Shown here piece by piece: positions 1 to 64,000 of a stretch of DNA of 64,000 nucleotides. Position numbers and translations under genes: made by a program. This DNA comes from Saccoglossus kowalevskii (taxonomy: Eukaryota; Hemichordata; Enteropneusta; Harrimaniidae). The stretch's first letter is position 1, and every line of letters begins with the position of its first letter. The notes beneath the pieces were generated by a model that did no database searches, was not told where the DNA came from, and saw only the letters and a program-made list of their open reading frames with translations. The stretch lies in contig NW_003135357.1 of NCBI RefSeq assembly GCF_000003605.2, positions 43,840 to 107,839 on the forward strand, written 5' to 3'.

Positions 1-127
1 TTCATGCAAACCTAATGTATAAAGCCGATTGCTTTATACAAGAAAAATAAGTTGCTTTTGTTTTTGTGTTAATGTTTATAATTGTGCACATGCAATTGTC
101 GAATACGTTTGGTTTACTATATCCTAC

Positions 128-1735
128 CTCACTGTACATCGTTGAATAACTTAAGTGATGATTTTGTCCATCATTTCGTAGTTTCTTATTGTAAAGTTTA
201 GGAAAGAGGTCTGGGAAATTTCTATTGAGATCGACATCATTAGCGTTGTTTCTTCCCACATACATCCAGTGACGGTATCCCTGCAATGACAAGTGCACAC
301 ATGCTAGCTGAATAGAACGGCATACGATCATTGTGACATTCAAGTTAAACACAGAAACCATACTCACATGCCTTTCCACGTAATCATACGCATATTCGAA
401 TCCATCTGGATTCATTGTGGGCATTATGTGTATTCGCGTCGTGTTCAGAATGTATTCGACTCTTGTGTTTCCATTCTTATATTCGTCACATAAATATTGA
501 ACTAGAGATGTTAGTATTGCTCTACCAGTGACCTCGTCTCCGTGCATATTACCAATGTACTTGAACTCTGGCTCCACTGTAAGAAAATAGTAATGACCAA
601 TATTATAGGGTGACCTCGATAAGTGGAGAGAAATGCACAACATAACAGAATACATACATTACGAAGCCAGTTATTTTGGGTGATTTTTCTTGCAGTGTGG
701 CATTTCTTATATGTTATTATAGCTATGAATCGTAGTAACACTGTATCAAATTTAATGTCGTCATATAATCAGTAAGTTAACACACTCAATTGCCTACAAT
801 GGTGTGCAGTATCACTACAACCCACATAATGGAGTTAATGCTGCTGCTTAACGCGTTTATGGAAGTACTGGGCGCTTCAGCAAAAACAATACAGTATAGT
901 AAGGGACATTTTGGCACATACCGATACAGTGGATTTTAAATGGTTTGTTGATAAATTATTGCAATGTTATCTTACAATCAGTACATTTATTTTAAAATTC
1001 ATGTTTGCTACGAGAAGATATGATACAAACACATTAAATGATTGTGTTCCCTTAACTCCGTACGAAACAATGTGGGATATAAAACATGTATACATATATG
1101 TACGTTTACTATGTTCAAATACAAACTATCAATGCCGAAACTGGAGATACTTCCAGGGTTATGTATATAACTGTACGACTGCACATAGGACATCGTTTTT
1201 CCCCGATACAAACAGTTTGCAATGTGCATTTGTGGCAGATCTTTATGCAATCATGTTCATATTTTGTTGAAAATAGAAATACATGGGAATGGTTACGCAT
1301 TGACGTTATGTTTTCAAGGGGTATACGTCAACATATGTATATCACAGGTATGTCAGGCACGTAGAATATGTTTTAGTTTAAAACATTTTCATCATTTGTC
1401 CATGAATATCAAAATAAATACTACACGTATAACATATAAACAGTTTTAATCAGAAGGTAAATTTACGATTACTAGCAGAAAACAGTAGCTCAATTCTGAA
1501 ACATTGTATACTCACACATCTCATGTTGACCTGGGTTGTCCGTCATCTCTAGAACCCATAACTTACGCCCTTCAACGCTGTAGCCGATACTGTACAGTCT
1601 GGTGATGCTAGGACAGTCTGATGCTACTCTCTGGAGAACGTTAACTAAATCATCGTAACGGTAGTGATCGATACAATATACAATATGTACGAGAGCAAGG
1701 ATTGATACTGCATGTAATATTGCCCACTTCATCAT
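128..1735 (-). CDS. M14 metallocarboxypeptidase (N/E subfamily), N-terminal exons only
   Basis: Three exons are read: 1735-1516, 576-368 and 280-about 128. The start is the double Met at 1735, followed by a hydrophobic secretion signal ([21 protein letters not shown] is the first 21 residues; the hydrophobic core is [14 protein letters not shown]). Exon 1 carries the family's [11 protein letters not shown] prefix. Exon 2 has the zinc site NMHGDE (His and Glu ligands) and [10 protein letters not shown]. Exon 3 has [16 protein letters not shown], the signature of the carboxypeptidase N/E/D/M group. Junctions are in frame (phase 1, then phase 0) with donors GTGAGT and GTGAGT. The third donor (GTAGGA at 127) is less certain. 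The protein should cleave C-terminal basic residues from secreted or membrane peptides. The catalytic Glu and C-terminal transthyretin-like domain lie outside the window, so CPD, CPE, CPM and CPN types cannot be told apart. Confidence 0.92.
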
Positions 1736-1869
1736 TATATATATGCAAATACCAGGTGATTATCTGAAAAGATAACAAGCATATTTTATATTATGAGTAA
1801 ATATGTGTAATGCGTCATCATTGAATTTGAATGGCGCCACGATCTGAAATTTCAATGTAAATTACAATC

Positions 1870-2229
1870 TACTGTAAAACATGTTAAAAAAGCGACATGC
1901 AATTTTAGCGAATTTTGGTAAAATGACGTAATAGCGAAAAGTTGATTCAGCGAATCTCTCTTGTCATTGTTGATTTCCCGTTTTCACAATACTTGTCTGT
2001 CGCGTGCCAAAACAAATTATCACCTCCATAAAACAAAGAAATGCTGTCAAGTGTAATTAGGAAGCCCCCCCGCCGGATTTTTATGTTCCGGATTACTGTA
2101 TACAAATCCCCACGCCTTGGCCATTTTGAATTAATAATAAAATCATTAGCGACATCTTGAATTAGCGAAACAGTTCTCTCGCTAAATTCGTTAAAAAGAC
2201 ATGCTTGGAAAAAGGCATATTTTACAGTA
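1870..2229. mobile_element. TA-flanked MITE (Tc1/mariner-like ends)
   Basis: The element starts TACTGTAAAACATG at 1870 and ends with the inverted counterpart CATATTTTACAGTA at 2229, giving terminal inverted repeats of about 14 bp with one mismatch, bounded by TA. It is 360 bp long. Its interior repeats GCGAAT/TTAGCGAA-type words. A 104-codon open frame on the minus strand (2261-1947) is a by-product of the element, not a gene. TA flanks and TACTGTAAA ends are typical of non-autonomous Tc1/mariner relatives; that assignment is inference. Confidence 0.65.
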
Positions 2230-5200
2230 CATACTAAGGCCATTATGCAAAACATCGCCATTATCCCAGAAGTAAAGCATAAATATACGAAATGTCTAAG
2301 TCACGCTAACACACACACATATATATTTTATAAGTCAAAATGGTAGTGATGATATGGATATCTCATTAACAAACAAGGCTGACACATTAACGAAGATTTG
2401 TAGGCTGGAGTGTTGTGCAATGTGGTTATGGTGCGATATCAAATAATAGGGTGCGCCAATCCAACTTCATCTGAACGTGATTTGACAGTTCACGTGGTCA
2501 GGTGTAGTTCAATGCCCTGTACGTTCGGTGACAGGAAACAAAAGTGAAAAGGGACTTCATGGGATTTAAATAGGATATAAGTTTATGTCAATTGATTAAC
2601 ATGCCTATGTAGAGCGCCTGCGACATGCGGACATAATAATAACAATTCTTAGTTGGTATTTACATGGTTATTCCGAATTCGAAATCCCAGGAGTGTTACC
2701 AGCTCTTGATATGTATTTTCGACGATAAGCCGCTATTTATAAAATTGTCACGTAAACTGCCTCTACGGATATACTAGCGGTATGAGACCAAAATGCGACA
2801 ATCACCAGAGAGTATTACACAAATACAGACTGTATGAGGAACGCAATTATGTGTATCGCGTCAGATTACAATTTAACACGAATCAACATTCATTAAAAAC
2901 AAAAGTTTCGTAAACATTACAGCTCATGACATCACTCGTATCAGCCAGCTCTACGTACAAGTGATAAGGATGATAACCTTGCAACACACTGTATTTTATT
3001 AAGCGTAGATATCACAGACCAACAAATGAACTTTAACTGTAGGTCACGAAAACAACATCCTATAGTAACTCTAACGTACACCGGATTTTATATAAAACTA
3101 TTTTTAACACGTAGATACAATAATCTAGACTTCAATTTCCCTGGAAAGCGAGCAACTGTAAAAGTAGATGACTATTAGAAAGTAGCTATTTCTATACACG
3201 ACACACCGCCAGGATTCGACTTAATTGAACATAATATAATTGTAATTGTTCTAGGACAGTTTTCAACATGCGATCGTCTCTCTTCGCCAGCCATGTCTAT
3301 TCACTTGACTGCGTGTATTCCCACAAACCGGTACTAGATTCTTCTCACTCTATCCAAATTGCCTCATATCATTGAATGCAGATGATTGATACATATAGTT
3401 AATATGACCATGTGATTCAGTGTAAATTCTAGTACATACCTCCACTGGCTGTATAAGGTCTCACTTCAATCTGGCTGACCTTTGACCATGACATCAGTTA
3501 CAATGGTTGTCCGTTTGTGCCGTAACTAAATATCTTGATTAAGTGTACATGTAGTTTCTATGGAAACAATTAGCATGTAGGCCAGCACTCTGGCTCGAGC
3601 CGTTATTATCATTCCCTTCGCCCATTAGTAGACATCTATCGAGCTTATAGAGACAAATGATGCGCGTAATTTCGATACTAAATAGGTGGTTTATATCATA
3701 AGTATATCGTTATACACTGGTAGTGCATGTAGATTTCGGGAGTTACGTGAATGAAGTGTAAGAGATAGGAGAATACAGACCCTGAAATAAAAAGGATTTA
3801 AAGTGGAACCGTACATTTATTTTCAAACATTTATATTACACTCCATAATCATACTATCGAGATCAATTTATTTTATAAAACATTGTGTAAAATGAAGTTT
3901 TCAAAACAATTAAACAATTGCTTCTTGAAAAAACAAAACAATAGCGCTGTTAGCGTGGCCATATTTGTTTTGTAACCGTCTAAGTGGACTATATACATAT
4001 TTTGAAGTGGGCGTTGAATATTCAACAATAGCACTGTGACGCCCCTTTTAATTGTTCTGGATCAAGTAAAAATGGAAAAAAGTGGCCAACAGGTGCCAAT
4101 TTCTGTTTTTACAAACTTAAACAACTATTCACTATTCAAAAATTAGCTTATTTTTTCTGTCGCATACACAAATGAATGCTTGTAGAATACTATTCTCACA
4201 TTGGTTGGGCAATATCTAAGCGTAATTCTCATTTAAAAGTTGTCAAGGGAACATGTTTTGAACAGCAATGCAAGTCTTCTAAATAAATGTCAATCACAGG
4301 TTTATTCAAATCATTAATGAACTCTTAGTGACAATACATATTTCCACAACAGGCAATGTTGTGCGTATGATGCTATCACGTAGGATCAATGCCTCAAATT
4401 AACGTATGTATGCAAAAGTAAACAATGGGTCATTCAACCTGCATTTCCCGTGATGCACTGACGCAGTCCAAAGGTATTCGTATCCGTATGCGATACATAT
4501 ATCAGGCTTTTATCTACAGTGAGAAATCAGACATCAGACTTATACACATCCATGCTGTTCGGGTCCCTATGTTTACGCTATTCGTTGAAGCATTCACTGT
4601 TTACCGGACGAGTTTAGTTTGGTGAAAGGGGAAAAATATTCCTGGGTATGATACTATGGACAGTACAGTTGTTCTATCTTCGACACAGAGACGGCAAACC
4701 CGATTTTCACTTAAAACAATAACATGAAAAGTTTTAAACACGTGGACACATTTCAAACAAAGTATTTTGTTTTGGAATATGTTTTGACGTGTTGTACGAA
4801 TTTGAAATTAGTCGATGTTGGGTCAGTAGAAATACCGTTACAGTTACTGCGACCAGCAGGTAGGTACAAAAGACTGTTTACAATATGTTCACAACGGAAG
4901 ATGATAGTGCCTCGTTATAGTCCTACAAACAGTCACAAGTATAAATGGATGTTATTGGATCGGACGATTTACACCTTCGCCAACAATAAGCACTATCTTA
5001 TTGAGCTAACGTACCTTCTTTTTCGACAACTGTCAATGTTCTCACAATCTCCATCATCTTTATGATCATTCACACTTCAATTTAGTCCGGAAAAAACATT
5101 TATTAAAAAACTAAATACTAAAAACTTATACTAAATAACATATGGTGTGTTTTCCGTACCAATCCGATATGTACGCCGTTCTGCCAAACCGAATGATCAC

Positions 5201-5267
5201 ATGGTCATGACGTCCGTCTCCATAACGTCATACATACACAAACGGCAAAATCTTCGGCATATATTAA

Positions 5268-5393
5268 AGCTTGGAGTCCCAAGCGATGATAACAACACAC
5301 GCTAAAACGCAAAGGCTCATGGGTAGACGCTTGTTTGTAAACAATGCCACGCTATGGCTAAGTGACGCAGGCGCAGGTGACGACTCCCCCGCT
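5268..5393 (+). mobile_element. TTAA-flanked MITE, copy 1
   Basis: A 126-bp element lies between two TTAA tetranucleotides (5264-5267 and 5394-5397). Its right end reads GCGCAGGTGACGACTCCCCCGCT. The left end (AGCTTGGAGTCCC) is rearranged or shortened. The interior of about 100 bp matches the minus strand of the element at 12178-12333 closely, so both belong to one family. TTAA target duplication with ends starting AGCG suggests a Kolobok-type non-autonomous element; piggyBac is the alternative. The short open frame it creates is not a gene. Confidence 0.75.
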
Positions 5394-6341
5394 TTAACGG
5401 TTACATGTATAGCAAAATACAAACAAATTATTAATTGTGATTCTGTATTGTGACGTCTGTCGACCAGTCTGTGTTGTTACACTACGTAAACTATCCATTA
5501 TATCTTGATATCATCTATGGCGATATATTTTGACAAGAACACAGGATCATCTATTTGTCCCGTATGTCGAAAATATATCTTTATACTTAATGACATATCG
5601 TTATCTCAATAACCCCGACCTCTCTCCAGCACAGTGTATTATCTGTGTCTTGTTTTAGATTGTCAAAAAAAAAATTGTTACATTATGATAACAAATTTCT
5701 GAAAATGTTATAAAACATTGCATGTGAATTTAATATTATTTTAAAAACTACAGTTTATTCACCTCATATCTATTGAACATTACATTTATAAATATTATAA
5801 TTACTTACACAGTGATACATGCTGTCAAAATAAACGTACTTGTACAATTATTTAATATCAAAATATGAACCTACATTATATTATTGTAAATATTTGTTAT
5901 GACCAGTCAAGTAGCCAGTAATGATTTGTTATTTATATTATTGAAATGCGCAATTGGAGCGATATTTCATTACTTGCTTACATAGCTTATCATATACGTA
6001 TGTGAACTTTGAGGAATGCATAATTGTATCCTGAGGAATGGAGCATATCCAAGCATAAATGTCAACTCGTCAGCCATGTGAGTTCACAAACGAAAGTCTC
6101 ATGCGTTGTTGGCTTAAATCTGAGAAACGGACATGAACCGAGGTTTAACGGAGCACTAGTTGTTTTTTCTCAATAAATTACTTTCAGTCAGTCAAAGTAA
6201 TTGGCCTATGTACATGCATTTGTGTTATTATTTAGTCTGAACAAAACATGCCCAAAAATGAAATTGACTTTGTTTCCGATGCGGGACTGAAAAAGGCACA
6301 CACATGAGTTGACTTGTTTTTTTTTGTGTTTTTTTTGATGC

Positions 6342-9300
6342 TCAGAGAACTTTTCCAGGATTCATCAGATTTTTATGATCCAAAGCAAATTTAATTTGTT
6401 TCATTGCTGCAATTCCTGTTTCCCCAATTTCTTCCACTAAGAGCGCTTTCTTTCCTAGTCCAATTCCATGTTCACCAGTACAAGTTCCACCGAGTGATAT
6501 CGCATGCCTAGACAATTAAAATATTAAAATCATAATCCATCCCGTTACAATATATAATGTACCACCGCTAATACCATGATCGTTCAACATATGGTATGTA
6601 ATGCATAGAATACTAATTTGACATATACTATATGAACGCCACGATAACCAGTCTTAAACAACTGAGGTCAACCAATCAACCATAACCATATCTGTTATCC
6701 ATTGTGATCAATGTTTTACAGTATGTTTCTGTAATTGATTTCAAATATGTAAGAAAGATTGTTTGTCAATTTCCAATCTTGTTTGTGCTTATTTGTGCGA
6801 AGTTCGAATGAGTAATTCATACTTGGGAAAAACAAATAATGAAGAAATGTACACAAGTACGGACCATTGTTTGTACAATAACTGTCAATATGTGAGAAAT
6901 TTATACATTTTACAAATACATCTATTGATGCAGCACGTCGTTTCTTATTACATTACGTCACATGTGTGTATTATAAATGTGCTTCTTTTTTTTCGATAAT
7001 CTTCTAGGCAATACATGTGAAAAAATATTACACTTTACCTTGCTATTTTTGTGGCGACCTCCTTCGCTTTCCTGAATTCCTCTTCATCATTTGGATCGAT
7101 AAGTAAGATGACATGGAAATTCCCATCACCAACATGACCACATATAGGGCCTTGATAATAAATGATAAAAATATATTATGCAGGGCCAGGAAAAGGCATA
7201 CATATTATTCCATAATAATAGGTGATTTTCCGTACAATTGCGAGATCTCGCGAGATGCATGAAAGACGCGCGTCGGACGTCTGCCACAAAAAATCGAACG
7301 ATTTGACTTTAAACTCGAATTTCTTTATTTCGTTGCTTACATCGACTGGCCAATTTTCGAATACCCTCACTTAATCGAAATTGTCTATCATCAAATGTGG
7401 ACAGCACATTATTAAGCATGGAAATATCTCCCAAAATACTTTCGCGTTTGTCAAATCCCACGCGATGTTTGACGCCACTATGACGCTTTGACCTTTGTTT
7501 GTCCTGTTTTTACGTTCGAATTCACGCATAACGCGTGATTCTCGCAGTGAACGGAAAATGGTCTATTGAGCTAGCTCATTAACTAACACCGCGTAGACAT
7601 CTGTAAATTAGACTGATTAACCCTTTATAACGAATTACATTGCTATAACAATAATAACCGACCCACATCGCCATATTGGAGAGGAGTCAATCATATGTAA
7701 AATAGTATGCGAGTCATAGACGAGCACACAATCGAGCTTAGAACAGTTTTAAAGTAATAACGCTTATTGTTAGCTTGTATTAAGCCCCAAAATCAGACTG
7801 GTGCGCCAACCGGTGCGCCTGCGTAAAACGACGATCATAAATAAACGTTCAAAGTTGATACATATATACTTGCATGATTTCTCATCACCGAATATAACTT
7901 CAAACTTTTATGCATATTCAGGACCAAACACAAAAAAATAATGCTTAAAATTCATTACTTAAAAAACGTTGACATATTCAACTTATTAATATATACATTT
8001 CAGTATGAAACTGTAATCCATCAGCACTTATTTTGTTCTTAATACGGCATTCCTACAACGCCCTCTAATGATGAAACGCTTCTGTGATGTCAAAATGACA
8101 GAAATAAGTGATGGCAATTTGGCTCAAATCGGCCACTGTTTTTGGTTACATAATTGTTCTTCCTATTTAATGTAGTAAATCTTACAAAAACCTAATCGTA
8201 ATTAATGGATGAATGTATGTAAAACAATATCTACGATCGTGTGACCTACGTCGAGCGTATTGCACCTTAACAAACGGTCACTTGGAACAAAGGAAAATAA
8301 CGATTTTGAATGGAGATTACCTATTAATGAAGATTTCTCGATGTCTTCTCGCGTGGCATCAATTATTTCTGGTAACTTAGATATTGGCACGCATACATCT
8401 GTTGGCATACCCTACACAATTGTAAAGATAGACCATTGTTATAACCTGTTGTAGTTATAGGTAGCGGATACAACTATCATAGTTATGGTCAATGTGTGAG
8501 TAACATCATAGCCTGACATACAAACAATTTATATGACTATGGTAGATGTGAGAGACCAGATTGTACAATAAATTGTAATGATTGATCGAGAGAAATGACA
8601 TCATAACATCACGTGATTTGCTTTCAATAGAATGAAATATGGCAATCCATTGACATATGAGCGTGGTCGAGATAGTGACATGGCGGAATTTTATTTAAAT
8701 TTAAATGTTTAATACATCCAGGATACAGTTGTTATACAAATAAAAAAACTGATGTCTATGTGGAAATACGCAAGACATGTATTCTTTTTTCAACAAGGCG
8801 TGTTTTCCGTACCTTAGAACCGGGTCTCAACGCAAGAGATGCAAACCATGCATCGTGTCGTGCGGCCCATAATTTGTTCCTTGACTCTATATCCTTTGCC
8901 CATTTAAAATCTGACCCACCATTATCATACACAAGTTCACCTAAAAATAAAATAAAATTAAATTAAACACACATGCATGTACTATAGAGGTGAGACATAT
9001 GAGTTTTAATTGATTGTACATGGTACCAGGAAACCGATAAATGAATTATTGGGCCACCATTCCCCGTAAAAATCACATGAAAAGGAGACAGTACTGTTAA
9101 TATAAATAATTGTTATGTGTTATGCAAATGTGAATAATGTTAGTATGTCGTAATTCAATTTAACACGGAATGGTTTAATGTCAGTTAATTATTATGAATA
9201 TCATATCTTTCTAATGTTTCATAGCATCGAAATTAGGAGGACAACATTAAAAACAATTCAGCAAAACTGCACACATGTGGGCAACCATATTGAATAGCAT

Positions 9301-12300
9301 TGGTAAATATTTTTTTTTCTAAGGTTTCTCTGTTTGAGGGCGTGATTACCTGGGTCAAAGGTGAGACTAACATGTGGTCTTTTCTTTACTACTTAGCGGC
9401 TATGTACCTGTGGGTTTATTCTGTGTGTATTTGTAATTTCTAATCTTGGTGTTTTTTTCAGTGATTTGACTAGGTGCAATCCAAATACAGTAGGTGTGAC
9501 TTGTTTACCTGAGATTTGCAAGAGTTTGAGCAGGCCAACATGTACGTTTTTTTTCATGTGGTTGATTACTGGCATGTTGATTTCCCATTTTTGAGCCATG
9601 TTTTCAACTTTTTTTATTATTTTCATATCTCCTCATATGTTAACATTGTCGTCTACGGAGTGTCAATTAGTGGTCTGAACCCTATACGTATATAGTGCGA
9701 CACACAGTAGTAATGGTGGAAATATGGAACAATTCCCCTTACCCACATCCATGGCTTGTTCTTCGATCATTCTTTCGGTACCATGAAATTCCAAAAATAA
9801 TGTTGGTGCTACGTTATAATTAAGTTCAGAGTATTTATTGCAAGCTTCCATCGTGAGACTGTCCATAAATTCTGCAACAAAAAACAAGAATGCCAAAATA
9901 AAACAGTACAGTTTCTATAATAAAATAAAACAAAATAATTATTAACAAATTATTATTGATATTTTACCTATTCTTGCAATTGGTATCCCACACTGCATCA
10001 CCTGTGTAACAGTCTCCACAGCAGCATGGACAGATTTAAACGAACACACAGCGGAAACCATCTGTCATTAAAACGAGTATATATACTACACGTTAGGTGG
10101 ATTTCCAGCCCACGTGCTTGAAGCATTACCGTCGATTAAATATACAAATGATATATGAACAGCTCATGTTGAATTCTATATTTCTATATTCTCACTTTTT
10201 AATGCCACGTCAGGACAATATCAAACTGACTTTCAATGGCATAGATAATTGTGGATAATTTAATTTCACTTAATCTATTTAGGTAACTACCAGTATGAAA
10301 TGATTGGTGGGTAGCCTCAATTATTATATCACATAATTAAAATATCTTATATTAAGTGAAGTGAATGTTTCGCAGTTTTCTCTATACTAGCATTGATAAC
10401 GTATTAAGACGTTTGTGGTTACGTGTGATACATTTCACGTGAATGACGTGCATACATTCCGAGCGCAAATATAACAGAATTACAAAAACTGAGTTGATGT
10501 ACTATAGTAGCAAGTAGCGTTAAAAGTCCCTCACTTCCTAGCTTTCATAACACTTCGTATAACACTTACGACACGACATTAAAAAACAAAACATATTGCA
10601 GTTGTTGATCTTTGGAAGTCATGTTTATCATGCTGTATAAAATGTCATTAATATCCTCGGGGGCGGAGCTACGTCACAAGACGTTCCACGTTGCTACGAC
10701 GCGCACCACTGTACATGCATTTCTATGGGCTCTGTGCGCGCTGCTGTGGAACGCCGGTCGAGCCGGTGAAAATTCGAGAAAACAACACAAACTCAACTTT
10801 GAAGTAATCCTGAACAGCCAAATTTATATATGTTACACACGTAGGGCTAATCTTGTTACACTGTTCAGAGGAGTCTCAACAATCATCCCAAAGTACCGTT
10901 TTCAGCGAGTTTTTGGCCTTTGTTTTCACTGCCGCGGGTTGCCAGGCGGTGAAAATGCCCGGATGCCCGCCCCCGAGGATATATTGATATACTCACAGCT
11001 TCTGGTATTCCGTGGAGTCTGATTGTTGCCATGGTAATGATACCAAGAGTTCCTTCTGAGCCAACAAATAAATTTGTTAAATTATATCCAGCTGATGTTT
11101 TTCTGGAGGAAATGTGAAATGAAATCCTCATTAAGAATGACAACTTGGGACACATAGGAAACAGTTCATCCGTCTAAGTAAAAAATATGATTAATTCAAT
11201 ATAGAACAGATAGTCGGTAGTATGTTCATATTCCGTATGTTTTACGTGTGAAATCAAACTTTATAACATCCAATATTACCTATACACAACACGCAACAAT
11301 TGAAAGAGACAATTGATTGTCAAATTTTTACAGTCCAAAATGTTGAAGGAATGGCACGGTTCAAAATCGTGCTGGGGAAATAAACAACAATGACTGATAT
11401 TACCTCCCCAACATGAATCTTTACCTTTTCATTTGTTACAGTGACAATATAATACGATTGTCACGTGATATTGTCCATATTAGGGCATGTTCTGCAATAT
11501 GGTCTTGTTAAACGTACGTTGTAACAGTAATCTAATTAATAACACACATTCTTGTTTTATTTTATTATATTTTGAGGCAATTAAACTAAATTGTCGACAG
11601 ATTGATGTCATGTACATTAGCTTAAAATGTTGGTGGGCTAGTTGAATCTCATATTTGCTCTGCGAATGGCAGAGGAGAGCTAGTAAGAACTATAAACGAT
11701 TTTCGGTGAGTTATTATAATAAGTTCATCGTGCAACATTTGACAAATGGAAATATAAAATACTGAGTCGCATTGTTTCATGTAACACAAATTATTAAACT
11801 GTATACATTGAGTCAAGTCTTTTCACCTCGTCCTTTTTCCTTCTCCGGCTGTGTTGATTATCGTGCCATCTGCCAACACAACTTGTAAGTTCATGACATT
11901 TTCTCTCATGGTACCATAGCGTACAGCATTAGTCCCGGATGCACTGGTAGCACACATTCCACATATACTAGCATCAGCACCGGGATCTACGGGGAAAAAC
12001 AATGAAACATTCATGGCTACTGATGTGAGATGTTCTTAAACGCGATTCCCTGACGCGTTGGGCAGTTAAATATGAAACGAGATGTAATGATTACGGAAGG
12101 AAAGTGAGTTTGCTTCCAATGAGTGCAAATATGGCTGCAGAGCAGTGAATGTGATAACACCGCAAGATACATATTAAAGCGGGGGAGTCGTCACCTGCGC
12201 ATGCATCAGATGGCCATAGCGGTTCATTGTTTACAAACAAGCGTCTACCCATAAGCCTTTGTGTTTTAGCGTGTGTTGTTATCGTCACATGGGACTCAAT

Positions 12301-14156
12301 TCCAGCGCGTGCGCAGGTGACGACCCTACCGCTTTAATATATCAGTGGACGAATCCGTCAGTGAAATAAAAAACAATGAAGTGATGTGTACTAGTCTGCT
12401 TAGAGAGCGGCTACATTGTTGCACTCATGGGCGTTTCAATGCATTTCTGCCTTTTGTGTAGATTGACGTCTGACGTCTGGTCATTTTAATTATTTGCATA
12501 TCTGTCACTGAATATTTTACATATTTGATAATGAACAGTGTCTGGCAGTTCTCTTCTGAATTCTTAACATATATCCTCAATGATTCCTGGGTAATTTGAG
12601 ATTAGGAAGAATGAAGCGAAGAATATTTAAATAATAAAAACGCAGTATTTGTGTTTGTCCCATGAACCGTCACCTCTTTTTTAATGCGACACGGTCGTTC
12701 GATATGGGCTCTATTCGATCTATACAATGTTCATTTACACAAACATCGCAGCGCGACGAATGATCAGAAGTATTAAGAATTCGATTCCTCTTTACCTATA
12801 GGGAACCATAATCCTTGATCTCGAAGGTACTTATTTAGCATCTTTCGGGTAACACCGGGTTGGACTGTGACATCAAAATCGTCTCTGTTCAATTCAATAA
12901 TTGCATCCATCTTGGTGACATTAATGCAGACGCTGCCCTGAATTCAACATGAATCAGGCAATGGAAAATTGTTAGTTAAACTTTCAATAAATCAATCGAA
13001 TAAATATATATACAGATGTTTTTTTTCGTACCTTAAAAGTCATTCCAGGATTTGGTAAACAGGGAATATTTTACATTATAGAAATATGTTTCTAATGCAT
13101 TTACGATTTTAATTTTAAATATAAAATTTAAATGCATTTTTACACTACAAAAACTTATTTCAAATACATCTTTAAGCGAGGTAAAAGATAAAAAATACAT
13201 TTATTAAGATGACCGCTATCAAGTTAGTACACTGTGAAAATTAACAACAGCACAATAGAATATGTGCTATGTATATGATAAGATAATGTAAATAACACTT
13301 CTCTTACTTCGATTCCATTAACAGCGCCCTCTAAACCAGTGCCAGTACCGAATGGCACCATGGGAATATCATTTTCATAACATATCTTCATGACTTCACT
13401 CACTTCAGTTGTACTTCCAGGCCAGACAACAACATCAGGCAGAATACATCTGGAAATGATGATGCAAATATGAAAAAATAACGATTCAATGTAAATTACA
13501 TTGAACTTTGGCGTTAGTTGATTATGATGGGTGCTGCAGCAACGCGGGTGGAATGAGCTTATTCCTATCGAAATACTCGATATCGTCCCTTGTCTTTCCA
13601 GGAGGTATCTCTCCCTGAATTGACAGTGTTATACTGTCTTCTGTTTGTTTTTTCGGAATTGTCAATTTGTTTGTCGGTATTTGATTACTTACGTTGAGTA
13701 CTGACATTCAATTGTATAATTGATTGAATTTTGTTCAGTTTCTCAGCACAACATTTTTGAAATACTAAATCTTTTGTAACCCAACTTTTATGCATATATT
13801 CTAGTAACTTACAGGAAATTAATGTTCACTAGCATTTACATAGCTTTTTGTATAATGCTAAATTGTCGTTGTCCTTGACGCTGTAGAAGCATTTGCACAT
13901 TTGGGCGGATCGTCGGTTATGACCGACAGGCGCTTGTAATATGTTTCCCAAAATCGCGTGCCTGCAATTACTCGGTGTATATACCGGGTCCGAATACGTG
14001 ACTGGACGATGATGTATCTCTTGAACATAGTACTCACGTATGATATGATTCATCTTTACCATGGTGTTCTCTGACTGATAATGATGTAGATACGTTGGAA
14101 CTTCCCAATAATGAACGAAATGACTTTATAACCTCGCTTGGTACGTTTGACGTGTC
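6342..14156 (-). CDS. LDHD: Mitochondrial D-lactate dehydrogenase (FAD-dependent), 11 coding exons
   Basis: Exons: 14156-14038, 13449-13308, 12937-12796, 11986-11827, 11102-10997, 10061-9968, 9871-9743, 8940-8813, 8411-8321, 7150-7039, 6507-6342 (TGA at 6344-6342). All junctions are GT-AG and keep frame, giving 462 residues; human LDHD has about 480-507, so about 20-45 N-terminal residues with the mitochondrial presequence are missing. Landmarks: [10 protein letters not shown]; the FAD pyrophosphate loop [73 protein letters not shown]-like [15 protein letters not shown]; the metal-binding [20 protein letters not shown]; and MNPGKVL at the end. The enzyme oxidises D-lactate (and related D-2-hydroxyacids) to pyruvate in mitochondria. 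Several introns hold inverted-repeat transposons. The reading frame looks intact. Confidence 0.95.
7225..7558. mobile_element. Inverted-repeat element in an LDHD intron
   Basis: The left end ATTTTCCGTACAATTGCGAGA (7225 onward) is mirrored at 7538-7558 as TCTCGCAGTGAACGGAAAAT, an imperfect terminal inverted repeat of about 20 bp. The 334-bp interior is richer in CG dinucleotides (TCTCGCGAGA, GACGCGCGTC, ACGCGT) than its surroundings. No coding potential is seen. I could not settle a target duplication, so the superfamily is open. Confidence 0.55.
10651..10982. mobile_element. MITE beside an LDHD splice donor
   Basis: Perfect 16-bp terminal inverted repeats, ATATCCTCGGGGGCGG at 10651-10666 and its complement at 10967-10982, bound a 332-bp GC-richer element. 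Its right end lies 14 bp from the last base (10997) of the LDHD exon 11102-10997, leaving only GTGAGTATATCA of host intron before the element. The long open frame on the + strand here (10612-11022) is created by this element and the antisense of the exon, and is not a gene. Confidence 0.7.
12178..12333 (-). mobile_element. TTAA-flanked MITE, copy 2 (intact ends)
   Basis: Bounded by TTAA at 12174-12177 and 12334-12337. The left end AGCGGGGGAGTCGTCACCTG and the inverted right end AGCGGTAGGGTCGTCACCTG form terminal inverted repeats of about 30 bp. The element is 156 bp and lies in an LDHD intron, inverted relative to the copy at 5268. This copy shows best what complete ends of the family look like. 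Confidence 0.8.
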
Positions 14157-15234
14157 CTAGAATAAGATAACATACATTGCAATGTATTCTGAAACTGAAA
14201 TTATCCATTGTTTCGATATTTACATTAATTCACTAGACAAATAAATAAAAACGACATACTGCATCCATGATGATATTACATGTTGTCTTTCTGATTATGT
14301 GTTCTCCATTGAAGGTAATTATTTTGCTGCATTTGCCTTTTTGCAGGTTCGCTATTTTCCATGTAAAATAATATAAGACTGATTAATATGACAACGATCA
14401 AAAAAAACGCACTAGCAAAATTAAATATTACCAGTTTTCCTAGGTAGGTATAAATAGCGCAATCAGGCAACACATATTTTTCGCGGATTGCTCATTATTC
14501 GAGATGTGCGACTAGACAGAATCACTATTAAACTGCTTGTCAGCCTGATTTAAATAAGCCACCCACGACTTTATATTTGAATGGGGGAAACGGATAAAGT
14601 AAATAATCTACATAAAGACGATTTATAATTATTTGCCCATTTAAGCTTTCCAGTGCGGACTTTTACGAGCTGTTAAAATTGCTAGTGAGAGTTTTATGAA
14701 TTTCAGATTTCTGGAGTCAATATGAAGCTATAACGAGACTTACCTGTTTTGATACTCAAACCGAATACCTAACTGTCCAACCAACCAGAGCTTGTTTGTC
14801 AACTGTTCGACCGCTCAAATCATATGTTTATGTTTTTTTTTCTTCAAATTGATTTTGTTTCTAGTGGACCACCGACAATTAATTCTGGTACAATTAATGA
14901 TATGATATTCACCGCAACAAGATAAACCTCGCATCCCATCATACCATGAACTCACTTTTATTTTCATTACAACGTATTGCTATAGATACCATGATTGTAT
15001 TTACCGATTGTATTAAATATAATACCAGAAAAACAAAGCTTTACAAAGTTACCGTCACCAGTAGGAGTGTTTCTGTTTCATTGTACATTTAAGCCTTCAG
15101 CCGCTACGGGTTATTAGAGATTTTAAAAACTGGAGAAGTCACCTCTATAAGCTTTTTATAAATTAGAGGCACATCACGTAAAGGATGTATGTGTACATGA
15201 CCTTAGGTGCGTCCAAAGTTTACCAGATACTTTA

Positions 15235-15684
15235 GGGACGACGTCAAAAGATCGATGTCGGATAAAAAAATTATTTCCTTTAGTTTGGGGGTGGGGGGTT
15301 TTGACCTCAAAAAGTTTCCATCCAACAAAAACGATTTTACTTTTTAATGAAGTCAAAAAAATCTTGGAGTATTTGTAGTTTTTTTTCTTCTATCCAATCA
15401 TGGACAGAAATAACCGAAAAGGGAAAAAAAACAGAAAAATGATTTGGTTTGAGTGTCAATCTGTGCGTCAAATGAGGTGCATTTGTAAAATCTTTTTACA
15501 CCCACCCGACAACCAACTGCTATGCAATACTACTGTCCGATTATCAATTTGTATTTAATGGTGAATGTAGTCTGACGCCATGACCGATATTTATCAATTA
15601 AGTTTCAGTGGGGGGTAGGCGGGTTTGGAAAAAAACTAAAGGAATTAAGTTTTTTATCCGACATCGATCTTTTGACGTCGTCCC
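15235..15684. mobile_element. 450-bp foldback MITE with TTA target duplication
   Basis: The left arm begins GGGACGACGTCAAAAGATCG at 15235 and continues TGTCGGATAAAAAA, then TTCCTTTAGTTT. The right arm, read inverted from 15684, is the same with only small differences over about 50 bp. TTA flanks both ends (15232-15234 and 15685-15687). A 3-bp TTA duplication with GGG-starting ends fits a PIF/Harbinger-type non-autonomous element; the superfamily is inference. No coding capacity is visible. Confidence 0.78.
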
Positions 15685-16758
15685 TTATAAAACAAGAATT
15701 TGTAAAGTATTTATTGCCGTTGTTGTTGTTCAGCGGCATAGATTAATACGTGTGGTTGCTTCGAGCTCTACACAGTAAATGATCGGTTGTCTTTTAGTTT
15801 CGTGGTACATCTTGCTCTCACTCATCTTATTCGTCGATATTTTTCGATATAAATTATATAATAAAATAAACATAAGCATATATATAATATAATATAAAAC
15901 AAATATATATATATTATAATAACAATTGTCGATTATGGGCGCGATATCGCAATGTGGTATTTCGCCTGGCCTATGAGCGTGAGCCACCCTTGACAAGTAG
16001 GTTCAGTCATGTTCAGGTCTGAATGGTATAACAGCTTTGATTTCAGTCGTCATGACAGGCTTAATTAAACTCATATAGAGGCAATCGACTACCGACGACG
16101 CGATGGAGCCCAGGATGAAGCAAGCCCGTCGATGACCCCGGAATCGATGAAGCGCGAAAGAACCCCAGTGTTTTTAGTACGAGTCTGTGGGCTGTACAGC
16201 CTCAGAAAAGGTCAAGGTTAACTCTAATAACACTATACCGGAAGTGAGGTGATAAAAGAATAGCAGCTATAAGTGCCGATAGCGTAGATAAATGTGTGTA
16301 TGTGTTTCGTTCCAATGATATAACGTACTATTCACTCACCACATGTAATCGACTATATGGAACACTGAAGCTAGACTTAGACAGCGGTGAAATCAACGAC
16401 CGTGAAGACTTCAGAAAATGAAGACCTACTCTGAAAGGATAATTCATGGCAGCAACTGTTTGGCGTAAAACCGGGCCACATACCCAAACCATAAAGTCAT
16501 CACGCTTCCAGCTATTTATAATCAATGACCTCTATCAATTAGTGTCAACATTTACGATACTATCAACATGAGGGCGCATTGCAACAACAATATATTCTAG
16601 TACACTTCCGTGTGGGTTGCAAATATACTTACTTTTTCCTATTTTCGCTACTCTTGGAGGGGTCGACCATTTGTAATTATGAGGAGGTGGCTAACAGATT
16701 TGTTCAAAAAATGCAAGCTAAAAAGTAAAAAATGCGTGCAAAGTTTTTCAGGAACAAA

Positions 16759-17965
16759 CTGGTCCGTGGCTAATGTTTTCTGGAATCTAACATTTTGGTT
16801 TTTGACGTAATTTCAATACTAGTAGATGAATTAGCGGTAAGTGGTTATAATCTAAATCCAAATTTCAATTTCATTGAATCGCGAGCCCAACAACGCGCAA
16901 ACTACAATGTTACCAGTCAATTCTGTTTTTGACACCCACTTTTCAATATTCATATATTATGCTCGTTTCGTATATGACGTCATATTCGAGAGCTGAAACC
17001 ACGCTAACTGATTCGTGGCCTTGCTTGAAATAAAGATCGCGAATATATCAGTGTTCTTGTCAAACAGGGGGCTTCTCACGGCGAGATCAACTGTCGGTTG
17101 GCCGCTCAATATCCGAGCATAGTGGAATTTCTCAAAGAAGCGTGGGACGATTCTGTAATCATCGCTATATACACCCTCTAAAAATTTTGAAGTGGATTGC
17201 ACTGTAAATGAGGTTGTCTGTGAACAGTTTTATGGCACTAAAACATTGCACGATCCAACGCCAACTCCAAAATAATATCACTCAACACTTGTAAGCACTG
17301 ATTTGTGCGATTTCGAAAAGGGGATAATAATGACAGCGAACAAAGTTTCAAAAAAATGGTGAGACTGGAATATATAGCCACGTGACGACCAAACGGTTAC
17401 ATGGTTCTGTATTCGTTACTTTTGATGTCCCTCGGGAAAAAAATGTGAATTGGGCGTCGCCTCCCGAACAATCAAGCTGAAATCTTTGAATTAGCAAAAT
17501 TTTCTCCTCAAAATGCAGGAAATAGCGTTTCAGAGGGTCTAGATTTCAAAATGTTTCCGAGGAAGCATGCCCCGGACCCCTTAGTGAATTTCGCGTCGCC
17601 GCCTCTGATGAGAACTTAACTGACTGGAAACATTGTTGATTTCACTTGCCTTCGACCTATCATTGCCATTGCTGGGTTCTGGCGACCGACTCGATATGCA
17701 AATGACCATTAATATATACCCTAGTCCGTCGATAAAATGATCAGTCTAAAATTGAAAATAGGATTTTGATTTTTGTAGTTCATTTCAAAATCCTATTGTT
17801 GAAAATTAAATGTCGCCGCCACAGGCATAACTTCGAAAATCACAGCTAAACTTTAAATTGCGATTGCTTACCGTTAATTCATCAATAGAAATTACGCCAA
17901 AAACCAAAATGTTAGATTCAAGAAAATATTAGAAACTCACTTGGCCGTCATTAGCCACGGACCAG
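16759..17965. repeat. 1.2-kb segment flanked by inverted repeats of about 90 bp
   Basis: The left arm (16759-about 16848, starting CTGGTCCGTGGCTAATG and including GAATCTAACATTTTGGTTTT) reappears inverted at about 17867-17965. The arms differ at scattered positions and by small indels, so the structure is old. The interior is about 1 kb and shows no convincing coding sequence. It could be a non-autonomous DNA transposon or two opposed copies of one short repeat. It carries the hairpin at 17757-17797. Confidence 0.6.
17757..17797. repeat. Perfect 13-bp hairpin
   Basis: AATAGGATTTTGA (17757-17769) is followed after a 15-base loop by its exact complement TCAAAATCCTATT (17785-17797). It lies inside the 16759-17965 inverted-repeat segment. 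No function is evident. Confidence 0.6.
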
Positions 17966-18511
17966 GATTATGTAGTCTATCTGATTATTTGTGCCCAAGT
18001 GTAGCTATGATGGAAATTTAATTGTAAGTACTAGTACTACGGGTGTATACATGCACATATATGCTTCATACAATTCTGGCCTGTGTTTCATTGTACAGGT
18101 TTATTCATGATTAGATTGGTCGCTGGTTCTAAACAAACCTCTATGTGTTCTTCTCTATATCCGATTGTTTATTTCCTATATCCAAATAATTTGAGCTAGT
18201 GAACTTTGCCCGATATATTTATACATAAGTAACGATTGACCGTAGACGTAAATTGCCTTGAGATCTCGTTGAGATCGAGAGAACGATGTGTACCTTTTGT
18301 ACATCAAACAGTGTCCCATTCCCTTCCGTCCATTACGTTAGATGGTTCCCTGCTTTATGTAACTATCACATTTGCGACTTTGGTCTGTTTGTGTTAATTA
18401 ACAGAATCTGAAAAAAAAAGAACTAAATATTTTCGAACATATATTGCAAAACAATAATTGTCCAATTCTAGATTACTGATCTCTGTCTCCATCAAATATG
18501 AGTCCGACTGT

Positions 18512-21500
18512 CTAATACACGTCACCGAGTTGCATCCTTCCACTTCGCCAAGTTGCAAGTTTGACCACATTTACATTTGACGCATGTGATTGCATTTCCA
18601 GTAGGAAGTGGCTGATTAGCGTGTAACTTATAGCTGGGTCGAAATGAATATTGACCATTGTACGTTTAGCCCAGGGAGGAACCAATGCTCCGATGGTGAC
18701 ATAACGGTCGTTGTAGTCGGTCACCTGCAATGGGTCCGTATTCCAATGCTTCATGCAGCTACGAATCTAGGGAAAAATGTATAGGTATTGCATTACATAC
18801 ATATTGATATTACAATTAAATGTCAAACAAACTAGGACTACGTTTGCAATTTTTGATTTTGGTAGTATTGTAATTTCCAAACTGCTCAATTTATCGATTT
18901 CTTTTGATAGTACAGTCATATATAATAATAAACGCAAATTTGAAAGAAACAAGACAGGTCGTTATGACGAAAGTTATGACATGGGCGATGCATGGTTCGC
19001 CCCTTTTTATATAAACGCAGTTGTATATAGCAGTAATTATATTACAATTTCTGTAAAACGCGTATTAATGTTTTTTTTTTAATTTAAGAATTGATGATAA
19101 AAACATTAAAGTTAAACAGTATTTAAATATGCTCATCATTGCCTCTTTAATTTATCCGCGAATGCGCGGGGATGGATGAATTACAAACAGTGTTATAATG
19201 TTTGTAACAACTTTGGAGGCATATCTTAATTTTTGAAATACTTAATAAATAAATCGGTTTAATCTTTACCTCACAACAGCAGAAACAATAGAAGCAAAAA
19301 CAACATAACTTAGCACACTTGCTACAGGTATCCTTCGTTCCAATGATTCTTGTAGTTACTTTGGATCCAATAGATGAATGGAAGTCTACACTTAGAAACC
19401 CTTCAATGGGCAGGGTTTTCAAATGCAGATTGTCACCACAAAACGTCTCAACCGAATATTTGTTGGAATACGACCTTGTTGATTTTGCTTTTTGCAATTT
19501 ATAAAGACTCAAATCTGTCAAAGAAGAACTTTGTGATAATTATGCCAATTTTCTACAAAAATGCTTAATGTTGCCACACTCAAACTTATAAAAGCTGCAA
19601 TTGAAATCAGTTTGCAAAGTGTAACTGTAACAAGCTAATGTTACAGTAGTAAATAAGGCGAATCGGACAGTCGTAAACAAGATAAATCATCACAGAAATT
19701 GAAAGAATTGAGAGATATCGCCGCCATGGTTATTGAATTGAAATTATTGAATTACCTGCCGTTTCCCCTGCTGAAAGTAGCAGTAAACGTTGATTTGTGA
19801 GTAATGCTTTCCCTTTGCGCATAGTTGGACAGTCTGTGTCCGCTTCACCGCTCTCATCAAGAAACTCCACTGAAGTGTAGGGAATGAACTGTCCGTCCAA
19901 CAGTGCCTGTTCACCTGTCATAACTAAATCTGTTGATTTAATTCAGGTGATATATCAGATTACAATATGTACTTCTTCTGAAATTTGTATTTGTAAAATA
20001 TTTGTGCAGGTGATCGTGTGTCCATGCGATGTTGGAATGAGTACAATTGCCTACACGTATGGACGAAGATACAAACTATGTGCTTAGATTTTTACGAAAT
20101 ATGCAATAACACTCACTATCTAGCATGGCATCGTAGCAGACATTTTCATGATGCGATCCATAACGTTGATACGCTATGTCGTACATTTTTCTGCCATTCT
20201 CAATCAGACACTCTTCCAGCATGTCGTGGCTTTTATGTTCTTTCAACACCTTTTCCATGAGTGCTTTCGAAGTCAAATCGATCATATTTTCGTCGAATTC
20301 TGGCGGCAGAGTACCTTTTCCTGGTCGAGGTTGAGAAGATACTGCATCGTGCCCGATCTGTATACATTGTGAGCATTTTATTGTCAGGATTTGAAAGTGT
20401 ATATATTACACCATATCGCACATTTTGGGCTGGTGACATATGATGAAATATTATATATATATATCTCGTGCCCGATTACCGGGATACGTTTTGTTATCCT
20501 GCATTGCTTAACAAAAGTAGAGTTTAAAAAGTGGACGAATTCAATACAAATCTAATTTAGGTTTCCTAATAACACAGTTAGTAACCTTGATTTAATCAGC
20601 AACACGAACAACCTAACGATAAACAGACAATTTAAATGAAAGTTTGAAATCGGGAAATTCTAAATATTAAGCCAGGAGAAACAATGCCACTATATGCAGT
20701 GGAAATAACACCATACCCTATCAAAATCTAGACGTTTTGCGACGTTCATGACCTCACGCTAGCACGTATCAACCATGATAGATGAAAAGATGGACGAATT
20801 GTCGTGAACGACTAATAAATATTTCCCTTCTATTACACTGTGTGGACGATAAAACCCACTGCAGACGGAGTCACAACTGGATTCGCCAGCGTAATTCACT
20901 ATAGTGTACGTTTTTAAAAACATCCTCTCCCCAAAATTTTAATTTACCTGTGGCAATCTAAACTCGGCGGTAGTCATTGGTGGAATCATTCTACCCATTG
21001 TAAACGCTTCAGTGACGTCATCCTGATTGTTGTAACGAGACTCTGGTGTTTCCGTCTGGTGTGCTAATACATTAGGTTGAGGTATATGAAAGCCCTACAA
21101 AAATAATAAAATATTAATGTTTTGGGGAATCTATACATCGCCACAGTTGGCATATATCGCCACAGTCGTCGTCACCCCACGGTCCTGTCACATTGCCACA
21201 GTCGTCACGCATCGCCAGCAGTTGCCTAGCGTCGATTCAGTCGTCACTCAGCGCTGCAATTATCACCCAAAGCGCCTTAGAATTACGTGTAAAACAAACA
21301 ATATATATATATACATATGCACATTGAACAAGACGCTCACAAAGTTTAGTATTTAACCACTTTTACCGCATAGCAATACAGCTGATGCTGGGTATTGACG
21401 ATGCGTTGCACAAATAAAAAACAACAACAACAAAACAACAACAACACGGTTTGTGATTTTGTACGTGCAGGGCAAGTGAGATCGAAATTTTAGAGGTCGT

Positions 21501-22302
21501 AGTTGCATAATAGGGTTCACGACATTTTACTCTTCTTTCCGTGTCTTCTCGTCGACCCTAGCCGTTCTATCTGTGGGCCGTTTATATTCTTTTACGCTCT
21601 GCATGAGTAAAGATGAATAGAGTTAACATTACGAAGTGTTTCAGCATGTCTGTAATTGTATAGTTCTTTACGCCCTGGTAGCGTTTATAAAATTAAATAA
21701 AAACAACAAGCGTTATATATAATACATAATGTAATTGCTTTGATAGACTAACAGTGTTGAAGTTGAAAGAACGACGTACACTGTTTGCAGAGACATTACT
21801 AATCTTAACGACAGAAGTCACTCGTTTGAAACGGTCACCTGTATGGGCCCATTTATTCAGGAAATAGGTCTATAACTACGTTGATGAGGTCTTGGCTGGA
21901 TTTTGGAACGATGCGTGACTTGAAGTGTTTGAGGAACATTGTGTACGTACTGGCGACTAAAAGGAAGCTATTATTTCTAGGTATCTTGCTCAGCAATGGG
22001 GAAACTCAATATTGCCTTAGTATAACATAGCATAAATTGATATATACGTAGAAAAACAATTTCTTGAAACAACTTAGTTGTGACATGCACTTTATCACAG
22101 CCTATTGTAACAAACGAAGACAAAGTAAAGACACATTTCCTATTGTCGATATGTTGCAACAAGTAGTAGTTTTCATGCAAACGACAACATACGATTGGTC
22201 AATACATACCTGGTTATCTTGTCCAACATTCTTTTTCGGAACAGGAGGTCCTTTCCTGCCGGCTATATGATGGTAATATCCCGACGCCCTAGTGTAATCC
22301 AT
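18512..22302 (-). CDS. Tandem family copy 1: PH/GRAM-like, cysteine-anchored protein
   Basis: Six exons: 22302-22210, 21094-20948, 20357-20117, 19929-19756, 19514-19270, 18766-18512 (TAG). All are GT-AG and in frame, giving 384 residues. The start is the only ATG opening into exon 1 (MDYTRASGYYHH). Exon 3 is helical and charged (ALMEKVLKEHKSHDMLEE). Exons 4-5 read as a PH/GRAM-like beta fold with KGKALLTNQRLLLLS, LPIEGFLSVDF and TRIIGTKD, then the cysteine cluster CSKCAKLCCFCFYCFCCCE. The last exon holds the conserved VTIGALVPPWAKRTMVNIHFD block and a closing helix. There is no signal peptide and no classical membrane helix; the clustered cysteines suggest S-acylation onto membranes. I do not recognise the family; the GRAM relation is inference from pattern. 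Confidence 0.82.
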
Positions 22303-24529
22303 GGTGTTCTCCAGACCCTTTTATTGGGTGTCACGGGTTTCCGCCTTGTACAAATTCTAAATCACGTAATGGTTTGCTGGAGGCAACTCAATATCACATT
22401 CCCTTCCAATAAATATCGCCCTCTGCCGACGAAAAGCTTCTATTATTTCAGCGGGACATATTTATGTTATAGAGATGCTTCGTCACTTGAGGGCGAAGTC
22501 ACGTTGAGCGTTGTAGGCTGCCATGCAAGGAAATGTTCACCTCTGTTTTGAATAACGTTAATGTTTTTGCAAGGGAAATGAGGTCGTTATACTAACGCAT
22601 ATACCATACCTGAACCGAATTACGATGTATGACCACGGCAAACGCCCAACAAGAATTGGCCAATTCAGGATAGCCGCAGTTTAATGGAATTTTCAGTGCA
22701 GTGTCTTGTTTCTGGTACACATGATTTGGAAAATGATATGTCATATGCCATAATTTGTGTACTTATATATCGTATTCCAACTATTTACGGTTCGTTACAA
22801 CACAGTAGAATGTTGAACCTGTTACAATTACAAAAGGCCTCATGTAGGTTGTCATGACAACATATAATCAATTCGGTTATTTTATCACCGTGACCGCAGT
22901 GTCTGTGATATTACTAAATATTTATTCCTGTTGAAAGTGAAAACGTTAATGGCCACTCAGTATTTTTTTTTCATATTTTTATTGTTATTTCTAGATTGAA
23001 AACGTTCACACCTGGACAGTATTACTGCCCTCTCGAGGCAAAGATGTGTATATGGTCACTTGAGAGCAGAATATCCAAATAAATCCACCAGTACTTTTTT
23101 TTATTATTTCTTTTCCAAATTTGTTATGATCATTAATATATCCATTGGACGCCATAATATTTTTTTAGAATTCAAGGTAAGAATGGGTCATTGAAACGTA
23201 ATAGTAATGGCGACGACAAATCGGGAAGAAAACAATACAAATAGTTCTGATCCATTTTTGTACTTACAGCGCTCAAGTGGCTGAGGATTTGTAATTATTT
23301 CCTATATAGTGTCTAATTTATCTCACTTTTCAGCTTTGCTGTTATATATAACTATTCTCCCCGACTTAAGTTGGCAGACCAGTAGAAAGAGGTTACTGGA
23401 CCTGGAACTGTTCCTTTAACTTGAATTACGCCACTATCATAACAGCGGAATCTTCTAAATACATTTGTATATCTGCTGTTTAAGCCGAGCGGCCACGTTA
23501 AAGTTGACCGGATTGGTAAGCTAGTTATGAAGACGGTTGGTTTATGGAGACTGTTGTTGTTGTTTGTTGCATTCATATACACACTAATTACATTCATACC
23601 CTCGATGTTCCTATTTGCACAATACCCGTAACGTGCAAAAATAATGAAGCGTTCATAGACTAGCCAGTGCGTAGTTAGTATAAGTAAATGTATTCTGTAG
23701 TTAATTCAATGTACAACATTTTATACAATTCATATGTAGCTGCGAGTATTTGTGTAATCCTATCAAGCGACCGACTAAATAGTTCAACAATTATATACAT
23801 TACGTGAAAATGAAACGCAGTACTGAAGGTACATAAGATGTACACGTGTAAATCAAATTATAGAAGTTTCAGCAAGCTAGGGACAAACTTTGTTCACGTT
23901 ATTCTTATTTAGCACGAGAAACAAGAATGTAAACAGCAGCGTGTAACGTACTAATATATAGTATACCCGAATTTCAATCTTACCAAGTTTTGTTGTGATA
24001 CGCAATATTGTATTTAGAAAGATCCCTCATTTATAAAGTCAATGCCAATATAAAGTAATGTTGTATTCAAAAACAATTGTTACAATTCAAAATATGTGTT
24101 TTTGCAAACACGACTAATACAGCCAAATGTTGTCTCTAAATACAACTGCTTTACCACTGAGTTTCTGTAATCAAACATGGTAAGTATACTGTGGACGAAA
24201 ACAATTTATAATTGTCATTCATGTTTGTCTTATAAAAATGTTCCCATAAAATATGAAATGTTCCCCCAACATTCATCACGGATTCTAATAAAGATGGCCA
24301 AAACACCGCAGTTGCTTTACAAGTCCACACGTCTAGGAGATAGTGACCTTCGTAATATCAAGCCATCAGATTTCCCATGATTCTCTATGACCACGTGACA
24401 CATTTTATCATGTTATATTAGCTTATAATTGTTAATATAATGCTCCGTTCGAAAAAAATCGATGAAATCGTTGATGTAAAACAAACAAAGTTAGTGGGTT
24501 AAGATTACATTTGATTTCCTAGAATTACG
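22303..24529. other. Intergenic DNA between family copies 1 and 2
   Basis: No exon is supported. An 81-codon minus-strand open frame (23597-23352) has no family resemblance or splice context. Regulatory DNA for copy 1 should lie just above 22302, but I find no clear TATA or CCAAT element there. Confidence 0.5.
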
Positions 24530-27500
24530 TTAAGGGTGTCGAGCATTGGCATTCCAACTCGCCAGTTTTACCACGTTTAGATTTGGTGCATATAGTTGCA
24601 TTTCCGACAGAAATTGGGTAATGAATGAGAAACGCATCGTGGAATCGAAGTTGATCTTGATCATGGTACGCTTTGCCCAGGGTGGGATCAGAGCTCCGAT
24701 CATAACGTATCGATTGTTATGAACGTTCACTTCGAAAGGTTCGGCGTCCCATTTCTTCATGCAACTACGAATCTGTTAGGAAGTTAGGAAATAAACACTG
24801 AATTAAGACGTACTAATTGTATTAATAGTCACAAAAACTATTATAGTTTACTGGTCCGGGCAGCAAATGTCATAGGTCATCCGTCAAAAGATTATTTGTG
24901 ATTAAAGAAAATACTATATGGATAGTCGTACATGTTGAAAGCGTAAGGTCATGTTTGATTTAAAAGCGGTGGCCATATAGTGTACAGTATTGTATACTAG
25001 TATTGGAAATACTGTATCCGATTGTCTCCCTGGATGCAAACAGTTTTAACATGCCCAGATGTGTGACCTTTGGGGTCATAATGCAGATGTTCTATCGACT
25101 ACTTACTTCACAGCAGCAGAAACAGTAGAAACAGAAACAGCATATCTTCGCCCATCTCGCACAGCAGCCTTTACTTCCGATTATCTCGGTTTTCGTGTTA
25201 GCACCACTGGACGCCTGTAGCTCTACGCTGAGAAATCCCTCGATGGGAAAAGTTGCGTACTGAAGATCATCACTGCATGACGTCTCCAGAGAATATCTGT
25301 TATGGTGTGATTTACTTTTCTGATTCGTATTATTTGGTGGCACTTTCTGTGAATTTTTCTCCACTTTGGAAAAGGAAACCTCTGTCGAGAAACATGCAAA
25401 TAGTCAGAGTAACTCTCTTTTAAATAAGACTGTCTTGACAGACGCAATGTATCATGTTTAATTCACTCATATCCCGGGGTAATTTCCGCAATTAATAAGG
25501 TAGTGTAGTACTACATACCTGCAGTATCCTCGTTCGAGAGGAGCAACAACCGGTGCGTAGTTAGATAGGCTCTCCCCTTACACATCGGAACTCTTGTTGG
25601 CACTGCCTTGCCGTTTTCATCCAGAAACTCGACGGATGTATAATAAATATATTGGCCATTTACTAACAGTGTCTCGTCTTTCATTAATAGATCTTGATAT
25701 AAGTGTAAAGCAAACAATAGGTATTAGTTGCGTTCGCACAAGCTCCTCAGTACGGGGTAAGAGGTCTAACATGAAAATCAAAGGGCGGCAGTCGTCACGC
25801 CGCGTCCTGTTCGATAGGGGACTCATAGCGACGTATACAACGCGTGTAAAATACATTGTTTATTTACATGAAATTCGAACACGCGCTGCGCGACGACCAC
25901 CGCGCTTTAACGTGAGCATATCCACATACACTTTTCTGGTGAAAAAATGGGCCGATGATGAGATTCTATTACCAGTTATTTTGTAATCCACACTCTCCGA
26001 ATATACATTGTTATAGTTTTATAACCATAACAATAACGTATAAAGCATCCTAGTTACTGTACCAAGTAATCCTAGTTAAAACTTGAGGACTGACGATTTT
26101 TGTATATTCTTAACAACATTGGGTGTTCTTTAGCTCGTGTTAAATGTGGCAATTGGGTATAGCCGATATGCAAACATATATTATTTGCTTAAATCTTAGT
26201 CCGTACTTGGCGTAAGTTTGAACACGACTATTACTAGTGACAAGAGGTCGATTATCTATGCATAGGATTACGCCTAGTTAAATTGTTACACGTGACGCTG
26301 CTGAACCTTGCAGTCACAGCGCCCTCACCGAATATTAGACACGAGCGACGAGGGCGCATGTAAGTCGATTTGCTTCTTTGAACAACTTGAATTAAAGATA
26401 ATATGCACACAATAACTCCTTAAATATTTTGAATAGGTATTTTGATCTGTAAAAATATGAAACCTGACGTGGTTTCTACATCAGTATTCCATGTATTCTT
26501 GAAATAACTATGGCGTTAAGAGAAGGACAAATAAAGAGGAACTCACGATCCATTATTGCTTCATGGCTCAGGTGGTCGTGCTGAGATTTGTAGTCATGAT
26601 AAGACAATGCGTAAGCTTCCCGGGCTGTTTGTTGAACACGTTCGTTTAACACTGATCTACTTTTGTGTCGCTTCATAATCTGTTTCAAGACCGCCTGTGA
26701 AACGGGGCTGATGACACCTTCGTTGAATTCAGGTGATATTGCATCCCGGGATGATTTAGGTTGCGTTGCTATGGTAGCACTTGTGAGCTGCAAAGTACGA
26801 ACATATGAATTCAATCGGCAAATTTTCGAAGCGTGTTAGATGTAAGTATCTAAATATATCTCGGAATGTACAATTTGTTTTCCTCGTGACTCTTTGGCGC
26901 TATAATTAATGAATGATTTAATTATTCAATAACCTAAATAATGAAATTTTAGAATGATTCATTCATTAGTAAGAATTTATTGAACTAGTCGACTAAAGGT
27001 CTTTTTGGTTGCTTAATTGATTGAATAGAATCGATATGCAGCACGGCAATATCACGGATAGACGACACCTTGCATCAATGAACACATTGTAAATACCTCT
27101 AGCTGATTTGACACTGGTGCTGTCGTTTTCTGTTTTGCTTTTAACTTTGGATTGCCACGCACACCATCGCCAAGTTCATCATTCAGCTTTGCCGCTACAA
27201 TGCCAAATTCTCCTTGGTGACCGGCACCACCTCTGTCCTGTCCACACGTTGATGCTCTAGCAAAAGGTATTTGAAATCCCTGGGAAAATGACAATCATAT
27301 CAGTGTTAGAACATCCAATTTTACATAAAAACGCTCAGTATAGAACAGAGTGGGCGATGGAATACAAAGTAATAACCTTGGGACATCATACATACGAAAA
27401 CAGTAACACGCCACTAAAACCTATTATCTCTAGGTTGTGGCATTTCTTCTTCAACAAAAAAACTCTTGCAGCTCTCTGCAAACCCGCGAAAAAGCAAAAC

Positions 27501-27545
27501 AGTGATTATTACATATGTTTTTATAATCGTCAGCTGTATAACAAT

Positions 27546-27597
<52 letters not shown>

Positions 27598-28372
27598 CGC
27601 GTTTAGTTCACAACATGGCAGTGCATTAGACATCGTGCTCGATGAACATTTAAGTTTAAAGAGCTGTATTCAGAAAGTGAGTTGGTATCTAATTATATGT
27701 AAAAAAAAAAGTATCAATACAAATATATAATTCGAGTTTATCTGTCAAAGTAAGCGGCGTCATATATATTGTTTGTTCTCACCTGGAACCAGAGTCCCCG
27801 GGACGAAAGGACCAGACGGAAGAACCTAAACGGGTGTGATAACAGCCCGGTCAATCCGTGACCAATCTCGGCAGTCACATAATGAGAGAATAGTCGATAT
27901 TACGTATCACATAACACATCCTTTACTTCTTACAGCGTTCTGGGTTCTATCAATGTAACGCGAATACGTTTTCTTTGTCCCTTTTGACATATAACGATTA
28001 ATGATAACAATCATTTCATATCATGGAGGCATTTAGCCAAGCAGTAAAAGACTTGGCGAAAAGCGTCACCAAATGTGAACCACGAATATTCAATATTACG
28101 TACCACGTGAAATTCTTTTACATTTTTGGCCGTTTTGATGCTCGCATCGCATAGATACGGCGCCAGGGAGATATTTATTCTATCAGGGATTGACCATTAA
28201 AATTAAAATTTAGCAAAATTATTAAATGTATATTTACGAAAAAAATGAGGCACATTTAATAAAATAAAAGCAATATCACCCTGAAAAAAAAATCCGAAGA
28301 ACAAAGTAATTTAGATGTATTTACCATCCCGCCACCCATGTTTTCAGTTGGTGAAGGCAATGTTTTCTTCAT
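24530..28372 (-). CDS. Tandem family copy 2: PH/GRAM-like, cysteine-anchored protein
   Basis: Exons 2-6 are well supported: 27279-27097, 26787-26547, 25692-25519, 25381-25107, 24772-24530 (TAA), 371 residues. Exon lengths of 241 and 174 nt equal those in copy 1 and all phases agree. Exon 1 is tentative: 28372-28325 would add 16 residues ending GGGM before a GTAAAT donor in the right phase; an in-frame ATG at 28450 could lengthen it. Landmarks are YIYYTSVEFLDENG, KGRAYLTTHRLLLLS, TFPIEGFLSVELQ, the cysteine run CCFCFYCFCCCE and IGALIPPWAKRTM. Exon 2 begins GFQIP, close to GFHIP in copy 1, but is glycine-rich afterwards. The intron between exons 3 and 4 carries a MITE. Confidence 0.8.
25782..25906. 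mobile_element. TTAA-type MITE, diverged copy 3
   Basis: The left end AGGGCGGCAGTCGTCACGC follows TCAA (25778-25781). The right end, inverted, reads AGCGCGGTGGTCGTCGCGC and is followed by TTAA (25907-25910). The ends resemble those of the elements at 5268 and 12178, but the 125-bp interior differs. It lies in the intron between exons 3 and 4 of family copy 2. The longer open frames crossing it are chance. Confidence 0.5.
27546..27597. repeat. (AAC)n microsatellite
   Basis: About 17 uninterrupted AAC/CAA units. They create open frames rich in Asn (plus strand) and Cys (minus strand) that are not genes. The repeat is in the first intron of family copy 2. Confidence 0.95.
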
Positions 28373-28994
28373 AAAGTCAGCACATTGATTTATATTTATA
28401 TTTATATCTACAACTTGTTCACCTGAAACCAGTAACTTCAACGTCTTCAAGTTATTAAAGTAGCCGGCATATCTATGCGTGGGAGGTAAAAGAAAGAGAG
28501 GGTATATTTCCGAGGGTTAACTCCGCCTAATTTCTTTACGTTTTTTGAAAGTATAATATTGAACTGTAAATAACCGCCCCAAAAAGTTGTTGTTTTAAAT
28601 TTGACCCCGCCCTCGCCGCGCAAAATCCACAGGTTATTCTCGCAAACTTTACAACGCGTGGTGCGGAAAAGATGCGCAAAGCCCCTCAGCCAAAATGAAT
28701 TCTGGGGCATTATATATGTCATGCTTAAAATAAAAGCACAAAAGCGAGGACGTCCATGATAGTCAGGTCGACCAATACAAATATTTGGTGAAGCGTCCCG
28801 GGCTGCGTCGGGCAGGTCGCTGGAGCCCTGAATTTGCCAAGCTGGGAAGACTTAAAAGGCTAAAGGGTGTATTTTGTGATAATCATAAATGTAATATTCA
28901 TTATTTTGACAACAGATACTATGGCTATGATTGGTCACGGATAGACCCATCTCAGTGCACATCATTTATAGACGATTGGCTTCATGTTCGTGTA

Positions 28995-29028
28995 ACCACG
29001 GTCACTAATCTCTTTTAGTAACCGTGGT
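28995..29028. repeat. Imperfect 14-bp hairpin
   Basis: ACCACGGTCACTAA pairs with TTAGTAACCGTGGT across a 6-base loop, with a single mismatch. No open reading context or known motif was recognised. Confidence 0.55.
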
Positions 29029-29659
29029 ATAACAGATAAAACCCGATTATTTGCTATTTTCTAATTAGGAGAGACATCTACAGAAGGAGTAAACAGGCGC
29101 GTATTGATATTTATTTTACTGAAGTTCAAAACGCTCATAGGTAAAGCATGCGTTATGCGATACTGATCTTATTTGTTCTGGGTCATTACGCAGTGGCCGC
29201 GATTGGCTACTGAAACCGGTCCGTCTGTCCCTGGTCCTTCGCGGTTCCCCGTTTTAGTGAGCACCTGCGCAATTATCTAAGAGTGGTCGCCGACATGCAC
29301 GGTCTTTATGAGCGGTTCTGAAATGCATCATGGTGTATCCTTCTATGTTTACACGCCACCGAGTCAACACAATACACTGTCCAATACAATACAGACATCA
29401 GGTTATGGCGCCTATCGCGATCGGAATTCAGTATTAATACGTTCAGTAGAAACAAATAAAATAATCAACATTTGAATTGGAATGTTAAAATCCCTCACCG
29501 TGATGTCCATAACGACATTATTAGTCAGAATTTCGCATACACAAAACCAGATTATCACACCTTGTACCGTATAGTAGTAGACTTACCATTTTTGAGTCTT
29601 GGCCTTCATTTCTGTACGGAAGTGAAGGCCTGTCCTGTACGTTCTCGTAGAATCCACGC

Positions 29660-31345
29660 TGGTTGTAAAACGAGGGATTGTGAACCATGCTTTTGTATGA
29701 TGAATTTGTAACACGTTCAATGTTAGGCTAGTGCCGTCGTGTGAATTGCTTGTTGTGGTAGAGGTGCACTAGGTGTGGTGTCTCGGGTCACTGGTGTATA
29801 AAAGTAAGTATGTTCCCAATTGTTATGTAAAGAAATGTACTCGAGCGCAGTTCAACAATATGTCTTAGTCCTTTCTCGTACAATTTTAATAAATACGTAA
29901 TTTATTCTGCATGTTACAGTAAATTGGAATCTGCTAATGGGCCGGGAACGACCGACGGGTGTTGGTAATTGGAATTAACTAACTGCATCCACTTTGCTCA
30001 CTGAATGTTAAAGCTGCAATAGCTTCGATTTCAAGCATTTAAAAAAAATATATAATCAAATAAAGATGACCTAATCTCACCGAAATATTGTTTTAGACAC
30101 AATCGGTATGGGAAAAGAACCCTGCACATGGCTAATATCACGTGAAATGCGATGTGAAAACTAAGGGTTGAGTAAATAAGCTTATTTTTACTGCACGACA
30201 CTCACAATTATGGGAAATAACACATAAAATCGTCTGTGGGAGGCCCTCAGAGAGAGAGAGAGACTTAGCTACTCAAGGTCGCGAAGTATTTGACATTTTG
30301 CCTAGGCCCCCCGGTAAAGTTGACATCTTGTACAGTAAAATTGGATTTCAATAGATCGCGCCCTCTGGAGACCCGGACACAACCTCGCGGCGGCCATGAC
30401 CCAAATTTTTAAATCATCGACATTCTATCCGGATGCGCCCGAAGTTGAAGTCAAAGTTCAGCGTTCTTATGATGTAGTTGTTACCTTGACGGCTTTACAA
30501 CAGTATCCGGCAATACGCGAAACAATAGTCAACCGGTGTTATGACGTTTTGAGAGGGCGATACCATTTCGAGTTCAAAAATGAAATCGCTTGAACATTGT
30601 AGCAGACTTTCGGCTTTTCACACGTCACTCGAGATCCCGCAGTGTGCGGAAAATCACCTATTCCACGTCTTCCGAGTGTAATCGGTCGCATAGTCACAAC
30701 TGTTGGTCGATATTTTGTCGCCGTGAATTAAACATGTCTCATTGTTCGCGTTCAGCCGACCGACTCTTTAAAACTGCTGATCAACAAAGAACCGGCCGAC
30801 TACAGACGGTCGTGTACTTTCACTTTAAAACTAGATTAAACACATACAATAACGAAACATATCTCACGGTACATCAGATAAGGTTGCCAAGGCGGTCTCG
30901 TGAACCCAAAAGTGAGCACCGATTGGACGTTGACCATCATGTCAAGACAATCGCTGACGAACCGCGAAAACATAATTTTCCGAAAATCGGCATTTCGCAT
31001 ATGCACACATGGCGTGCAACGTAAAACGAGGGGTTGTGAACCGTACTTCGGCATGAATTCATAACACGTTCGATGGTGGGCTGGTTCTGTGGTGTGAATT
31101 GCTTGTTGTTATAGAGGTCGACTTGAAAGTGCGCTTGGTGTGGTGTTTCGGCTCACTTGTTATGTAAAGAAATGTATTTTTCTAGCGCAGTTGAACAGCA
31201 TATGATGTTGTTCTTTGTCGTACTATTTCAATAAATACGTGATTTATTATACGTGCTACAGTAATTTAAAATGGAACCTACTAATGGGCTGGGGAACGAC
31301 CGACGGGTGTTGGTAATTACATTAACTAACGGAATCCATGTCACA
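29660..31345 (+). repeat. Pair of diverged direct repeats (about 330 bp, unit B)
   Basis: The segment at about 29660-29995 recurs at about 31015-31345. Shared words include GTGTGAATTGCTTGTTGT, TTATGTAAAGAAATGTA, AATAAATACG and GAACGACCGACGGGTGTTGG. The copies differ by many substitutions and short indels, so the duplication is old. Each contains an AATAAA and ends near ATTAACTAAC. They may be the ends or internal units of a transposon, or an old tandem repeat. Confidence 0.6.
30358..30371 (-). promoter_or_regulatory. CTCF-like motif
   Basis: The minus strand reads TCTCCAGAGGGCGC, matching 12 of 14 positions of the CTCF core CCASYAGRKGGCRS. It is a sequence match only; occupancy is unknown. 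Confidence 0.3.
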
Positions 31346-31655
31346 TTAGTGATTGTTAAAATAATTAACCTACAGCCACAGCTGTCACGAGTTATTGAAA
31401 CAACAACCATGATAGACATTGTATACTAAAACTTTCTCGATTACAATTAAATCTTGACACAACGCATACACGAACGAAACACATCTTAAATCTGGTAAGG
31501 TTGCCAAGGCGACTACGTCACCCAACAGGGACCACTGTTCGAAAGTTGGGAATTACGTCAAGACAATAGTTTCCTGGGATAAGTTTTCAGAACTCGAAAA
31601 TATGGCATTTCTCATACGTGTGCATATCTGGATATGGGGTGCAACGTAAACATGC
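30838..31655 (+). repeat. Second pair of direct repeats (about 190 bp, unit A)
   Basis: 30838-31025 recurs at about 31462-31655. Shared words include AAGGTTGCCAAGGCG, GTCAAGACAAT, GGCATTTC and GTGCAACGTAAA. The order across the region is B, A, B, A', which suggests a tandem array whose first A unit is lost or unrecognisable. Confidence 0.5.
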
Positions 31656-32412
31656 ACACCTGGTGGTCGCTTTGAGAAATAAAGACTGTTGAGAAATGTT
31701 GGAATTTGTATAATCGATAAATTGAGTGATTCACACTGCTGAAACACGGTTACTAAAAAAAGTATCCGTGGCGGAAAACAGCATTCACTGTTTGTAGTTT
31801 GCAGTTTTTTTTTCAGCAAACAATGTTATGTATGCTATTGGGTGATGTGAAACTTGTTATAATAGATAAAATAAAATATTGCATACTTCAAATATAAGAG
31901 TTGTTATTTTGTAAGAGAGCGGGTGTGAGTGGTGTATGGTAGATGTATTTGTGCATGGTGGATGTCTGTTCGATGTGATAAAATAAATAACACATGGTTA
32001 TTCGGGCAATATCACGATTTGTTGTCTGCCCTCGGCTGTTGGCCATGACCATATCACGGTCATAACCACCATCCCTTGGACAGGCAATAACTCGCCATAT
32101 TACCCCCATAAACATGTGTTATTATTTAATTAATGGTAATGTTACTCGCATTTACAAACTACCCACCATAAATATTCTACAGAAATCGGCCGTACTATAT
32201 TTTCACACACTCGTGCTAAAAAACAAACGTACTTGTATCATATATTTCTAATAAGTAAATGAAAATCCCATTCTTTCATTGATAAAATGCGAAATAAATC
32301 ATGGGAAAAGACAATTTGGTCACGTGTTTGCCAGTTCTAATCGCATACGCATCAATGTATATACATGTAGGATTTACATTCTTATTATTTCCTTGATCTT
32401 CTTTTTGAGCTT

Positions 32413-32445
32413 CGCAACGCAACGCAACGCAACGGAACGCAACGC
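32413..32445. repeat. (CGCAA)n microsatellite
   Basis: Six to seven CGCAA units with one interruption (GGAACG). Confidence 0.85.
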
Positions 32446-34137
32446 TTCAGTTGCAATTTTCTATGTGATCGAATTACTAAAATACTAATAATAATATATC
32501 TTATCAAAAAAGCGCAATGCCACGAAATTGGGTGTAAAATGTTGCCGACTGACTCATGGCTACGCAATTGCGCCACCAACGGCAAACTTAGCCTAAATTC
32601 GGTAAATCGTACAGCCATCAATTCGTGCAATAGAATGTGTCACTATTTAAGTTTACGCCCTGCTTGGTGATGGCCATCTTTGTGTATATACTACAAGCAT
32701 ATTACTCTTACGCAACTTCGAAAAACCGATCGTTACAAGCGACGGCATTGGCGTTTTGTTCACAAAGTGCCAACCAACTTAACGGACTCGGTGATATCTG
32801 GAAACTGCAGTTGCTGTAGAATGATTCATAAAATCTAATAAATGGCAGTGAATATATTATTAACTTTAATATATGTTGCAGACTCATGTACCAATAACAT
32901 TAAGTGATACATAAACATTAATGACACGTGACCGATAATACATTACAATGAATAATAATTACAATATATTAGAATAAATTAAAGTTCATGTTTGTCGATG
33001 GTCTAAATATGTAAAACAACATTGCATAATTGATAGTTGATCATGTAGTCCAAGTATACATTCTCTAGGTCGGCCACTATTTTAAAACTCAATCTGCCAC
33101 CTTTCGCGAGTCTGTATTCCATTCAGATGAGCTGAATAATCATATAACTAATCAACTACAGTGGGAAATCTTAGGGAGAGTTCTGGTTTTCAGAAAAAGA
33201 AATAATTATATTAAAAATACATTTTTGTGGACAGCGTTGTAATAAATTGGCTACACACAATTAAATAAGATTGTCATAGGTATACTTAATGCTTTTTTAT
33301 TGCCATGTGAAGTTCATCTGAATTACAGTTAAGCTTTCTTTCTACTTTAGAACACTTTACGAATGACAATATGATTTGATAATAATGGCAACAAATCATT
33401 AATACATTTGAACTTTTATTATGTTAGTATGTGTACTCGCATGTACACATCCATCATCGAATAGTATGTAATATATTATCCGATTGGAAAACACATATAT
33501 GTGTGTTCTCTTGGCATGAGATATTTTTTTAAAACTACTAGTGACAACACGTCACAGACGGAAATCCGATAAATTAAGATTTAAAATCTAACATGATAAT
33601 CTAGAGACAAAAATTTATCTTTGGGTCCGTGATAAAAAATAAGCAACGTTGCCAAAACGTAAATAACCACATTGTATTTGGTATAATTATGATAGTTCAA
33701 ACACATATTATATTGTAGGATAACAAGTAAGGTCATTTTTCTTCAACAGCAATGTACTGAAGTGAAACACGTACACATAAGCATTATCCAAATAATCCAA
33801 CAATCAAAACACATTCTCGATTAAGGCCTTTAAATTTGCAAAGGGAAACAAAACAAAACGTGGATTAATAATGCTATAACCGCCGTATGATTACATAATG
33901 GAATGACGCAGCTACCAATCCAAGGTGGTTTCTTTTGAAATGGAGGCCACACTTCTGTCGGACAATTGAAACCAAATCAAAAAAGCTGACATATTATGAA
34001 AGACGATCACTATACTGTGATCATTGTCAAATTGATTACTGTGTAGATTACTGCGTAAATTACTGTGGATATTAAATGCCTGTCTTTCAAGAAGGTTATT
34101 ACCAAGGACCACAGACTTTTGATATGTAAATTTTAGG

Positions 34138-37100
34138 TCAGTTTTTGTAAGTATCCCAACTACCCGGTTTTAATTTATTCAAGTTAGGTGCGTGTCTTTG
34201 CACTTCTGACAGAAAAGTGTTGACGAATGACAATCGCATAGTGGGGTCAAAATATAACGTCACCATGGTACGTTTACCCCAAGGGGGCATCAACGTTCCG
34301 ATGGTAACATGTCTGTTGTTATGGCCCGATATCTCGTACGGTGTTGCATCCCAACTCTTCATACAGGAAAGAATCTAAGAATCAATAAATAAACAAAATA
34401 TAATATAAAGAAACTGAAATGTTTAAGGAAAGGCAAGTTGCAGACTCTATAGTAAATGGCGTTGTCACGTTTGTACGACATAATGTGCCTATCACAGCAA
34501 AACATATCCACTAGTTCACATTATGAGGGTATTAACGAATACAATATTGCAGTTAACTATGTATGAATGACTGCTAATCTACCAACCTCACAGCAACACA
34601 AGCAATGTAGGCAGGGACACAGTGTATCACAACATTCACTGCAATCACCTTTACTGCCTTCGATAGTGGTCTTGGAAGTAACTCCCATCGACGAATGCAG
34701 TTCGACACTTTGGAAACCATCAATTGGGAGAGTGGTATAGTTCAGAACGTCACTGCAAAATGTCTCCAGAAAATACCTTTTAGGTTTTTTCTTAAGTTCT
34801 TCAGGCTTCGTGAGTATAGTACCTGTAACAAAGAGTAAGAGTGTTTTGCTATTAAATATTGATGTCTGTTAAATTATCAAACCAATTTGTGGAATGAGCA
34901 TATATATTGAGTCGTTCTAAGCAAGTGCTAATTTAACACTAGCTTGGCGATTTCAATATCAACGAACGATTAATGAAGAAATGTTAAATTGAAAAAGATA
35001 GGTACATTATTCATATTATATCCACATGGCTTTTTGGATGAATGTTAATACATGTTATTATACATCTGTCGCCGTAACGCCATAAGTTACAGCGTGACGT
35101 AATTTTGCGGTATTGCACCGCGTATTTTCATCCTACCATATTAGGAAACGTGAATTCCAAATATGAAACGATTATGCGCGTAAGTGCCCTGCAATAATAA
35201 AAAGGAAACATGGCTGCACCCAGGGTTTAACCGGAACNNNNNNNNNNNNNNNNNNNNNNNNNNNNNNNNNNNNNNNNNNNNNNNNNNGTTTTGGATTTGG
35301 GCCTTGCTATGATGTATTCCTGGGAGGAAAAGATCTTTAATAATAAGGTTAATACGAGGATACTGCAATATATGCACGAAGACAGTACAGCGGGAGTATC
35401 GAACGATCCACAGCAGAGGGCGATGCGACGACGTACTGTCTGAATAATAACCTCATAGTATCACCTGCAGTGTCTTCAGCCGACAACAATAGCAGTCTTC
35501 GCGTAGTAAGAAATGCTCTTCCTTTAGTCATATCATTTTTTCCTGGGATCTCATTCCCGTCCTCATCGTGAAATGTAACATGCGTGTAATAAATGTATTC
35601 ATTATTCACTAAAACTCTCTCGTTTTCGATAAGCAGACCTGTGAGTAATAGAATACAAATACAATTAACGACGACAAACTGTAATGAGTGCTTTACCATC
35701 ACGTTCACACACTCCTTCCTAATTACAATATTTATGTGAAGAGAACCCTGAACAAAAACGTAATCGATAGTTTATTAATAAAAGTTTAAAATACTTGTAT
35801 GTCATATACCGCTCATAAATACTTCTGTGAATACAATGTTAAGGAGTGTAGTAGAGGTTACCAGGAAGTAAAATTTACACAAAATATTTCGTAAATTTTC
35901 TTTTAACCTTATCAAAATATATATTTCATTAACGCTCATAATTTACACTAATTAAAAATCGATGCATATGTTACGTTGGATGAAACTTGGTTATGTGACT
36001 GAATCAAATCCTTCATTGAAGATTCCAATGGTTACTGTGTATTTTGCTTAAATTTTTTGTATATTTTTTGTGTTTTCACCAAAATATGTACTACATTCTA
36101 AGAGCACTTTGTTGTTTTACTTTTATTATTTGCTTATCTTTGATTTTAACTTATATTGATCTTTTGGTTTATTAGGTACTGTTTACAATATTACTTTCTA
36201 TGCGAAACTGGTCTGTAAGTTGGTAAGTTGCCAGAAGTACGTTGGTCGCTGGACTCGTTCACTGTGATGTTGGCTGGTTTGATGCGTTAGTAAGGTGTAT
36301 TTCTAAAATGTCAGAAGACATTTGTTGGTTTGTTGTGATGGTTCGATGCTTAGTAAGATGTACTGTGATTACAAACCAATATTCTGTCTATATCTCGTGA
36401 CAATCGCATTCATACTCACTGTCGATAAGATCTTCGTAACTCAAGTTGTCATGCTGAGTTTGGTAATTGCGGAAAGCTCCTTTATACATCTCTCGTGCAT
36501 TCTCTTTAACACACTCTTGTAACACCTTGTAACTTTTATGCTGCCTCATCACTGCTTGGATAACATTTTGTGACTTTGGATCTAGCATGCTGTCATCAAA
36601 CTGGGATGGTATGGTAGCTAGAGCTCCTTTGGGTTGACTTGTAACAGCCGCCGCTGACGATTTCACTTTCTGATTCAAAGAACAATGGTGATGAAAATAA
36701 ATCGATGTAAGAAACTCAAATTGTTGATGCTGATGTGATAGGGTCATCTCACCACACTAGTACACTAACCGAGGACGTATGCTAATGTGGATAATATGGA
36801 GTAGGAGGTCATTATTGAGAGGATAGAATGTAACTCGTTTTTTGTTTGTTGTACTTGTATATGAAGGTGGCACAGACACATAATGTGACATTTAGACATG
36901 AATATTGTAGACCTTGGTATGTTCTTCTTTCTTTACATCTCTGTCATAATATTCTAGAAGATCTTTAGGTTCTTCAACTATTATATCTTCTTTTGACGTC
37001 AACATCGACGTGTGCACCTAAGACAGAAACATGAATAATTGAATTATAACGCTCAATAATATGTGCTATTATGAACCATATACTTCTCCTTAAGACATTG

Positions 37101-40058
37101 CTTAGATTGCAGATATTTACATAGACCAGATATTTACCGGTGGCATTATCTAGTTACTCAATCACTGCAATGAATAAAACGAGTTGATTTCATCAATCAC
37201 TAAACTTACTGGGGGCTCCGTTTTCATGTGTGTATAGCTGGTTTGCTGAGCAGACATCATTCTAGGAGTTACTCCATCATAACCATGTAACATATCTGTG
37301 TCTGCGTAGTGGATCTCTCCCTGAATAATACAAGCAAAAATCATGCCAGTCAACATCGCTCCTTTTGCCGTTGTTCGGATTTACTTCATTAGATATCCAA
37401 TCTTATTGTTTTCTTTTCCGCCATTATTTTTGTGATCTTGTATGAGAAAACCGATGAATGTAAATGAATGTAATTGTTCTGTGATGTCAAGGAATAATAT
37501 AGTGCCCGTGATTTTCAAATTGTTATTGGCACATGATTCGACGACCATATTACTGTAAAGCAAACCCGGAAGTAGTATATTCAACATACTTGGGGGGGGG
37601 CATTATTGTCGTAGCATCATTGGTAATTGTAGTACATTTAGTATTAAAACAAATAACATAGCATATTTTAAAATATTAGTTTTTGAAATATCGCTTTGAA
37701 ATTTTATTGCACCACTGATACATTTTACCAATAATATGAATAAAAAATAAAGTTTTGAAAAACGTTCAACACCTTATTAATTTCATAAAAACAATCCAGA
37801 AATGCTTAACTTAAATCATGGGTTAGAACAATCGAGACGAGTTAAAGAATGAGGTGACACGTCTAGCTTGAAAAAGTAGCTATTTTACTGCCATAGTAGT
37901 ATGCCAACAAATCCAACATCAATAAATACATCTCTGGTCAATCACATTACTGTAATTTTATTTGAATGAAATAACTGCGAAACAATGTTCAAATTAGTAA
38001 AGTAAATATTATAATTACACGAGTTATTAGACTGCATTGTTTGAGACAATATTTTGCATTTCTCATTCACTTGAAATAAACCTAATTTTGATATATAAAT
38101 ACCAAGTTCAGAAATTTGTAATGGTATATACAAAGATGAGAAAAAAGTTGTCAAATACCTTTGTTTCGATTGCCCATTTCATAAATAAGAATGCACACCT
38201 GTTTTTCTTTAATCCCCCAACGCGTTGTCGGGCCTGGTTGACATTTTGCTCTTGTAATTCAAAGTTATGAAATTCTCACTCACATTTTGACAGTTGTTTG
38301 AACGCAAATTTTTGCCGTTTGGTGGGTTTTTAAATAGAGTGCAGATCAAGAAAATCGATGGTTACCTATTGTTTGTTAAGTAGTTCATGATTCAATATTT
38401 ACATATGAACTGTCAATTGTGACTTCAACGGTGACCATGGGTGAAAAATATGTATTTGTATATAAAAGTGTTTGCATAGAAGGATCAGCCGGCAAATAGT
38501 TAATACCAGAGAATGGAACCAGCAGAGGTTGGGTTCGAACTAACACGCAACGTCACTGATATACACAGGGCGCCCTTAAGCTGCATCGCCTTGGTGACAG
38601 CTTTTAAAAATATACAAGTCAAACAATTTGTTGATTACTATGCAAACATGCCGACCAGCCACAAGTATCAGTCTCTGTTATAAACGTCAGCGTCTAGACA
38701 ATTTATGCTATAAATTTATAACGTAGGATAGGCACTGTTATACAAAGAAACGCACATAAGCCGAGGTTATGAATTTATAGCGTAGGTCAAGCATTGTTAT
38801 AAATTGCGACGCATAGATGGCTAAGGATGCACATATACAAAGTAATCCAAATTTTCTACAGAACCAGGGTAGCTGAAAATGTTTACTGTTTGATTTCATA
38901 TAAGTCTCATTCATATAATTCTATATGAAAAGAAATAGGGTTGTGTTGTACAACAAATATCGACCATAAAATTAGTCCCTCAGATTAATTTATCGAAAAA
39001 TGGCATAACATGATTTTTAAAAATCTTTAAAAACACTAACCACACTGATTTGAAATTTGATTTGTGCACATAAAAGAGCTTTAATTTTTGTGAATTGATT
39101 CAGGATTGGTCATGCTTTCATCATTGATTTAAGAACACTTGGAAGTAGTCTCTTTTACACTATTTCGATATTCTCAGCATTGAAATGCTTATTAAGATTA
39201 TCACATACGCATGTATACATTTAAAACACCACATTGCTTTTGGTACAGTAATAATGTACTGAAAACATGAAATACAACGTTTTCTATAATTGAATTTAAT
39301 TGTTTTTCTAGTTTCCCACAAACACGCATATAATCACTTCTGTGGGGTGGGCTATCGTACATCGGTAGCATCGTCGTGATCAACTTTGGATTATGCGAAC
39401 TATCAATTTTGTGAAATTTAGTCAAGCTTTTGTGAAAAGTAACTGAGCTCGTTTTTAACACAACCATTACACCACATTTTGTCTGTGCAAACAAAAATAT
39501 AGTTAATAAGTAATATGCACTTTGCACTCTACTAAATATATTAGTTGTTAAGCTAACTTTGCGAGTTTAGGATTATTGTGAGTAGACATAAAATTCGTAG
39601 AAGAATAAAAACGACCATTTTTGAAAACACCCTTCTTGTGTATTACCTATTCGTTCTTATGTTGACTGACTGTTTTCAACAGACAGTTTTTAAAGACAGT
39701 GTCCCAAACATGATATATTCATGAATTTCCTCAACTTTATTTACAACTTGTTCGTAAAACTATAATATTTGTGTAACCCAGTACGTCTTACTAACCCACT
39801 ATTAGTGTCCCCATTTTATTGGTTTTATTATACCGAGGAAAGATTATATTTTTCACGTACTGTGTGAAACTGAACATCGCTAGCGAAAAACGCGATTGAG
39901 TGAAACCAAATACTTACCGATACGTCTCTCATTTCAAGATAGCTTGAATCCAAGATGGGGGGTAGGTTTGCCTTATTTACGTCCCTTTTCAAGCCAGTAT
40001 AATAGTTCGAGACTCCAACATTTTCACCGACATCCAGATCGAATGATGAATTCTGCAT
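34138..40058 (-). CDS. Tandem family copy 3: PH/GRAM-like, cysteine-anchored protein
   Basis: Seven exons: 40058-39918, 37320-37210, 37017-36913, 36669-36420, 35638-35465, 34822-34587, 34374-34138, giving 417 residues in frame. Copies 3 and 4 have one exon more than copies 1 and 2: the 105-nt acidic exon 3 (EDIIVEEPKDLLEYYDRD). Its donor is taken as AAG/GTCTAC, because the alternative GTAAAG inside the exon is not conserved in copy 4. Exon 1 ends PPILDSSYLEMRDVS. The PH/GRAM-like part has YIYYTHVTFHDEDG, KGRAFLTTRRLLLLS and LPIDGFQSVELHSS. The cysteine cluster is CSECCDTLCPCLHCLCCCE. The end is IGTLMPPWGKRTMVTLYFD plus helix. A 50-N gap falls in the intron between exons 5 and 6. The function is unknown; I infer a cytosolic-face membrane protein. 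Confidence 0.85.
35238..35287. other. Assembly gap (50 N)
   Basis: Exactly 50 N in an intron of family copy 3. The equal length of both gaps in the window suggests a fixed placeholder, so true sizes are unknown. The flanking intron sequence (35100-35237 and 35288-35440) has no clear match in unit B. Confidence 0.98.
39380..39528. promoter_or_regulatory. Intron-1 block unusually conserved between duplicates
   Basis: 39380-39528 matches 48417-48556 with only about three to six differences, while sequence on both sides has many substitutions and indels. It contains CAATTTTGTGAAATTTAG and GAGCTCGTTTTTAACACAAC. An open frame in unit A is frame-shifted in unit B, so conservation is more likely regulatory, or an undetected non-coding exon. 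Confidence 0.4.
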
Positions 40059-40179
40059 TTTGTATAGATATATTGTGTCTTAGTTAGCTTCTGTTTGTGA
40101 CCGACTCAGCAACGTTACAAGCAAATATATATTACTGCACACGGAAGTTATAAACTACGGATAAGGTGGCGTGTTAACG

Positions 40180-40196
40180 CGCTGCAATTGGTCAAA
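40180..40196 (-). promoter_or_regulatory. Conserved CCAAT element upstream of copy 3
   Basis: The plus strand reads CGCTGCAATTGGTCAAA, about 130 bp above the start codon of copy 3. The same 17 bases occur about 110 bp above copy 4 (49229-49245). On the coding strand it holds CCAAT. It is a likely promoter element of both recent copies; I found no equivalent above copies 1 and 2. Confidence 0.45.
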
Positions 40197-40573
40197 TTTT
40201 GAAGTTAAAGCTTTCATTAATGTTCGCGTGACCACATATATACTTGAACTTTGACACGTTGATAGTGGTCGTTCGCAAAGATAAAGCTACACTTTCTGGT
40301 CGCCATTGTTAGTTCTGGTAGTTTATCACTTTATCGCCATTTTACAGTTTCGTGGATATGTATCACTCATAATGACTCAGAGGTAGGAATTGATGTTTAT
40401 ATTCCGTAAATTTGTCTCTGTTTCTTGTTGGTAAAGAATTTTCGGATATTTACCGAAACAGAGACAGCTGCTAGGTCGAAGTCATATATTTAAGAGAATG
40501 CGTTGCGCAGTAGCGAAATAAAGGCATTGTTTTACGGCCTTCGTGTCATCCATCTGGTTATAATAGTGTGTTG

Positions 40574-40587
40574 TCGCTAGAGGGCGC
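40574..40587 (+). promoter_or_regulatory. CTCF-like motif, unit A
   Basis: TCGCTAGAGGGCGC matches 12 of 14 positions of the CTCF core. The matching site in unit B (49706-49719, TCGCTTGAGGGCGC) loses one more position. It lies upstream of the promoter side of copy 3. Confidence 0.35.
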
Positions 40588-43380
40588 TATTTACAGGAAA
40601 GGGGTATTTCAAGTTATTTTTTAGAATTTTTGGGAATACACATTCATACCGTGAACATTCAAAAAACCAAACGTGGTGTAATCGTAATCAGATTAAAAGC
40701 ATTGTGTGCAAGTTGAAATGACAAATATAACAATAAGACAATAAGTATTTCGCAATTCGCAGATGCACAAATAAAGATGAGTAAAACATCAGTCAGCACC
40801 GGTGCAACTACACGTTTTACGTAATACGTACTTACACCCGTGCTGTTAACCCGTCTTCCTTCAACAGGATTTCACATTTTAAACCCCTTCAACGTCGGCG
40901 TAACTTGTTCACATTTGTTCCTCTCAAAGAGACACAAAAACAGATATGAACGCACGCCCACCTATTCATAGGAATTAGTAAACGAATTAAAACTTGTCAA
41001 GTTCGTTTTTTTGTTCTCATCTTTATCTTTATTTTATGTGATTGGAAACAATCGTTATGAATAGTAAACGTATACTTGGGACTTTGTACTCTTGCTCAAC
41101 CAATTTCTACGTCTCGGGACGACTGTTACAAATCTTGGCCACATTTGCTTAGTTTTACTAGAATTAAGGACTTGTTTTTTACAAAGCTAACGGGTATGTT
41201 TCAGTTCTGAAGGAAAACGAGGCTTATTTTCATTTAAACAATAAGTAATTCCCCATGGAACAGTGCTAAAAAGACGGCCATATTTAAAAACAAAATTGGG
41301 TTCAAATTTTATAATTTTGTTGAAATCTTTGAGCCAGCTTCGTCTCATTGTCTCCTTAATGGCGGACGTGAATATAATATTTACTTTAATATATGTTGTG
41401 GACCCATTATCCAATAAAATTAAGTGATAAATAAATGTTGATGACACGTGGCAGATATTACATTACAAGGAATAATAATTAGTGTACAATAGAATAAATT
41501 AAAGTTAAAGTTGGTCGATGATCGAAATATGGCAAACAATGATGCTAATGACATGTTAACTTGCTTGACCTGTGAACTCCCTGTTGTTGATCATGTAGTC
41601 AGGCACGGGCATAACTAGCTACATTACCAGAATGAAGTATGCATTCTCCAGCACGGCCACTATTTTAAAACTAAATCTGTTGCCTTTAGCGAGTGTGTAT
41701 TCCATTCAGATGCGTGAGGGCGCTCAGTTGAATAATTACACAACCAATCAACTACAGCGGCGAATGTAAGGGGAGAGTTCTGGTGGTCAGGAAAAGGAAG
41801 TAATTAATTAAAAGTGCATTTTCGTGGACAGTGTTGTAATAAATTGGCTACACACAATTAAAAAAGCTTGTCATTGGTATACTTAATGTTTTTTAATGCC
41901 ATGTGAAAAACATCAGAATTACAGTTAAGAATGTAGTAGAGGTTTTTTTCTTTGAAAATATCATTTTTTTTTTCAAATTCTCTTATAAGAATATACAACC
42001 CATGCACTCAACTAAAAAAACAAAACAATTGTATCCATGGTTTAAGAGTGTAATACATTTTGAGTAAATCTGAAATACAGTGTGTTTTATGTTTTTTGTG
42101 ATTTTTCACGCTTAAGTAAACATCGGTATTTGTGGTTAGTCTGGAGAGTTGATCTCGACTCCCAGCTGCTCCACGACAGTGATTTTTGGCATAGGTATTC
42201 TCTAATAGCTAATGAAATCTGGCAAAGATAGTTTGTCAACCACTTTTACTTCAAAAAATACGACACAACTCTTCCCTTTGTTAACTCTGACAAGGGTTAT
42301 CATATTTCAAAACAACGTTGACGATTATTTTAAAAATTGTTATGAGGTTAAAATCTAGGTCACGCAACAGTAGATGAACTGGCAAATTGAATTCAAACCT
42401 TTTATAGTATCTCTAAGTACCGTGAAATCCATTTCTGTTGCCTTATTTCGGCTTCTTCGAAGATAACACCTCTCTATTTGCACAGTGAACACGTGATTCA
42501 TTTCATAATATTTGAGAAATAAGTTTTCTAAAAATACATAACTTGATGGGATTCAAAGAATATGATACTTCAGAAATGTGCTATGTAATTGCAATAACCT
42601 TTACTACATCCTTAAGTTTCTAGTTTAGGACAAATGCCCGTATGATTTGATAATAATGACAACAATTCCTTAATACATTTGAACTTTTATTATGTTAGTA
42701 TGTGTACTCGCATGTACATACCCATCATCGAATAGTATGTAATATATTATCCGATTGGAAAACACATATATGTGTGTTCTCTTGGCATGAAACATTTGTT
42801 AAAAACTACTAGTCACTACACGTTACATTCGGAAATCCGATAAACTGAGATTTGAAATCGGACATGATCATTCAGAGACAACTATTTATCTTTGGGTCCG
42901 TGAGAAAAAATAAGCAACGTTGTCAAAACGTAAATAACCACATTGTACCATACAGATATTATTTTGTAGGTAACAAGGGAAGTAATTTTTCTTCAACAGA
43001 AAGTCGGACACATATGCATTACCCAAATTATTATCCAACAATCAAACCACATTTACGATTAAGGCCTTTAAAGTTGCAAAAGGAGACAAAACAAAACATG
43101 GATTAATAATGCTATAACTGTCAAATGGTTACATAATTGAATGATGCAGCTACCACCAGTTTTTTTTTTTAAATGGAGACCACACTGAATTGAAATCAAA
43201 TTAAAATGCTGATATAATATGAAAGTTTTTTGTTAAAGTTCGTGTCTAGACGATCCCTATACTGTGATCACCGTACAATTTATTGCTGTGTACATTACTG
43301 CGTGTACATTAAATGCACGTTTCTCCAGTAGGTTATTACCAAAGGTCAACACGACTAACTAATTTTTGCGAATGTTTAAG

Positions 43381-46300
43381 TTAGTTTTTGTAAGTTTCCC
43401 AGCTACCCGGTTTTAATTTATTCAAGTTGGGTGCATGTCTTTGCACTTCTGACAAGAAAGTGTTGACGAATGACAATCGCATAGTGGGGTCGAAATATAA
43501 CGTCACCATGGTACGTTTACCCCAAGGGGGCATCAACGTTCCAATGATAACATGTCTTTTGTTATGGCCAGATATCTCGTACGGTGTTGCATCCCAACTC
43601 TTCATACAGGAAAGAATCTAAGAATCAAAGAATAACAAAAATATAATTTATATAAACTGAAATGTTTAAGGAAAGGAAAATTGCAGACTAGCTATAGTAA
43701 ATAGCGTTGTCACGTTTAAACGACATAACGTGCCTATCACAGCAAAAATATATCCACAAATCTATAATATGAGGGTATTAACGAATACAATATTGAGGTT
43801 AACTATGTATGAGTGACTGCTAACTACCAACCTCACAGCAACACAAGCAATGTAGGCAGGGACACAGTGTATCACAACATTCACTGCAATCACCTTTACT
43901 GCCTTCGATAATGGTCTTGGAAGTAACTCCCATCGACGAATGCAGTTCGACACTTTGGAAACCAACAATTGGGAGAGAGGTATAATTCAGTACGTCACTG
44001 CAAAATGTCTCCAGAAAATACCTATTAGGTTTCTTTTTCAGTTCTTCAGGCTTTGTGAGTATAGTACCTGTAAGAAAAAGCAAGAATCTTTTGCTATTGA
44101 ATTTTGATCTATGTTAAATTATCGAACCAGTTTGTGCAATGTGCATATAATATATTGAGTTGTTCCCGGCACGACCAAATTGTACACAGACGACTGTATA
44201 ATTTTGTTAATATCACGCATAGTACATCACAGACATATAACACAGACTTTTTACAGGATAACACTAATCAAATAAAATGATTTCCCAACGTAGTATCCTT
44301 TTCCATCGACATCATCAAAAACAACATCAGAGTTTGTGGTACATAAGATGTAGTGATTGACACTAGAAAGATTGATGAAGAAATGTTGAATTGAAAAAAA
44401 TAGGTACATATTCTGATTATATCAACATGATTGTTGGATGTATGTTAATACATAGTATCACCTGCAGTGTCTTCAGCCGACAACAATAGCAGTCTTTGCG
44501 TAGTAAGGAATGCTCTTCCTTTAGTCATATCATTTTTTCCTGGGATCTCATTCCAGTCCTCATCGTGAAATGTAACATGCGTGTAATAAATATATTCGTT
44601 ATTCACTAAAACTCTTTCGTTTTCGATAAGCAGACCTGTGAGTAATAGAAAACACACTTAACTACGACTAACTGTAACATGTATGTGCAATCCAATTGTG
44701 CTTTACCCCCACGTTTACATACGCCTTTCAATTTGTGATATTTTCCAGACCGTAAGCCGATGTATAACCAATTACAATGTTTATGTAAAGAAAAACAGAT
44801 AAAACACGTGAACACGTGAAAGAAATCGATAGTTTACTAATATAAGAATGAAATACTAGTATATCATTTACAGCTCATAGATATACTATGAATACAATGT
44901 TAATGATTGTAGTAGAGGTTACCAGGAAGTAAAATTTACACAAACTATTTCATAGATTTTTTGAAACCTTATCAGTATATATTTTATGAAGCTTATAATT
45001 TATACTAATTAAAAATCGATGTTACGTAGGATGCAAACTTCGTCATGTGACTGCTTGTCAGCATCCTTTACTCGATGTTTTTGCCATATAACCTCAAACC
45101 CTGCAAATAGAAGTGTACATGGAATCATGGGACGAAACGGTGTGCATTGACGTGTGATAACTGTCATACAAGTGATTGACAGGTCATACTTGTTTAGAAC
45201 TCTGGATGGACAATTGGAATCTACCAGGTGTGCTTGTGATTTACATAACAAAGGATGTTTACGATCTACTGACTTGCCTACTTGATACAGCTGTTAGCAA
45301 AAACACATTCTGATTGGCCAATGTGGAATTCCAGGTGGTGTCCCTGAATCCGGGCCATTTAGGCCTATTCATAGAGGAGAATAAGGGTCCATCATTCGTT
45401 ACTGCTTACAAAATGTACTTTTTATGTGCAACCAGTCTGAAAGTTGGTATAATTTGGTTATGTTTAAAATGTCAGAATTAGGTTGGTCGCTTGGCTGGCT
45501 TGATGTGATGGTGGCTGGTTTGATGCTTAGTAAGATGTATTTTTGCTAAGTTGGTATAATTTGGTGTTGATTGAAATGTCAGAAATTAGTTGATCTCTGG
45601 ACTAGTTTGTTGTGATGGTGGCTAGTATGTTGCTCAGTAAGATCTGTCTATATCTCGTGACAATCGCATTCATACTCACTGTCGATAAGATCTTCGTAAG
45701 TCAAGTTGTCATGCTGAGTTTGGTAATTGCGGAAGGCTCCTTTATACATCTCTCGTGCATTCTCCTTAACACACTCTTGTAACACATTGTAACTTTTATG
45801 CTGCCTCATCACTGCCTGGATAACATTTTGCGACTTTGGATCTAGCATGCTGTCATCAAACTTGGATGGTATGGTAGCTAGAGCTCCTTTGGGTTGACTT
45901 GTAACTGCTGCCGCTGACGATTTCACTTTCTGATTCAAAGACAATTATGACGAAAAATGTAAGAAACTGTAAATAGTAATATAGTTAATGATGATATGAT
46001 GGGATCATCTCACCACACTATTATACTCACTGGGGATTTGTACAAATTGGTTGGTAATATGGAGTAGGATGTAATTATTGAAAGGATTGAATGCAATTTT
46101 TGAATTGTCTGTTGTACTTGTATATCAAGGTGGTAAAGACACATTTTGACATTAAATATTGTAGACCTTGGTATGTTCTTCTTTCTTTTCATCTCTGTCA
46201 TAATATTCTAGAAGATCTTTAGGTTCTTCAACTATTAAATCTTCTTTTGACGTCAACATCAACGTGTGCACCTAAGACAGAAACATGAATAATTGAATTA

Positions 46301-49123
46301 TAACGCTCAATAATATGTGCTATTATGAACCATATACTTCTTCTTAAGACATTGCTTAGATTGCAGATATTTACATAGACCAGATATTTACCGGTGACAT
46401 TATCTAGTTATGCAACATTATGACCACTGCAATGAATAACAGGAGTTGATTTCATCAATTAATAAACTTACTGGTGGCTCCGTTTTCATGTGTGTATAGC
46501 TAGTTTGTTGAGCAGACTTCTTTCTAGGAGTTGCTCCATCATGACCATGTAACATATCTGTGCCTGGGATCTCTCCCTGAATAATACAAGCAACAATCAT
46601 GTAAGAAGCAAGCCAACGGAACTAGGGTTCTTTTTGTCTTTGTTTTGATTTACTTCATTCGATATCCATGCCTATGTTTTCCTATTTTTTTTCTTTTCCT
46701 GCCGTTACTATCGCGATCTTGTAGTGAGAAACCGAGGAATGTAATTGTTTTCTGATGTAAAGGAATAATATAGAGCACCTGATTTTCAAAACTGTGATTG
46801 ACACATGATTTGACGACCATATTGCTTTAAAGTAAACCCGGAAGTAGTCTATTCAACATACTTATTGTTGTAGCATCATTTGCAATTGTAGTGAATTTAA
46901 TATTCAAAATGCCATAACATATTTTCAAATATTTATTTTTGAAATAACAGATCACAACACTTTGAAATGTAGTGTTTACAGGGTTTATGGATGTTTTAAA
47001 ATTTGATCGCCTTTAGTCATATGATTCAGTGGCCATGCTGGATTTAAAAACAATGGCGTCTCAGCAATGTGAGATTTTTTATTGCAGCACTGATACGTTT
47101 TACCTATACCATGAATAAAAAATAAAGCATTGACAAACGTACACCACGTTATTATTTCACTTCATATGGAGACTTTGGAACCGAAAATAAAAACCATTTC
47201 AGCTACCCTGGTTCTAAAAGCATGCCATCATTATGTGTGTTTTGTTAATTATATTTTAAATATATTTAAATGTGTCTTTAAAATTAAATATATAATGTAT
47301 AAAACCACTTAGCTTTCATTGTAAATTTGCAATCTTAGCCATCTCTATGTATTGTATAACAATGCTTGTCCTACGCTATAGTTATACAAAGGCAGGTGGA
47401 CGACGCATGTTTGTACAGTGAATATTTCTGACCTAGTTCTATTCAAGTCCTCTGTAGCTTCATATGCATCGTGTCTGTACCACTGCTGGTTGTGCCAATC
47501 ACTCGTGGCATTCTCGAATATTGCCTATTTGCGGACTGGTCCATCTGTACACAATTGTTCATGCTATCAGTTTTCAACAAACAATCAACAACAATGGTAT
47601 ACACATGGCTGCATTGAACACTGACTTGATGACAGCTTTTGGAAATACACATGTCATACAATTCATTTTTTGATTACTGTGCAAACATGCCGACCCGCCA
47701 CAAGCTCCAGTCTCTGTTATACACGCCAGCACCTAAATGGCTTAGGCTATAAATTTATAACGTGGGCTAGACACTGTTATACAAAGAAACGCACATAAGC
47801 CGAGGTTATGAATTTATAGCGTAGGTCAAGAATTGCGACGCATAGATGGCTAAGGTTGCAAGCCATGTTCTCTTCAGAACCAGGGTAGCTGAACATGTTT
47901 ACTGTTTTATTTCAAAGTCCATATAGTTCTATCTTAAATGAATTAATGATGCGTTGTACAAAAAATATTGCCAATAAAAAACTAGTCCACATGATGAAAG
48001 ACATAACATGATTTTTCAAAAATCTTTAGAAACATTGACCACACTGATCTTGATTTGTGCACACAAATGTGTTTTAATATTTATGAATTGATTCAGGATT
48101 GGTCATGTTTTCATCGTTGATTTAGGAAAACTCGGAAGCACTCTCTTTCACACTATTTCGATTTTCTCAGCATTGAAATGCAGCCTATTAACAATATCAC
48201 TCATATATACATTGAAAACATCACATTATTTTGAAACAGTAATTTACAGAAACAATGGAATACAACGTAATGTTGTCTATAGGTGCTCTGTTGAATTAAA
48301 TTGAATTGTCTTTATACATTCCCATAGCCACTCATTAGTTATTGAAGACATTAATATAATCACTTCTGTAGGGTGGGCTACAGTGCATCGGTAGCATCGT
48401 TTGTGATCAACTTTGGATTTTGCGAACTATCAATTTTGTGAAATTTAGTCAAGCTTTTGTGAAAAGTAACTGAGCTCGTTTTTAACACAACCATTACACC
48501 ACATTTTGCCTGTGCAAACAAAAATATAGTTAATAAGTAATACGCACTTTGCACTGAGATAAATATATCAGTTGTTAAGCTAACTTTGTGAGTTTAGGCT
48601 TATTGTGGGTAGACATAGAATAATGGGTTTTTCGTAGAGGAAATAAAACGATTATTTCCCGATTAACGCCCGTTTTATGATATTACCTATTCGTTCTTAT
48701 GTCGGCTGACACTTTGCAACAGATTGTTTTTAAAGACAGTTTTCCAAACACGGTATATTCAGAAATGTGCTCACATTTATTTACAACTTGTTTGTTATAA
48801 GTAAAACTGCAATATTTGTGTCACCTTGTACGTCTCGCTAACCTAGTGTCCGTTGTTTTTGGTTTTTACTTCCGGGAGAACAGAATATATTTTTCACAAT
48901 CTGCGTGTTTAACTGTACATCGCTATAATTGGTTTTAGAAGTTGCGATATAGTCTGTGGCAAAACTTATTTGAGTGAAACCAAATACTCACCGATACGTC
49001 TCTCATTTCAAGATAGCTTGAATCCAGAATGGGCGGTTGATTTGTCTTAACTATGTCTTTTCTGAATCCAGTATATAAATAGTTCGATTCTCCAACACCG
49101 AGATCGAATGATGAATTATACAT
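43381..49123 (-). CDS. Tandem family copy 4: PH/GRAM-like, cysteine-anchored protein
   Basis: Seven exons: 49123-48992, 46576-46472, 46271-46167, 45929-45680, 44635-44462, 44067-43832, 43617-43381, giving 412 residues in frame. The start is set at MYNSSFDL to match copy 3 (MQNSSFDL), although an upstream in-frame ATG exists at 49204. Exons 3-7 differ from copy 3 at about 15 of some 330 residues by my count. Exons 1-2 differ heavily and by indels. All recognised elements are kept: VRDVS-ending exon 1 (as EMRDVS), the acidic exon 3, KGRAFLTTQRLLLLS, the cluster CSECCDTLCPCLHCLCCCE and LMPPWGKRTM. One GRAM-region change is striking: DEDG to DEDW. The gene looks intact and usable. Confidence 0.85.
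47195..47895. repeat. Foldback in intron 1 of copy 4
   Basis: TTCAGCTACCCTGGTTCT at about 47198 is the complement of AGAACCAGGGTAGCTGAA at about 47877. The inner parts (47325-47400 against 47750-47860, with GCGTAGG and GATGGCTAAG words) also pair. In unit A only the right arm is present (38640-38880), as two degenerate units of about 62 bp. The left arm therefore arrived or was lost after duplication. Confidence 0.5.
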
Positions 49124-49705
49124 TTTGTATAGATATAGTGTGTCCCAGGTGGCTTCTGGCTCCTCTGAACTTCTCGTAACCAGCAAGTATATAATACTGT
49201 ACACGGAAGTTATAAGGTGGTGTTATCGCGCTGCAATTGGTCAAAAGATAAGACTTTTGTTGATATTCACGTGACCATAATGTTTGGCACATTGATAAAG
49301 ATAAATGTTTATCATCCAGCAAGCGGGCATAGTCTCTGCTCTAGTTACGCGATATACTGAAACTAGGATTTAAAAATTTGGGGAGTGTGTGCTGCAACGG
49401 TAACGGACACTATTTTTATTATTTACCTACATGCCACCCGGTGGGAGTGGGGGTATGCGTTGCCCATATCAATAATAAGTAACATAAAGGGAATGAACGA
49501 ATTCTTGGTGTGGTACCAGTTTGTTCACACCTTCGATGATATTTAATTGCTATAAATCTTCGCCAAAAAATCCTGGCCATAATATTTAAAAAAATCGAAT
49601 TGTGGGAAAGTTTTGTTGGTTTAATTATTTTTATTATGGAAGGCGTTGTGAAGTAGCATTGTTTAACGGGCTTCGAGTCATCCATCTGGTTATAATAGCG
49701 CTTTA

Positions 49706-49719
49706 TCGCTTGAGGGCGC
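49706..49719 (+). promoter_or_regulatory. CTCF-like motif, unit B
   Basis: TCGCTTGAGGGCGC, the counterpart of 40574-40587, matches 11 of 14 positions of the CTCF core. Confidence 0.25.
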
Positions 49720-49858
49720 GATTTACAGGAAAGTTGTATTTCAGGTATTTTTTTTTAATTTTGGGAATTCACACTAATATTTTCGTACTGTGATCATTAA
49801 AAACACAAATGTGATGTAGTTGTAATCAGGCGAAAAGTCCGGTGTTCAAGTTGAAATG

Positions 49859-50579
49859 CATCGTCCGAATCGCACAATTTCGCTAAAGCCGGCCATTCAT
49901 AACCGGCCCACGAACCCGTGAGTGATCGTGTTAGGAAAAGCTGTATTTCACTGAAGCTAAATTGAGTCATTTGATTGAGCGCGCCAAGGAGCTGGCGCCA
50001 CCAACCAGAGTTACTGTATGTGAAGATCGGCAGCTCATCCCAGATTAAAACAATTGCGGCGTGTAGGCTGTGTGCTGTTTCGCCCGGAGCCAAGAACAGA
50101 AGGTCTATATTCGTTGACACGTTTCCAAAATTTCTTATTCTAGAGTTGAAATTGTTTGTGGGCAAGTGAATGAGTACAGTGGAATGTCTAAATATTTGGG
50201 AAAACTCCATGGTTGTAGTAAACTGACAAAACTGTCGAAACTGATGACATATTGTTCGGTCTTCGTTGCAACACAGTCGAGGGACTGTGTTTGTAACAAA
50301 CATGTCATTTCCTCAGATACAGCACTAAGCGCTTTCTTTTGATGATCAGTAAGCTCGTTCAGAGAAACACCTAGCAACACGTTTATTTTATTCCGCCATT
50401 TTAATTTTACCAAGTAATGTGTAGTTTTTTTCGTGAGTTCTGATTGGGTGATGCAAATGAGCCGAAGTCAATCATATAATCGTTTGAGGGCGTGCGACAT
50501 ACAGTAAATCGTGGTGAAATCTGCCAAGGGTTAATGTTGAGGCTTCGGCCGAATAAATGGTCCTTGGCTGGCGAAGATG
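49859..50579 (-). mobile_element. 721-bp insertion with 9-bp target duplication
   Basis: GTTGAAATG stands on both sides (49850-49858 and 50580-50588). Unit A has it once, at about 40709-40717, as an undisturbed empty site between the same flanks. The ends read CATCGTC and, inverted, CATCTTC: short, imperfect inverted repeats. On the minus strand a 92-codon frame starts at 50413 (MVKLKWRNKINVLLGV). It is followed in another frame by an open stretch to about 49860 containing WDELPIFTYSNSGWW, as if one coding region were broken by a frameshift near 50170. I do not recognise the protein. The superfamily is unresolved; a 9-bp duplication would suit Mutator-like elements, though the ends do not look typical. 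Confidence 0.75.
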
Positions 50580-52292
50580 GTTGAAATGAAAGAATATAAC
50601 AATAAAGATGTGTAAATTATCAGTCAAATATGTATTATTACGTAATACATGTACTTACACCCGTGCTGTTAACCCATTCTCTATAATCCCCTTGACGTCG
50701 GCAAAACTTTCCCATGTTTAAAAGGTGGGCATATTATAGAAACAAAATTTGGTACAAATTAGAACTTTGAGGAGACTAAGGTTTGTTTTACATAACTTTG
50801 TTGAGATAACGTGTAACATATTTCTGAAAATCAAAGTCTGCTTTGTCTTATGCTTTCCTTAATGGGGGGGGGGCGTGGCTGAGTAGTTAGTATTTAGTAG
50901 TTTGATTGGCTAAGAATACATGACGTCATTGTGATGTCAGGTAACTCGTAGCATTGCAGTAAGTTTCCGATCTTAAAGTTTTAGTCAGCGTACTCGGTTA
51001 CATGTAAGTTTACAAATGAATTCCATGGCATCCTCTCATACTACAACCGAACGTTTTGATTCGACCAAAGTAGCTTAAAAGACTACAGACCCCGCTGCAG
51101 AAATCAGGTGTTTCAATTCCGTACAAAAATAGTTTCTACAACCTAATTATTATCGGTACTTTTCATTATTAAAAAAAACACTATTTGCTGCGTTATTTTG
51201 CGTATGCACGCGATAATTGGAATAGACTTATGATTCCGCCAAAGTCCTGATATATTATTTCCCTAACCAGAGAAAAAGAAACTTAACTTTGAGAATCAAT
51301 ATCGAAATCAATTAAATGGCCTAAAATAATTGTTTGCAATTACTTTTCCAATATTAATTAATGCGACATGTGTCCACTTTCATTTGCAGTGTTCTCTTCT
51401 GTGTGTAGACGTAGACATTAAATATTTCCGACATTGTTAACAAAATAATTTAAAATGGGCTACCTCAAAAAGTTGAGTGGTGCGACTTTCTTGTATCTTT
51501 CTCGTAATTTGCCGACCCACGTGGCAATGGGCGTTCGCGTTCAAATCAGGAGCAATATAAATTCTTTTATCTACATTTGTTTATACCATAAGTAATGCCA
51601 CTGGTAATACTTGTACAAGTGCACACAACTTTTACCTTGAATAACTAGATGAAAAAATCGATTTCACGATAAGATGGTCAAAGGTCGCAAATTAATTTGA
51701 ACCCGAACCAACGACCCAATAGCGTTCAAACGATCAGAGCCGAATCGGAGCCGTGTTTCAACCCCCATGATTTATCGGGTCGCACATTGTGAAATCGAAT
51801 GCGTTCAGACGTGGAAATTTATTGGTGAAGGCTCGTCTGAAAACAGTAAATGTATATTTTACGCGGTGTATATACATCACATGTGTTCCACATTGGACAC
51901 GACGCACTGACTGTGTCTACTTCGTGACAGTACCGAGTCGTTTCCTAGGAGTGCCGTTTATTCTTGACACGTTTCTTTTCTTTTTCAAAAACAAAAATGA
52001 CTGTAATGGTGCGTCAATGCAATAGACTACTTTATATAAAAAAAAAACGTACAATGTGGTACACGGCAAGGAATTCTATTTCCAACTTATGTAACTAACG
52101 TAGGCCTTTTTATATTGTTTCTCCCACTGACGTACCCTGACATTTGCACTTACTGTAGGGTATTATTTGAAGGTAATCACTAATTACTAATTTTTTGAAC
52201 CGCGGACTGCTGAGAGTCGGAACTTTGCCACCGCTTTTTGACGTTGACATGGCCTTTTTCATTTGAGGTGCGGTATGGTTCACCACCAGACT

Positions 52293-52342
52293 NNNNNNNN
52301 NNNNNNNNNNNNNNNNNNNNNNNNNNNNNNNNNNNNNNNNNN
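52293..52342. other. Assembly gap (50 N)
   Basis: Exactly 50 N. Open frames crossing it are meaningless. Confidence 0.98.
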
Positions 52343-53298
52343 CCTGTGTTTTCAGCAGCGCATCGTAACAAATCAAATAAAAAGGCCACCATCTTTGCTA
52401 CTAACCCGATTCAGCCTCTGAAAATTTGCACACTGGATATTTTGCGGGGGATATTTTTGGAGTTAAAAAATATCATATTTACTCAGCGAGACACACCATC
52501 TTTTTTTCCTTTCATTTTCTTTGAAAAAATAATCTTTTCAACTGGTAATCCACTTTCTCTGCAGTATTATATAGTTTTTCTAGCTGCCAATTTTATAACC
52601 AGCCTTGCTTACTACACTATCTTTTAAAACTGTTTTGAAGACGCCACTGACTTCTTCCGGAGTTGCATGTCTATTGTTCTTTTCTGCCCTACTCTCGCCC
52701 TTTGCGTGGTAGGTGACACATTTTGCAAATAGAATTACATCGCGTTTGTAGGTAATTCGGGAATTGGAAATTGCTGTAACTGTTTGACACTACCATAAGT
52801 CAACCTTGTTTGAAGGGTTTGTTACCATAATGAAATGGCGTACGTACATTTGTTTCACATGAGGTAGTGGAGTATTATTTAGGATCAAATAGACATATGA
52901 TTATAAACATAAATGAAAGGAATTTTATAAATACAGTGTTTATTAATTGTATTTAGTAATCACGTGATTGTGCCAACAGCTGCAGCGACATGTTTACTTC
53001 GCTGGTTCCCGGCGTCCCTTGCGAATGACAAGTAGGACACAGGTAACCAGTAATCGCCATATTGTTCCACTGGGCCGCAATTCCGGCCGAAAGTCACGTG
53101 TCTGTGTGACGTATTTAAAAACTTTCTAATTTTCGTTTTCTGGAAATAAGTCTTCATTACGCCATGCCCATACATTCTGCCTGCTTAGACCTACATATTT
53201 GAGATGTTTCTGGCGTTTACCTCTGTTTCTGAGCAAAAAGAAACAGTTTTATATTCGCCCAAAAGGAAACACCTGCGTAGGGCCACGAGCGTAAGTGC

Positions 53299-53405
53299 TG
53301 ACGTCAGGTAACCAAGGGAAATAGAGTAAGCAACGAGAAAGTGACGGACCAATCAGAATGCTGGAACCGTTACTTGTTACCGGCCTCTTGTGGCTTGATA
53401 CGTCA
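53299..53405. promoter_or_regulatory. Promoter-like cluster without an assigned gene
   Basis: TGACGTCA (53299-53306, a perfect CRE), CCAAT (53349-53353) and TACGTCA (53399-53405) sit in a stretch with more CG dinucleotides than its surroundings. I found no exon that it clearly serves. It lies about 1.5 kb above the NTF2-like start and could serve that gene or an undetected one. Confidence 0.3.
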
Positions 53406-54709
53406 TGACATTTGAGGCGGAAACCAGCCAACATGTTTATCGAGACGCATGGAGCAGGGCGCAACAGCCACTGGTGGCGCTGTATACAATTAAAACCAAT
53501 TTAGGTTTGCTTACGCTCACGCCGGCGTTTCATAATAAATGTATTCTATTAACAATTGCACTTTTAAATAATATTCATGAGATATGTCTACGTCATAACT
53601 TTACTACAGTTATTAGCATATTGTATAAGAAGTGCGCATGCTTCGGTCCCTTTTTCCGTATTCCACAACACAATCTAACAAGCCACTGCAGCCCGGCAAC
53701 TGTTCAGATAGCAAAAGATTTGGACATACTCCCACCATGTCATACACTGTAATGTTCAATTACAATTATGGTTCCTTCATAATTCTGGATCTGCCACGTA
53801 TTGCAGAGTTTGTAAGTTTTTGTAAGAGTAGCAGTGAAGGGTACAACGAAGGGGTCAACTCGCCACGCTGACTGTTTGGATGAATAAAGCTCGTACCTCC
53901 AAAGAGTCATCAGCCACGCTCGCTGAAGCTCTCTAACACACTACGCTAGTTCGTAACTGAATTCGCACACACTCAAATTGTGTTTCAGTTCCCAGTGGTT
54001 GAATCGTATCAACAATTCCTTGCAGTGGTCATGTCCATTCTAGTAGCCGCCACTGTCGACCGGGAATTTCTGCTTTTCATTTTGTGGCACATTGTTTCCA
54101 AACACAGTGAAGCTCTGAACCATAGCGTTTACGTGCCATAGAATGAAAATGCATGCTTTTATGACAAGTACTGTGTCAAATCCAGGGTTCCCGAGTACCG
54201 AAAAGGTCACCATTCACCACAGTCAACGTACTTGCTCCAGTGTACTCAGTAAGTCGATGCACGTTTACACTTATTGCATCGGTGATCAGTTTTCTTGTTG
54301 TCCCTTTGGTACACTGACCCGGCTCTGATCAGCCTTGAACCATACATCATTTAATGAAAGCATTGCCTTATTTGGTAGGATGCACCCTACTTATGGTGAA
54401 GGCTCACATTCATGCCTTAGATTTAGATTTTGGTGACTCCTTCAAATATTAGTTCCAATTTAGTCAAACGATCAGTTCTCGTTGCTTATCAACAGCCCCA
54501 CGCACGTCACCCCGCCGTCAATATGGCTAGCAATGCCAGATAAGGATACGCTCTTTAGCATTTTTAGCGTGTTTTGTTTTTGTTCAGCCGCGATACTTTA
54601 GAGCCGGCTTCACGGTGTGTCGCAGCGTTCGTTTGTATCGACAACTAATTTACTGCATTATGTATTTTTTTCGACTGTAAAGGCCCGAGTATGTAAACAA
54701 ACGTAGTTC

Positions 54710-54920
54710 GACACGGCATGAGCTCTTTGGTACGTGGAAATGTCCTACTAACACTAGACTCGATTCCATCCTACATTGCGACATTATCTACCTAGCTGTC
54801 TACTAATTATTGAACCGTAGGTCAATGATATCTTTGTATCCAGGTATATATCCATGTCAGACGGATAACCTGATTATTTTCTACTCGTACTGTACTGGAC
54901 ATCAAGTCAGATTTTCACAG
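54710..54920 (+). repeat. Leader/promoter segment of NTF2-like gene 1 (duplicated)
   Basis: This segment recurs at 60648-60840. Shared words include TACATTGCGACATTATCTAC, GAACCGTAGGTCAATGAT, CTTTGTATC and GTCAGACGGATAA. Here it ends 10 bp before the start codon, so it is probably promoter plus 5' leader. TATATA-like sequence is at about 54844. Confidence 0.65.
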
Positions 54921-54930
54921 CAACATCAAC

Positions 54931-57224
54931 ATGTCTTTAGCCACTACCGCTGCTGCCATTAATTCAAGATTTGTTGAGCTATACAAGGCTGGTGATATGA
55001 AAACCTTAGCGACGGAGCTGTACCATGAGGACTGTAAACTCCTGCTGAGCGGTGTTGAACCATTATTCGGTCGGAAAGGTGCGTACCGTTATCAGTAACA
55101 AACACATGACAAACTATGCACTTGTGGGCGAGTCAAACTTCAAATTCCAGCAGACAATATGCAACGGATTCATGCATATAGCATTTCGTTCCATTTTTAT
55201 AGTAGGTCAATTAATGTACATGATGTAAAAAGTTGGTCGAGTTTTTGTCGTCCTCGTCGTTAAATGTGTGTTGTCGATGGGAGTTGCTAAAACAAGTGAC
55301 AGCTTTACAGCGTATGTGCATATGTACGTGGTCAATAACAGGTAACACGTTCTATCACATGCAAATTCAATAATACACAACTTCAGCCTTATATTGGTTT
55401 ATGACTGTTTTTACTAGCAAAATGGCAATCATTACTGACGGAATGACAGCATTTACTAACTGACGACTGTCCTTGCTAACAGAATTACATCCTTTACAAC
55501 CGAACGAACGTTAATATGCTAGGTACAAATACAATTTGAATTTGGAAGAAACGAACAACAGCAAACAAACATCAATTTTAGCAGCAATCGTCATTTCGTT
55601 TTCCACAGCATTCACCGACTAGCTGAGATTGTTCCATATTTCCTTGCTGACGTGGTCTGGTAAATTCGGAATGCAGTCAAGACAAAACCAATCAAAAAAT
55701 GTAAATGAAATCGTTATTTTTTGCGCGTGAAAATGAACGGACGGACGAAATCAAAACCACATTTTTCTATTTCGGTCACGTCCGATCAGGACAAACAGGG
55801 GCGTGGTTGTGTTTATATTGGCAAGAGCTAGAACACTTAAAAAGTATATATGTGTTATACGTTACGTAATATGTCTTATTTTCGATTCTTATATAATAAC
55901 CGTTATTTCTTTTATGTAAAACTGCTCAATTACATAGTCAGGTGAACTATATGCACGATTTTTCAGCCAAATTGTTGGTGCAAAATTTGCATATATTGAT
56001 GTACTTGGTGATAATATTGGAAAAAACACCGACTCAAGTTCCTAATCAAAATGTCGGGAAAATATACAATGCCAGTGATTAGTGTTTTCTGTTACGATTG
56101 TTGATATATGTATTTTATTGTGTGAATAATGAATGAGAATATCCGATGTGCAATATTAAACACCAATTATTGAAATTTGTATAATTTATTTGAAATCAAA
56201 TTTGAAATTTAGAAACGAGAGCAGAAACTGATGGTTAAGTATGAGACGTGTTTTTTTTTAGCGTTTTTTCGATCTGGAATTCAAATATTACATATAATAA
56301 CAAAATATACTGAAATATAATAACAAAACATCGTGAAAATTGAAATCCACTATAGTTTCTGTCCAGTTAATATAATTAAACTGAAATTCTAGTTTAAGCC
56401 TTATTTTTTATATTATTTTCTATGTGAGATTTCATTTTTGATGGTAGTTTTGTAGAGTTTTAGGAATCGCAAACACAAAATAACCAATATTTATGTAATA
56501 AAAAAATAACACACAATTTAAAAATAATACAACTAAATATTAAAGATGAAACACTAGTGTACAATACATATTTGATTGGTCTCAAGTGTTATCTTATGTG
56601 TATTTTAGTGTATAAATGGATCAAATATAAAAACAATGTTGCTATATGCCTCAAAAAAGGACACTAAATTGCAGAAGAACATCGCCAATAAACACTAAAA
56701 TCAAAATAGATGATAGCAATGGTAGGCAGAGAAATCCATACTTCATGTGGCGTTGATGGCGGTGTTCCCTTCTTCTATATAAAACACCAGCGTTTATGAC
56801 GGTAGTCGATCATTAACATGAATAGCTCCACCTCCAACTTTGTCTCGTCTGTATGTGATTTGTTACTTCTTTTTTATGGCTTTATTTGACTAATTGTGAT
56901 AATTATTCTATTAATTTCAATTTTAATGTATTTGTTAAGCTTAAAAATACATTTATTCCGAAAATCACAATTGATGTTACTTCATTTACATTTGTAGGTG
57001 TGGAAGAAGGACTGAACGCACTGAAGAAATCGGGTGTAGCGGAAATAAAGATCGCTTCAGAAGAAATTGATGGGTTCGAGACTGACACAGCTTACGATCG
57101 TGGAAATTGCATTTTTTTTAACGATGATGGTATCCAGTTGGAAGTTGGCAAATATCTAGCGATCTATAAGAAAGTGCATGGGAAATATCTTATGTGTATC
57201 GATATCGCCAACAGCAACATTTGA
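54931..57224 (+). CDS. NTF2/SnoaL-like small protein, two exons
   Basis: Exons 54931-55078 and 56998-57224 (TGA) join in phase 1 to give 124 residues, the usual length of a single cone-shaped NTF2-like (SnoaL/DUF4440) domain. The N-terminal helix RFVELYKAGDMKTLATELYHEDCKLL, described here by its key residues F-LY-GD-L-LYH-D, is typical, as is the FGRKGVEEGL turn. The end (G-Y-AIYKKVHGKYLMCIDIANSN) matches the family's last strands (Y...W...dG.W....D..N). There is no signal peptide or membrane segment. Such proteins bind small hydrophobic ligands or act as isomerase-like enzymes; this one's ligand is not evident. An AATAAA lies at 57278. A damaged duplicate follows at 61610. Confidence 0.88.
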
Positions 57225-57277
57225 GTGTTAATTGGAAATCAAGTCAAAGAGAGTGGCGTCTACTGAATTCACAGTAA

Positions 57278-57283
57278 AATAAA
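57278..57283 (+). terminator. Polyadenylation signal of the NTF2-like gene
   Basis: AATAAA, 54 bp after the stop codon at 57222-57224. Confidence 0.6.
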
Positions 57284-59965
57284 CCTCCTTTAATTAAACT
57301 GCTTTGTGTTAATTTCAGTCCTTGATTCCAATGTACACGTAGGCAGTTTTCGTGGTTGCCTTCGTGTATTTGCATTCTTCCAGGATCAAAACTAGATTGG
57401 TCCTTATTCTTACCTGGTGGTTCAAGAGCAAATGAGATCGGCTCTTATTTCCTGCTGTCAGAAAAGAATTTTTATCATAATTTGGCTTGATGCATTAATC
57501 AATATTTTAATTACATGCAACACACAAGTGTATTAATGTAAGATTAGAAAACTATGAGGAGCACTTAGGGTTAAGGTTATTCCTGATGGGAGATATGTAT
57601 AAGTTTGAAACATCGCAAAAAAAATAATTGTAAAAACTATTTAAAAAAAAAATCAACGCAGTATTGGTGACCCACATTTCAAACTGAATTATTTGAATCG
57701 TGATTTGTAATTCGTGATCTAACCCGTCGATAAACGAGCGATTATTCAAAGTCTAATTGCGATATAGGAGATTCAGGAAGGAAGAAGGACTGATACACAT
57801 AACTAGCGGACAATTCGTATCGGCGGCCGGGGGGGGGATACATAGAATTTGCCTAACAGAGACGTGCCAATGAAATGGGTCTCGTTTTTAGGATTTTAGG
57901 TATAAGTATCAGTCTTATTTCTGGTCAAGATAGTTATAAATATCTATACTATTTTCCCGATCCCCAGTTTCTGATAGCGGACCCCAAGGAGATCAAAGAG
58001 AAAGCAAACTGTTCTTTCTCATTTAACAACCTACATAACCTGAACATGGTGTTAGTAATATGCTCTTATGTAAGTGACAGAAGTGCTTCTATGGTCAAAA
58101 TACATATTTTAATAAATCAATATACAATGCAACTGTTGGCTTACATGTACTTCTATTAGAGATGCTCTTCTAATAGAGCAAATACAGTAACTTTTTAAAC
58201 AGTAATGACAGAAATGATAATTTGGTATAAATATGGGTATATATTTTGCCACTATCCAGGTATAAAAATTGTCACACTTTTGAGCACTCTGGGGCACCTC
58301 CTTACAAAGCTATGTATCAACTGCCCCCGGGATCAGCGGTAGCAAGTGATTCAGCAAGACTGAACATTGCACAGATAAACGGAATGTATTCAGACAATCT
58401 GCATTTATGATGGGAACTGCAAACATTTTCTGTAAATATTTATTATTCCGAATTGTTGTGCTGGTTATTTAGCAATAGCAAATTTATCACAAGTTAAGAT
58501 TTCTGCATTGTTTCCCACTGTTTAAGATTACTGCGTAGATGTAAATACCCTTAAACAGTTGCTTCAAAATCAATACTCAACTTACCCATGTTTTTTTTAT
58601 TTGGTTGTCTAACAACAATCAAATAACCACAGTAATTACTGGCTCACAAACTATCTCCTCTAAATATACCCTCAGTATAACTCTTCCCAAACGGTAGCAT
58701 AATGTCGATAGATACATGCAACACAATTTCACGATTTTGAATTTTGTTTTACTTCTGAAATGACAAGTATTATATTTCTCAGATAACTTTAATTACACCC
58801 ACCGGTTTCAACCAATACAATTAAAAGATAACAGTGGGTCATTTTACTAATCATCCTACCTCTGATCGTGTATGCATTTTATTTTCAACACACTCACCCA
58901 TCTATATATGGTAGACGTGGTTTGCCGGTCGAAGCCAGGATAAAGCACATTACACATTCAAAAAAAATAATAAGAAAATGGTTTTAATATTACATATCCA
59001 TATGACAATCCATATGCTAGCCCATAAAAAGAAAGACTTATCTGATCAGTTTAGAGAAAAGTGGTAATAAATAGTCAGTGTCAGTGATGATAACATGATG
59101 AAAGTCAAACCCATGGTGTATACACCATATTTCTCCCACACAATGGAGATGCTGAGAAGGCTAGCTGCGCACAGTTGAGTAAAGTTAATGTAGTAAATTC
59201 AAGTCTGGAGTTCAATGCGGTAGCAGACTACAAATAATCGAGCAGAGACACAAAGGTACTGGCATAGATAGGAATAGGTTGCCTACATAGAGTACGCTCC
59301 ATCATTGGATACAGAGTAATTTGTAACACATATAATTTGTAGTCTTTCCAGCTATTGTTGACTGTATGTAGCAGTACATTGTACAGTGTCATCTTGCAGG
59401 AGCATTATACTTAAACTGTTGAAGGTTTTTCCGAAGACTGACTAAATATTATATTTAAAGCTGTTGGTCAATGTCTTTGGTAAAGATGGGCAGTATTTTT
59501 ACTGTATAGGGGATTGCCCTTGAGAGCTCGTCATCAAGTTGTGATATAGACTTACAGTTGTTACCTAGATAGTTGACAGTTTCCACGGCTAAAGTTGGAC
59601 CAAATCCTCAATAACAAGTTGTCTACAAGATCCATTGCGTGTTTCACATATCCATCTGGTGAAATATGTCCAAAACGAAATCATACTGTGCACAGGTACT
59701 TCTGTTGAACAGCACTGAACAGAGACAGAATTGATGGGAGAACGAGGGTGGGGGATATGCTATGAAATAATTGAATACCAAGCTCCGATATTGAGAATTT
59801 GGTAGCAGCCGATATTTCGTCACTGTGAATTTGTTGTAGATTAGAAGGGACGCTGTGTCACAGTCCAGTGGAATTTAAAAGGTTGTTCATTATCGGTCTG
59901 TGTCGACCATGAGCAGTGTTGGCACTTTGTGGCCCGACTCCATTGAATTAACATTGTTCCTTTGA
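57284..59965. other. Intergenic DNA
   Basis: Nothing is supported here on either strand. Open frames are short and AT-driven. A run of G (57829-57837) and short stretches of stop-poor sequence were looked at without result. Confidence 0.5.
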
Positions 59966-60560
59966 CTATGATGCATAATTATTATTATTAATCCTTTCAG
60001 GCCAAAAGAGTCCCGTATTAAATACATTACAAACACCAACACTAATAAATACAACGTCTAAAATAAGTCCAAAATTTGGATAAGAAAAACTGTTAGAATT
60101 GACACAAGAACGAATTAAAGCATTATCACTCTTAAGTAGGCGTTGGATGAAGTTATATAATTCCATGCGCTGAAGAGATTCAAAACATTTCTATTCGTCC
60201 GTTTAAGGCAGTAGATCAATCTTATAGCGTTATTATAAGCCACTCGCACAGTATTCACAATTTGTGTAGGATAATCACACCAAACATTCAAACAATATAT
60301 ACTGTATAAATACGTTCTAAATAACTTACACTTAACGTAATTTGAACTTTTTATAAATTGTTGTAAAATAAAAATTTGCCCTAGCATAAATAGACCAAAA
60401 TTGTCGCTTAATATCAGCTTCATTCTTGCCATCTGATGACACCATATAGCCCAGGTACTTTTACACTGAGACGGATATGAGAGGTTTACCATACAAGTAC
60501 ACGCTTGGGACCCTTGTCTGTCCCCACGTTTTTGGAAAGAATGACAAGCATAATGTTTGT
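59966..60560 (-). mobile_element. 3' fragment of a non-LTR retrotransposon (LINE)
   Basis: The minus strand encodes, with at least two frameshifts, the C-terminal part of a LINE reverse transcriptase. There is a KYLG/GYMVSSDG-like stretch near 60440, then LFRTYLYSIYCLNVWCDY and VAYNNAIRLIYCL (60310-60200), and finally a third-frame segment with FIQRLLKSDN near 60120. The order of these motifs and the ATT/AAT-rich tail at 59975-59995 suit the 3' end of a 5'-truncated, long-dead insertion. The clade was not determined. It ends just before the duplicated leader at 60648. Confidence 0.7.
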
Positions 60561-60647
60561 CTCGGCTAGAGCTCTAAGTAAGCACTCTAATAATTAAACT
60601 ATTGGTCATATGACGTGAATTTATCTACGCGACCTCTGTGACCGGGT

Positions 60648-60840
60648 GACACGGTCTGAGCTCTTTAGTGTGTGGAAATACGATCCCATCATACATTGCG
60701 ACATTATCTACCCCGCCGTCTACCAATTAATGAACCGTAGGTCAATGATCTCTTTGTATCAAGCTATATATTCCTGTCAGACGGATAATCTCACTACCCT
60801 CAACGTGTACAGTCCTGGACGGCAAATCGGATTATTACAG
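60648..60840 (+). repeat. Leader/promoter segment of NTF2-like gene 2
   Basis: The duplicate of 54710-54920. In gene 1 this segment runs directly into the start codon. Here it is interrupted after ATTATTACAG (60840) by the 750-bp solo LTR. Confidence 0.65.
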
Positions 60841-61590
60841 TGTGACGCATTTTGTGTAATTTGATATTTATAGACGTGTGTATTTTTTGTATGCCAATAG
60901 ATAATGATCGAATTTACTGGAGCTTAAGGAGTCTTTGTCCACTATAAATGTAGGTCACAGGTCAATTTCAATTAGTCGTCTATTATCAGAGTCTGGACAC
61001 ATGGCTAATCACCAACACCTTGCCACGTGGAGGCATGCAGTTGCTTCGTTACGAGTTTTCAAAGACAGATTGTTTCACGTCAAGCCGAATTGAAGACAAT
61101 GTACAGTTTCACTATGTCATTCCATGGACGTTTGTAAGAACTGCATCCTCTCTCTCTCAGCAAGATTTACAAGAACTCACTGCCGTCCAGCAATCACGTC
61201 ACAATTGTTCAAGCCGAAGCCAGCCAAAGATTAGGCCACGTGTTGTTTGCGTCGAAAAGATTGACTTTTGAAACTAAGTATTTTAGTGTCCATATCGTTC
61301 TATGACTCCAGGCGACTGTAAATGTATTTTCCTTGCGTTGTCTAATTTTGTGTGTCTTACCACACTGTTATTGTATTATGCTGAATTTGTGAATTTATTG
61401 TTCATTTGAATTAATGTCTTTTGATACCTCGTGAGCGCACTATATTTATTTACACGAATACAATAATAGAATTTGACAATATCCTGTGTTCGTGTCGTTT
61501 CTTGTTGCGAACCCCTTGTTTGGGTTAGGGTCAACGGAAAGATTCCAGTCTGTCCGTCATCCGACTTTAGACCCAAACTCGGTCGTAACA
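60841..61590 (+). mobile_element. Solo LTR splitting the leader of NTF2-like gene 2
   Basis: The insert begins TGTGACGC and ends GGTCGTAACA, the TGT...ACA ends expected of an LTR. It is flanked by TACAG (60836-60840) and TGCAG (61591-61595), a near-perfect 5-bp target duplication. Comparison with gene 1 (TTCACAGCAACATC before the ATG) shows that the host sequence resumes exactly after it (CAGCAACAACTG). It carries no open frame of note. The orientation is uncertain; plus is assumed because the tail looks like an LTR 3' end. Confidence 0.7.
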
Positions 61591-61609
61591 TGCAGCAACA
61601 ACTGCAACG

Positions 61610-61748
61610 ATGTCCATATCCGAATTAAAATCGGCCGTTGCTGCCGCTCATGCAAGATTTACTGAACTATACATGGCGGGTGACATGAAAACCCTAGTGA
61701 CGGAACTGTACCATGAGGGCTGTAAAATAATGATGAGCGGTCAGAAAA
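61610..61748 (+). pseudogene. NTF2/SnoaL-like gene 2, exon 1 only (damaged duplicate)
   Basis: The start at 61610 (MSISELKSA) is followed by sequence parallel to gene 1: ARFTELYMAGDMKTL and ELYHEGCKIMMSG. Relative to gene 1 an 18-bp in-frame deletion removes VEPLFG just before the splice site. The donor is GTGTGT at 61749, still in phase 1. Intron homology continues to about 61835, then the LTR element intervenes. No second exon is found before the window ends, so the gene may be split by the insertion or dead. If exon 2 lies beyond 64000 it could still be spliced, so the pseudogene call is provisional. Confidence 0.7.
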
Positions 61749-61883
61749 GTGTGTGCTGTTATCAGTAACAAACGCATGGCAAACAAATGCAATTGTTGGA
61801 GAGTCGAACTTCAAATTCTTCAGACATTATGCAACATAAGTATGTAGATTAGTTTTATTGTATTGTATTGTATTATTATACAT

Positions 61884-62374
61884 TGTCACACGTAACGTAA
61901 TAATACCGTAATTGGTATAGTACATGTGTGATGGTTCAAATACCAAAATGGCAACAGTAACAGAAAGACTTCCCTGGCGGCGATGATAAAATACGAACAC
62001 GGAGCCAACAGACGAAGTTTCAACTGGTACTGGTATTATTATACTCTGCAAACATCAAGTACAATAACTCCACTACTCCAATAACTAGATACTTAAACTC
62101 CAATACAATTCAACGAGATCTCCGATCTGATCTCAGTGCTGAACAACTCCCCTATATATACCCACACTGTCTATAAATAAGCAGCATTTATTTATAAACG
62201 GTCTATAAATAGACCATTACATCAGCATACATAATGAGTCTGGAACTTACTACAAATTTCTAGAATGTTCCATTACCTTCTATTGCCTATTCAACCCGTT
62301 TCTAAAAATTCCACCCAGTACGGTTCTAGAACATTCCCAGTCACACGGAAGTGGTAAACAAGTCATATGTGACA
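61884..62374 (-). repeat. 3' LTR of the gypsy-type element (491 bp)
   Basis: On the minus strand it begins TGTCACATATGAC and ends TTACGTGTGACA, so the terminal 7 bases (TGTCACA/TGTGACA) are inverted repeats. A TATATATA box is at about 62153-62160. This LTR is unrelated by eye to the solo LTR at 60841-61590. Confidence 0.8.
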
Positions 62375-62585
62375 TGCCACCCCTCTCAAGAATATTATAA
62401 CATATAATATTACATGACTAGCAACGACGTCAATAATACGAATACGATAACAATTTCAAATAAAACAATACAATATATCAAATCGAACTGAGTACATAAA
62501 TTCGAAAATCACATACAGTAGAATATAATAAAATATGAAATACAGTCATAAACGAATAAAATTCTACTATACTGTTCAAAGTTCC

Positions 62586-64000
62586 TCAGTCCATAAATCT
62601 ACTCAGGTAGTCCGCTACCACATTGTCCCGTCCAGGCATATCTTCAACACGATAATTATATCCTTGCAGAGTCATCGCCCATATCATCACTCGGTCATTT
62701 GCAAACTTGGCTTTATCCAGGTAAGACAATGGTTTATGATCCGTCTGAAAATGAACTCCACACTGGCTAAATATAGGCGAAATTTATTCACGCCCCATAC
62801 AATGGCTAAACATTCCCTTTCTACAGTTGAATATTTCTTTTCTGCATCGGATAACTTCTTACTTGCATACGCAACTGGATGAATCTTCTCACCATGATTC
62901 TGCATAAGTACTGCTCCAATTCCTACAACAAATTGTTTCTGTGGGTCTGGCAACTTCAGAATTGGTTTGCCCAATATGTATTCCCGCAAAGTGTTAGATG
63001 CTTTCTCCTGGGCCTCCCCCCATACAACTTTGTTGGGTTGTCCTTTCCTTAGTAGGTCACTCAGGGGTGCTGCAACAGTTGCGAATATGGGGATGTGGTC
63101 TCTGTAGTAATTGACCAGCCCAAACACCTTTCTTGGTCGCTGGTCTTTGCGCTTCTCGAATTGTCTCCATGTTGTCGTGACTTGGACTCACCCAGTTGTG
63201 TCCAATTTCATGACCCAGGAATTCTACTGATGTTGCACCCAGAACACACTTGGATGGTCTAGCTGTTATGTCCGCTGCCCTCAGTCTTCGTAACAACTCA
63301 GATAATACTTGAACATGCTCATCCCAGCAGCTTGAATAAACTATCAGGTCATCTATATAGCTTCCAACCCCCTCCATACCTGACAATAATTTCCTGATTC
63401 CCCGCACCAGAGTAGCTCCCGAATTCTTCATTCCAAATGGCATCTTTAAAAATTCATAAGTTCCATCAGGAGTAACAAATGTATATCTTCTTCTGCTACT
63501 GGTATCTGCCAATAACCCTTACTTAAATCAATTTTTACTACTATGTAGCCTCTGAAATATGTCTCCTGTTGTTACCATTGGCTCAGGGTCTGTTACAGTG
63601 ACCTTATTTAACTTCCTATGGTCTACACATATGCGATTCGATCCATCGTTCTTCTTTACAATTACCACCGGTGACGCATAGGGTGATGTAGACTTCCTGA
63701 TTACTCCCATTCTTAACATATCTTGCCTAAGGTTCTCTCTTATTGCATACGATAGTGAGTATGGCTTAGAATGTATTGGTGTATCATTTGTCAGGTCAAT
63801 CCTATGACTGATTATCTTGGTCTTTCCTGGCAAGTCAGTAAACACCTTATCATAAGTATTGACTAAACCCACCAGTTCTTTTCTCTGGTGTTATGTGAGG
63901 TCTGTACCAATTTGAACATCTTTACCCGACTCCTTGGGTTTACAAGTTCCTAACTCTAGAAGATCATGTTCGTTACAGCATTTCTTCATCTGACTCATTG
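62586..64000 (-). pseudogene. gypsy-type pol: reverse transcriptase and RNase H, broken
   Basis: Reverse transcriptase motifs run in order: YASPVVIVKK and ICVDHRKLN (63700-63600), KIDLSKGYWQIP (about 63520), MPFGMKNSGATL (about 63430) and the active-site YIDD (about 63350). RNase H follows with GIGAVLMQ, SKKLSDAEKKYSTVERECLA and TDHKPLSYL, and the frame ends at a TGA at 62586-62588. Breaks: an in-frame TAA at 63891-63893, a frame change near 63500, another near 63110 and another near 62740. The first RNase H catalytic Asp (usually in a TDAS block before GIGAVL) is missing. No integrase follows RNase H. The element cannot be active as read. Confidence 0.88.

Follow-up and report, generated by a model that had tools for sequence, protein, structure and literature searches.

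A tandem gene family of Saccoglossus kowalevskii that combines a predicted PH/GRAM-like barrel with a hydrophobic cysteine cluster

Results

Gene organization in the window

The window, that is, the whole stretch of 64,000 nucleotides analysed here, was translated on the minus strand, and four gene copies were found running from 49123 to 18512. These limits agree with the preliminary description, which had reported four minus-strand paralogues: the stop codon of copy 1 ends at 18512, and the ATG of copy 4 starts at 49123. Copies 3 and 4 can be read from ATG through five exons to the stop codon, and they encode 345 and 342 residues, respectively. All exons below lie on the minus strand. Copy 3 includes exon 1 with the start ATG (39918-40058), exon 2 (36420-36669), exon 3 of 174 nt (35465-35638), exon 4 (34587-34822) with a cysteine run at 34590-34646, and exon 5 (34138-34374). 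Meanwhile, copy 4 includes exon 1 with the start ATG (48992-49123), exon 2 (45680-45929), exon 3 of 174 nt (44462-44635), exon 4 (43832-44067) with its cysteine run at 43835-43891, and exon 5 (43381-43617). A 107-base unit is repeated 1.9 times at 45441-45643, just downstream of exon 2 of copy 4.

The four corresponding core exons are all open in copies 1 and 2. In copy 1, exon 2 (20117-20357) covers the predicted helical region and an HKS motif, exon 3 (19756-19929, 174 nt) the first predicted barrel strands and the KG-LT-R-LLLS motif, exon 4 (19270-19514) ends with the cysteine run (19273-19329), and the last exon (18512-18766, acceptor CCCTAG) carries SCMK, the PPW block, the predicted C-terminal helix, and the stop codon. 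Copy 2 corresponds to the S. kowalevskii gene LOC102803417 (P0001), and six joined window exons match 405 of its 405 residues. They are the last exon (24530-24772), the penultimate exon (25107-25381, cysteine run 25110-25166), the 174-nt exon (25519-25692), the exon of the helical region (26547-26787), and two exons of the NCBI model further upstream, one at 27097-27279 (GFQIPF...NQLE) and an uncertain first coding exon at 29587-29688 (MVHNPSFY...). About 100 bases of DNA around the latter recur at 31021-31118 (80%), and thus this exon may be repeat-derived. No exon resembling exon 1 of copies 3 and 4 was found in the window for copies 1 and 2; the upstream exons of copy 2 in the NCBI model differ from it, and the first exon of copy 1 was not identified in the window.

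The splice sites of the window copies are ordinary GT/AG sites. An invariant 174-nt exon had been proposed, and exon 3 indeed has this length in all four window copies and in a fifth genomic copy (5/5). The shared splice phases that had also been reported hold for the junctions of exons 2/3, 3/4, and 4/5 (phases 1, 1, and 0 in all five genes), whereas exon 1 is similar only in copies 3 and 4. Copies 3 and 4, and copy 2 according to the NCBI model, have phase 0 at the junction of exons 1/2. In the 572-Mb S. kowalevskii genome there were at least 22 matches to P0001, and among the matches listed these lie on the window contig (C2738) and otherwise only on contig C343, which encodes the fifth paralogue LOC100372056 (P0006).

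Other features were seen in the window, all on the minus strand: a zinc carboxypeptidase exon at 2-658 (Peptidase_M14, E 2.5e-26), an FAD_binding_4 exon at 13224-13628 (E 1.3e-8), which we presume may belong to a D-lactate dehydrogenase-like gene, and a reverse transcriptase fragment at 63057-63518 (RVT_1, E 2.9e-14). By eye, two neighbouring frames (62687-63187 and 63528-63890) seem to be parts of the same retroelement.

Cysteine cluster and PPW block

As described from the first reading, a cysteine run within about 19 residues closes the penultimate exon, and the richest 19-residue window holds nine cysteines in each of the four copies; the rest of each core holds only three to five. At the background rate, with the number of windows taken into account, the chance of such a run is 1.7e-8 for copy 1 and below 1e-9 for copies 2-4. 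The only other stretch of the window with at least eight cysteines per 19 codons is a translated (AAC)n repeat at 27508-27636; its run of about 19 units (27540-27597), which one minus-strand frame translates into poly-cysteine, does not belong to the family. The cysteine run, ending in CCCE, extends right up to the donor of exon 4, and one more cysteine, invariant in all 12 family sequences, opens exon 5. The conserved IG-L-PPW-KRTM segment said to follow the run is present in 4/4 copies. In the block CCFCFYCFCCCEIRSCMK, copies 1 and 2 differ by seven nucleotide changes and by none of 18 amino acids; it is also here that their alignment has its best-conserved 20-residue windows (19/20).

Among the 12 distinct family sequences, PPW, K-x-W past the cluster, and two in-register cysteines are kept throughout. 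The cluster loop contains 5 to 11 cysteines together with 4 to 10 residues of F/Y/W/L/I/M/V in every sequence. In the 12-sequence alignment, cysteine occupies two columns in 12/12, one column in 11/12, and two columns in 10/12 sequences, and at several cluster columns it is exchanged with F, L, S, P, T, or I between relatives. A strict four-cysteine site had been deduced from nine sequences; once three further relatives were included, it shrank to two columns. In addition, no 19-residue window is more hydrophobic than the cluster in any of the 12 sequences, although in P0007 a second window comes close (1.26, the cluster having 1.27). A transmembrane helix usually reaches a hydropathy of about 1.6, and no 19-residue window of the 12 sequences was at this level. 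Furthermore, a hydropathy scan of 10 proteins, among them copies 2 and 4 of the four window copies, showed no clearly signal-like N-terminus; the highest 15-residue mean was 0.86 (P0003).

Profile searches and predicted fold

The family had been described as matching no named family, and this agrees with the profile searches: no family in Pfam or NCBIfam was matched above its cut-off. The GRAM profile PF02893 had no match at E ≤ 10 in three window copies and nine family members. CheF-arch (archaeal CheF) was hit by 2 of 9 members, the best being copy 2 (E 0.0013, 19 bits against a cut-off of 25), and Vps36_ESCRT-II by copy 2 only among the nine (E 0.088, 13.4 bits against 24.1). Both are hints only, and in copy 2 they fall on the barrel motif. 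Also under cut-off were VPS13_C (coral protein, E 0.28, around the barrel motif), PH_MADD (P0004, E 0.081, helical region), and a weak match of TFIIA to the proline-rich part. Against solved structures, the sequence search aligned copy 4 with a designed helical repeat (E 0.34) and gave no match for the coral protein, and the family profile reached a GRAM protein of Taenia (8ujw) at E 1.1.

The PH/GRAM-like fold suggested earlier is borne out in the predicted structures, in which a seven-stranded barrel capped by a C-terminal helix, as in the PH-like superfamily, is present. In the model of P0008, a strand runs to residue 231, further strands are predicted at 250-253, 257-272, and 277-285, and a helix at 291-304. 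PPW (273-275) would form the turn joining the last two strands. The cysteines of P0008 (234, 235, 239, 241, and 247) lie in the modelled loop before these two strands and the C-terminal helix; thus, the model places the cluster inside the fold, as the preliminary description had supposed. The pLDDT is below 50 at 236-246, so the loop geometry itself is not predicted, and the loop may be either beta5-beta6 or beta6-beta7. Residues 178-389 of copy 2 align to residues 77-185 of MTMR2, and therefore the segments flanking the cluster appear to form one domain. We also looked for a secreted, disulfide-paired domain without a barrel; the models contain a PH-like barrel and give no sign of secretion.

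Relatives and duplication history

Protein searches covered about 5.8 billion proteins, and a match needed shared 5-residue words. A single-sequence query returned copy 2 (P0001) and one Glandiceps protein, and a profile of the four core sequences returned two Glandiceps and two Ptychodera proteins. A seven-sequence profile added the fifth Saccoglossus gene, two more Ptychodera proteins (E 7.9e-81 and 5.1e-77), and one coral protein of Stylophora pistillata (E 3.8e-41), which stands for 13 member sequences; no further protein came up as far as E 10. Vertebrate, lancelet, and echinoderm relatives were not found in these protein searches, although the two profile searches also missed known members, copy 2 (P0001) among them.

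The genes had been thought to be a family expanded in this lineage. The four-gene tandem group does look like an expansion on the Saccoglossus side, but the family is wider, and the coral protein belongs to it. Since the family is shared by a coral and acorn worms, it is probably older than bilaterians, with losses or misses between. In the 12-sequence tree, the window copies formed one clade (95/95), in which copies 1-2 and copies 3-4 were paired (each 100/99). The fifth gene was grouped with Glandiceps and Ptychodera proteins, although this fork is weak (82/90). The tree was rooted only at the midpoint, and two of its rows, the coral protein and P0007, sit on long branches.

Copies 3 and 4 arose when about 8 kb were recently duplicated: parts of the unit holding copy 3 (32848-40720) recur in order in 41368-49858, around copy 4, with 78-94% identity. 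Their dS is 0.17 and their dN/dS is 0.17. When copy 3 or copy 4 is compared with the fifth gene, dN/dS is about 0.2 at a barely usable dS of about 2.9, and all other gene pairs are saturated. Copies 1 and 2 are, judging from their divergence, old. Because their synonymous sites are saturated (pS 0.84) at a pN of 0.30, both proteins have been maintained by selection. Meanwhile, the Ptychodera proteins P0004 and P0005 are 92% identical paralogues whose longest contigs are equally long, which suggests an independent tandem duplication in Ptychodera.

Discussion

The family is comparable with several known systems. It shares with WBP2 and other GRAM proteins a KG-x-LT-x-R-x-x-x-LS motif, seen against the Taenia protein. 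WBP2 carries a PY motif (PMC5518133), and PY motifs occur in three of the 10 family proteins scanned, one each in the proline-rich N-termini of P0002 (PPAY), P0004 (PPAY), and P0006 (LPPY). However, these are single and N-terminal, whereas WBP2 has several PPxY in a C-terminal proline-rich region; the barrel is C-terminal here and the GRAM domain N-terminal in WBP2; and PF02893 is unmatched. The other seven proteins scanned, including copies 2 and 4, have no PY motif, and a WW-domain contact was possibly lost in the tandem group. Compared with MTMR2, whose PH-GRAM domain is that of a myotubularin, the proteins are short, show no phosphatase domain and no significant sequence match, and carry the cysteine-rich insert. 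GLUE, the domain found in Vps36, is described as a PH domain that is split and binds PtdIns3P (PMC10049522). The inserts of Vps36 are zinc fingers, whereas the insert here is short, hydrophobic, and packed with cysteines, and no ESCRT-II part was seen. The cluster itself resembles those of cysteine string protein (DNAJC5; PMC4447612; PMC9712954) and PLSCR1 (PMC11854935), dense cysteine clusters described as palmitoylated and as setting membrane association or location. These two proteins belong to the J-domain co-chaperone and scramblase families. In the parts of the literature surveyed, no case of a PH or GRAM domain with a palmitoylated cysteine cluster was found. Five gene identifiers of the family also had no match in the literature searched, though publication under other names is possible.

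We infer that these are cytosolic peripheral-membrane proteins, and we lean somewhat toward the reading that the cysteine cluster in the PH/GRAM barrel is S-acylated and anchors the barrel to the bilayer. In such a protein, a helical segment would be followed by a PH/GRAM-superfamily barrel, with the hydrophobic cluster in a barrel loop ahead of the PPW hairpin (the last two strands) and the C-terminal helix. Cytosolic DHHC enzymes would add several fatty acids to the cluster, and the acylated loop would then enter the membrane and hold the barrel to it. The barrel, and in some relatives also the proline-rich N-terminus with its PY motif, would recruit partners. S-acylation and a role as a membrane-anchored adaptor are plausible. 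A membrane-inserting, S-acylated loop on the cytosolic side fits because the loop is hydrophobic and rich in cysteine, the N-termini scanned are not clearly signal-like, and cysteines are exchanged between relatives; hydropathy and N-termini are likewise consistent with a cluster that would face the cytosol.

The cluster could instead bind zinc as a knuckle set into a split PH/GRAM barrel, and serve protein binding and not membrane anchoring. A metal site is the chief rival because two cysteines are fixed in 12/12 sequences and a further three nearly so (one in 11/12, two in 10/12), and Vps36, whose split PH domain accommodates a zinc finger, offers a precedent (PMC10936438). However, from one relative to another the cysteines in the middle change position or give way to F, L, S, P, or T. 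No stretch of any of these proteins is more hydrophobic than this one, in which F, Y, and L abound in copies 1-2. The Pfam matches listed (E up to 10) included no zinc-finger family. We regard a zinc knuckle as rather unlikely. The same hydrophobic character and variability in detail would also suit cytosolic cysteines that bear neither lipid nor metal, in a loop that is redox-sensitive or merely hydrophobic, for packing or binding. However, what each loop retains, from coral to acorn worm, is cysteine (5 to 11 residues) and not some other hydrophobic residue. The copy 1/2 block is also unchanged in protein despite its nucleotide changes; such a loop seems to us a poor candidate. A secreted or extracellular domain with disulfide-paired cysteines has nothing in its favour except the high cysteine content. 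The N-termini of the 10 proteins scanned are not clearly signal-like, adjacent cysteines (CCC) are ill-suited to orderly pairing, and the predicted PH/GRAM fold is intracellular in the matched families; we consider such a domain highly improbable.

Returning to the S-acylated loop, a broader proposal can be put forward tentatively, and we believe it somewhat less readily than the anchor itself: the genes may represent an undescribed animal family, perhaps older than the coral/deuterostome split, in which a cysteine string was grafted into a PH-GRAM barrel. Cycles of acylation in the internal loop might switch the protein between cytosol and membrane or gate the ligand site, and acorn worms may have repeatedly duplicated the family and changed the string.

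PH and GRAM domains usually bind membranes by way of lipid contacts that are reversible. No curated profile matches the family above cut-off, although its range includes at least coral and acorn worm; it has no name in the libraries searched, and it brings together two known elements in a combination that is uncommon. If the proposed anchoring is true, a multi-cysteine anchor within the fold would let a single unit both read lipids and anchor through fatty acids. In addition, the natural paralogues, with 5 to 11 loop cysteines, would allow a direct test of the effect of acylation dose.
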